DNA of 64,000 nt from Astrocystis sublimbata (lineage: Eukaryota; Ascomycota; Sordariomycetes; Xylariales; Xylariaceae): the NCBI GenBank assembly GCA_022453515.1, contig JAJNNY010000041.1:268435-332434 (forward strand). Reading direction: 5' to 3'. Below are positions 1 through 64,000 of the stretch, one piece after another. Made by a program: the position numbers and the translations under genes. Each line of letters begins with the position of its first letter. Within the stretch, counting starts at the first letter, position 1. The notes beneath the pieces were generated by a model. The model was not told where the DNA came from. It saw only the letters and a list, made by a program, of their open reading frames with translations, and ran no database searches.

Positions 1-860
1 TGCAGAATGTTCCTCCAAGCGTTTGGGGCATGCGACCAAGGATATCGGGTGTACGTTCGGCGTGGCGGCTTCAGCTGCAGTTTTCGACTCGAATATGCGA
101 CCAATGTTGCTGTCACTAGTTGTGAGTGCACGATATAGCAGTGAGTCCAAAGTTCCCCGTGTTCCACGAACGCTCCGGCAGACCGGATTACAAAGAAATT
201 GCCCGTGTGGCAAGGCGGTCCGTGGTTGAAGTGAAGTTAGAGGCCAAGGTTCTGTCGCGAGGACTTGCCGTTGCACAAAAGAATTGTGAATCGAATTGTG
301 TAAATAATCGTTTCAGCGGTCTGAAATTGGGTCTTTCTTGTAGGGCAAACTTAGGCGGTAGACAAACGCGGTTGTCTGCTTGCAACTTCTGTCTGCTGTG
401 TCTAAGGTACCTCGTGACAAAGACTGCGCGCCGTCGTGTATGCTCGGCGAATAAGCAAGCCAGTGCGATAGGTGACCGAGGGGCGAGGTGATCAATGCAA
501 CTTGGATTATGTCGGTTGTCTGGAATCCCAATTCGCGGTCAGCCGTGGTCAGCCGTGGCCTTGGGTGCGCGTCGAGTGTCGGGATGTATGTACTCTTGTG
601 TCGACGGGCAACGGTTGTAACTTGTAAGATAGTGGGTGAGCTGCAGAGAATGTGGTCTGCTGCTGCTGCTGCAACCTAGACAGACATGCAGTGCGCCGGT
701 TGCACCTGCAGGCGTGTCCACAGCCGTCTGTTCGTTGACTCGTTTATTCGATCGGAGGGGGGTACGGAATGGGACGGGAGCGACAGGCGACGGGCCTTGG
801 ACGGGCACCGTTACCACTTAATTCGACCTGGGCCGAGGGGGACGGTGGAACGGGCAACGG

Positions 861-862
861 GG

Positions 863-894
<32 letters not shown>

Positions 895-921
895 CGGGGG
901 TCGGGGGTCGAGGGTCGAGGT
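861..921 (+). repeat. GGTGAG tandem repeat, G-rich
   Basis: About five perfect GGTGAG hexamers (near 864-893) run into GGTCGGG/GGTCGAG variants up to about 921. The plus strand carries many closely spaced GGG runs, so a G-quadruplex is possible. The proline-rich frames on the minus strand across this tract are by-products of the repeat. Confidence 0.85.
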
Positions 922-3873
922 GAATAATGCGTGACACCAGGCAAATCGACAAATAAAAATAAGATGAATTGGGGAATTGGGGAATCGAGGAATTGAGCAA
1001 TTCCAGGGTCCCAGAATGCGAGAATCGTACAAGCAGGAGAATTCCAGAATTCCAGAATGCCAAACCAGAACCAGACTAGCATAGCAGACCAAGCAAGCAA
1101 AGCAGACTAACAGACAGAGCGGCGACTCGCTGTCGCTCTCTACCAGTCTACCGCACTCTCGGTCTCTCGGTCTCTCCCCACGACATGTGGACAAACAGAC
1201 GCAACGCAAGTATGGACATGCAAAGGAGGGAAATGAAGGGGGGGGGCGGGAGGAGCAAGCAGAACGAGACGCTGCTGGCGCTTGCTGCGAGAGAAAGAGA
1301 AAAGAGACGATAAACAGCCAACAAATGCAAAAGCCAATGGCCAGTCGCTAATGGCCGTCAATGGGCCCATCGGTTCTTTCTGATGGGGGTAGAGATCGCA
1401 GATAGAGGATTCGATCTATCAATGGTCGATGGTCGATGATGGTCAAGGATGGTCGACGGCCGGCGGCCTAACCTAGACACAACCTTTCCTACCTGCAGGT
1501 GGTACCTACCTGGTAGGAGAGCGCTGTCCTGGCATCCTGGGCCTGGACTGGGGGGAGGGGAGGGGTTCATGCAATAGGTACTACCTAGGTAGGTAGCGAG
1601 TGTCGATACGCTAGACCTACCTAGGCAGTGGTTGGCACCCTCCTCAGGCACTTGGCGAGCTTGGTCAGGTACGATGCCCTGTACACCTGGGCAGCTGCAG
1701 TAGCCAAAACGTACTTAAGTAGGTAGTATAATAGTAGGTAATTATCTACTAGGTACCTAAGGCAGAGAGCGAGCTGCTGAACAGACGGATGCCTCCCAAT
1801 TACTCGTAAGGTATTCCATTGATAGCCCGTCTCAACCCAAATCCATAGCTGTGCTTGCCATGCGAGACACATTGCATCGATATGCTATGTGTGTGACTGA
1901 GCAAATCTTGAGGCAGTGGCTAGGTACATAGTCGTAAGCTAAGGTAACTCCCGCCTATACGAACGCTAAGCGAACCTCGGAACCCTTCCACCTCTCCTCG
2001 TGCAGAACTCGTGGTTTCCCACGTTGAGACCCAACCTTACCTACCAGGTACCTACCTACCTAGGCACCTTAGGCCTGGCAAGCACCAACATGTAGGAAAG
2101 GTAGATAGATACCTCCTATACTAGGTAGGTAGTAGGTATCCATGATATTGGAGAAATCACGTTGTGCGGGAGCCCTCGCAGAACCCTCCTACCCGAGCTA
2201 CTCACTGTGCATGCCCCTAGGTACTTAAGGTACCGTAGTCAAGTTACAGATACGCGCTAAAAGCGTTGGCAGATCCTGATGATGGATGCGCTTGAGAGCA
2301 GATCGTCTACAGCTCCAGTATATTCTGTGCAGTACTGTAGTACTTAGTGCACAGTACCTAAGTACCTAGGTACGACGTACGAGTACTCCGTGGTCGGTAG
2401 TATCGATCGGTACTAGGCTGCTTGCTGTATTATATCTTTGCAGATCATCCCAAGTTGCCAAGCCTGGTCAAGCTCCGAGGTCGTTTCTCCCCCCACTACC
2501 ATCCTTTTCCTACCTGCAGTCACCAGTCCAGTTCTGATCCAACCCTTAAGTAAGGTACTTTACTTACGTCGAGCTTATGACTACTCAGTAGGTACCTAAG
2601 GTACCTAGGTAGGTACTCGTAGCTTTGTCGGTAACCTCTCGCCTCTCACCATCAATCACCTGCCGGGCCTGCTAAGAGCTAACCTTAACAACCAAACTCA
2701 CACCCCACGGCATAAACACATGTTGGTGTCCATCGAGACGGCGCAGTACGGTTCACTGTATGAAACGCAAGGGTGCAAGCAGACACCGCCCGCAGCCAAC
2801 TCCACATCACGTACGAATTCGTCGGCGTACATACGTGTTCATCCATATCGAGTGCCAGGGTGGCTCATACCTACCGAGCCTACTACCATTCATACGCCGT
2901 GCGTACCTACTGAGTACATATAACTCATCGAAATTGATACTGTAGTATGTAGGTACCCACGGTCGTCCCTAGGAAAAGCGATCGAGGCGCCAGTCGTTAT
3001 CGAGAGTGGTTTTGTACAAAAGTTCGGCGAGAAGAAGTTTCGTTATTCTAACAAAGAACCGAGTACGAGTAGGTCAGACGGTGCTCGGAAGGATAAGTGC
3101 CTACTCACAGCATGCTTCGGCTGGCCTGATACCAATTTTTCGCAGCACAATCACAAGGGACGAGGCTCTTCTCCCACAACTTTTATCCTTTATTCAACAT
3201 GTGGTTCCGATCTTGGACAAGGGGCAGCCCACATATACATACTATTTATCATTGGCTCATCAGCCCACCCCCTCCCATATGCTCCCTGGCGAACTGGTAT
3301 GCCGCAGGAAAGGTCGGCTCGTATTGTGCTACTGCTAGACTGTTCGGTGGTAGCTGCACACCACGCTCGACTTCTTGCGCCAGGCTCTATTTCTAGTCGT
3401 CCGGGTTGGCCGCCGCTGGAGGTGCAGGAGAAATAATCTGACATTGTGACAACCTCATCATAGTGGTTGGCTCACCTAATGTGCGGGTCTAATACTGCTG
3501 CAGTGTGAAGAGTGAAGAGCGAATCTGATTCCGAGGGGCTTGCTTTGCAAGTTGGGATGGTGAGATGGGTCTCTCCTCCTCATCGACTCCCCGAGTCATC
3601 TCCACAGAGGAGCACATATACACTTACCTACGTGACTACATGTATGTACCTGGCAAGCTGGAGCACACCGCATCGGTGGATACCTCGGGTCACCGAAAGC
3701 GCCATCTCCCGTTAGGGTCTTTTTTCATCCCAAGCTGGTCGTGACTCGTCAACAACTACTGTCGCAGGCAAAGCTTTCTACTTTACTACCAAAACATCTC
3801 TGCCGATGTGCGCGTTTGTCGCAGGGATAAGCCAGCGACGCATGAGAGCCATGGGACCCATTTACTGACCTGC

Positions 3874-3898
3874 AAAAAAAAAAAAAAAAAAAAAAAAA
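3874..3898 (+). repeat. poly(A) tract of 25 A
   Basis: An uninterrupted run of 25 adenines in intergenic DNA. No upstream coding remnant that would make it a retroposed tail was recognised. The exact length is prone to sequencing error. Confidence 0.8.
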
Positions 3899-6800
3899 CT
3901 ACGTTCGCCTGTAGGTACAGCACATGCTTGAGTGAACAACAATGCAGGCTGCAGGCACCGGTACGCACCGCACCTGACACAAGCACCACCGATTCCACCC
4001 AACGGAGACGGGCGGCTTTAGTATGGCACAACTACCTATCACACAACTTGGAACATTGCAGATACCCTGCCAAGACCGGCATATTCATATATTCCAGAAA
4101 TCGGCTTGGCTTACGCCGCTCCGGGAGGATACATTAGCGTACTACTATTTTGATGTAAAATTGCCCGTGAGGCCATCTACTGAGCCCCTTTTATTGCCCC
4201 CTTTCACTCCAACAGTGGGGAAGGGTAGTTGATAGTACAAAGGTCCAGGTTCCTACTCGCCCGAGTTCGAAAATTCCCGCTGTGAGTCCCAGAGTTCAAT
4301 AATTGGCTACATACCTAGGTAGGTAGTATCTACCTTTGTGCAAAATTCGCAACAGTTGTCGGTAAGACAAGCGTAAGATACAATTTCTGTTTGCTCAATT
4401 GCCAAGTTATCCGTCAAAGGAATTAGCTCCGAGCTACAACTACATACCTACCTATACCTACGTATTCCAAGTACCCTGTCCCCCCTGCTCGGAAAGCGGC
4501 ATGGTGGGCACGGCGCGTGGCTGCAACCTCGCCCCATATGAAAATTGTTCAAGAATAGAGCTCAAGGAACGAGCTGCTTTTGCTAAGTAAGTTGTTGATG
4601 TTCTCTTGATCTGTGGTTCAAACTTCTCAGGGGCACTTTTCGGCTTGCAACATTCATCCCAAGCTGAAAACTTCATCTGTGGATGGACCTTCGTTTCCGA
4701 CGCACGCAGGAACGGGTCATGTTAGCAGTGACCTTGACCTGGGGCCTAATTAATCACCAGACGTTACTCATAAAGATACGTTCTAAACCACGGTTGAATG
4801 ATCATGATAGTAGCTACACCAGTCAGTTGTCATCTACTCAATACATGGCAAACATGTGGCTCTGCAGGAGAGTCGGTATATACAGTTGTGTAGTAGACTG
4901 CCACGGTCAACAGATATTTCTCCGTTCAACCCGGTCACCAGCTATGATCGTTATAATTAGCTACTTGCTACACCAAAAATGGATTCATTGCCAGAAATCC
5001 ATAACTAGTTGTAGGTAACAGACGGTTGTTCGCCTTGTGGTTACATTTGTTTCAATGGATTATGACATGTTGCTGGTCTGCTGAGGTCTGAGAACAGCCA
5101 TGACCAGGTGGATCGACGAAACAAAGCTCGTTTGAACACTAAGACACGCTGTCTAACTAAATCCACCTAAAGCATTCCATGTTGATGACTCAAGTACTGC
5201 CTACGAGCCGAGGTGCCGGATTTCCTCCCTCACCTCTTCAATTGTTTACCTAGGTCTGGGTAATACGCCAAAGCAAGCTCTATACACGTCAGAGCGCGTT
5301 TCTCACCAATGACCAGCGACGCATCAATCCGTAGCCTCAACTAGACCCGAAACGTGTCCCCCGAGCTATTGGTTCAGCACCCTCGCTTGCCTCGGTTCGG
5401 GTTATAGTTTCCTTCTCTCTCGCAAGCCCAAGTTCCCCCTGCATATCTTACCGGATACGTCGTTTGGTTCAGCTCAAGCGATGGATGATCGCCTCTTGGA
5501 CCAGGTGTAAAAGACTTTGCGTCAAAGTGACCCGGTACCCTGGGATGGAAAAGTCCCCGATAGATCACACTACTCCCGAACTACCTATCGCGTGCTGCGA
5601 GTGAACTGAGTTGAACATCCAATGCCTGAACCAAGTTTCCCCGCTAAGCAGCCCATCACATCTCTAACCAACACCGAATACGTCGGATTGGGCCTTATGA
5701 AGAGCAGTCCAGACGGTTCTAGCAGAATATGATAGATGCCATGCCTGACCAGCGAGTAGGGAGGAAGTCGGACTCTAACGCGGTGTGTCTTAGCTAAGCT
5801 CGAAAGGGGCAAGATGCAGCTCGGCCTTTACTTCAACATTTACTTGACATGCTTGCCTACCTAATTACTTAGATCATGATATTGTTATTGTTGAACGGTT
5901 ACTTGCGTGTCTGCTTCCTATACATAGTACTCTAATCTATATGTATATGTATACGCCCGCACGCATAGCCGCATGATGGGAAAGCGTCAAAGTGTTTGCG
6001 CCAAATGTTTCAGACTGACAGCCCGAACCCTGCATTTGATCGGTAATTCAGTTTCCCTTGTATTCAAAGGCCAAAAATTGTTTAGAAACTCAGCAAATGA
6101 TTAATGACAGGTCACGAGACTCAAGGGAAGCAGCTTCTGTGTACCTTGATCAATCGATTGCCCGGCTCCTACCGATTGCTATTAATACATTAATACTAAC
6201 TGAAGTAACTAACCTATAGCTTGGAGGTAGATGAGGTAGGTAGACCATGGCAGATCCCCCCTCCCCCCAAGTCGCGGCAAACGAAGAAATTGCTACCATG
6301 GGCGGCAACATGCATCAAATCTAGAGCACAGATGGACAAAGCTTCATATAAACTAGATATATTGCATGTGTTTTATGCTTGACAATTACTCAAGGACGTA
6401 CTTACAAAATGTTGTCCATACAATCATATCACCCCGTCGCCGCCATGGCTGTTCAATCAACGGCACATCGATCGCCAAGCTCAAAGTCCCTGGGTATACC
6501 TACCTATAGAAGGTTAGGTAGACAGACAGGGCTTGACAGACGAGCCAGGGTAAGACAGAAAGACCGTGCCACGGCCCACGGCCGCAGTGCGCTCGGTCTT
6601 TTGCCCTGATGATCCCAGCGCCGGGGGGCTCTTCCGGCCGGGCGGGCGCGGATGACGTAAGTCAGTGAAGCATAATCATATGAGTTCAATTAAAAGTTGC
6701 ATTGAAGGCCTACTAGGTACACATACATGGCTGCATATACTCGTAATCCACTGCTTAGGCTTCATCTTTGACGTGTACAATCCCGAACTTAATGGGTAGG

Positions 6801-6946
6801 TTTGTTAGTCGGTCGTCTCCTGCCTTGTAGAGTTGACGTGAGCATGACAGTGACTTGCTGCTTATTGCTGTTATTGCCAGACGAGCAGTACTCCCATTTG
6901 AGAACACTCATGAAGTTAGTCCCACTAGTTGCTTCTAGCGGTTGAT

Positions 6947-6965
6947 AGGTAGGTAGGTAGGTAGG
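6947..6965 (+). repeat. TAGG tandem repeat block
   Basis: Four consecutive TAGG units form a local expansion of the ACCTAGGTAGGTA-type motif scattered through intergenic DNA. Similar blocks lie near 1,588, 2,040-2,065, 4,313, 9,571-9,592, 9,754-9,778 and 27,100-27,118. Many copies are self-complementary around CCTAGG. The function is unknown. Confidence 0.7.
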
Positions 6966-8110
6966 AAAGAAGGGAGGTGAATAAACATAACAATACTTGT
7001 TGCCCTATGTTGTCTATTATGGAAGGATCGTGAGATTCATTGTCATTTCATACCAGTTGTCGTCTATTAAGGCAGCTATACTAGCATATATATTTGAGCC
7101 CTTCAGGTTGTAAGGTCTTTGCGAACTGCAGACATTCGGTTGAGTCCCGTATTGTACGTCAAACTTGATGGTATTTTTAACGCTTTTCTCTTGATCTATA
7201 TTGACAATCTTGCTCTTGGCAACTTGCTGGTAATCATGTCGGCCTTTTTATATACGTGAATAGCACTGATACAGCACATGTAATTCGACAGTCATCATGT
7301 CACTTGACATGAATGAGGAAGCAGCAAACACCGATGGACTCGGTTATGGATGTGAATCAAGGGCTTGCAAAGTACAATTACTTGGTATTAGTAGTCAGTA
7401 GTCAGCTGACTTGGAAACACTAGCATCTAGAGAAGGATTGCAAGCGGTGTAATAAGGAGAACACATGGGTAATATGTTGCCACTGTTTCGATAGTGACTA
7501 AGTCTGCGACTGTGGAATGATACCTAGGTATCTAATAGACACGTTCAACATGGGAGATCGTTTGTACACTCGTATCTTCGAGATCGATACCCCAACCGCT
7601 TTACTTTCAATACATACAATCAGACTATGGAACAAAAATATATTCAGGTTTCATAGATATATATCGTGATATTATACTGACAGACGCATAAATGTTCACA
7701 GATTCAAGGCAGACCACCTAGATATAAACACGACGAAGGCAGAGTGAAGACTTCAGGGATGGATTCAAATACAAAGAAAGCTATAGCTTTTGTTGGTATC
7801 GATTTGCACCACAAAGTTTAGATTACTGAGAGGTTTGTCAATGACGAATCGCGCTGCCGCATCAGCGACGGAAGAGCCGAGTAGGTGGATGTGATAGGGG
7901 TATCAATGCTCTCTGTCTCTTGTGAGTATATTCTTGTTCTACTCATCACCCAAACAATCCATCAAATTCATCCCTAGCGCCAAAGCAATCCACTCGTACC
8001 CAGTGACCCTCAGCTTCTGGGGCTTGCCAGAGAGGCACTCGCATCTTAATGCCTCCACCGCCCTCAGTACTCCTCTCACGTTCCGTCCCAGCCAATGGCA
8101 CCCAAGGACT

Positions 8111-9377
8111 CTATCTCGTGGTGACGCGCGTCCCAAGCTTACCCGTCAGCAGCGAACCCTTACTACCCATCTCGCTGCGCCAATTGATCCCCAAGATACC
8201 GAATATGATGCGGCCATCTTTGTCTTCTACCACAGGCGAATCCTCCTCGACGATGAAGCAGCACTGCTCAACGTCGCCGGGATGCAGAAGCGGCTTTTCC
8301 CCGCCGCTGACTTCCCAGTTGCAGTCTTGATACTGCAATCCTGGCTCGAGGTTTAGTCTTACGCGCTGCAGCTGCATGAGGTCCTCGCTACAATTCTCGA
8401 GCTGCGCTTCCATGACCCAACGACGACGACGAGCCGCGTTTCTGGACGTGCCACCCCGGGAGGTTGGAGCGTGAGGAGGGAGGGTACCGACTTTCGTCCG
8501 CACAATCAGCGAACCTTTGCAGATGAATTGGTACAGTTTTCGGAATGTTCGCACGCGTCCACTCGTCTCCGTGGCTTCATAGTAGCTCACTGTGACCACC
8601 AGTACGTGGTTCCCTTCTTCGTGGAGCTCATAGTTGACGATCTTTTGAAGTGACTGGCTGGGTTCGAGATCGATCCCGCTGCTTTGTTTACCGTCGTTGT
8701 CGTCGCTGCCTGCGGTCGCTGTGTCCTTAGGCAACAGCTCTATCTTCTGCGGTGTGGTCGACCCGGGTGCTTGGAAAACGATGTTTGTTAGCTGAAAACT
8801 CGATCTTACCAAGGACAACTGTAGCTTCAACAGAGAAGGTCCCATGGGAGGATGCAGCAAGCAATGCTCTTTTAGGTGGGGAGGGGGGGAGTGAGAGCCC
8901 AGAGACGGTGGATGCGTACTTCTCATTTCTGCCTCCATACGCACGTCGCGAATCATCTTCTTGGTAGCCTTGGGCGCGGGCGTGCTAGCAGCCGCAGGCC
9001 GAGCCAAGGATGAGTCCCCTCCACTCGGATCCGGTGGTATATCATGATTAGCTGATAGAGTACAGCTGAAGGTCTCGCCAGCATAAGCAGTGCCGAACGA
9101 CGGTGGGAGGTTCAGGATCGGGGTCAAGAGGAAGGGCTCTGGGTTCGTGCCACTGTCCGCGCCATAGGCGAGAGAGGCGGGCAGAGAAGCCCCATCGTCG
9201 GCGGCAGACAAAGGAAGGGGTTGCTGCGCTACAAGAGACGGCCGCGAGAGGCTTCGACGCTCGATTAGAACCAGATCACGAAGAGCTAGGCATAGAAGCT
9301 TCCCATTACCGTAAAACCTTGAGCGAGATGGAGTGCGGTTCTTTGGCATCAACGGAAGGATATCGCTGATGACTCAT
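8111..9377 (-). CDS. TRAPP complex subunit 13-like (DUF974) protein
   Basis: Model: complement(join(8111..8769, 8920..9251, 9310..9377)), 352 aa. TRAPPC13-family proteins belong to the TRAPP vesicle-tethering complex acting at the Golgi. The family is recognised from the N-terminal KVLRLSRPSL block, then LPPSFGTAYAGETFSC, then GNHVLVVTVSYYE and RTFRKLYQFICK, and a C-terminal INWRSEMG segment. The start at 9377 was chosen because its frame reads DAKEPHSISLKVLR into the second exon, as fungal homologues do. The plain open frame from 9352 instead reads through the first intron. Introns are 58 nt (9252-9309) and 150 nt (8770-8919, with a GCTAAC branch point). Removing the second intron joins AEMR to TPGSTTPQKI and deletes a serine/proline-rich stretch that does not look like the family. 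The family call is confident; the exact start is fairly sure. Confidence 0.85.
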
Positions 9378-10152
9378 GACGTACAATACCGTTTACCTGC
9401 TACCTGATAACATGAAGGTTGCATGTATAGGTAGGTACGTATATAAATGGGGAGCATGTGTGGTTGCTGGAATGTGCCTTGCGTTGAATTGCACGCATGA
9501 TCTCATGCACATCTCATGGGTGGAATAAGTACGTGAACGGCTGGTAGCGCAGATGCGATACCGGTAGATACTTACCTACCTACCTAGGTAGGTACCTTAA
9601 GGAGAGACTCTGGAGACAGGGGCACAGGGGCACAGGGGGGCGAGGGTTAAAGGTGAGTTGACAAGGAACATTCAGGTAAGCTTGTCCATAAGGCGTTGTC
9701 ACCTTATCGATTAGGTAGGCGAGGGAGGAAATGCCGAGGTGCCGTTCTACAGTACCTACCTAGGTAGGTAGGTAGGTGCATACTTCTGCAGATGCGCCAC
9801 TAGCCCCTGAGGTGCTTCAAACGTACCTCTAATAACATCAACCATGGACCTCATCTGAGACTTGCAATACGACTCGCTAGGTACCTCATGCATAAGCAGT
9901 AGTGATAGCACGAGCCTGGGCATGTAAAGTACAGGTAGACCTGGTACCAGTAAGGTAGAGATAGAAGAGCAGAGGAATATTTGATGCGTTCTCGACCATG
10001 CTAACAACCTACCTCCTAGTATGCTTTCCCCGCCCCTTCCAACATCGGATACATGCCCCCCTTTTACAATGTTTTGTATCGTCCTGGGTGGAATGCCTGC
10101 TTCTCTCCTACTAATCTGGTTTCGAGAGCTCCAAGGGATTATATGAACCCGT
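9378..10152. other. intergenic between two minus-strand genes
   Basis: No gene is seen. The stretch contains two strong ACCTAGGTAGGT clusters (9,571-9,592 and 9,754-9,778) and a short GGGGCACAGGGGCACAGGGGGG repeat near 9,618-9,640. It should hold the 3' end of the KH-domain gene and the promoter of the TRAPPC13-like gene. Confidence 0.6.
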
Positions 10153-12303
10153 TTATAGTCCAGGAGGTGGTGGGACCTATTACCGTCATTAGCAAACGTA
10201 AAGTCTTTTTCGTCAACTGCTTTTGACTCACATTGCCGTAACCAGGAGGAGATCCAGACGGGGGAGGCGGTGGTGGGGGAGCAGCGCCTCCTGGCGGAGG
10301 TGGCGGGGGAGCTTCTGTTGGTGGTGGTGGTGGCGGTGACCCAGCACCCGGTGCCGGAGAGCCTTGCTGAGCTGCTTGAGCTGCAGCGTAATATTGCTGG
10401 TAGTATTGCATGTATCTATCACGCATGGAACGTTAGCAGATATGGAGCGTGATGGACCGAAGGGATCTTACGCTGCATAGCCTCCATATGCCGCATATGG
10501 GTCCTGTCCGCCGTAGTATTGCGCGTACTGGGCTGCGTAGTCATTGGTGGCTGCTGCTGGGGTGCTGCCGGCACCTCCAGGTATAGGGGAGGCTACGTTG
10601 CCAGCAGGAGTGGGGGAGTTGTTGTAACCACCGTGCCCGCCTCCGCCATAGGAACCCGAACGGCCCCCACCTCTGTCGTAACGGTCACCGCCGCCGCCAC
10701 CGCCGCCGTATCGGTCGCCATTATATCGATCACCACCGCCGTATCGGTCACCACCGTAGCCTCCACCATTGCCATGGCCGCCAAAGTGCTGTCTCGGAGG
10801 ACGGCTCTTGAACTCCTCATACTCTTCCTTCACCTTACCAACAAGATCGTCACACAGCTCTTTAGCCTTCTCAACCATATTAGGATCCGGGCCGCTGATT
10901 TCATATTAGCTACGGGTCGAATGACACGCAAAACAAGTCAACATGCAGACACGACATGGTGGTACTTACGCCACATGAAGATACATGTCATCGTCGCTTT
11001 CGCGATTCGTGGAAGCCTCGAGGTAGCCAGACCCCCGACCCTTGATTTGCACTCGGCATCCCGTCTCTTGCTGAATATGTTTTACATAAGCGCCGCCGTG
11101 GCCGACAATCTGCGCACGTAAATTAAACCCTTGAACAGGTTCGAGACTGATGGGTATCTTGGCTTCGGGCCATTTGCGCTGAGTCCACGTTAGTCTCACG
11201 TAAAATTGACCATAGATCCTGTTTCCTTGGGGCAACTCACACGTCCGTACTCGTCACGCTCGACCTGCTCTTGGTCGCGACGGCGGAATCGACGTTCGTC
11301 GACCAGATTCGGGAGTTCTTGTTTCATCATCTCCTCAATCTTCATGATTGCTGCATCTAGACCCGCCTTTGAAGTGCTCGTGACATGGAGGTATAGAGGA
11401 GGTTGCTGGGGACGTGTCAGCCGCTGTGTTGTGTGTTTTTGGGTGCACGATGTACAAGTACATACCGCAGGGGTGGCCATGCTCTTATCGGGATAGTAGT
11501 TGCCGCGGGTCGTGACATCTTTACAAGTCAACCATCGTTCTATCAGTCAAAAACAGAAAATGTAGGAGGTCTCTCGTACCGGCTCCGGTCTCTTCCTTAA
11601 TCTAGATCACGCAGCGGAGGTCAGCAGATGGCACAGAGGGGAATCGTGTGCGAGCTAGTATGCTTCTATGTAAGCTACACTGTTCGAACACGACTGGGAG
11701 TGAAACTGGGAGAAGGGCCCCGGCAGTCAAGAGGGCTAGCGTTCTGAGACGGATCAGTAGATTGACCAAGGATGTTTATTTACCATTTTTTGTGTTGATC
11801 CCTTGGTTAGCAAGTATCGGTTGCGCAGGTCGTTGACTTCGATATCCTTAATGTAGTCGCCGTCGGACACGTAGACTTCGCCATTGATGTTGGCAGCCTT
11901 GGAGGCATCGCCGTCGTCGGCGCCAGCCGAGTTGGTGGAAGATGCGCGGATGGGCGGCACATCCACGTGCTGGATGCCCTTCCGTGCCTGGAGCTGTGCG
12001 TTGATCTTGGCCGCGGCAGCCGCTAGGATGCAGTGTTAGTGGCCTCATTTAGAGTGCGAACAATGTGTGGCCCGTGGGATGTGAGCTGGACCAACCTGCG
12101 GCTGCGGCAGCGTCGCCGGGGGTCTTCTTCGCCTCCGGCGTGGCGCTATCAGGACCTCTACTCAGAGGACTACGGTCGCGGGCGGTGTCTGGTTTGCGGG
12201 CGGCTGGCGAACGAGATCGGCGGTCGAATCGGGAGCGACGAGGCTCGGGCTCGGTCTGGTCGAAACGCGATCGCTTCGCGGTGCGGCGTTCCGAGTCGTC
12301 CAT
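10153..12303 (-). CDS. KH-domain RNA-binding protein, KHDC4/BLOM7-type
   Basis: Nine exons: complement(join(10153..10176, 10232..10415, 10472..10894, 10970..11178, 11241..11405, 11466..11518, 11580..11601, 11784..12022, 12096..12303)), 508 aa, all junctions in frame. KHDC4-family proteins bind RNA and associate with the spliceosome in animals; a role in mRNA processing is inferred here. The N-terminus is Arg/Ser-rich. Next comes AAAKINAQLQARKG, a first KH-like region (NDLRNRYLLTKG ... DVTTRGNYYPDK ... PPLYLHV) and a second KH domain (FNLRAQIVGHGGAYVKHIQQ, ETGCRVQIKGRGSGYLE). The C-terminal half has GGDRY/RYGG repeats, then Tyr/Gln/Ala-rich and polyproline segments, ending VPPPPGL. One exon is only 22 nt and the last is 24 nt. 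The low-complexity tail suggests condensate-type RNA binding. Confidence 0.85.
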
Positions 12304-13260
12304 ACTTGCTATTCAAGGAGGGATACGGCACAACAGGAGCTAAGTTTCGAAGGCTGTGAAACCGAATGTGCGTTCTTATCAATGCGACAATGGTGTACTG
12401 TAGACTGTACCTAGTGTGGTTGAATGGCGAATGGGATGTTGGAGAAGTAAGGTTGACCGAAGGCAGGCAGGAAACAATTGAAGCTGCAGACGGGAACGAA
12501 AGGTAACGAATGAATGAATGTCCTTGCAGCCCAGCTCGCCCAGCTAGGTACATACTAAGAAAAATGACGGCTTGGCATTCGGCATTACCTACCTGTACCT
12601 GCCATCCTGCCATCTGCCTGTTAGCAGCCCGTCCTCTGCCGTCCTCCACAAAGGATCCTGGACTAGGACTAGCGCAGATACTTACAGTATGAGGACCTAA
12701 TGAACGAGTATCGTAGCCAGCACCTTGCTTGAAGCCTCAGCAATTCCGCACTGTGTGAGCTTGGAAGAAAGAAACAAGAGAAAAGGCGTACCTAGGTACT
12801 CCGGAATGAGCTCACTCCATGCCACCGGCCTTTCCTCCCGGCTCATTCACACAAGTTGGGCCATTTACTTCAAACCTTGGCTCGGACTGACTGCACAGCA
12901 CGTTGTTGCTTGTTTCCCTTGGTGCGTGCATTTTGCATGCTCAAGGTTGCCGGGGGCCTCTGTTAACGGCACATGTACTTACTTACCTACACATACTCGG
13001 CCCAGGTGCATAGTACGAACTTCAGAGAATACGGTGCGGGATCTATGTATCGATAAGTTTCGGGGTCTAAAGCAAGCAGCTGGCTGCACTGCACCCCTGC
13101 CTGCCGACCTGTTCGCCTGCCAGCTAGCTAGCACCCAGGCAACCAGGGGCCATGTGCCTCCGATGTTCGCAGCAGAGGCCAGTCGAGCTTCGATACTTTT
13201 ATTAGCGTAGAATGGAAATAAGTTAGGTCACCCTCACCTTTGGCTTTTCCTTCGCCGTTG
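12304..13260. other. divergent intergenic region
   Basis: Lies between the KH-domain gene (-) and the acetolactate synthase regulatory subunit gene (+). Open frames here (for example 12,725-13,210) have no family resemblance. It should hold both promoters. Confidence 0.6.
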
Positions 13261-13267
13261 TGAGTCA
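13261..13267. promoter_or_regulatory. Gcn4/CPC1-type site TGAGTCA
   Basis: A perfect TGASTCA palindrome ending 101 bp before the chosen start of the acetolactate synthase regulatory subunit. In fungi this is the binding site of the bZIP activator Gcn4/CPC1/CpcA of general amino-acid control, which regulates branched-chain amino-acid genes. Binding here is inferred. Confidence 0.6.
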
Positions 13268-13367
13268 AGCCGTTCGTTCAATTGAACCCCACCACATAAA
13301 TCACAGCTCTCGAGAACGCCCTCGTTCCCATCAACGGGTCTTCCGGTCCCAACTGATGATCGGGAAG

Positions 13368-14378
13368 ATGGCATCTCGACTGTTTGTCCCAACCCATACC
13401 TTGCGAGCCGCCGCCGTCGCCGTGCGTGCTGGCTCGCAGACCGTCACCCGATTGAGCTCGACCAGCTCGACCTCGGCCCTTGCCTACAAAGCCCTCCGCC
13501 TCCGCCAGGCTCCCCTGCCCACCAACGACACCCTGTCGTCGTGGTCGGCCCAGTCGGCCGTGTCCAACATCCTCTACGAGACGCCCACCCCCTCGACTAC
13601 CCCGCCCAAGCGGCATGTGCTCAACTGTCTGGTGCAGAACGAGCCGGGTGTGCTGTCACGGGTCTCTGGTATTCTGGCGGCCCGCGGCTTTAACATCGAT
13701 TCGCTCGTCGTCTGTAACACAGAGGTGGAGGACCTCTCCCGCATGACCATCGTTCTCACCGGCCAGGATGGGGTGGTCGAGCAAGCCCGCCGCCAATTGG
13801 AGGACTTGGTTCCCGTCTGGGCTGTCCTGGATTACACAAATGCTGCCCTCGTCCAGCGCGAGCTACTCTTGGCCAAGATCAATATTCTGGGTCCTGAATA
13901 TTTCGAGGAGCTCTTGGCGCACCACCGTGAGATGACCGCCGAGATCGATGCTGCCGCCAACGACAAGGCGTTGGGCGATATCTCACAGGACTTCCACCCC
14001 AGCAAGATGGTTGCTAGCCAGGCCCTACGACACAAGCACGAACATCTCAAGTCAATCACTTACTTCGCACACCAGTTCGGCGGCAAGGTTCTAGATATTA
14101 GTACCAACTGCTGTATTGTCGAGGTGTAAGCAATCACCAACTCTGTCTTGCCCCGTCCATCTCCCGTCTTTTGTGGCACTCTAACAAGATGGCATAGATC
14201 CGCCAAGCCCGACCGAATCGACTCTTTCATGAAGTTGATAGCACCATTTGGAATTCTCGAGTCTACACGTACGGGACTGATGGCGTTGCCCCGCTCGCCG
14301 CTGTATGGGCCCGACGAGGAGACCATTGCCAAAGACGCAGATGAGGTTGTTGATGCTAGCCAACTGCCTCCTGGTTAA
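13368..14378 (+). CDS. ilv6: acetolactate synthase regulatory (small) subunit
   Basis: Model: join(13368..14125, 14198..14378), 312 aa. It is the regulatory subunit of acetohydroxyacid synthase, the mitochondrial enzyme that starts valine, leucine and isoleucine synthesis; it confers valine feedback. A basic, Ser/Ala-rich N-terminus (about residues 1-50) fits a mitochondrial presequence. The ACT domain begins near residue 82 (HVLNCLVQNEPGVLSRVSGI ... RGFNIDSLVV). The C-terminal domain ends with RIDSFMKLIAPFGILESTRT and GLMALPRSPLYGP, both typical of the family. The 72-nt intron (GTAAGC donor, CTAAC branch point) restores VEVSAKPDR across the join. The ATG at 13368 has a purine at -3 and starts MASRLF; an in-frame ATG at 13356 is possible but in weaker context. 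It is convergent with ornithine carbamoyltransferase. Confidence 0.95.
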
Positions 14379-14731
14379 ATGTATAACTAAGTTGGGGGTA
14401 TTGGGATGTTTGGCGTTCAACTTGGGGCTTGGATAGGTCATTGATATTGTGATTATGATTGTGGAAGACTGGATATGAGTACGAACTTGGGAGGGATTCT
14501 TCCCAACACTGAATTGAGAGACGATTGGTGCTCGCTGTTCCTAGTGTTGCAAACGAACCTGAATACCTACCTACTCATTCAAAGTCCATCTCCGGCCAAC
14601 TTGTGGTCTGCTCCCATGGAGCTCATTGTACCTATTATGTTTGTTTATCTTGACACGAAATCAAACACAGTTCGCAATGACTGGGCTGTTCGACTAGGCA
14701 CTGCCACTTTGAACCCAAATTTGTTGTCAGA

Positions 14732-15907
14732 TCATACCAAATTCCCCTTGTTGGCAACGAAACCCTCTAGGGCAGCTGCACACAGTTCAATCAGTAACCG
14801 GATCACGGCATGGAGGGATGAAACAGATGCATACCAATTGCTGCCCATAAGCGATTCTCGCCCTCTTGAAACACAAGTGATCGTGGGCTGTAGAAGACCC
14901 CGTCGCTGACCTCCTCGGGGTGACGCGGCAGGCAGTGCATAAACTTCCAGTCGGCCTTGGCCCCACCCCTCTTGGCCAGCTCCTCCGTGACCTGGAACCC
15001 AGCAAAAGCCTTCAGTCGCTTTTGCGCCTCTTCCTCCTGGCCCATAGAGACCCAGGTGTCGGTCACGATGACGTTGGCGTCCTTGACCGCCTCTTCGGGG
15101 ACGTGGAATTCGCTGATCGTGCCTGGAGACGGCGCGGTCTTGGCTTGCTCCTTGATGAAAGCCATCATTGCCTCAGGAATGCGGTAATCTGCGGGCGTCG
15201 CGACAGCAATGTCTACGCCGAGCTTGACGCAGCCGATGGCCAAATCATACAGGACATTGTTGGCGTCTCCGACCCAGGCGACCTTGAGCCGGTCGGGGAC
15301 AACACCGGTCGAGTTCACGCCTTGCTGCGAGAATGCTTCGTGGATGGTGAGGAAATCGGCAATGGTCTGGAGAGGATGGAAATCATTCGAGAGAGCGTTG
15401 ATGACCGGAACGCTAGAGTGCTTGGCCAGGTTGGCAACATCATCGTGAGGGCCAACCCGAGCCACCATGCAGGACGTCATTGACGAGATGATCTTGGATG
15501 TGTCGTACAGTGATTCATTCACCTAATGTCATGTCAGTTTGGAGTTCGGCGAGACACGGGATCGTATTGCTCACACCCAACTGAATGTCGTCTTTGCCAA
15601 GAAACATGGGGTGCCCGCCCATCAGTGCAACAGCTGCCTCGGTGGACACGCGAGTGCGGGTGCTTCGTTTGTTGAACATCATAGCGACGGTCTGGCCGAG
15701 CAGCTTGTTTTTGATCGACTCGGGTGTCTGGCCGGACTTGACGGCCTTCTTGTGAGAAGCGGCATTGAGAACTAGTTTGGAGAATTCGGCTGGGCTGAGA
15801 TCGCCGATTGTCATGAGATGGCGGACACTTGATGGTTGGGTAGAATAACTTCTGGCTGAAGCATGCTTCCATGCATTTTGAGCCACCCGGTGGGCTGTGG
15901 GCCGCAT
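14732..15907 (-). CDS. ornithine carbamoyltransferase, mitochondrial
   Basis: Model: complement(join(14732..14775, 14835..15522, 15575..15907)), 354 aa. It catalyses carbamoyl phosphate + L-ornithine to L-citrulline in arginine synthesis (the enzyme is called arg3, arg-12 or argB in different fungi). The first 24 residues are Arg/Ala/Ser-rich with no acidic residue, a mitochondrial presequence. STRTR, the carbamoyl-phosphate loop, is at about residues 82-86. The ornithine SMG loop appears as DTWVSMGQEEE, and the catalytic HCLPRHPEE is present near the C-terminus. Introns of 52 and 59 nt restore GKDDIQLGVNESLYD and LWAAIAALEGFVANKGNLV; without the second splice the protein would lose its true end. 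A TGACTCA site lies 274 bp upstream of the start. Confidence 0.95.
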
Positions 15908-16895
15908 GTTGAGTACGAAAGAACAGGTGAGTAGACAGTACTTGATCGTTCCGATAGATGATCGAGCAACACAGCTCTCAGGTATGTGCTGTGCTGGTTG
16001 GATATGAAGAAACGGCTTGGTTTTGCTTGTTAGTTGGGTGGGAAGCGGCCGGAAACACGAATACCTACCTACTCAATCGGCTGCTATATATTTACCTCAA
16101 TAAATGACGAAGCCCTATGACTCTAAAGCCCGGATATATGGAAATCTGATATCGTGCTGAGCTTTCAGGAGAATTGGTCGTGACTCATGAGCCACTCACG
16201 AAATGTATTCATCAATTGACCACCACGATCTTTATATTGTACGGGGCCAATCTATCTGCCTGTCAACCTTTTGCCAAATACGCAAAGCCCCATTGGCTGC
16301 GATCATCGGCGAAGGCACTACTGTACTGTAGGTACCTCAAAAAACCCAACCGTGCGCAGCTGGATGCGCTGGGCTGCCGGGCATGCTGGTGCAGGTGGAT
16401 GGATGCCTTACCCCAGATGCGGCTAAGCCGAAATTGGCAAGGGCGAGATCTGGCGCATACAGTAGGTACCTCCTAGGTACATAGCAGGTAGTCGTAGACC
16501 CGGCTCAGGTCCTGTTCAGGCCTGGTTCAGGCCTGGTTCTTCCGATGACGACGTGCATGCCCATCTAACGCCCGTCAAGGCGGCACTGCTGGCCCGCGTA
16601 CCTTTCTCATCACTCAAGTAATCCGTTAATCAGTCAATCCATCAATCCATCAATCCAACCATCGCATCTCTATATCTACTTCATCCCACTCCAGCTTCCA
16701 GCGCCGAGTAGCACCGTCGAGATACTGCTGTAGCTATTACAAGTGCTCAAACCCCCAACGACACACCGACGACGCCGACCAGAGCGCGCAAGTGTGGCGA
16801 TCTCCCCTTTACGCGGTTGATGGGCTCTTGTCCCCGAACTATGGTTGCGCGATTTTAGCTCTGGTAACCAACCCGCCCATCCACCGACGCCCATC
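15908..16895. other. divergent promoter region, OTC / Tag1-like
   Basis: No gene is seen. It holds the TGACTCA site at 16181, a short tandem CAGGCCTGGTT repeat (about 16,507-16,540), and ATCCATCA repeats (about 16,637-16,660) that may lie in the leader of the Tag1-like gene. Confidence 0.6.
16181..16187. promoter_or_regulatory. Gcn4/CPC1-type site TGACTCA
   Basis: A perfect TGASTCA palindrome 274 bp upstream of the ornithine carbamoyltransferase start, in the intergenic region shared with the divergent Tag1-like gene. Arginine genes are classical targets of cross-pathway control. Binding is inferred. Confidence 0.6.
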
Positions 16896-19705
16896 ATGCC
16901 GAGAGACGAAGCCTCGCCGTTGCTTTCGTCGGCGAACAACGGCAAAGCACACGAACAAGATCTACCCGAATCGAGCGAAGCCACGCCACTGCTCAACAGC
17001 CCATCCGCAGCCCCAGACTACGATAATGATGGCGCCGGGCCTGAACGAGATGATGCATCCATACATTCCCGTCATAGCCATGCTTCCTCGGTCCCCAGTG
17101 CCAAGAAGAGGTCTAGAAGATGGCCTTCCTGCATAGCCATGGGGATACTCGGCATCTTCGCTGTGGCGATAGTGGTCCTCGCATTCATCGTGCCCGATAC
17201 TGTTCAAGAGTACGCGCAGCAAGCTGCCGTCATCGAACCCACGAGCTTATCCATCGACTCCATCACGGCCCACGGAGTTCGCGCTCGTATACAAGCCAAT
17301 TTCCAGCTTGATGGCTCCAGAGTGACGAGCGACCACGTACGCCGAATAGGAAGAGCCTCTACCTGGGTTGCCAATCAGCTGGGCACCGAAAAGACCCAGA
17401 TCGATGTCTATGTGCCCGATTATGGTAACATCCTGCTCGGGTCCGCTGTTGTTCCGCCTCTGGTTGTCAGTCTCAGAGATGGAGTGACAACCCATTTTGA
17501 CTTTATTGCCGACGTACGGCCCGGCAATGTCGAGGGGTTGCGTACGATTGCAAATGATTGGTTGGACGGCAAGCTCGATAAGCTGCGACTAAACGGGAAG
17601 ACAAATTTGAGTCTCAAGTCTGGTTTCCTACCTTTGGGTGTGCATGCAGTTTCCGAAACACTGGAATTCGAAGGTCAATCTCTCTACCGTTCCTTTGCTG
17701 CCTTTTATCTCGGGGAGAAGGTGTTGTTCTAGTCTTACTCGAACTTTTCGGTTAGTTATATCTGTACCGAGCATAGACTGATCTCTCAACAGGAAGTAAG
17801 ATTCCTGCCATACCAAAGTACAATATTACGCGCTTCAACGTTCAAGATGGCCCCTTTAACGGATCTATGCTTGTTGATACTTCCCTGACAGCTTTCAACG
17901 AGTATCCTGTTGAATTCGACGTCCCTGAGCTTGCCTTTGAAATCATGATTGCTGGGTGTGCGGATACGGATTCTTTCATCGCCGTGGCCGAAGCCTCTAC
18001 GCGCAAGATTCACGTGAAGCCTCAGTCGGAAGTTTCTGCCGATGTGTACGGGGTCATCCACGAACTCCCTGATACTTTGACTCGAGACTGCCCCCACTCA
18101 TCGTCGTCGCCGCTAGATCTCCTTTTGAAGCAGTACATGCAGGGCGAACCTGCCACATTGTTTGTCCGTGGTAGCAGTCGCCCCGATGGCGAGACCCCCA
18201 AATGGATATCAGACATTCTGGCTAGCGTTATTGTGCCCGTTGCATTCCCGGGAAGGACACTCGATGGTTTCATAAAGGACTTCTCCATGAACGATGTTCA
18301 TTTCACCCTGCCCGACCCATTCGCCGACCCCAATGACCCAGCTGCCACCCCTAAAGTTTCGGGGAATATCATGGTTACTGCAAGCATACCATCGGAGATG
18401 AATTTCGGTATCAACGTGACAAACGTGCGAGCCACCGCCGATGTTATATACAAGAAGAAGAAAATGGGGGAGCTTAATCTGCGAAAGTGGCAACATGCCA
18501 ATTCGACAAGAGTCGACGGCAAAGGTAGCGATGATCCTAGTCTCAAGATCCATTCCCGTATATTGGAGGCGCCCCTCAACATAACGGATAGCGATGTTTT
18601 CTCCGAAGTTGTGCAGACGCTGCTCTTTGGGAATAAGCCTATCAAACTCGACATCCAAGCTCTGGTTGATGTTATGGTGCACACTTCACTGGGAGAACTT
18701 ATACTCAAGGAGGTCCCTGCCGAGGGAAAGATCCCAGTAAAACGTCCGTCCTCGCTGCTTTGATCCAGTTAGTCAGTCACCTCTCGATTGCGCTGTCCGC
18801 AAAGATCTCCAGTCCCGCAGAGGCGCATGCATATCCCATTTTTAACCTTCGATTGAAGTATGCATGCTAACTGTTTAATAGCACTACCCACTGGGACGAT
18901 CGGCAACATTGAGCCCAAGGTCGGCTCCTTGAGAGTTGTGGATAGCAACTCAGATTCCATTACACTTGAAGCTTTAGTTAATGTCACCAATCCTACCCCA
19001 TATACCGCCTCTATTCCTTTTTTCAATATTCATCTTGTCGCCAATGGCTCAACACTGGGAGACGGCACCGTTCAGAATGTCAACATAGAAGCCGGTAACA
19101 ACACCAACCTGCGTATTACAGCGAGGTGGCATCCAAGAGAGGGAGGGCCAGGTAGCCGGAAAATCGGGAGGGACCTGATTTCTCAGTATCTTTCTGGTTA
19201 CAACACAAGCATTACTGTCAAACCGCATATGGAATCCATACCTGGACAGCGTCTTCTCTGCGAAGCCCTTTCGCGATTCAATGCGACATTTGCTGTGCCT
19301 CGACTGAGACTTCCGGGCGATTCAAACGGCGAGGAGTCACATTTCATCAGAGATACGACTTTTCACTTTTTGTCATCAACAGCCACCTTCACTCTCGTGT
19401 CTCCTTTACAGTACAACACACTATATTTAGACTTTGTCAATGCAACTGCGTTCTATAACCACTCAGAGCCGGTCGGAAGGATCCTCTACGATCTTCCCTT
19501 CTCAGCGCCCCCCGGCAAATCTCAGACCCCTAACCTCCCTGTTGAGTGGTCCTTTGGCTCCGTTGGTTATGACGCCGTCCGCAATGCGATTGGTGGAAAG
19601 CTTAGGCTCGACGCTCATGCCACAGTTGATGCGCGACTTGGAAATTGGAAAGAAACATTTTGGTATAATGGAAAGGGTATCGGTGCTACTGTGCGTCTTA
19701 CATAA
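16896..19705 (+). CDS. Tag1-like vacuolar membrane protein (often labelled pre-rRNA processing protein)
   Basis: Proposed model: join(16896..17720, 17777..18743, 18882..19705), 871 aa. An acidic, Ser-rich cytosolic N-terminus with two SPLLSS/TPLLNS dileucine-like motifs precedes a single membrane span (about residues 83-103, CIAMGILGIFAVAIVVLAFI). A long extracytoplasmic region of repeated LEA2-like beta domains with many N-glycosylation sequons follows. This architecture matches fungal homologues of yeast Tag1, a vacuolar protein linked to termination of autophagy; the dileucine motifs also suggest vacuolar sorting. Both introns keep frame. The first (17721-17776) uses the donor GTGTTG and the second (18744-18881) uses GTCCGT with a GCTAAC branch point, so these junctions are less certain than the others. 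I am sure it is one multi-exon gene, less sure of the family name. Confidence 0.7.
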
Positions 19706-22175
19706 AGATTGTTTTTGGCAAATTGGCGTTTATAGAGGCGGTGGATAAACGATTCCTCGACACAGGGGCTGGATGTATTTGATTTTATATGATAGTTCTC
19801 CATGTACATATTGCGCAAAGCAGCAATACCAGTTATCGTACTTTATTATCTGATATTGTATAAGCCGACGATGGGAGGCTTAAGTGGGCAAGTTAGCTAC
19901 CTATCACTAACAGCATAGGTAGGATGATGTCAGGGGATTTGCCAACGGAGTTGGGCTAATAGTTCGATAAGCTCACGAGACTATGTCCGAGGTCCAAGGC
20001 TTTGTTCAAGGAAGTGAGGACTTCTGTAAATATGCCTGCTAAGTGTCGCTATGTTATGGCCAATAGCAACATACTTGTTGTATTACCCACTTGTCCTAGC
20101 TGAACATGTCTTAGTTGAGGCAGTGCAAGTAATGAATGGACCTATTCAGTCCGAAGTGGTTATACCATGTGCATGAGCTGTGTTCTCACCAATTCCCCAA
20201 TCATTGGTACTATGTATGCTTATACCTAAAGATAGCAGTCACTTTTCCTTTGTGTACCTAAGTAGTAAAGCCACCAACTCCAACACCCACTTGGACATTT
20301 CCTCCAATATGCCCGCTCGCGATTAGGCAGCTTGCTTTCATTGCTAACTTTCAGGCTTGGAAGCTTTTTATTGAACAACACATGCAGTAATAGTGACACT
20401 CGTTGCTAAACTTGGGCACTAAACCTCACCTAGGCACACCTAAGGTAGCTAACTAATGTACTTAATCTAACGTGAGACGGCCTCGAACACTCTGCAATCG
20501 GGCTCACGGGGAAAGGTTTACAACTGCGGACCGTGCTGATCAAAAGCGACTCAGCCGAGGCGATTGTCAGCGTAGCCAAGATCTTATGCATTCAATAGCT
20601 AAAGCCTAGGTCGATACTTCGCCCACGTCGGACCACATGATACGAGAGTGTCGTGGTGATTGGCGAATGTGGTTGACACGGCAGGCATTGCTAACACAAT
20701 CACACAACAATAACCATCCCAAAATCGTGTACTTGTGGCTATACCACCTTGCATTAGGGAGTGCGGCTACAGTTCAGCCCTACGCCACCTCTTGGTAATA
20801 CGCAGTACTAGGTATTTTGCACCCTACCTAGGTGGTATGTCGTCTGTGGCATGTGCCACTAATGCTACTATACATCGATAGCTCAAGATAGGTCCCTCTT
20901 TTACGAGGGATTCCCCAGACTTCATGTGCCTGTACGCTGCATGATGGGTCAGGGTTAGGCGAGGAATGTAACGTGTCAGCCAGCTCATGAGTTAGTTCAT
21001 GGTGGTGGGGTCGCTCAAGTTCCCCGACCCGAGCAAGTGGTACAATATCACGGTCTTACGTCGTTCCAGAATGAGCCACCGGGTGCTTATACACTCAGCC
21101 TTATGCGGGTTATTCTTGGACCCCAACCTTTGTGCGTTGTATTGTTCATGGTGTGCATCAGCATATGGCGGCTTGGCGGCTGACAAGATGCGTCCAGATG
21201 CCTGCCCCAACCTCGAAAATATGGTCACGGGAATCTGATATCGGACAATGAACGAGGCCGGTCATGCTAAAGTCGAACGAAGTACTACAACGAAGATTGT
21301 GATGCAGATTGGGACCAATGATATTTTGGGGAAATTAGAGACTGGACAGTCTGGATCAAGACCAAGTAAGCATTCGGCTGAAAGCCAGTCCGCTCAAACA
21401 TCCAGATAGACAATGTGATATACTTCTGTTCCAAAGCAAGTACTAATTCCTAGGACCCAAATACTTAACATGAGAGATATACTACCGCTACTGGGATTTT
21501 TCTGACCGAAGGGCCGATGTCGTCAGCCGAAGTTGTGCGCAGCTCCGTCCAAAAAATAGTTGGACGTAAGACCAACAATGTTCACCAAAATAGCTTCACT
21601 CAGGGTGCGGTATCATAGCAAACACGCACTTACCAAGAGCGTCTAGTATGAGTCGCCATCAATAGTCCCAATTCACCAGATAGCAATCTAACACCCACCT
21701 AGGTATACGAGGATTCGGCAATCGTGTAGGCCGCAAGGCTTTGCACGTCAGCCCACAGCACAGCTCGTCGACTAACACAATCGCTCTTTGTTCTAGTTTC
21801 TCACTTCCACAATAAGCTCTCACTACCGGGAACGACCCAATGAAGTATTTCTATTACTTAACAGTAAACACTTCGTGGCTGAGGCTTGGGGTGCAACTGC
21901 CAACTCGACAATACGAAGTCTATACTGCGTCGAAAATAGATTGTGTTGAAGCTCAGAATGAGAGCAGCCATAGCTATGCTTATATTCATGATTATGGGAT
22001 CTAGGACGAGCAGGAATGTGTATATATATTCGTTCCTCCCGTGGACTTGATGCAATTTTATCCAGTCTGCACCAGCAACTACATACCAATATCACCACAA
22101 TTCATCATCACCTCCTCACCTCTCCATAACTCCCCAGTTCCACCCTCTCAAAACATCCTGGATACATACCTCAAA
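19706..22175. other. intergenic, no gene recognised
   Basis: About 2.5 kb without a supportable gene. The longest frames (for example 20,999-21,238) are mirrored by frames on the other strand and show no family resemblance. The last 150 bp should be the promoter and CT-rich leader of the But2-like gene. Confidence 0.55.
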
Positions 22176-22736
22176 ATGATGTACACAACTGTAGTCCTCA
22201 CCTTCCTCTCGGCGACTCTCGCTGCTGCTGCCCCCGCCACGAAAGCCGGGTATGCGGTCCCGTCGATCATCAAGATCCACAACATCCAGACAAACAAGAA
22301 TTACCAAGACGTGCGTACATCCACAGTTCGCAGCGGCAACTTCGAAACGTCGACCCTCTACGACATCCCCATCCCCGCCTCGGCAGCCGGCCGCACCTGC
22401 GGGCTCGTGTTCCGCTCCGCAAATGTTCACGACGCCGTGTCGGGTGCCAAGGCCCTCGACATCTTCAAGAACGGCTTCACCAACCTGGCTTCTCTGAACG
22501 AGGGGAACCTCCGCGACCAGGAGCTCGCCCGCATCGTCTTCAACCCCAAAACGCACTTCTACGAATTCAAGCGCAGCGACGTCACCCCCACTATAGACTC
22601 TTTCCCTTGCCCTGCCGGCAAGACGCTCCACTGGGAGGCTGCGGCCGTGGGCGAGTCCGACTTCAATGTGGTCGAGCAAGACTTCACCTACGATGGAACT
22701 CATGTGCCGAACGGTATCAGCGTCGCTTGGTGGTAA
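22176..22736 (+). CDS. But2-domain-like secreted protein
   Basis: An intronless gene of 186 aa. The N-terminus (MMYTTVVLTFLSATLAAAAP) is a clear secretion signal, with cleavage expected after the Ala run near residue 18-20. The mature part resembles the But2 C-terminal domain of fungal secreted proteins: a beta-type DIPIPASAAGRTCGLVF segment in the middle and FPCPAGKTLHWE near the end, each with one Cys that could pair. Such proteins are usually small cell-wall or secreted proteins of unknown function. The start is the first of two adjacent ATGs in AAA context. GC content is higher than in the surrounding AT-rich flanks, as expected for coding DNA. The secreted nature is confident; the domain name is moderate. 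Confidence 0.75.
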   Translation: MMYTTVVLTFLSATLAAAAPATKAGYAVPSIIKIHNIQTNKNYQDVRTSTVRSGNFETSTLYDIPIPASAAGRTCGLVFRSANVHDAVSGAKALDIFKNGFTNLASLNEGNLRDQELARIVFNPKTHFYEFKRSDVTPTIDSFPCPAGKTLHWEAAAVGESDFNVVEQDFTYDGTHVPNGISVAWW

Positions 22737-24126
22737 GCGACCCCATTGGGTTGGTTTTCTAGAATGACTCGTTTGAATTAGGTGTCTAGGCTGGAGATTT
22801 GGGCGTTTTGTGATTGGCTTGGGTATGTTTCGGTAAAGGTCACAGCGGACACTCCTTAATGATATGACTGTTTGGACTCATTCCTTAGGCTCGATTTCGT
22901 TATCTTCATAGTCATAGACTTTCTCGTTTCAGTATGATACAAAATAATGTTGATGCTATCTTTCTATTGAATATAGAGCTCTGAATGGATCTTGTGTCGC
23001 AATATAGTTAGGGGGATACCTAGGTACCTCTTCCGATGCCTACCTAGTGTTTTGATTTTCGAAATAAGAGACTTAATCAAGGTTGGTGGCTCCTTCTATG
23101 ATTAAATATAGCTACGGTGAAATTACTTACTAGGTAGAACCTCGACGATACAGGGAGGTACCTACTAAAGGCAATACGCATGTAATGGGCATTTAAGTAC
23201 CTAGGTAAATAATTACCATTTTGACTGTTTACTATTATAGAAGTAACAACAGAATTGTTTAATATTCCTTCGTACTCCTCTCAAGTTTAACAATACCTAG
23301 GCCCCGTCAAAGGTGCAATGCTCCCAAGTAGACCTTGACCGCACAAGAAACTGGCGCAGTCTCGGGTCTTTTGTTCAATCTTAAAATCAAACTCTGTAGT
23401 AATGCTGCCAAAACTTAGCGCATTTTCGTGTATGCGAAACTAGTTTATTGCCAGTGAATTCATTCAATGCAACGTGCGTGCCGCGACAGTAGATTGGCTC
23501 TCTGAATCAAGGTCAATAGGTAGAGCCTTCACGTCAATCCTTTAAAATCTCTATGGAAGATGATCGAAAGTGGTACGAATACCCGAATATTATAAACTTA
23601 AGTATCCGAATATAGACGAAGCTGTTTAACATAGGGGCATGTAGACAGGTTAAAGATGGCAAGCCATATGTTGCATTGTGTGGCAGATTTCACACCACGT
23701 AGTTAGTTTACATCTCGTCACCTTCCATGACTACTAAGAAGTCGACTAGCAGTTTATTTTGTTTTTCTTATGCTGGGGATACTGGACACTTTCCTTAACA
23801 CTCTGGAGATAGGCATCGATCGAGCACGTGAGAGAATGAGATGGGGTATTATATGCAACGCTAGTCTAGTAGCGAGGCAAGATTATATATGATATTATCT
23901 ATCCCACAACGCTTGAAACTTTGCTACCGCTAACGCTTTCTATACGCCAGTCTATGGAATCTAATTAGCTTGATGAAAGATGGTATTTTGCAGACACTTG
24001 CATAACCCTGCTGCATGTCCATTCTCTATTGAACTGGTCTTCAATGGCTCCAGGAAAGAGTACGCATGCCTACGAGTCGTTGCGCCATAGAAAGAAATAG
24101 CTCTGGCAGAGCGTGAAATAGTTCGT
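22737..24126. other. AT-rich intergenic region
   Basis: No open frame worth calling. The region is AT-rich with a few CCTAGGTA motif copies (near 23,020 and 23,200). It separates the But2-like gene from the convergent EBP-like gene. Confidence 0.6.
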
Positions 24127-25057
24127 TTAGGATTTTCTTTTTGCCTGCACATTCATCCCGACCGATCTCATCTTCTTAACCTCTGTCAGAGCCTGTCCAC
24201 ATGCTCTCACACTATCAGCAATAAGGACTATGACGGTTAGCTCAAATCGCGTTTCCCAAACCGTTTCAGACAGGATTAAAAGGAGGGAACGGGTGACAAG
24301 ACGAAACAAACCACTTACAACCTGGAATCACTATCCAGAACCCATTCATTAATACATAATAACCATAAAAGTAGTACGCCTCAGGTCTTGAGTGCTCCAC
24401 ACCATGGACGAGAGAGTTGAAGGTGAAGGTGGCGTAGTACAACACGTCACCATAGAGCTGGCCGGTAGAGATGATGATCTGCAGCGGGTGGCGGAAAGGG
24501 TGATCTGTAACGATGTAGTACGCCAGAAGAAAGGAAAGAGGACCCCAGCACCAGGCTGTAACCGACTCCATGCACATAACGAAGGAGTCTGAGGTTAGGT
24601 AGCGCGAATCTGAGAGGGAGTACTCTTTCCAGAGTTGCGCGAGCACGTGTTGGGATCCCTGGAGCGTCGCGAAGTTCATAGCGTAGAAGCCTTCGAGGAA
24701 GAGGTGGATGCAACCGCCTGATGGGCGTTTCGTTCTCCGTTAGTATTATATCATTTAACTGCATATAGCAGCACAAGCATAGATATACCTAGATAAAGGG
24801 AAGGAAGAAAGGTAGGAGATAACACAGAAATTAATGAATGGGAGAAGCACAAGCTTACAAAGGGTGGACCAGAGAGCTTTTGACAGTTCAGAACTGGTTA
24901 TTCGAGAATTTGCGTTGATCGCCATCGCTTTGGCGGTTGTGAGGACGATGACGCAAGCGGCAGCGAACATGGAGATCAGCGTCAGGGTGCTCCATTCATT
25001 GGGTACGTAGTTGGGGATTTCGACGCCCTTGGGGTAGTACGAATGCTGATACGACAT
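24127..25057 (-). CDS. EBP-type (emopamil-binding) sterol isomerase-like membrane protein
   Basis: Model: complement(join(24127..24227, 24319..24717, 24859..25057)), 232 aa, introns 91 and 141 nt, all in frame. EBP-fold proteins isomerise the sterol delta8 bond to delta7 in the ER membrane or carry out related carbocation chemistry. Visible family features are CGCIHLFLEGFY (the HxxxE pair), CMESVTAWCWGPLSFL and NGFWIVIPG, with four to five hydrophobic segments. Fungi normally make ergosterol with the unrelated Erg2 isomerase, so EBP-type proteins in moulds may serve specialised metabolism. It lies about 1.7 kb left of the visible palindrome edge, close to the polyketide cluster, but membership is unproven. 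Confidence 0.8.
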
Positions 25058-26729
25058 CGTTGATCTAATGCACCTTCATTTATGAAAGGCGTAGTAGGTA
25101 ATAGACAAGCTAGATATCAGAGTGCGAGGAGTATCTGTAGTTTGAGTACAAGTCGTGGTAAGTTGTGGAATTTGGGAAGGAATAGTGGTAGATGATCGTA
25201 GTTGCAGTGGTTTCAGGACTACATAAGGAATGGAAGCTGGTTATAGTAGTTAGATAAATATCTTCCTACGGTCCTGACTTAAATTAGGAGATGGAGTAGA
25301 ATTTGACGTCGTGAGGCACAGCGGCAGCTGCTTCATGACACGAATACGAACACGTACCCTCGTACCTCTCTAACAGCAACCCTCCGGGGATGCTCCGACA
25401 AAATACCAAGTACCTACATGTAGGAATGGCTACGGTAGAGAAGTATATAAGATTGTAGCTACATGGATGTAGTAACGCGTTTTGGAACTCCCTCAATTGC
25501 AAGGACTTATAATGAATATAGGTAACTCGTATTTGGTTTTTACAGGTAGTGTGCACGATTTTCGGAAAGTATGAAGTAGGAGAATATTACCCTAACCTCC
25601 AGTTGTCTGTAGTATTCCTCGACTGGTTTTGTTATAGTTAGTTGTATATGTCTCAAGTAAAGTTTACTACCTGGGTAAGTAATCATCGATGCTTCCTATC
25701 AATGCTGCAGGGGTACTTTTGCACTTACGGTTTCCGACATATGAAATCCGGGCCTCAAACATCACGACATCGAGCCGGTCAGTGGGGTCTATTGCAGCAT
25801 CAAAGCTCTCAGAGATCGATCCCGCCTTTCCAGCGTATCAAAACATCCCTTGATGACCTAATGAGTCCCTGGGATGTATTGAAAAGAGAATATTTTGAAG
25901 TGGTTCTCTTTGACGTCCAACGTCTCCGTAAGCAGGTCGGGATCGTACCAAAACCAGCCAAGCTTGGCGCCGTGGCAGCAAGCATCCAGTATATGCACTC
26001 CTTTCTCGGTGTCCGCGGGAAGCGGAGCGTCGGTAGTCCGCGGGGCTCCAGCTTGCCCCTTGAAGCTCTGGTCTCTCCTCCAGTCGATTGCTTTGTGATG
26101 TTCTCAAAGAATATCCCCCTTTTCGCCTCGGCACTGGAAGGGACACGCTGCCGCCGGTGTAATTATCGCGGTTTGTATTGGCAAAGTGATTGTCTTAAGT
26201 GTTTAAAGGTTTAACCTGCGAGGTGCATCCTCGACACTCGATAAGGCGTGCTCGAGCTCGCTTGTGGCGCTTCAGATAGCGGCGCAGTATCCGCAGCGCG
26301 GCTCGCCACGAGATCGGTCGTGGTGGGTCACTGGGCCCGTATCCCGTGCTGTTCTCCGAAGCCATCAGACCTGCTGCGCGGGCCAACACCGCGCGGCGCG
26401 GGTTTTGCCGCCGCAATGGAAGCCGGTCCGAAGCCGGTCCACAAGGTAGGTACCTTAAAGAGCCCAGTGAATTAAATATTGAGCTCTATTAACTCAATAA
26501 TACCTTAGACGGCATGCTTGAGTCGTGGAAAGAACGCCACCGAGGCCTTTTCAGAGGCCATCACGAACATCCGGAGCATCGCCCTGTCCTGGATCAAAAT
26601 TTCTGGCTGGCACACGGCTTTCAGTCTTGTTTCTCCGAAACCACCGTGCACTGAAGAAAATCCCGCAGTGAATGGGAGTTCTACCTGATTTTACTGCGCT
26701 ATATTGTACTGCACCTTCGGACGTCCATG
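25058..26729. other. gene-poor flank with GC-rich scrambled coding-like stretch
   Basis: No intact gene. Between about 25,700 and 26,650 the base composition turns GC-rich, and frames on both strands run for 100-190 codons (for example 25,642-26,214 +) without recognisable domains. This may be a decayed gene or transposon remnant next to the cluster. Confidence 0.4.
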
Positions 26730-27295
26730 CATATTGGAACTGCTGGTATCAGAGCTGGACGGACGGTGGACGCTGGAGGCGTCGAGGTGGTTCGATTTTG
26801 CAGAGATGCCTTCATGCAGGTGGGACGAGCGCATCATCGCAGAGTGAGTGCGCAAATACCGATCTATTGTCCAGTGTGTTTGGCACCGTAGAAACGTCTC
26901 TAAAAACTTTGTAAATTGAGCCCGTTGGGCTGATGGCACGTCATTGACACTAAAAGTCACGGACAGACGTTGCTTGGTCGCGTGGGGATCGTGGCCACAG
27001 TTACTCGTGCACCTCTCGCTGGCTACTTAGGTACCTACCTACGCTGTGCTTCGGGCCTGGGAAGGGCGCGAGGCCCCTATACAGATATGCTTCAGAGCTT
27101 ACCTACCTAGGTAGGTAATAGGTGTATACAATACCTCCTCGTCTACGAACCACTAAAAACCAAGAGATCAAACTCAACTGTATGAATCAGCTGATATTCA
27201 ACACCCGTGGCAATAGGCACCGTATGGGAGTGCCAGGACTAATTAATTAAATACAAACATAGCCCCAAGCTCAGCCCCTCAACCAAAACTATAGA

Positions 27296-28663
27296 TTAGA
27301 CGTCGGGGTTATTGTTAGAGTTGATCCTAATGTCTTTATCCACCCGGATGGAATGAAGTGGAATATCACTGTCAGTCGCATCTTCAGGAGAGCCCCTTTT
27401 CGCATGGGCGCGATAGTTATCCGGCATCGGTGTGAGATTCAGTATTTCCTGCCTACTGCCATCGGAGATGCGGCTTTCGAACTCTGCAGGAGAAGCACGT
27501 CTTTTCGAAGCGTCAGTCGTATTCGGGCCACTATCTCCATACGTGTTATTGTCACTCGTAGAGAAGTTGCCGCTTTTGCTTCTCAGGAAGCTATGACTCC
27601 CGAAACGAGAGAGAATGCTCCAAGCTGGCTCCATGTAGTGGTGGACCAAGTGACGACCTAGAGGGAGCATGGCAGGTAGACACAAGCATATTATACTGAT
27701 CGCGGGCTCCGCGTTAACCCAGAAAAAGAGGACCGGGGACTCCCCTGGATTGTGTTAGCATAATCACATCTCCAATGGATAGAGGAGCGTGGCTTTGCGT
27801 ACAGGTAGGGTCCGTGTTGAGGTTATTTCCGATTTTGACAACATTCACGAGCCGGCCGATAGAAACAATAATGACACTTGCTCGTAATTTAGGTCAGTCT
27901 TCGCAGTTCGAGTCTAGTTTGGATTGGTGGCATACGCGTATCCGAGGATGAAGACAACCAGCAGTCCAAGCTTCCTCTTCCAGTTGGTATGAAGGCGTAA
28001 GACTTTGGGTAGAGGTGTGAGAAGAATGAGAAAATCGATTATTACGCTCGGGATCGCGCTTCCTAGGAAGAGATCCAGCGTTGACCCACAGGTTCCCTCT
28101 AGGAATGGATTCCAGCCTTTCTGTACGGGATCGCAGAAGAAGATGGTCCCGAAGTATGCACCAATCAGCCAGCCGGTGTTGAGGAAGTAACATGTCCATA
28201 GTGCGATATTAAACCACATCGAATTGGCTCGTCGCGGGAATACGCGAGAGAGGAACAGTAGACCAGAGAACTTGGTGACCGTTAAAGCAGTGTCGAAGAC
28301 GAAATCGTCAACGAACTGCAAAGTCGCATACAGCAGTACTTGGTCATTTGATAGAGTTCCGAAGTGCCGACCAAAGCCGGCTCTATGTATCATGACAATC
28401 TCGATGGCTATTTGTACCAAGAGAAGAATCTTGACCCCACGTCAGCTGCCAGATAGAGAAGCTAAACTTGGATGTAGGTTCAATACAGTTGAGGCCAGAG
28501 CAGCCCAGTCATCCCACCAAAATGTGCGTAGTTGGTTGCGTGGGCCTCGCAACGCAAGACTGCGTGACCAGAAACGCAGAGAAACCAACACCACTGTGAA
28601 AACGGCAACAAAAATGGAGAAGCTCTGGAGTGCGGGGCCCCGATTCTCGTCGCCGAGATCCAT
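27296..28663 (-). CDS. rhodopsin-domain (PTH11-like) integral membrane protein, left copy
   Basis: Model: complement(join(27296..27744, 27803..27876, 27936..28429, 28487..28663)), 397 aa, four exons, all in frame. It belongs to the large fungal family of seven-helix proteins with a rhodopsin-like domain, some of which (PTH11-like) act as surface sensors; the role here is unknown. Visible features are the first helix (FSIFVAVFTVVLVSLRFWSR), WWDDWAALAS, GFGRHFGTLS, VTKFSGLLFLSRVFP, CDPVQKGW with CGS, VIIVSIGRLVNVVKIGNN, WVNAEPAISIICLCLPAM and a hydrophilic Ser/Arg-rich tail. Introns of 57-59 nt have good CTGAC/GCTAAC branch points. It sits at the outer edge of the polyketide cluster, transcribed away from it. 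This copy is intact, unlike the right-arm copy. Confidence 0.85.
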
Positions 28664-29860
28664 TTTGCGAGTGGGCTTATCCGGGCTAGAGTTGGTGTTA
28701 GGAACCGGTCACTCGGACGCGGGAGCGAAATCGAACGATCGATGGACGCATGTGTAGGCGGTTGGGACACGCCGGAACGCCGCACTGTTATGACTAAAAT
28801 ACGTTATGAGCAGAGACCGGCTGTTTTCAAGATTTGTGATGTGAGACTTTGGCATCAAAAGTGATCTATTTTCGGCACACCTATTGCCTCCGTTCTGTGG
28901 TGGTGGGATGCGGACGAGCAAGGGCCGAAGGCTTTGGGAGCAACACGCCGAGTTTTCGTAGCCACAAGCTTACTAGACATATCTAGGCACGTATCCAACC
29001 AGGAGACAACCAGGAGATTAGAACACAATACCATACATAAGCGCAGCCTAGAGCGGAGGTTCGTCTAACATCATGCTAGCACTGGTGCCAGGGGGGTCGC
29101 GTGGTATTAGCCCTGGGATATGCGGGCATGCTGGCTGTGAAGAATCTCGCTTATCCTTGGATTCGTCATCTACTCTACCTAAAGAATTATGCCCGGTGCT
29201 CTTGTCGCTGCACGGGAATGAAACGTCGGAGTCAGTCTCACGCACCTACGGGGCTGCAACCGTCTTACACGCGTCTTGAGGACCTCGGAGCAGCCATGCT
29301 GACAGGTGTCTGTGGGGGGTTCAATTACTGTGAATCCTGCGGGGCTTAAAGCCGGGGATAAACAGGCATCGTCATGTCTGGCATCTAGTAAAAGGCAATG
29401 CAGGTGTACAGCACATATGCCGCTCACCGGCATCTATATGTATGTGACTCATGTCGTAGATTCCTATTGCGACGCAAGGTGACTGGGCTGGCACCCCCAA
29501 CTTCCCAGTACCTCCTACCCAAGCCTGCAGCAGGTTGTGATCCTCCTGAGAGGCGGGACAATGGCTGGCCAACTACCGAGATAAGCAGGCTAACAAGGGG
29601 TGTACAAGCAATCGAATCTTTACCAAAAAGCATCGGAAATGCAACGTTGGGGGTCAGGACTAAGGTGACCATCTCCTTTTAGAGCACAAGCATGCAGAAT
29701 CGCCTATTACGGCTCATTTGCCGTGTTGGGTGGGATGCATGCAGGATTTATCAGAGATAGAACGAAGACCAAAAAAAAAGTATGCATCTCTGTTTCGTCA
29801 CTACTCGAACTAGCCCTGTGTATATAGCTTCTCCGCCTTCAAGGTAATTGGATTGTCCGT
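28664..29860. other. intergenic, left arm
   Basis: About 1.2 kb between the rhodopsin-like gene and the CMD-like gene, both on the minus strand. No gene is recognised. A five-C run near 29,488-29,492 is one base longer than its partner in the right arm. Confidence 0.6.
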
Positions 29861-30572
29861 TTAAGAACCATGCATATTGTCCAAGGAGCGTGCATGATCC
29901 GTGGCAGGCGTTGCATTGTCTCCATTGAGGCGCGTTAGAAGGCAAGCCCACTGGTAGCCACCAACTATGTTGGCAACGGTGGTAATTTCCGTCCTGCTTA
30001 GCTTGGACGCATACTCCTGCCACGCCTCGTCGTCAACTGGCCCTTTCAAGCTTGCAAGATGGATACCCAGGCGGTATGCTGACGCTTCTTTCTCACTGAG
30101 ACTCCGCGACAATCTACCTCCCAATGCGTGCTCAATTTCATCCTGTGTCAAACCCGCCCTGGGACCAAGAAGTCGGCGGCAGTATGTCATGTAGGGCTCT
30201 TTCACCACAGACAAGTATGCAAAGACGACAAGCTGGCGAGTGCGCGAAGGGACTTTGTTGAAGGCTTTTTGATACAGATCGAAGACGATCGGAGCAAGGT
30301 CCATAGTGTAACTGACTAAGATGTTAGTTGATATTGATAGATACGGGGTCTGGTAGGTAGGAAGGTGTCGATGAGACAACTGATATGCTATCGTTGGGGG
30401 GTAGAGCGGTGGCAATGCAATACCTCATCGGCCCAAGCCAGCCTAACATGGCGTCCTCATTTTCGTCTAGAACCGGAAAAGGCAGAGGTCCATGAAACTC
30501 TTGCATGAGTTCTTGCATAGTATGGCCAGCGTTGGCATCAGGTGCAGCATCTAGAGGGTATCGAGGAGCCAT
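29861..30572 (-). CDS. carboxymuconolactone decarboxylase/AhpD-like protein, left copy
   Basis: Model: complement(join(29861..30311, 30424..30572)), 199 aa, one 112-nt intron (GTATTG donor, ACTAAC branch point) that joins LGWLGPM to SYTMDLAPIVFDLY. The fold is recognised from the order of blocks: an N-terminal GPLPFPVL, then VPSRTRQLVVFAYLSV, a region with EPYMTYCRRLL (the usual active-site Cys area), AGLTQDEIEHAL, and a terminal NIVGGYQWACLL helix. Related fungal proteins act as small decarboxylases, hydrolases or isomerases in polyketide and terpenoid pathways. The canonical CxxC pair of AhpD is absent; only one Cys occurs in the expected area, so peroxidase activity is unlikely. It is divergent from the FAD monooxygenase, sharing a 241-bp promoter. 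Confidence 0.75.
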
Positions 30573-30813
30573 GGGTGCTTGGTGCGTGGTTGCAAAGATA
30601 GACTACCTAGGGAATTCGAGCTTGGAGCCCAGTCGGCCTTAAATAATCATGGCACCTACCTTCCGGTCTCCAGTAGGTGCTGATACTGCAATATACTTTC
30701 TTGTTCACAAAATTTGCCTCGCTGTTGTGCTTTTACCTCCCTTGGCACAGGTTTTGTCTGCAGACGGCTGAGCTGAGCGCTAAGATCACCCCTTTCTGCT
30801 TGCTCCTCACACA
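30573..30813. promoter_or_regulatory. divergent promoter, CMD-like / FAD monooxygenase (left)
   Basis: Only 241 bp separate the two start codons, so both genes must be driven from this stretch. Such a shared promoter usually means co-regulation within a fungal gene cluster. I could not assign a specific activator site. Confidence 0.6.
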
Positions 30814-32177
30814 ATGTCCAGCTTGGCGCAAGATGCATGTGTTAGTCGACGGGTTATCATTGTCAGTACAGTCCCAGTCGGCGGACATGCGTATTAGTAA
30901 CTGAGGCAACATAGGTGGGCGGCTCGATTGCTGGTCTCATGTGTGGCCTCTTGTTGAAACATGTGGGTTGCGATGTAGAAGTCCTCGAGCAGGATGGCGA
31001 TGATCGCAAGAGTCATATGGCGGGTATAGCAATGGGACCGAATGTTATGGATTTACTCCGCGACCACGACCGCTTGACGAAACCGTTCACCTACGAGATC
31101 GACGGTCTCCAAAGCCTCGACACTAGCAGCAAGCCCGGGAGGATCGTCGCAACTGGCAGAAGGGAGATCACAAGCTGGGACGCGCTGTACTACCGCCTGC
31201 GGTCTAACTTTGATGGACGGGTGAGCGCGTACTACCCACAACCCCCCGAAGCTGATATAATGGACGGCACAGCCGTCTATCATTCTCATACGAGAGTACT
31301 GGATGTTGGGCGAGCGGACGCGTCGGACGCTCGCCTAACCGTGACGTCGCTCGATCGCCATACAAATGCGGTCTCAGAACGAAAAGCAGATCTTGTGATT
31401 GGTGCCGACGGTGCCGACTCCATGATCAGAGCCAAATACCAGCCTGCAGTGCAACGTCGGTATGCAGGATATGTGGTATGGAGGGGCACAGTTCAAGAAG
31501 CACATCTTTCCGCCACAACATTGAAGGCGGTCGCACACTCGGCCACCAATCACGCAATGGACCGACATCACATAATTGTGTACATCATTCCGGGGAAGGA
31601 TGGTTCGCTGCAGGCGGGCAAACGCCTCGTCAACTTTTGCTGGTACACCAACGAAACCCCAGAGTCCCTCGATGACATCCTGAGGGATCGGATTGACGGG
31701 CATCGGCATCGCAACACTGTGCCTGCTGGGAGAGTCAAAGAAAGTGCCTGGGAGGCTCGCTTGAAGCATGCCAGAGCGGTGCGGCTTCCGCCAGCATTGC
31801 TTGAGATCGTCGAGCAGATCCAAGAACCGTTCATCCAGGTCATCAGTGAATTCTTCTCACCCAGGGGTGTTTTCGAGGACGGCCAGGTACTCCTGATGGG
31901 CGATGCGCTGACCCTGGTTCGTCCACACGCAGGGCTCAGCAGTGCCAAGTCGGCCTTCCACTCGCGGGCCATCGAAGACTTCGTCCGCGGCAAACTATCA
32001 GTGCAAGAGTGGGAAACGAGTGTGCTGAGGTATTCTTACCGCGACAAATTGATGGGTGTGTATTGGGGGACGTTTTATCAGGGGAGTATGTCCCAGGCCA
32101 TCATCTCCGGCGCGCATTACTGGGCCTACAGCGCTTGGTACAGGTTCGCGTCGTGGATGGGGAGTCGGAGTAGCTAA
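30814..32177 (+). CDS. FAD-dependent monooxygenase, left copy
   Basis: Model: join(30814..30861, 30915..32177), 436 aa. A 53-nt intron (GTCAGT...ATAG) splits the FAD-binding fold, and splicing yields RRVIIVGGSIAGLMCGLLL, the GxGxxG dinucleotide motif, starting near residue 12. The family's second motif is DLVIGADGADSMIR (about residue 180), and the third FAD motif is VLLMGDALTLVRPHAG (about residue 345). These are group A flavoprotein hydroxylases that use NADPH and oxygen to hydroxylate or epoxidise aromatic or polyketide substrates. The start at 30814 (MSSLAQDAC) puts the motif at the usual distance from the N-terminus. Lack of a C-terminal membrane anchor suggests a soluble enzyme. It is probably a tailoring step after the PKS; the substrate is unknown. 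Confidence 0.85.
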
Positions 32178-32685
32178 TGTTAACGTCGGGCGGGAAAAGC
32201 TCGCCAGTTTGAGACGAATGTGACGAGATGCTGCAAGTACTTCAGAAGTAGGTAATAATAAGCACCTACTTAGTAGACCTAGTTGTACAGTAAGGGTTCG
32301 GTCGTTGAATAACCAATCAAACGACAGCCCTTGCAGGATGTCAGGGCAGTGAGCTGCTGGATTTCCAGGAGAAGACCCCTACTGACTGTCAGCTATGTGC
32401 TAGGATGTCTGTCATATAGGTGTAGTTATTCGGAGCTGCATACTCAATTTACCTACCTACATACCTGGTAGACTTGAACTTGGTGGGCGAGCGAATTCCG
32501 ATGCCGATAGTCACCGGCAGCACAATCGCTTCTTTGCGCTTTGTTTACAGCCGTTGAGTATGCTTCCTTTGAGTGAAATCTAGAGGAATAAACTTCCGTT
32601 TTCTTCAAGTCTTGCCATCGTAATTGTCCCCTGCCATTCAACTTCTCCGTCGATTTCAGCGAAACAGAAACGTCAACATCGCAAC
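32178..32685. other. short intergenic between FAD monooxygenase and GMC oxidase
   Basis: 508 bp between two co-directional genes; no gene is seen. It should contain the terminator of the first gene and the promoter of the second. Confidence 0.6.
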
Positions 32686-34649
32686 ATGGGGTTATACACC
32701 AAGCTGCCAGCTAACCTTGACGAGGTCGATGTGATCATCGTCGGCGGTGAGTATTAGGATGCATCACTCTACTCCATCTAGCAAACAGCTGATCGAGGAC
32801 CAGGTGGCTGCTCGGGATGTATTATAGCTAGTCGCCTTGCAGATGCTGATCCCCAATTGTCTATACTCGTTATCGAAAGCGGCACAAACAATAAGGGCTT
32901 GCCAGTGGTTGACCATGTTAGCGTTTGGCTTAATCACGTCCTCCCCGGCAATCCACACGCGAAACTCTTTCATGGTCCCAAATCGGATCTTCTTGCTGGT
33001 CGCCAAGCTACTGTTCCCGTTGGCCACATACTCGGCGGAGGTACCTCAATCAATTCACTGTTCTACAGTCGACCACAGCGATCCGACTATGAATCCTGGA
33101 ACACACCGGGATGGTCTCCCGAAGATCTCCTTCCATATATGAAGAAGGTATGCTGTGTTCGTACGCTTGGGTAGAATGAGGGAGTTAGATTAGCTAATGA
33201 TTGTCAAGTTCGAAACATATATCGGCCCGGGGCCAAAGGATATGCATGGGCACAATGGCCCCATGCAGGTATCTGGAGGCCCTTTCCGAAGCCATCGACT
33301 TGAAGACGGCTTTATCACTGCCATGGAAACTGTGGGGTGGCCGGAAGTCGATGATATCAATTGCTTTGGGTCAAACAATGGATCTATGCGTCTTTTGAAA
33401 TACATGAGTCCAGAGGGCCAGCGTCAGGACACGGCCACCATCTACCTACACCCCCGCCTGGAAGGTGGGCAACACCCCAATCTGCACGTCCTAGTGGAAT
33501 CGCAGGTCGAGCGTGTCTTGTTTGAAGGCACGAGGGCCGTTGGTGTTTCTTTCCGATTGAACCCAGACTTTCATCCAGATCCGGGCTCGGACTCTATACG
33601 AGAAATCAGAGCACGGAGGCTCGTGACGATCACTGGGGGCTCCATGTTTTCACCTCTTATTCTGCAAAGATCCGGAATCGGTGAACCTGAAGTTCTGAAA
33701 AAGGCTGGGGTTCCTATTGTTGCCAACGTTCCTGGCGTTGGCGCTGACTATGAGGACCACAATACAATGATGTATCCCTACAGCTCGAACTTGAGGCCGG
33801 ATGAGACCTTGGACAGTCTCTATTCTGGCCGCACAAGCCTTGATGACATGATCGCGACAAAGCATGAGATGCTAAGCTACGGTGGCGTCGACGTTCAATC
33901 AAAAATAAGACCCACTGAAGCTGACGTGGAAGCTCTGGGACCAAAATTCAAGGCTGCATGGGGCAGAAGCTTCAAAGACATACCAGACAAACCTTTGGTG
34001 ATCATCTCACCTGTCGCATGGTATGTCAAACCTTTCCGTCCAGATATACAGCATATTGATAATATTTAGTTTTCCCGGTGACTCGAGTTTCCTGGGGCCC
34101 GGGCAATTCTTGACCTTGGTAACATTCACCTTGTATCCCTTCTCCCGCGGCCATCTCTATATCACCGGTCCCAAGATCGACGATCCTCTGGACTTCGATC
34201 CTGGACTGCTCTCTGATCCTGAAGACTTGGATGTGAAGCCCCACGTATGGATGTTCAAGAAGCAACGCGAGATCGCTCATCACATGGGTTTATGCCGAGA
34301 CCCTGTTCCCAGTACACAACCGACCTTTCCAGCTAACTCAAAAGCCAATCTCGATATCCCCAACCCTGAATATAGCGCAGAAGACGATGATATAATCGAA
34401 AATTGGATCCGGGAACGCATTAATTCCACTTGGCATCCTATCGGAACTTGCAAAATGGCACCGCGAGACAAACATGGTGTGGTTGATCCTGCGCTAAATG
34501 TTTACGGCGTCCAAAGCCTCAAGGTTGCTGACCTTAGTATTTCACCTCACAATGTTGGAGCGAACACGTCCAACACAGCTATGACGGTCGCCGAGAAGGC
34601 AGCCGATATCATTATCTCCGAGCTGGGTCTGGTCAAGAGAGAAAGGTAA
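32686..34649 (+). CDS. GMC-family oxidoreductase, left copy
   Basis: Model: join(32686..32746, 32804..33147, 33209..34020, 34070..34649), 598 aa, introns 49-61 nt, all in frame. Glucose-methanol-choline oxidoreductases are FAD enzymes that oxidise alcohols. The N-terminal FAD fold reads VDVIIVGGGCSGCIIASRLA (split by intron 1), followed by ILVIESG and the GMC signature around GHILGGGTSINSLFYSRP. The second signature is near GGSMFSPLILQRSGIG. The C-terminal catalytic blocks are HPIGTCKM and NVGANTSNTAM. There is no signal peptide, so it is intracellular, unlike secreted aryl-alcohol oxidases. The third junction gives a Cys (ACFPGDSS) and has a usable but plain acceptor. It is probably a tailoring oxidase of the polyketide product. 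Confidence 0.88.
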
Positions 34650-36075
34650 TTGTGTAGATAAGGAGTGCTGAGGGAGTGGGGGGCTGGTCATTCGTACACC
34701 TCCCTACCTAGGTTAAGTACTAGAGGCAACGACATTGGTTGGATAGGCTGATATTATGGATTATGGTTACTCCTCAATCCTGATTTTATTATTTTCTACT
34801 CTCTACTCAAATCTCTGAAATAAGAATACCAACACTCGTTAAACATGGCAGCCTTCCCTACTTCATTACCGAGACGTGATTTTTCTTGTCGTCTCCGAAT
34901 GAAGGTTCGGCTTCTACCATGCGAATACTGTGCCCGGTGATTGTTCTTAGGTTCGTTAGTTCGATGACGATTATTATAATTATGAAGTATTTCAATCAAA
35001 TATACCTAGTATTAGATGTCAAAATTTCGCTGGTGCCATTACAGGGGCCAGGAGTAAGTACCTAGTAGGTAAGTGCTATGCTTCATGCATTGCTACCCCA
35101 CGAAAAACATGATGTATGTTGCGGCTTTGGACACGAAGGTTACATTTCCAGATTTTCCGACTTCTGGGACACCCCACTCACTCTCTTCGTCGTTTCGTCG
35201 CATGTAGCCAACGCCGTATCAAATAGTTTAATTATGAAGCCACTTTTCTGTAGATCTCATCCTTCTCGCATCTACTTCCTTTTTCAAACACAAATGCACC
35301 GAAGGAGGCAAGGCATACAAACTACTGCATTCCAACTGGCCCGTCTAACGTTCTCCCCTTTGGGCCAATATGCATCAACTTCCTCCAACTTCCTCCAACA
35401 CACACAACAGAACCCAATACTACCTGCAGATGCTCAGTGAGATCCGAAGCAACACCATAGGGACTTTGCTAGTTTCATCTAACCCGCCCTGTGATATGGA
35501 GAAACCCCGTAGATTGGCAGTGCCAATGATGAACACATTCGTGGTAAAGTCGGTATCACGTCACACATAGCTGTGAACGAAGGGGCGGTGAAAGTAGTAG
35601 ATGGGGGGTAGTACGAGTCAGAGTAGAGGTGCATGCAAACACATAATGTCTCATTAATTGATGCAGTATGGGCATATGCCGCAAGCTTGAGGCATTACCC
35701 AAACAAACAAACCCCTGACGTGAGACGATACACACGCAAACTCAACATTACTTTGTTTAGGATCTACTCTCCGGAATGTATTACCCGAAGGTGCACGAGA
35801 CAGCCGTTTTTGCGAGCGGCTAGTAGCCGAATTAGACTTCATTGCCTGGATCAGTGCATGGCAGTAAGAAATATGAGCTTTGTTCTAGATATAAATATCA
35901 TAACCTTCCTATTACATCAGAGCTTCCCTCCGATAATAACTCGTCAAGCAAACTAAATATTCCTTGAAGTGATAGGACTGGTTATGTACTGCTAAGAGCC
36001 TCCCGCTATAATCGCTCGAGCTGGTCATGTCTTCCCACTTATCATGATAAAGTGTATCATATCTGACGAACCAGC
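34650..36075. other. intergenic before the PKS, left arm
   Basis: 1.4 kb with no convincing gene. Open frames such as 35,078-35,440 have no family resemblance. It should contain the PKS promoter. Confidence 0.55.
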
Positions 36076-39000
36076 ATGGATGATATTGGGAAGGGAGTTA
36101 ACGGTATCGACTGCTGTCGATCCGCCAAACACGCCTTGTCGTCGCCTCAGACATTGGGGTGCCTCAAATCCTCTGTTGATGCTCCTCTTGGCGCATCCTC
36201 GGACCCGTCCAGTTTGAATGCTGCATACCCAACAGGGCTCGATGGAAACGATGCAGACTCTGTTGCCATTTGTGGTTTCTCCATCAAATTCCCGGATGAT
36301 GCTACCACGGCAGAATGTCTCTGGAAAATTATTGTCGAACGACGATGTACCACAAAACAATTTCCTCCTAGCCGCATCAATTCGCAGGGCTTCTTTCACA
36401 GAAATAACCTACCAAATGCTGTATGTAACAGATTTTCATCTCCTATGACTAGCTTAACACGAATTCTTCAGGCTCAGCTGAAAATCCTTGATTTAGATGC
36501 CTATTCAAAGAGGTCACTTCATTGAGGAGGATTTGTCCCTCTTCGATGCAGACTTCTTCTCCATCTCTCCATCTGAAGCAAGTTCAATGGACCCGATGCA
36601 GCGATGGCTACTAGAGACAGTATATAGGGCCCTTGAAAATGGTAAATTATCTTTACTCTGAACTTGCGACATTCTTTAACTTGAGATTCAGCCGGCATCC
36701 CCATGGAACACGCCTATGGCTCATCGACTGCTGTATATACAGGGTCTTTTAGTATGGATCACGTGATACAGCTCTTCCACGACCCAGAAAATACGCCGAA
36801 GTATGCTGCACTTGGTATTGGACTAAGCATGTTGGCGAACCGACTGAGCTGGTTTTTCAATTTCAAAGGACCGAGCATCGGGATAGATACTGCTTGCTCC
36901 AGCAGCGCAGTGGGCATTGACTTGGCCTGTCAAGCATTACGGAATGGAAGTTGTGACATGGTGAGTTTTATCCTACATATCTGAATTTGGATCCTTGCTA
37001 CATAACTGAAACTGTTTGCTTATTCAACAAATAAATTAGGGCGTGGTTACCGGTTGTAATCTCACATTTTCCCCCGAATACTTCAAAATCCTGACAAACT
37101 TGAACTTTCTTTCACCAGACGGTAGATGCTACTCATTTGATCATCGCGCCAACGGATATGGACGAGGAGAGGGTATTGGCGTTATCGTTCTTAAAAGACT
37201 TGCTGATGCGGTTCGAGATGGCAACACGATCAGGGCGGTAATTCGTTCAACAGGCTCAAACGAAGATGGTCGCACCCAAGGTATTACCCAGCCCAGTAGC
37301 GCCGCCCAGGAACGGCTAATCTGCGAGACCTATAGACGAGCAGGTCTTTCAATGGCTCACACGCGATTTTTTGAGGCCCAGTACGTACCAAACATGCACA
37401 TCCTTTCCGCCCTTCTCTTCGCCTTATATTCTTCAATCGATCTTGGCTTCCAGTAGCAACGGACGAAAGGGAAACTTGGAGACATATACATTCGCAACCA
37501 CCCTGTCACAAACCCCTATAGCCTTTTCTGACTCCCCGTTCTGTAAAGTGGCACCGGCACACCCTTGGGAGACCCCTTGGAAGCTCGTGCAATCGGCAGA
37601 GCGTTTCGGGAGCATCGCACCGAGACGGATCCTATGTATATGTGAGTCAAGTAACTGACCCAACTTGAACTAGAGCTAATGAGTTTATAGAGGCGCTATC
37701 AAATCAAATATTGGCCATCTAGAGGGCGCCAGTGGTATAGCTGGTGTTATCAAGGCCGTTCTGGCACTAGAGAAGGGGCTTATCCCCCCTAATACCAACT
37801 TTGAACAACTCAACCCAAAGATAGAAATAGAGCAATACCCCATTAAGGTCAGTTTAGAGCCGCTTTTCCTTCCCGCAGTGTTTGTGCCAACAAATTTCTG
37901 TGACGGTTCCGTTGTGCTTGACGAACAGCTTTAACTAATTGTAATTTTGATAGTTTCCCCAACATTGCCAGTCGTGGCCAACTCCAGGCCTGCGTCGAGC
38001 ATCAGTTAACTCATTTGGCTATGGTGGAGCCAACTGCCACATAGTTCTGGATGATGCGTACAATTTTCTAAGTTTGAGAAATTTGCCAGGAAGACACTGT
38101 TCAGTTGCCACACCACCTTCTATTCAACCCGAGCAGAGCTCCAACTGTATAGATGGGAGCAAAAGTCTGACTAATGGTGAGGATCATATTCAAACACCTA
38201 AGCTACTTGTTTGGTCAGCAGCAGACAAGGAAGGATTGGGTCGGATTGCCAGATCATACGAGAATTTCTCGCCTTCTGCCCAAACAAAAGCTCATTTCCT
38301 CGAAAACCTTGCATTCACGTTAGTCAGTGGACGCAGCCGACTCCCATGGACCTCATTCGCTGTCATAAGCTCCTTGGCTGAACTGCGCGCCTTGGGGCCA
38401 AAACTCTCGTTGCCAGTACAGCGCTCAGCACGGAGTCCACAGCTTGGTTATGTATTCACCGGCCAAGGTGCACAGTGGTTCGCAATGGGCAGGCAACTGA
38501 TGTTCTATACAATTTTCGAAGCAGATATAAGCCGGGCGAATGGTTATTTGAAGTCACTGGGATGTTCATGGTCCGTTACAGGTGAGTAGAAGCTTTCCTC
38601 TCCTTGCCGAGTGGTATCTAAGATATTTTAGATGAGTTGCTCAGAAGCGAGCACGAGACTCGAATTCACGATCCAGAGCTCAGTCAGACACTTTGCACAG
38701 TCATACAAGTTGCCATGGTGAACCTTTTGAGGAGCTTTGACGTTCGCCCTTCCGCCGTGGTTGGTCATTCATCTGGCGAGATTGTAGCTGGGTATGAGTA
38801 CCGGTCTCGCACCGTACGCCCCTAGATTCTAGATGCTAATTCATGATAGATACGCTGGAGGCATGTTATCGGCCGAGTCCGCATGGAAGTTAGCTTATTT
38901 TCGAGGTGTATGCTCAGCAAAATTGTCGTCGTCCCAACCTCAGGGAACGATGCTAGCCGTCAATGCATCAAAAAGCTCCATTGAAGAGATTGTTGCCTCT

Positions 39001-42000
39001 GTAAACCGAGAGGCGACCTCGTACGGCCTGAGCTTTGCATGCATAAACAGTCCCACGAGTATTACCGTGGCTGGAGAGGCCCCCCTTGTTGACAAGCTAG
39101 ATACGATCTTGGGAGAAAAAGGAATCTTGTCACGAAAGCTGCGTGTATCAGTGGCTTACCATTCACGACAAATGTGCCATATCTCACAGGAGTATCAAGA
39201 AATGATCGGGGTACTATCAGCACCACCCTCATCAGTTCCACGTGTTCTTATGGTATCCAGCCTTACGGGCCAGATTGTCGACATCTCGATACTACTTGAT
39301 CCGTCCTACTGGGCCAGAAATATGGAGAGCCCTGTTCGGTTTTCCGAGGCCATCTCTGAAATGTGCACGGGTAATTGGCTGCAGCGAGATGACGTCGATT
39401 GTCAACACTCCATTCCTGTCATCGACCACCTCGTGGAGATAGGTCCTCATTCTGCACTACAAACCCCCCTACGCAACATCTTGCAGACCAACCCTCGGGG
39501 TGCCTCGATCGGATACTCTTCGATGCTTGTTCGAGGTCAAGAGGCTACAGCTACGACTCTCGCAGCTATGGGGTCATTATATTGTAAAGGATATCCAGTC
39601 AACTTACGAGCCGTCAATGAGACATCAAGTTGTAGTACTGCTTCGCGATGGTTATTGAATGATCTGCCCGAATACCCATTCGACCATTCTACAGGATATT
39701 GGCATGAGAGCCGTTTGGGTCGAAATTATCGGCTAAGAAAATATGGCCCATCTGAACTCATTGGAACACGATCCAGTGACTGGAATGCCTCGGATGCTCG
39801 CTGGAGACACTTCCTCAGAATGAGAGACATGCCATGGCTAGAGCATCATATTATCAATGGGGCTATGATTTATCCCGCGGGAGGTATGCTAGCCATGGCT
39901 ATTGAGGCTACGAGACAGCTAAGCCAAGAAGCATCGAAACCCGTCCTTGGGTACACCATCCAGAATGTGAATATTCAGAAGGCGATCCACCTTACGACTC
40001 AGAAAGATACCGAAGTTCAGACATCGCTTCGTTTCCTGCGAAAAACAGGAGATGAAAGTGTTTCTTACGAGTTTATCATAAGGACTTACACTGACGACGA
40101 CGATGAGATAGTGAATTGTGTGGGTGATATTGCAGTTGAGTTTGTCGGAGCTACGGATAGATGGGTGGACGGAAAGACCAACCTACAACGGCTCAGGCTC
40201 GCCGAGGAATTCCGAACTTCAGGTACGGATGGATCACAGCACGTTGACTCTCAACACATGTATAGATTCCTCAAACATCAGTGCGGGTTCGACTATGGTC
40301 CATCTTTTCAAGTTGCTGAGCATCAGTCCTACGATGCTACCCGAAACCAAGTCTCTGCCAAATTCGCAAGTCTCAATGAGCCCCATGACGATTATTTGAT
40401 TCACCCTATTACACTAGACGCATTCTTCCATTTGCCATTGACAGCTATTACAGCAGGTGGTTCTCAGCCGGTCGCGACATGTGTGCCCATCCGCATAAAT
40501 TACCTCTGGTTGGCAGCGGCTGGCTTGGCATCTTCATCCACGCAACAGCCGACTAACGCTGTTATCACCGTCACGAATATAAGTACGCGGGGCTCCATGT
40601 GCAGCGGAATTGGGATCGACAGCACCGATACGCATGACGTCCGTTTATGGTACGAAGGCCTGGAGCTCGCCAATGTCACTGCCAACCCAGCCCCAGCTGT
40701 GACCGGTTGCGACCCTCGCAAGAGATTCATGAACGTGGATTGCAAAATATCTCTGCGTATGTTGGGACCGCATGAGCTTGATGAGCTGCTAACAGTACGG
40801 CAACCTGATAATATCGAACTCTCTGAGTTTTATCGGGACTTGGCGCTTCTCGTCGAAGTATCGCTGGATCATTTCCTATCTTGCTGCAGTCTATCTATAG
40901 ACGACATGCAAAGCCCGTGGAAACCACATTTCTGGAACTGGGCTAAACATCACAGCGCTGAGTCTCAGCGTAAGCAAAGATGGACCAACCACGAGTCGAT
41001 GATCAAGGAGGCAGCAGTGGGTTTCTCATCAATGTCCAGCCGTCTGAGGAACTACAACGCGATTGGTAATCTATATTCGACCGCTGCATCAAACCTGACT
41101 GCCATATGGGATGGCACCGCTGATCCTTTGGAACTCTTTATCCACTCGAACATCCTCAAAGACACATACGAACTCCTCCTTAACAGCAACGGGAGCTCGG
41201 GGCAAATATACGATTATGTGGACTTGCTAGCTCACGACATTCCTGGTATGAGAATTCTCGAAATTGGCGGGGGCACTGGCGGTGGGGCAAGAAATTTACT
41301 TGCAGCACTCTGTGCCCGTCGTGGTGATCACGACAGCTTTCTACGATGCAATCGTTACGAATTCACCGACGTATCCAGCTCATTCTTTGGTCATGCCAGA
41401 CAAGAATTCGAGCCATTCTTAGCACAGATGACCTTTAGGACCCTCGACATTGAGCGAGACTGGGTTGAGCAACAATTCCCCGCCGGTGCTTATGACGTTG
41501 TCGTGGCTATCGGTGTTCTTCACATATCCTCTGATTTGAAGGCAACGATGCAACGAGTACGCAGGGCATTAAAACCAGGCGGCAAGTTGATCTTGCAGGA
41601 GAACTTCATTCCTTCTGGGTGGACTCTAAGCTATGTCTTCGGTCTGTTTCCAGGTTGGTGGATGGGGGTGGAGGATAATAGAGTCCTCTCGCCAAGTATT
41701 ACTGTCGACGCGTGGGATACACTTTTAAAAGGCAGTGGGTTTTCAGGGGTTGACATTTTCCGAGACCTTGCAGAGGCGAAACCCCTACACCAAGGGTGGA
41801 TTATATCAACAGCAGTTGAAGAGGTTTCAATACCCCATCAGAGCTCAAGGAATGAGCATCATATATCAATATTTGTCGACGAGTCAATCCCACGACAAGT
41901 GTCGTATGCCCAAGCTTTGACATCGTCTCTAGGCACTCGACCTGGCTCGTCTGTCAACATCCAGTCTTGTTCAAACATAATTAATCGTGGTGAGAGACCA

Positions 42001-44777
42001 GACGACACAGTTATCTTCTTGGCGGACTACGGCCGACCATATTTGCAGACACTCGCGGAATCGACATGGGACGCCCTCAAACATCTATTCAGATCATCGC
42101 GCATGTTGCTCTGGGTCACAACTGGAGGTGGTCGGCTTGCTCATCCCCAATACTCGATGCTTGACGGACTCTCTAGGACTCTCCGATTCGAACATGAAGA
42201 ATTATGCCTTGTTACACTAGCCTTAGAAGACGTCGAACCGACCGAGCGGCAGGGCCTACATGTAACGCGAATTCTCGAAGAAATGTCTCAGAAACTCACG
42301 GATCAAAACTATGAACAGGAATACATAGAGATTGGTGGGTTCTTGCACACGAGGCGTCTCGTCGAAGCTAGCCGTACCAAGTCTGCCATGGACCAGCGCA
42401 TGATGCCGCTCGTAGCGACCCCAATGAAACTTGATACCGGGGCTTGCTTTACCGCAACCGTGAGAGCTATTGGAAACTCACGAGACCCGTGCTATGTGAA
42501 AACACGCAGCCTCGGACATTCGTTGCTCCAGAAAAGTTCCGTTGACATTGCTGTCAAAGCGGTGGCGCTTCTTTCAGCAGATCACCCATCCAGTCATAGC
42601 CACGACGAACAGCACGATCTCGGCAGATTCTTTGGGGGCGAGGTGGTCAGTTCGCATGACGGAAGTTTGTTCCGCATGGGTAGTCGAGTCTTTGGGATCT
42701 GCCCTGGTGCATTACGCTCACATGTGAGCGTGTCACCGCTTTCGCTCATTGAAATTCCTGCGGAAATACCATATTCCGAAGCCTGCGTCGCCATGCCTGC
42801 ATTTTGCATTGCCTACGCAGCACTGCTTGAGATTGGGCATGTGACTGCAGCGGATACCGTTTTGGTTGATGGGGGCACTTCACCCATCGGCGTCGCTGCC
42901 ATGATAAGTCTCTCAATCCAGCAAGATATCCAAGACCTCTGGGTGACAGCAGAAGATGAGGATTCGAGTATATTCTTTTCTAGCAACTTCGGGATACCCG
43001 AAGAACGCATCTTGCCGAGAAAGTGGCTTGATTCTTCGTCTATCATATCTTCCCAATGGAAGCAGCGATTCGACGTTGTATTTTCAGCCCAACGCACGTC
43101 TCCAATGCTTTCATTGGGTCACGTCCGAAATGGTGGCCGATACATCGAGCTTTGCTCCAATTCGATGACACGAAAGAACGCAATTTTACAGGGATTGCAA
43201 GATATGCCTTCGGGCATATCGATTCACCTTGTTGATCCTGCAACAATAACACTATCACCTGAGGCTCTTCGTTGTGCTGCCGTCATGGCGGAGCTGCACC
43301 GGTCCCGACTTCTAAAGGCAGAGGCGAGGAGGATCTTCTCCGCCCCCAAAATTGAGGACGCATTCAACACGCTTCGAGACATAGGGGTTGGAGAGCACAT
43401 AGTTGTGGAATTTAACAAGTGCGACGTGATAAATGTAAGCACACTCTCGTATGCCAATTACAATAGTCCCCCCTTGGTTCAGCCTCGATTGTCATTTCTA
43501 CTTCGACATATCTGACATCGCAACAGGTGATGGCCGAGAACACACCCAAGCTCTTCTTGAATCCGGAGGTAACCTATCTGATTGCCGGAGGCCTGGGAGG
43601 CCTTGGTCAAGAAATAGCACGGTGGCTTGTTAGCCGTGGAGCACGGTTTCTCATATTGTTATCGCGATCGGGCCTTCGTAAGGAAAGTGCTGTCGAGTTC
43701 GTTAGCCAGCTTACGGCAAGTAAAGTGGTTCTGGAGACGCCTATATGCGATGTAACGGACCTAGCTTCGTTACACGTGGTTCTACAAGACTGCTACAAGA
43801 GAATGCCGCCAGTGAGAGGGTGCATCCATTCGGCCATGGTATTGAAGGTCAGGGCAACACAGATCTATGCTTTTGAACTCAAGCTGACGAGTGGATAGGA
43901 AGTCATCTTCGATGACATGAGTTTCAATGACTGGAAAGCAGTCACTGCTCCCAAGGTCGAGGGGTCATGGAACCTACATTCCACCCTATCTCGAGGATTA
44001 GACTTTTTCGTGATGATTTCGTCCGTCCAGGGTATCCTAGGGACAGGCCTGCTCGCTGCATACAACGCGGGAAATACGTATCAAGATTCTCTTGCAAGGT
44101 ATCGGCTAGCCCAGGGCGAGCATGGGGTGGCCATTGATCTAGGCGTCGTCACGGATGGCGGATTTTTAGCTGGGAACTCTCGCTACGATAGCATCTTCAA
44201 GCGTAATAGGAAGCTCGCGCCTATACGCTTGGAAGAGGTTTATGCCTTATTGGACATTGCCTGTGAGCCCGGCAGTCAGGTCTTCTATGAGGACGTCCAA
44301 TCAAGCCAGGCTATTGTCGGCATTACTCAGCCAGCATCATGGAATCTCGATGATGAATCTTTCACAATGTCACAGCCGTTCTGGGGACACCTTCATCATG
44401 CACCACTCCGTGGATACTCTAATGGAGATGATACGGACGCCGGGCCTTCCGTCGCGGCCACAACGGGTCGCAAACAGACAGTCAACTACGCCGAGCTACT
44501 GGATGCAACCGAATCGACCGAGGAGGCTGCCAAGATCATCACGGACGCATTGGTGACTCGAGTGTCATCCCTCGTAGGCACTGAGACGAGTCGGATTGAG
44601 GTTCATAAATCGATACAGTCCTATGGCATTGATTCCATTTCCGCCATTGATGTCCGCAATTGGATTATGAAAGCTTTCGCTGTCGACACACCTATATTTG
44701 AGCTCCTTTCAGGCTCTTCCTTTGCCACCGTAGCCGCCAAGATTGGTGAGAAGAATCGGAATAAGCACGATGAATAA
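36076..44777 (+). CDS. highly reducing polyketide synthase, left copy
   Basis: Model: join(36076..36420, 36497..36641, 36692..36960, 37040..37380, 37549..37641, 37691..37847, 37954..38581, 38632..38791, 38850..43434, 43527..43847, 43899..44777), 2,640 aa. All eleven exons are in frame. Domain order is KS-AT-DH-MT-ER-KR-ACP. KS: Cys232 in DTACSSS and His367 in EAHGTGTP; the His codon is split by a 168-nt intron. AT: GQGAQW and GHSSGE (Ser706). DH: HxxxGxxxxP (His1046) and HPITLDAF (Asp1236). C-methyltransferase: [11 protein letters not shown] near residue 1,516. KR: GGLGGLG near 2,262 and catalytic Tyr near 2,403. ACP: GIDS with Ser2594. There is no thioesterase, so release must rely on another enzyme or be spontaneous. 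The ER (about 1,910-2,240) lacks a normal GGVGxxA/GGTGQAA nucleotide loop and looks inactive. The product should be a C-methylated, partly unsaturated chain. Confidence 0.93.
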
Positions 44778-45951
44778 GTGCGTAGCTGCGAAAAGGGCGC
44801 CTGTTTATGAGAGGCTTGGACCAGCTTCATTTGCTGCCATGATCTGATTACTGTAGACTTTCATATGTATCCGAAGACATTATTGAACATGACTCACTTG
44901 CACAAAAAGCATGAATGATTTTGTCATATCTGTACAGGCCTTCGGACTGCGTGAATTGAATCAGTTCCAACCGTTGAGCTACTTGGGCGCTTGTGTGCCT
45001 ACTGTAGTGGGAGATTGAGGGGGGTCATAAGGCTTGTTGGTCTTTTGGAAGGGTAATAAGGCTTCCGAAATCCACAACGCTTCCCGATTCTATAACGCTT
45101 CTGGACCTAGGGGTAGTTCTGTACTAAAATAATAAGGGGAGGTATATCCGTAGTGGTATAGGGCATAGCTGTTAGAAATATAGGCAATCAAGCACTATAG
45201 TTTAGATTTACGAATTTAAAGGTATACGGAGGTACGTATAGAAGGTACGAAGTAGAATAATTGTAGAAATGGAAGGCTTATCGAACTTAGAGAAAAATCT
45301 CTTTTGTTAAACCTATACTTTCTTCTTGTGCTTTTTATATACAATATATATGTATAGTATATATATACAATATATATATATATATAGTATATAAAAAGCA
45401 CAAGAAGAAAGTATAGGTTTAACAAAAGAGATTTTTCTCTAAGTTCGATAAGCCTTCCATTTCTACAATTATTCTACTTCGTACCTTCTATACGTACCTC
45501 CGTATACCTTTAAATTCGTAAATCTAAACTATAGTGCTTGATTGCCTATATTTCTAACAGCTATGCCCTATACCACTACGGATATACCTCCCCTTATTAT
45601 TTTAGTACAGAACTACCCCTAGGTCCAGAAGCGTTATAGAATCGGGAAGCGTTGTGGATTTCGGAAGCCTTATTACCCTTCCAAAAGACCAACAAGCCTT
45701 ATGACCCCCCTCAATCTCCCACTACAGTAGGCACACAAGCGCCCAAGTAGCTCAACGGTTGGAACTGATTCAATTCACGCAGTCCGAAGGCCTGTACAGA
45801 TATGACAAAATCATTCATGCTTTTTGTGCAAGTGAGTCATGTTCAATAATGTCTTCGGATACATATGAAAGTCTACAGTAATCAGATCATGGCAGCAAAT
45901 GAAGCTGGTCCAAGCCTCTCATAAACAGGCGCCCTTTTCGCAGCTACGCAC
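44778..45951. other. AT-rich region between the tail-to-tail PKS copies
   Basis: No gene. From about 45,050 inward the DNA becomes AT-rich with TATA/TAATA steps, resembling RIP-eroded repeat DNA of filamentous fungi. The palindrome centre lies in the middle. Confidence 0.7.
45343..45386. repeat. palindrome centre, AT dinucleotide tract
   Basis: Perfect pairing of the arms reaches 45,342/45,387. The central 44 bp is almost pure A/T, mostly alternating AT, and 16 of its 22 mirrored pairs still match. The palindrome therefore has effectively no spacer and turns around inside an AT microsatellite. Confidence 0.9.
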
Positions 45952-48900
45952 TTATTCATCGTGCTTATTCCGATTCTTCTCACCAATCTTGGCGGCTACG
46001 GTGGCAAAGGAAGAGCCTGAAAGGAGCTCAAATATAGGTGTGTCGACAGCGAAAGCTTTCATAATCCAATTGCGGACATCAATGGCGGAAATGGAATCAA
46101 TGCCATAGGACTGTATCGATTTATGAACCTCAATCCGACTCGTCTCAGTGCCTACGAGGGATGACACTCGAGTCACCAATGCGTCCGTGATGATCTTGGC
46201 AGCCTCCTCGGTCGATTCGGTTGCATCCAGTAGCTCGGCGTAGTTGACTGTCTGTTTGCGACCCGTTGTGGCCGCGACGGAAGGCCCGGCGTCCGTATCA
46301 TCTCCATTAGAGTATCCACGGAGTGGTGCATGATGAAGGTGTCCCCAGAACGGCTGTGACATTGTGAAAGATTCATCATCGAGATTCCATGATGCTGGCT
46401 GAGTAATGCCGACAATAGCCTGGCTTGATTGGACGTCCTCATAGAAGACCTGACTGCCGGGCTCACAGGCAATGTCCAATAAGGCATAAACCTCTTCCAA
46501 GCGTATAGGCGCGAGCTTCCTATTACGCTTGAAGATGCTATCGTAGCGAGAGTTCCCAGCTAAAAATCCGCCATCCGTGACGACGCCTAGATCAATGGCC
46601 ACCCCATGCTCGCCCTGGGCTAGCCGATACCTTGCAAGAGAATCTTGATACGTATTTCCCGCGTTGTATGCAGCGAGCAGGCCTGTCCCTAGGATACCCT
46701 GGACGGACGAAATCATCACGAAAAAGTCTAATCCTCGAGATAGGGTGGAATGTAGGTTCCATGACCCCTCGACCTTGGGAGCAGTGACTGCTTTCCAGTC
46801 ATTGAAACTCATGTCATCGAAGATGACTTCCTATCCACTCGTCAGCTTGAGTTCAAAAGCATAGATCTGTGTTGCCCTGACCTTCAATACCATGGCCGAA
46901 TGGATGCACCCTCTCACTGGCGGCATTCTCTTGTAGCAGTCTTGTAGAACCACGTGTAACGAAGCTAGGTCCGTTACATCGCATATAGGCGTCTCCAGAA
47001 CCACTTTACTTGCCGTAAGCTGGCTAACGAACTCGACAGCACTTTCCTTACGAAGGCCCGATCGCGATAACAATATGAGAAACCGTGCTCCACGGCTAAC
47101 AAGCCACCGTGCTATTTCTTGACCAAGGCCTCCCAGGCCTCCGGCAATCAGATAGGTTACCTCCGGATTCAAGAAGAGCTTGGGTGTGTTCTCGGCCATC
47201 ACCTGTTGCGATGTCAGATATGTCGAAGTAGAAATGACAATCGAGGCTGAACCAAGGGGGGACTATTGTAATTGGCATACGAGAGTGTGCTTACATTTAT
47301 CACGTCGCACTTGTTAAATTCCACAACTATGTGCTCTCCAACCCCTATGTCTCGAAGCGTGTTGAATGCGTCCTCAATTTTGGGGGCGGAGAAGATCCTC
47401 CTCGCCTCTGCCTTTAGAAGTCGGGACCGGTGCAGCTCCGCCATGACGGCAGCACAACGAAGAGCCTCAGGTGATAGTGTTATTGTTGCAGGATCAACAA
47501 GGTGAATCGATATGCCCGAAGGCATATCTTGCAATCCCTGTAAAATTGCGTTCTTTCGTGTCATCGAATTGGAGCAAAGCTCGATGTATCGGCCACCATT
47601 TCGGACGTGACCCAATGAAAGCATTGGAGACGTGCGTTGGGCTGAAAATACAACGTCGAATCGCTGCTTCCATTGGGAAGATATGATAGACGAAGAATCA
47701 AGCCACTTTCTCGGCAAGATGCGTTCTTCGGGTATCCCGAAGTTGCTAGAAAAGAATATACTCGAATCCTCATCTTCTGCTGTCACCCAGAGGTCTTGGA
47801 TATCTTGCTGGATTGAGAGACTTATCATGGCAGCGACGCCGATGGGTGAAGTGCCCCCATCAACCAAAACGGTATCCGCTGCAGTCACATGCCCAATCTC
47901 AAGCAGTGCTGCGTAGGCAATGCAAAATGCAGGCATGGCGACGCAGGCTTCGGAATATGGTATTTCCGCAGGAATTTCAATGAGCGAAAGCGGTGACACG
48001 CTCACATGTGAGCGTAATGCACCAGGGCAGATCCCAAAGACTCGACTACCCATGCGGAACAAACTTCCGTCATGCGAACTGACCACCTCGCCCCCAAAGA
48101 ATCTGCCGAGATCGTGCTGTTCGTCGTGGCTATGACTGGATGGGTGATCTGCTGAAAGAAGCGCCACCGCTTTGACAGCAATGTCAACGGAACTTTTCTG
48201 GAGCAACGAATGTCCGAGGCTGCGTGTTTTCACATAGCACGGGTCTCGTGAGTTTCCAATAGCTCTCACGGTTGCGGTAAAGCAAGCCCCGGTATCAAGT
48301 TTCATTGGGGTCGCTACGAGCGGCATCATGCGCTGGTCCATGGCAGACTTGGTACGGCTAGCTTCGACGAGACGCCTCGTGTGCAAGAACCCACCAATCT
48401 CTATGTATTCCTGTTCATAGTTTTGATCCGTGAGTTTCTGAGACATTTCTTCGAGAATTCGCGTTACATGTAGGCCCTGCCGCTCGGTCGGTTCGACGTC
48501 TTCTAAGGCTAGTGTAACAAGGCATAATTCTTCATGTTCGAATCGGAGAGTCCTAGAGAGTCCGTCAAGCATCGAGTATTGGGGATGAGCAAGCCGACCA
48601 CCTCCAGTTGTGACCCAGAGCAACATGCGCGATGATCTGAATAGATGTTTGAGGGCGTCCCATGTCGATTCCGCGAGTGTCTGCAAATATGGTCGGCCGT
48701 AGTCCGCCAAGAAGATAACTGTGTCGTCTGGTCTCTCACCACGATTAATTATGTTTGAACAAGACTGGATGTTGACAGACGAGCCAGGTCGAGTGCCTAG
48801 AGACGATGTCAAAGCTTGGGCATACGACACTTGTCGTGGGATTGACTCGTCGACAAATATTGATATATGATGCTCATTCCTTGAGCTCTGATGGGGTATT

Positions 48901-51900
48901 GAAACCTCTTCAACTGCTGTTGATATAATCCACCCTTGGTGTAGGGGTTTCGCCTCTGCAAGGTCTCGGAAAATGTCAACCCCTGAAAACCCACTGCCTT
49001 TTAAAAGTGTATCCCACGCGTCGACAGTAATACTTGGCGAGAGGACTCTATTATCCTCCACCCCCATCCACCAACCTGGAAACAGACCGAAGACATAGCT
49101 TAGAGTCCACCCAGAAGGAATGAAGTTCTCCTGCAAGATCAACTTGCCGCCTGGTTTTAATGCCCTGCGTACTCGTTGCATCGTTGCCTTCAAATCAGAG
49201 GATATGTGAAGAACACCGATAGCCACGACAACGTCATAAGCACCGGCGGGGAATTGTTGCTCAACCCAGTCTCGCTCAATGTCGAGGGTCCTAAAGGTCA
49301 TCTGTGCTAAGAATGGCTCGAATTCTTGTCTGGCATGACCAAAGAATGAGCTGGATACGTCGGTGAATTCGTAACGATTGCATCGTAGAAAGCTGTCGTG
49401 ATCACCACGACGGGCACAGAGTGCTGCAAGTAAATTTCTTGCCCCACCGCCAGTGCCCCCGCCAATTTCGAGAATTCTCATACCAGGAATGTCGTGAGCT
49501 AGCAAGTCCACATAATCGTATATTTGCCCCGAGCTCCCGTTGCTGTTAAGGAGGAGTTCGTATGTGTCTTTGAGGATGTTCGAGTGGATAAAGAGTTCCA
49601 AAGGATCAGCGGTGCCATCCCATATGGCAGTCAGGTTTGATGCAGCGGTCGAATATAGATTACCAATCGCGTTGTAGTTCCTCAGACGGCTGGACATTGA
49701 TGAGAAACCCACTGCTGCCTCCTTGATCATCGACTCGTGGTTGGTCCATCTTTGCTTACGCTGAGACTCAGCGCTGTGATGTTTAGCCCAGTTCCAGAAA
49801 TGTGGTTTCCACGGGCTTTGCATGTCGTCTATAGATAGACTGCAGCAAGATAGGAAATGATCCAGCGATACTTCGACGAGAAGCGCCAAGTCCCGATAAA
49901 ACTCAGAGAGTTCGATATTATCAGGTTGCCGTACTGTTAGCAGCTCATCAAGCTCATGCGGTCCCAACATACGCAGAGATATTTTGCAATCCACGTTCAT
50001 GAATCTCTTGCGAGGGTCGCAACCGGTCACAGCTGGGGCTGGGTTGGCAGTGACATTGGCGAGCTCCAGGCCTTCGTACCATAAACGGACGTCATGCGTA
50101 TCGGTGCTGTCGATCCCAATTCCGCTGCACATGGAGCCCCGCGTACTTATATTCGTGACGGTGATAACAGCGTTAGTCGGCTGTTGCGTGGATGAAGATG
50201 CCAAGCCAGCCGCTGCCAACCAGAGGTAATTTATGCGGATGGGCACACATGTCGCGACCGGCTGAGAACCACCTGCTGTAATAGCTGTCAATGGCAAATG
50301 GAAGAATGCGTCTAGTGTAATAGGGTGAATCAAATAATCGTCATGGGGCTCATTGAGACTTGCGAATTTGGCAGAGACTTGGTTTCGGGTAGCATCGTAG
50401 GACTGATGCTCAGCAACTTGAAAAGATGGACCATAGTCGAACCCGCACTGATGTTTGAGGAATCTATACATGTGTTGAGAGTCAACGTGCTGTGATCCAT
50501 CCGTACCTGAAGTTCGGAATTCCTCGGCGAGCCTGAGCCGTTGTAGGTTGGTCTTTCCGTCCACCCATCTATCCGTAGCTCCGACAAACTCAACTGCAAT
50601 ATCACCCACACAATTCACTATCTCATCGTCGTCGTCAGTGTAAGTCCTTATGATAAACTCGTAAGAAACACTTTCATCTCCTGTTTTTCGCAGGAAACGA
50701 AGCGATGTCTGAACTTCGGTATCTTTCTGAGTCGTAAGGTGGATCGCCTTCTGAATATTCACATTCTGGATGGTGTACCCAAGGACGGGTTTCGATGCTT
50801 CTTGGCTTAGCTGTCTCGTAGCCTCAATAGCCATGGCTAGCATACCTCCCGCGGGATAAATCATAGCCCCATTGATAATATGATGCTCTAGCCATGGCAT
50901 GTCTCTCATTCTGAGGAAGTGTCTCCAGCGAGCATCCGAGGCATTCCAGTCACTGGATCGTGTTCCAATGAGTTCAGATGGGCCATATTTTCTTAGCCGA
51001 TAATTTCGACCCAAACGGCTCTCATGCCAATATCCTGTAGAATGGTCGAATGGGTATTCGGGCAGATCATTCAATAACCATCGCGAAGCAGTACTACAAC
51101 TTGATGTCTCATTGACGGCTCGTAAGTTGACTGGATATCCTTTACAATATAATGACCCCATAGCTGCGAGAGTCGTAGCTGTAGCCTCTTGACCTCGAAC
51201 AAGCATCGAAGAGTATCCGATCGAGGCACCCCGAGGGTTGGTCTGCAAGATGTTGCGTAGGGGGGTTTGTAGTGCAGAATGAGGACCTATCTCCACGAGG
51301 TGGTCGATGACAGGAATGGAGTGTTGACAATCGACGTCATCTCGCTGCAGCCAATTACCCGTGCACATTTCAGAGATGGCCTCGGAAAACCGAACAGGGC
51401 TCTCCATATTTCTGGCCCAGTAGGACGGATCAAGTAGTATCGAGATGTCGACAATCTGGCCCGTAAGGCTGGATACCATAAGAACACGTGGAACTGATGA
51501 GGGTGGTGCTGATAGTACCCCGATCATTTCTTGATACTCCTGTGAGATATGGCACATTTGTCGTGAATGGTAAGCCACTGATACACGCAGCTTTCGTGAC
51601 AAGATTCCTTTTTCTCCCAAGATCGTATCTAGCTTGTCAACAAGGGGGGCCTCTCCAGCCACGGTAATACTCGTGGGACTGTTTATGCATGCAAAGCTCA
51701 GGCCGTACGAGGTCGCCTCTCGGTTTACAGAGGCAACAATCTCTTCAATGGAGCTTTTTGATGCATTGACGGCTAGCATCGTTCCCTGAGGTTGGGACGA
51801 CGACAATTTTGCTGAGCATACACCTCGAAAATAAGCTAACTTCCATGCGGACTCGGCCGATAACATGCCTCCAGCGTATCTATCATGAATTAGCATCTAG

Positions 51901-54653
51901 AATCTAGGGGCGTACGGTGCGAGACCGGTACTCATACCCAGCTACAATCTCGCCAGATGAATGACCAACCACGGCGGAAGGGCGAACGTCAAAGCTCCTC
52001 AAAAGGTTCACCATGGCAACTTGTATGACTGTGCAAAGTGTCTGACTGAGCTCTGGATCGTGAATTCGAGTCTCGTGCTCGCTTCTGAGCAACTCATCTA
52101 AAATATCTTAGATACCACTCGGCAAGGAGAGGAAAGCTTCTACTCACCTGTAACGGACCATGAACATCCCAGTGACTTCAAATAACCATTCGCCCGGCTT
52201 ATATCTGCTTCGAAAATTGTATAGAACATCAGTTGCCTGCCCATTGCGAACCACTGTGCACCTTGGCCGGTGAATACATAACCAAGCTGTGGACTCCGTG
52301 CTGAGCGCTGTACTGGCAACGAGAGTTTTGGCCCCAAGGCGCGCAGTTCAGCCAAGGAGCTTATGACAGCGAATGAGGTCCATGGGAGTCGGCTGCGTCC
52401 ACTGACTAACGTGAATGCAAGGTTTTCGAGGAAATGAGCTTTTGTTTGGGCAGAAGGCGAGAAATTCTCGTATGATCTGGCAATCCGACCCAATCCTTCC
52501 TTGTCTGCTGCTGACCAAACAAGTAGCTTAGGTGTTTGAATATGATCCTCACCATTAGTCAGACTTTTGCTCCCATCTATACAGTTGGAGCTCTGCTCGG
52601 GTTGAATAGAAGGTGGTGTGGCAACTGAACAGTGTCTTCCTGGCAAATTTCTCAAACTTAGAAAATTGTACGCATCATCCAGAACTATGTGGCAGTTGGC
52701 TCCACCATAGCCAAATGAGTTAACTGATGCTCGACGCAGGCCTGGAGTTGGCCACGACTGGCAATGTTGGGGAAACTATCAAAATTACAATTAGTTAAAG
52801 CTGTTCGTCAAGCACAACGGAACCGTCACAGAAATTTGTTGGCACAAACACTGCGGGAAGGAAAAGCGGCTCTAAACTGACCTTAATGGGGTATTGCTCT
52901 ATTTCTATCTTTGGGTTGAGTTGTTCAAAGTTGGTATTAGGGGGGATAAGCCCCTTCTCTAGTGCCAGAACGGCCTTGATAACACCAGCTATACCACTGG
53001 CGCCCTCTAGATGGCCAATATTTGATTTGATAGCGCCTCTATAAACTCATTAGCTCTAGTTCAAGTTGGGTCAGTTACTTGACTCACATATACATAGGAT
53101 CCGTCTCGGTGCGATGCTCCCGAAACGCTCTGCCGATTGCACGAGCTTCCAAGGGGTCTCCCAAGGGTGTGCCGGTGCCACTTTACAGAACGGGGAGTCA
53201 GAAAAGGCTATAGGGGTTTGTGACAGGGTGGTTGCGAATGTATATGTCTCCAAGTTTCCCTTTCGTCCGTTGCTACTGGAAGCCAAGATCGATTGAAGAA
53301 TATAAGGCGAAGAGAAGGGCGGAAAGGATGTGCATGTTTGGTACGTACTGGGCCTCAAAAAATCGCGTGTGAGCCATTGAAAGACCTGCTCGTCTATAGG
53401 TCTCGCAGATTAGCCGTTCCTGGGCGGCGCTACTGGGCTGGGTAATACCTTGGGTGCGACCATCTTCGTTTGAGCCTGTTGAACGAATTACCGCCCTGAT
53501 CGTGTTGCCATCTCGAACCGCATCAGCAAGTCTTTTAAGAACGATAACGCCAATACCCTCTCCTCGTCCATATCCGTTGGCGCGATGATCAAATGAGTAG
53601 CATCTACCGTCTGGTGAAAGAAAGTTCAAGTTTGTCAGGATTTTGAAGTATTCGGGGGAAAATGTGAGATTACAACCGGTAACCACGCCCTAATTTATTT
53701 GTTGAATAAGCAAACAGTTTCAGTTATGTAGCAAGGATCCAAATTCAGATATGTAGGATAAAACTCACCATGTCACAACTTCCATTCCGTAATGCTTGAC
53801 AGGCCAAGTCAATGCCCACTGCGCTGCTGGAGCAAGCAGTATCTATCCCGATGCTCGGTCCTTTGAAATTGAAAAACCAGCTCAGTCGGTTCGCCAACAT
53901 GCTTAGTCCAATACCAAGTGCAGCATACTTCGGCGTATTTTCTGGGTCGTGGAAGAGCTGTATCACGTGATCCATACTAAAAGACCCTGTATATACAGCA
54001 GTCGATGAGCCATAGGCGTGTTCCATGGGGATGCCGGCTGAATCTCAAGTTAAAGAATGTCGCAAGTTCAGAGTAAAGATAATTTACCATTTTCAAGGGC
54101 CCTATATACTGTCTCTAGTAGCCATCGCTGCATCGGGTCCATTGAACTTGCTTCAGATGGAGAGATGGAGAAGAAGTCTGCATCGAAGAGGGACAAATCC
54201 TCCTCAATGAAGTGACCTCTTTGAATAGGCATCTAAATCAAGGATTTTCAGCTGAGCCTGAAGAATTCGTGTTAAGCTAGTCATAGGAGATGAAAATCTG
54301 TTACATACAGCATTTGGTAGGTTATTTCTGTGAAAGAAGCCCTGCGAATTGATGCGGCTAGGAGGAAATTGTTTTGTGGTACATCGTCGTTCGACAATAA
54401 TTTTCCAGAGACATTCTGCCGTGGTAGCATCATCCGGGAATTTGATGGAGAAACCACAAATGGCAACAGAGTCTGCATCGTTTCCATCGAGCCCTGTTGG
54501 GTATGCAGCATTCAAACTGGACGGGTCCGAGGATGCGCCAAGAGGAGCATCAACAGAGGATTTGAGGCACCCCAATGTCTGAGGCGACGACAAGGCGTGT
54601 TTGGCGGATCGACAGCAGTCGATACCGTTAACTCCCTTCCCAATATCATCCAT
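45952..54653 (-). CDS. highly reducing polyketide synthase, right copy
   Basis: Model: complement(join(45952..46830, 46882..47202, 47295..51879, 51938..52097, 52148..52775, 52882..53038, 53088..53180, 53349..53689, 53769..54037, 54088..54232, 54309..54653)), 2,640 aa. It appears identical to the left copy in every open frame compared, including all active-site motifs and the degenerate ER. It is intact. The two PKS genes face each other tail to tail, with only 1,174 bp between their stop codons. In a fungus with repeat-induced point mutation, a long exact duplicate with no stop codons is unexpected unless very recent or artefactual. Confidence 0.9.
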
Positions 54654-56079
54654 GCTGGTTCGTCAGATATGATACACTTTATCATGATAAGTGGGAAGAC
54701 ATGACCAGCTCGAGCGATTATAGCGGGAGGCTCTTAGCAGTACATAACCAGTCCTATCACTTCAAGGAATATTTAGTTTGCTTGACGAGTTATTATCGGA
54801 GGGAAGCTCTGATGTAATAGGAAGGTTATGATATTTATATCTAGAACAAAGCTCATATTTCTTACTGCCATGCACTGATCCAGGCAATGAAGTCTAATTC
54901 GGCTACTAGCCGCTCGCAAAAACGGCTGTCTCGTGCACCTTCGGGTAATACATTCCGGAGAGTAGATCCTAAACAAAGTAATGTTGAGTTTGCGTGTGTA
55001 TCGTCTCACGTCAGGGGTTTGTTTGTTTGGGTAATGCCTCAAGCTTGCGGCATATGCCCATACTGCATCAATTAATGAGACATTATGTGTTTGCATGCAC
55101 CTCTACTCTGACTCGTACTACCCCCCATCTACTACTTTCACCGCCCCTTCGTTCACAGCTATGTGTGACGTGATACCGACTTTACCACGAATGTGTTCAT
55201 CATTGGCACTGCCAATCTACGGGGTTTCTCCATATCACAGGGCGGGTTAGATGAAACTAGCAAAGTCCCTATGGTGTTGCTTCGGATCTCACTGAGCATC
55301 TGCAGGTAGTATTGGGTTCTGTTGTGTGTGTTGGAGGAAGTTGGAGGAAGTTGATGCATATTGGCCCAAAGGGGAGAACGTTAGACGGGCCAGTTGGAAT
55401 GCAGTAGTTTGTATGCCTTGCCTCCTTCGGTGCATTTGTGTTTGAAAAAGGAAGTAGATGCGAGAAGGATGAGATCTACAGAAAAGTGGCTTCATAATTA
55501 AACTATTTGATACGGCGTTGGCTACATGCGACGAAACGACGAAGAGAGTGAGTGGGGTGTCCCAGAAGTCGGAAAATCTGGAAATGTAACCTTCGTGTCC
55601 AAAGCCGCAACATACATCATGTTTTTCGTGGGGTAGCAATGCATGAAGCATAGCACTTACCTACTAGGTACTTACTCCTGGCCCCTGTAATGGCACCAGC
55701 GAAATTTTGACATCTAATACTAGGTATATTTGATTGAAATACTTCATAATTATAATAATCGTCATCGAACTAACGAACCTAAGAACAATCACCGGGCACA
55801 GTATTCGCATGGTAGAAGCCGAACCTTCATTCGGAGACGACAAGAAAAATCACGTCTCGGTAATGAAGTAGGGAAGGCTGCCATGTTTAACGAGTGTTGG
55901 TATTCTTATTTCAGAGATTTGAGTAGAGAGTAGAAAATAATAAAATCAGGATTGAGGAGTAACCATAATCCATAATATCAGCCTATCCAACCAATGTCGT
56001 TGCCTCTAGTACTTAACCTAGGTAGGGAGGTGTACGAATGACCAGCCCCCCACTCCCTCAGCACTCCTTATCTACACAA
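54654..56079. other. intergenic before the PKS, right arm
   Basis: Mirror of 34,650-36,075; no gene recognised. Confidence 0.55.
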
Positions 56080-58043
56080 TTACCTTTCTCTCTTGACCAG
56101 ACCCAGCTCGGAGATAATGATATCGGCTGCCTTCTCGGCGACCGTCATAGCTGTGTTGGACGTGTTCGCTCCAACATTGTGAGGTGAAATACTAAGGTCA
56201 GCAACCTTGAGGCTTTGGACGCCGTAAACATTTAGCGCAGGATCAACCACACCATGTTTGTCTCGCGGTGCCATTTTGCAAGTTCCGATAGGATGCCAAG
56301 TGGAATTAATGCGTTCCCGGATCCAATTTTCGATTATATCATCGTCTTCTGCGCTATATTCAGGGTTGGGGATATCGAGATTGGCTTTTGAGTTAGCTGG
56401 AAAGGTCGGTTGTGTACTGGGAACAGGGTCTCGGCATAAACCCATGTGATGAGCGATCTCGCGTTGCTTCTTGAACATCCATACGTGGGGCTTCACATCC
56501 AAGTCTTCAGGATCAGAGAGCAGTCCAGGATCGAAGTCCAGAGGATCGTCGATCTTGGGACCGGTGATATAGAGATGGCCGCGGGAGAAGGGATACAAGG
56601 TGAATGTTACCAAGGTCAAGAATTGCCCGGGCCCCAGGAAACTCGAGTCACCGGGAAAACTAAATATTATCAATATGCTGTATATCTGGACGGAAAGGTT
56701 TGACATACCATGCGACAGGTGAGATGATCACCAAAGGTTTGTCTGGTATGTCTTTGAAGCTTCTGCCCCATGCAGCCTTGAATTTTGGTCCCAGAGCTTC
56801 CACGTCAGCTTCAGTGGGTCTTATTTTTGATTGAACGTCGACGCCACCGTAGCTTAGCATCTCATGCTTTGTCGCGATCATGTCATCAAGGCTTGTGCGG
56901 CCAGAATAGAGACTGTCCAAGGTCTCATCCGGCCTCAAGTTCGAGCTGTAGGGATACATCATTGTATTGTGGTCCTCATAGTCAGCGCCAACGCCAGGAA
57001 CGTTGGCAACAATAGGAACCCCAGCCTTTTTCAGAACTTCAGGTTCACCGATTCCGGATCTTTGCAGAATAAGAGGTGAAAACATGGAGCCCCCAGTGAT
57101 CGTCACGAGCCTCCGTGCTCTGATTTCTCGTATAGAGTCCGAGCCCGGATCTGGATGAAAGTCTGGGTTCAATCGGAAAGAAACACCAACGGCCCTCGTG
57201 CCTTCAAACAAGACACGCTCGACCTGCGATTCCACTAGGACGTGCAGATTGGGGTGTTGCCCACCTTCCAGGCGGGGGTGTAGGTAGATGGTGGCCGTGT
57301 CCTGACGCTGGCCCTCTGGACTCATGTATTTCAAAAGACGCATAGATCCATTGTTTGACCCAAAGCAATTGATATCATCGACTTCCGGCCACCCCACAGT
57401 TTCCATGGCAGTGATAAAGCCGTCTTCAAGTCGATGGCTTCGGAAAGGGCCTCCAGATACCTGCATGGGGCCATTGTGCCCATGCATATCCTTTGGCCCC
57501 GGGCCGATATATGTTTCGAACTTGACAATCATTAGCTAATCTAACTCCCTCATTCTACCCAAGCGTACGAACACAGCATACCTTCTTCATATATGGAAGG
57601 AGATCTTCGGGAGACCATCCCGGTGTGTTCCAGGATTCATAGTCGGATCGCTGTGGTCGACTGTAGAACAGTGAATTGATTGAGGTACCTCCGCCGAGTA
57701 TGTGGCCAACGGGAACAGTAGCTTGGCGACCAGCAAGAAGATCCGATTTGGGACCATGAAAGAGTTTCGCGTGTGGATTGCCGGGGAGGACGTGATTAAG
57801 CCAAACGCTAACATGGTCAACCACTGGCAAGCCCTTATTGTTTGTGCCGCTTTCGATAACGAGTATAGACAATTGGGGATCAGCATCTGCAAGGCGACTA
57901 GCTATAATACATCCCGAGCAGCCACCTGGTCCTCGATCAGCTGTTTGCTAGATGGAGTAGAGTGATGCATCCTAATACTCACCGCCGACGATGATCACAT
58001 CGACCTCGTCAAGGTTAGCTGGCAGCTTGGTGTATAACCCCAT
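56080..58043 (-). CDS. GMC-family oxidoreductase, right copy
   Basis: Model: complement(join(56080..56659, 56709..57520, 57582..57925, 57983..58043)), 598 aa. Exact mirror of the left copy with the same exon lengths, FAD fold, GMC signatures and C-terminal HPIGTCKM / NTSNTAM blocks. Intact, with no difference seen. Confidence 0.87.
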
Positions 58044-58551
58044 GTTGCGATGTTGACGTTTCTGTTTCGCTGAAATCGACGGAGAAGTTGAATGGCAGGG
58101 GACAATTACGATGGCAAGACTTGAAGAAAACGGAAGTTTATTCCTCTAGATTTCACTCAAAGGAAGCATACTCAACGGCTGTAAACAAAGCGCAAAGAAG
58201 CGATTGTGCTGCCGGTGACTATCGGCATCGGAATTCGCTCGCCCACCAAGTTCAAGTCTACCAGGTATGTAGGTAGGTAAATTGAGTATGCAGCTCCGAA
58301 TAACTACACCTATATGACAGACATCCTAGCACATAGCTGACAGTCAGTAGGGGTCTTCTCCTGGAAATCCAGCAGCTCACTGCCCTGACATCCTGCAAGG
58401 GCTGTCGTTTGATTGGTTATTCAACGACCGAACCCTTACTGTACAACTAGGTCTACTAAGTAGGTGCTTATTATTACCTACTTCTGAAGTACTTGCAGCA
58501 TCTCGTCACATTCGTCTCAAACTGGCGAGCTTTTCCCGCCCGACGTTAACA
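58044..58551. other. short intergenic, right arm
   Basis: Mirror of 32,178-32,685; no gene seen. Confidence 0.6.
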
Positions 58552-59915
58552 TTAGCTACTCCGACTCCCCATCCACGACGCGAACCTGTACCAAGCGCTG
58601 TAGGCCCAGTAATGCGCGCCGGAGATGATGGCCTGGGACATACTCCCCTGATAAAACGTCCCCCAATACACACCCATCAATTTGTCGCGGTAAGAATACC
58701 TCAGCACACTCGTTTCCCACTCTTGCACTGATAGTTTGCCGCGGACGAAGTCTTCGATGGCCCGCGAGTGGAAGGCCGACTTGGCACTGCTGAGCCCTGC
58801 GTGTGGACGAACCAGGGTCAGCGCATCGCCCATCAGGAGTACCTGGCCGTCCTCGAAAACACCCCTGGGTGAGAAGAATTCACTGATGACCTGGATGAAC
58901 GGTTCTTGGATCTGCTCGACGATCTCAAGCAATGCTGGCGGAAGCCGCACCGCTCTGGCATGCTTCAAGCGAGCCTCCCAGGCACTTTCTTTGACTCTCC
59001 CAGCAGGCACAGTGTTGCGATGCCGATGCCCGTCAATCCGATCCCTCAGGATGTCATCGAGGGACTCTGGGGTTTCGTTGGTGTACCAGCAAAAGTTGAC
59101 GAGGCGTTTGCCCGCCTGCAGCGAACCATCCTTCCCCGGAATGATGTACACAATTATGTGATGTCGGTCCATTGCGTGATTGGTGGCCGAGTGTGCGACC
59201 GCCTTCAATGTTGTGGCGGAAAGATGTGCTTCTTGAACTGTGCCCCTCCATACCACATATCCTGCATACCGACGTTGCACTGCAGGCTGGTATTTGGCTC
59301 TGATCATGGAGTCGGCACCGTCGGCACCAATCACAAGATCTGCTTTTCGTTCTGAGACCGCATTTGTATGGCGATCGAGCGACGTCACGGTTAGGCGAGC
59401 GTCCGACGCGTCCGCTCGCCCAACATCCAGTACTCTCGTATGAGAATGATAGACGGCTGTGCCGTCCATTATATCAGCTTCGGGGGGTTGTGGGTAGTAC
59501 GCGCTCACCCGTCCATCAAAGTTAGACCGCAGGCGGTAGTACAGCGCGTCCCAGCTTGTGATCTCCCTTCTGCCAGTTGCGACGATCCTCCCGGGCTTGC
59601 TGCTAGTGTCGAGGCTTTGGAGACCGTCGATCTCGTAGGTGAACGGTTTCGTCAAGCGGTCGTGGTCGCGGAGTAAATCCATAACATTCGGTCCCATTGC
59701 TATACCCGCCATATGACTCTTGCGATCATCGCCATCCTGCTCGAGGACTTCTACATCGCAACCCACATGTTTCAACAAGAGGCCACACATGAGACCAGCA
59801 ATCGAGCCGCCCACCTATGTTGCCTCAGTTACTAATACGCATGTCCGCCGACTGGGACTGTACTGACAATGATAACCCGTCGACTAACACATGCATCTTG
59901 CGCCAAGCTGGACAT
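58552..59915 (-). CDS. FAD-dependent monooxygenase, right copy
   Basis: Model: complement(join(58552..59814, 59868..59915)), 436 aa. Mirror of the left copy, with the same intron splitting the FAD-binding motif and the same DGADSM and GDALTLV motifs. Intact. Confidence 0.84.
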
Positions 59916-60156
59916 TGTGTGAGGAGCAAGCAGAAAGGGGTGATCTTAGCGCTCAGCTCAGCCGTCTGCAGACAAAACCTGTGCCAAGGGAGGTAAAAGC
60001 ACAACAGCGAGGCAAATTTTGTGAACAAGAAAGTATATTGCAGTATCAGCACCTACTGGAGACCGGAAGGTAGGTGCCATGATTATTTAAGGCCGACTGG
60101 GCTCCAAGCTCGAATTCCCTAGGTAGTCTATCTTTGCAACCACGCACCAAGCACCC
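59916..60156. promoter_or_regulatory. divergent promoter, CMD-like / FAD monooxygenase (right)
   Basis: Mirror of the 241-bp shared promoter at 30,573-30,813. Confidence 0.6.
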
Positions 60157-60868
60157 ATGGCTCCTCGATACCCTCTAGATGCTGCACCTGATGCCAACGC
60201 TGGCCATACTATGCAAGAACTCATGCAAGAGTTTCATGGACCTCTGCCTTTTCCGGTTCTAGACGAAAATGAGGACGCCATGTTAGGCTGGCTTGGGCCG
60301 ATGAGGTATTGCATTGCCACCGCTCTACCCCCCAACGATAGCATATCAGTTGTCTCATCGACACCTTCCTACCTACCAGACCCCGTATCTATCAATATCA
60401 ACTAACATCTTAGTCAGTTACACTATGGACCTTGCTCCGATCGTCTTCGATCTGTATCAAAAAGCCTTCAACAAAGTCCCTTCGCGCACTCGCCAGCTTG
60501 TCGTCTTTGCATACTTGTCTGTGGTGAAAGAGCCCTACATGACATACTGCCGCCGACTTCTTGGTCCCAGGGCGGGTTTGACACAGGATGAAATTGAGCA
60601 CGCATTGGGAGGTAGATTGTCGCGGAGTCTCAGTGAGAAAGAAGCGTCAGCATACCGCCTGGGTATCCATCTTGCAAGCTTGAAAGGGCCAGTTGACGAC
60701 GAGGCGTGGCAGGAGTATGCGTCCAAGCTAAGCAGGACGGAAATTACCACCGTTGCCAACATAGTTGGTGGCTACCAGTGGGCTTGCCTTCTAACGCGCC
60801 TCAATGGAGACAATGCAACGCCTGCCACGGATCATGCACGCTCCTTGGACAATATGCATGGTTCTTAA
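60157..60868 (+). CDS. carboxymuconolactone decarboxylase/AhpD-like protein, right copy
   Basis: Model: join(60157..60305, 60418..60868), 199 aa. Mirror of the left copy with the same single 112-nt intron; intact. It is the last gene in the right arm before sequence differences between the arms begin (the first is at 61,231). Confidence 0.74.
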
Positions 60869-62064
60869 ACGGACAATCCAATTACCTTGAAGGCGGAGAA
60901 GCTATATACACAGGGCTAGTTCGAGTAGTGACGAAACAGAGATGCATACTTTTTTTTTGGTCTTCGTTCTATCTCTGATAAATCCTGCATGCATCCCACC
61001 CAACACGGCAAATGAGCCGTAATAGGCGATTCTGCATGCTTGTGCTCTAAAAGGAGATGGTCACCTTAGTCCTGACCCCCAACGTTGCATTTCCGATGCT
61101 TTTTGGTAAAGATTCGATTGCTTGTACACCCCTTGTTAGCCTGCTTATCTCGGTAGTTGGCCAGCCATTGTCCCGCCTCTCAGGAGGATCACAACCTGCT
61201 GCAGGCTTGGGTAGGAGGTACTGGGAAGTTGGGGTGCCAGCCCAGTCACCTTGCGTCGCAATAGGAATCTACGACATGAGTCACATACATATAGATGCCG
61301 GTGAGCGGCATATGTGCTGTACACCTGCATTGCCTTTTACTAGATGCCAGACATGACGATGCCTGTTTATCCCCGGCTTTAAGCCCCGCAGGATTCACAG
61401 TAATTGAACCCCCCACAGACACCTGTCAGCATGGCTGCTCCGAGGTCCTCAAGACGCGTGTAAGACGGTTGCAGCCCCGTAGGTGCGTGAGACTGACTCC
61501 GACGTTTCATTCCCGTGCAGCGACAAGAGCACCGGGCATAATTCTTTAGGTAGAGTAGATGACGAATCCAAGGATAAGCGAGATTCTTCACAGCCAGCAT
61601 GCCCGCATATCCCAGGGCTAATACCACGCGACCCCCCTGGCACCAGTGCTAGCATGATGTTAGACGAACCTCCGCTCTAGGCTGCGCTTATGTATGGTAT
61701 TGTGTTCTAATCTCCTGGTTGTCTCCTGGTTGGATACGTGCCTAGATATGTCTAGTAAGCTTGTGGCTACGAAAACTCGGCGTGTTGCTCCCAAAGCCTT
61801 CGGCCCTTGCTCGTCCGCATCCCACCACCACAGAACGGAGGCAATAGGTGTGCCGAAAATAGATCACTTTTGATGCCAAAGTCTCACATCACAAATCTTG
61901 AAAACAGCCGGTCTCTGCTCATAACGTATTTTAGTCATAACAGTGCGGCGTTCCGGCGTGTCCCAACCGCCTACACATGCGTCCATCGATCGTTCGATTT
62001 CGCTCCCGCGTCCGAGTGACCGGTTCCTAACACCAACTCTAGCCCGGATAAGCCCACTCGCAAA
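60869..62064. other. intergenic, right arm
   Basis: Mirror of 28,664-29,860 with one G missing from the homopolymer at 61,231-61,234. No gene recognised. Confidence 0.6.
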
Positions 62065-63434
62065 ATGGATCTCGGCGACGAGAATCGGGGCCCCGCACTC
62101 CAGAGCTTCTCCATTTTTGTTGCCGTTTTCACAGTGGTGTTGGTTTCTCTGCGTTTCTGGTCACGCAGTCTTGCGTTGCGAGGCCCACGCAACCAACTAC
62201 GCACATTTTGGTGGGATGACTGGGCTGCTCTGGCCTCAACTGTATTGAACCTACATCCAAGTTTAGCTTCTCTATCTGGCAGCTGACGTGGGGTCAAGAT
62301 TCTTCTCTTGGTACAAATAGCCATCGAGATTGTCATGATACATAGAGCCGGCTTTGGTCGGCACTTCGGAACTCTATCAAATGACCAAGTACTGCTGTAT
62401 GCGACTTTGCAGTTCGTTGACGATTTCGTCTTCGACACTGCTTTAACGGTCACCAAGTTCTCTGGTCTACTGTTCCTCTCTCGCGTATTCCCGCGACGAG
62501 CCAATTCGATGTGGTTTAATATCGCACTATGGACATGTTACTTCCTCAACACCGGCTGGCTGATTGGTGCATACTTCGGGACCATCTTCTTCTGCGATCC
62601 CGTACAGAAAGGCTGGAATCCATTCCTAGAGGGAACCTGTGGGTCAACGCTGGATCTCTTCCTAGGAAGCGCGATCCCGAGCGTAATAATCGATTTTCTC
62701 ATTCTTCTCACACCTCTACCCAAAGTCTTACGCCTTCATACCAACTGGAAGAGGAAGCTTGGACTGCTGGTTGTCTTCATCCTCGGATACGCGTATGCCA
62801 CCAATCCAAACTAGACTCGAACTGCGAAGACTGACCTAAATTACGAGCAAGTGTCATTATTGTTTCTATCGGCCGGCTCGTGAATGTTGTCAAAATCGGG
62901 AAATAACCTCAACACGGACCCTACCTGTACGCAAAGGCCACGCTCCTCTATCCATTGGAGATGTGATTATGCTAACACAATCCAGGGGAGTCCCCGTCCT
63001 CTTTTTCTGGGTTAACGCGGAGCCCGCGATCAGTATAATATGCTTGTTGTCTACCTGCCATGCTCCCTCTAGGTCGTCACTTGGTCCACCACTACATGGA
63101 GCCAGCTTGGAGCATTCTCTCTCGTTTCGGGAGTCATAGCTTCCTGAGAAGCAAAAGCGGCAACTTCTCTACGAGTGACAATAACACGTATGGAGATAGT
63201 GGCCCGAATACGACTGACGCTTCGAAAAGACGTGCTTCTCCTGCAGAGTTCGAAAGCCGCATCTCCGATGGCAGTAGGCAGGAAATACTGAATCTCACAC
63301 CGATGCCGGATAACTATCGCGCCCATGCGAAAAGGGGCTCTCCTGAAGATGCGACTGACAGTGATATTCCACTTCATTCCATCCGGGTGGATAAAGACAT
63401 TAGGATCAACTCTAACAATAACCCCGACGTCTAA
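62065..63434 (+). pseudogene. rhodopsin-domain membrane protein, right copy, frameshifted
   Basis: Mirror of the intact left gene (exon equivalents 62065..62241, 62299..62792, 62852..62926, 62986..63434). Three single-base changes fall in coding sequence. An extra G near 62,899 turns KIGNN into KIG followed by a stop one codon later. A missing G near 62,995 shifts the start of exon 4, and an extra T near 63,046 shifts it back. A fourth, extra G near 62,937 lies in the intron. The left version reads cleanly through all three sites, so the right version is the wrong or decayed one. Homopolymer-type indels packed this tightly look more like consensus errors than natural decay, because no substitutions accompany them in the frames compared. 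Confidence 0.8.
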
Positions 63435-64000
63435 TCTATAGTTTTGGTTGAGGGGCTGAGCTTGGGGCTATGTTTGTATTTAATTAATTAGTCCTGGCAC
63501 TCCCATACGGTGCCTATTGCCACGGGTGTTGAATATCAGCTGATTCATACAGTTGAGTTTGATCTCTTGGTTTTTAGTGGTTCGTAGACGAGGAGGTATT
63601 GTATACACCTATTACCTACCTAGGTAGGTAAGCTCTGAAGCATATCTGTATAGGGGCCTCGCGCCCTTCCCAGGCCCGAAGCACAGCGTAGGTAGGTACC
63701 TAAGTAGCCAGCGAGAGGTGCACGAGTAACTGTGGCCACGATCCCCACGCGACCAAGCAACGTCTGTCCGTGACTTTTAGTGTCAATGACGTGCCATCAG
63801 CCCAACGGGCTCAATTTACAAAGTTTTTAGAGACGTTTCTACGGTGCCAAACACACTGGACAATAGATCGGTATTTGCGCACTCACTCTGCGATGATGCG
63901 CTCGTCCCACCTGCATGAAGGCATCTCTGCAAAATCGAACCACCTCGACGCCTCCAGCGTCCACCGTCCGTCCAGCTCTGATACCAGCAGTTCCAATATG
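63435..64000. other. end of window, still palindromic
   Basis: Mirror of 26,730-27,295, including the TACCTACCTAGGTAGGTA motif near 63,612-63,630. No gene is recognised. Confidence 0.7.

Follow-up and report, generated by a model that had tools for sequence, protein, structure and literature searches.

The window analysed here is a stretch of 64,000 bases from the fungus Astrocystis sublimbata (Xylariaceae). It corresponds to bases 268,435-332,434 of contig C126, which is 332,434 bp long and belongs to an assembly of 42.6 Mb in 189 contigs. From position 26,730 to its last base the window is a single inverted repeat with arms of 18.6 kb (Table 1).

Read from the outside in, an arm carries part of a protein with a rhodopsin domain, a frame resembling carboxymuconolactone decarboxylase (a weak match, E 0.008, which is under the family cut-off), an FAD monooxygenase-like protein, a GMC oxidoreductase and a polyketide synthase. 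The polyketide synthase has acyltransferase, dehydratase, methyltransferase, ketoreductase and carrier domains, and its 3' limit at 44,774 lies some 590 bases short of the dyad.

Among the best 8,000 candidates by shared words, the top match of the polyketide synthase frame is the A. sublimbata protein P0001, with relatives at 77-80% identity in three Xylaria species and a Nemania. P0001 is a predicted protein of 2,444 residues. All but 23 of these are found, exon by exon, in exact runs of the translation of the left-arm gene interval. P0001 has two member sequences on one contig, which fits two annotated mirror copies and proves nothing, because other listed proteins also have two. The DNA of the polyketide synthase had no match in the plasmid collection, as expected. 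Overall the cluster is ordinary-looking for fungi.

Table 1 Features of the locus, in positions of the window.
Feature	Position	Strand	Remarks
Left arm	26,730-45,364	+	unique contig sequence directly to the left, unbroken
Fungal rhodopsin-domain membrane protein, part	27,914-28,420	-	domain match
FAD-dependent monooxygenase-like protein	30,915-32,177	+	PF22607, PF01494
GMC oxidoreductase	33,197-34,649	+	two reading frames, for the N- and C-terminal domains
Highly reducing polyketide synthase gene, left-arm copy	36,076-44,774	+	domains and protein P0001
Start (~0.36 kb) of dispersed repeat	45,000-45,364	+	copies elsewhere in the assembly
Centre of symmetry	45,343-45,386	.	imperfect AT-rich (TA)n tract, ~44 bp; sole unmirrored part of the inner palindrome
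Right arm	45,365-64,000	-	reverse complement of the left arm, up to the final base of C126
Mirror image of polyketide synthase gene, right arm	45,955-54,653	-	ORFs of equal length
Stretch with all five indels, right arm	61,235-63,048	-	each alters a short one-base run (1-5) by one

Structure of the palindrome

A BLASTN comparison of the window with its own minus strand matches 26,730-64,000 to 64,000-26,730. This single match spans 37,280 columns at 99.946% identity and contains 2 mismatches and 16 gap openings, where every difference between the arms is entered twice since the match counts both of them. The dyad falls between 45,364 and 45,365, giving a left arm of 18,635 and a right arm of 18,636 bases. 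A near-perfect palindrome of 37 kb is no chance match, and it is confirmed as a real feature of the deposited sequence.

The same self-match bears out the original prediction, which had described a palindrome of more than 37 kb at this place. Some of its details need adjusting. Mirrored coordinates were said to sum to 90,729 everywhere. This holds for the inner part of the arm, beginning at left 29,495, and for two brief stretches further out. The sum is 90,728 between left 27,829 and 29,494, whereas the outermost end and left 27,734-27,792 give 90,730. These shifts exist because there are five 1-base indels between the arms. The statement that there is no spacer is nearly right, except for the imperfect TA tract in the middle. 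Five genes were said to occur twice, and all nine left-arm ORFs of at least 150 aa recur in equal size on the right arm. The size of "at least 18.6 kb" for the arms stands, with the proviso that its lower bound is set simply by the contig stopping at 64,000.

That position is the final base of C126, which means that the palindrome runs exactly to the contig end. Unique sequence outside both arms was therefore not found: C126 stops where the right arm ends. Nor did a query with 44,000-46,500 turn up a third copy or unfolded contig for this locus; it matched the two mirror copies plus diverged copies of a repeat. A telomeric or hairpin chromosome end was considered and rejected, given that the centre holds a TA tract and no TTAGGG. 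Contig ends made of TTAGGG repeats do occur on C15 and C143, and telomere repeats are present on other contigs among the matches listed.

Aligned with each other, the arms are identical over 15.85 kb, from left 29,495 to 45,342. Five single-base indels (left 27,681, 27,733, 27,792, 27,828 and 29,494) all lie within the outermost 2.8 kb, and six mismatched positions are all in the central AT tract. By location, the five indels sit close to the contig end. Coverage is expected to be lowest near such an end.

One way to read these arms is as a true chromosomal inverted duplication of at least 18.6 kb, which fold-back repair of a break in the AT tract would have created, with an outer junction past the contig end that was left unassembled. 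The identity over 15.85 kb is what a very recent event of this kind would give. Against this, the mirror stops exactly at the contig end, and no differences occur except in the centre and within 2.8 kb of the outer end. Differences between the arms of a true duplication should be evenly spread, and not one was found in the 15.85 kb. Since mutational divergence of a duplicate would be even, the pattern points to sequencing noise.

The left arm is judged to be the real single-copy genomic sequence, because it is continuous with unique contig sequence, and the right arm to be a spurious copy. Across the indels, the left-arm frame weakly matches the final part of the rhodopsin domain (positions 212-234, E 0.053), and neither right-arm frame tested there does so. 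This agrees, weakly, with the left arm being the true one.

The centre and a dispersed repeat

The 365 bases ahead of the dyad are part of a dispersed repeat, other copies of which are 75-90% similar, except for one exact piece of 31 bases. On contigs C1, C115 and C142, copies continue through a CA/TA-rich tract into a common second half, and those on C1 and C142 align across 833 bases of C1. This second half, represented by about 320 bases each from the C1 and C115 copies, has no match anywhere in the window. The copy in the window is cut inside its TA tract.

Presumably the real locus runs on into the half of the repeat that is missing here. Such a cut would fit a fold in a tract prone to hairpins, be it in the cell, in the tube or in the assembler. 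A true duplication could also draw on this, because the dyad falls in a near-perfect TA tract that can readily form hairpins, within a repeat that is uninterrupted at that point in three other copies.

Contig C10 was tried as the missing continuation and rejected. Its similarity to the repeat is just 120 bp at 90%, near the start of the contig, and the second half was not seen when its first 600 bases were inspected by eye, unaligned.

Palindromic contig ends elsewhere in the assembly

Contig tips were sampled as 40 starts and 20 ends, three of which were unusable (one N, two telomere repeat). The outermost 120-400 bases of 56 tips were searched against the assembly, and the tip of the window itself was judged from the self-comparison.

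At 11 of these 57 tips, including the end of C126, there is a copy in opposite orientation on the same contig, which makes them palindromic contig ends. The mirrored ends are those of C126, C132, C1 (98%), C40, C100, C127 and C189, and the mirrored starts those of C20, C126, C135 and C168. Part of the sample was chosen since earlier searches had named those contigs, and C132 had already displayed mirrored telomere repeats before the tip test. Leaving out C132 and the tip of the window, 9 of 55 tips are mirrored.

The other 46 of the 57 tested tips had no mirror copy, negatives that are less sure where a search scored the best 40 of 48, 114 or 49 candidates. For 13 AT-rich tips there was no near-identical mirror copy among the matches listed. 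The end of C60 has an inverted match of 86% over about 130 bases, and it was left out of the mirrored count.

The smallest arm implied by the tip positions is about 1.2 kb (C100) and the largest 18.6 kb (the end of C126), with 18.5 kb for C132; whole arms were compared for the two ends of C126, and elsewhere the tips, plus the centres for nine of the eleven.

Mirroring was also compared between contig ends (7 of 18) and starts (4 of 39), as an asymmetry would implicate the assembler alone. Fisher's test gives p 0.026, which becomes p 0.10 without C132 and the tip of the window (5 of 16 ends, 4 of 39 starts). On the smaller sample that still lacked the AT-rich tips, the test gave 0.002 and 0.013. 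This asymmetry is not relied on.

Eleven fold centres were studied, namely those of nine mirrored tips (all except C135 and C168) plus those of C87 and C182. Their sequences differ from each other. Over 300 bases they have 72-95% A+T, whereas none of 251 windows of C126 exceeds 62%, a background drawn from that contig alone in a genome with AT-rich blocks elsewhere. BLAST alignments cross every centre unbroken (84-100% identity over 300 bp), which leaves room for spacers of at most a few tens of bases.

That 10 other tested tips are mirrored in the same way, around centres that are unrelated where read, is further evidence against a true duplication at this locus. In a second alternative, palindromic molecules were physically present in the culture DNA. 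Broken chromosome ends at AT-rich fragile sites would have been capped by hairpins, either within a fraction of the nuclei or while the DNA was being prepared, and this minority form would have been assembled faithfully. The location of all 11 centres in AT-rich DNA suits such molecules. Library preparation alone however predicts the same pattern, and the missing outer flank and the scattered arms of roughly 1.2-18.6 kb resemble read lengths.

The other end of the contig

The left end of C126 is a second terminal palindrome, spanning contig bases 1-2,658 at 99.1%. Sequence 98.5-99.7% identical to this end also occurs in C87 and C69. Bases 1-2,837 of C87 form a palindrome too, with a fold about 90 bp further on than in C126. 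In C69 (19,278 bases) there is no inverted match in the first 3,000 bases. C69 begins about 100 bases beyond the fold point of C126, and it agrees with C87 beyond the place where C126 turns around. It ends some 14 bases past the fold point of C87, so the true continuation is not shown by C69.

If these three are redundant contigs of one locus, a shifting fold is what fold-back reads give. A fixed chromosomal rearrangement would give one junction. For a true duplication it is a difficulty that the near-identical contigs do not have the fold point in common. For physical palindromes, a shift of about 90 bp is what heterogeneous broken ends would give. C87 and C69 could also be recent, near-identical paralogues of the left end of C126.

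Proposed origin

Taken together, the palindrome is best explained as a fold-back artefact of reads and assembly that is almost certainly absent from the chromosome. This reading, made from the sequences of the assembly, is favoured because the mirror ends at the contig end without a unique outer flank, because mirrored tips recur at other contig ends, because the fold centres are AT-rich, and because near-identical contigs run past the fold point at the other end of C126. The original prediction had offered duplication and artefact as two explanations that sequence alone could not settle. Of these, the artefact is clearly favoured by what is seen in the remainder of the assembly.

The following course of events may have led to the deposited contig. 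The real locus would carry on rightwards past about 45,342, by way of the AT-rich tract within the dispersed repeat. Assembly would have stalled in this tract, at about 45,342, after which one or more palindromic reads carried the contig further. Such a read would go out along one strand, meet a hairpin or switch template in the AT tract, and come back along the complementary strand. As a result, the contig end would gain a reverse-complemented copy of the 18.6 kb before it. Snap-back end repair, a missed adapter and whole-genome amplification are candidate sources of the hairpin. Both the palindromic nature of the reads and the origin of the hairpin are inferred.

Several points count against an artefact. 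A single raw read would be insufficient for the identity of the inner 15.85 kb, which implies a consensus or polishing step, or else several reads folded back at one site. In addition, 46 of the 57 tips are unmirrored. Finally, one survey reports fold-backs to be nearly absent from its PacBio HiFi and Mas-Seq data, although it had just three PacBio samples (PMC12870357).

Even so, a true duplication at this locus appears highly improbable, and palindromic molecules in the culture DNA extremely so. It is similarly very unlikely that AT-rich blocks break and heal by folding back in the living mycelium, with a fraction of the nuclei carrying hairpin-capped or inverted-duplicated pieces, some of which double biosynthetic clusters.

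The highly reducing polyketide synthase and its neighbours are most likely present once in the chromosome, a verdict that physical palindromes would leave unchanged. A duplicated cluster with doubled dosage, as had been suggested, finds no support, given that the palindrome stops at the contig end and that other contig tips are mirrored likewise.

Usage notes

Users of this assembly should be aware that real genes appear twice in its terminal palindromes, as is the case here for a whole polyketide synthase and the genes next to it. Surveys based on it would overcount gene clusters, gene duplications and inverted repeats. A simple screen is to search every contig for a reverse-complement match to its own tips. 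The cluster described here should be counted once, and the value of the finding is as a warning on the assembly, not as biology.

Comparison with known systems

A true inverted duplication made by fold-back repair has large inverted arms around a short AT-rich centre, with one fixed junction and unique sequence outside both arms. The palindrome studied here has such arms and such a centre. It differs in lacking the outer unique flank, and at the other end of C126 no single fixed junction is seen.

No publication on the A. sublimbata genome turned up in the literature searched, by titles and the starts of abstracts. Two papers mention the species by name, and on the same basis neither of them concerns its genome. 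In PMC12051294, to go by its available portion, "fold-back" refers to chromosome folding, which is a separate matter.

Palindromic reads are known to lead to inverted duplications. The Pacasus work (PMC6218980) describes an assembly of amplified DNA that had numerous inverted duplications, which were no longer detected after palindromic reads were split. The proposed chain from palindromic reads to inverted duplications in the assembly is the same as in that account of whole-genome amplification. Nothing seen here points to amplification of this DNA, however, and other fold-back routes are possible.

There is also a likeness to the fold-back reads of Heinz, Meyerson and Li (2026, PMC12870357). 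That paper puts such artefacts at around 0.55-0.6% of ONT genomic reads and at 0.03% in Iso-Seq, while PacBio HiFi and Mas-Seq data had virtually none (three PacBio samples altogether), and there is often little sequence between the two halves. That work concerns reads, and what is seen here differs in being a trace in finished contigs with identical inner arms. The resemblance lies in the near-perfect concatenation of forward and reverse sequence at one breakpoint, often with nothing between the segments. According to the same paper, fold-backs recur at the same places, and simple repeats are enriched in the intervening sequence where there is any.

Palindromes and possibly redundant contigs

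The terminal palindrome of the window is not the only one in the assembly. The opposite end of the same contig, C126, likewise carries one, and a much longer one is found on contig C132. The C132 palindrome is centred on AAAAGGCCTTTT, and its internal TTAGGG stretches are mirrored. On contig C7, among the matches listed, two copies of the start of contig C143 lie 2.3 kb apart in opposite orientations at 99%, possibly a further palindrome.

Palindromes and other features discussed
Feature	Location	Remarks
Terminal palindrome	C126:1-2658	99.1% identity
Terminal palindrome	C132:259224-296260	arms ~18.5 kb, estimated from tip positions
Possible palindrome	C7:58824-61168	
Contig tip	C189:1-400	
Dispersed repeat, window copy	window 45000-45364	first ~0.36 kb of the repeat
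Polyketide synthase P0001	window 36076-44774	left-arm copy

Two other contigs carry sequence near-identical to the left end of C126. C87 shares its sequence, but the fold point, where the contig turns back on itself, differs. In C69, no inverted match was seen within the 3,000 bases read. Because contig tips match other contigs at 98-100% (C72/C90, C80/C77, C5/C153, C100/C182, C56/C1, and C69 and C87 with C126), the sequences suggest that redundant contigs were left in the assembly. Of these sets, an alignment was made for C69/C87/C126 only.

At the C189 tip, the 130 bases inspected are N, and the A+T share over all 400 is 0.0.

Dispersed repeat

Comparing its copies on contigs C1 and C142, this repeat spans ~0.83 kb. 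Between the window and C1 copies, many differences resemble C/T or G/A changes, judged by eye from their alignment. Such changes look like what repeat-induced point mutation would give.

Polyketide synthase domains

PF08240 and PF00107, the alcohol dehydrogenase-type families of the enoyl reductase, are absent among the Pfam domains listed for P0001, a predicted highly reducing polyketide synthase. They are present in some other polyketide synthases among the matches listed with it.
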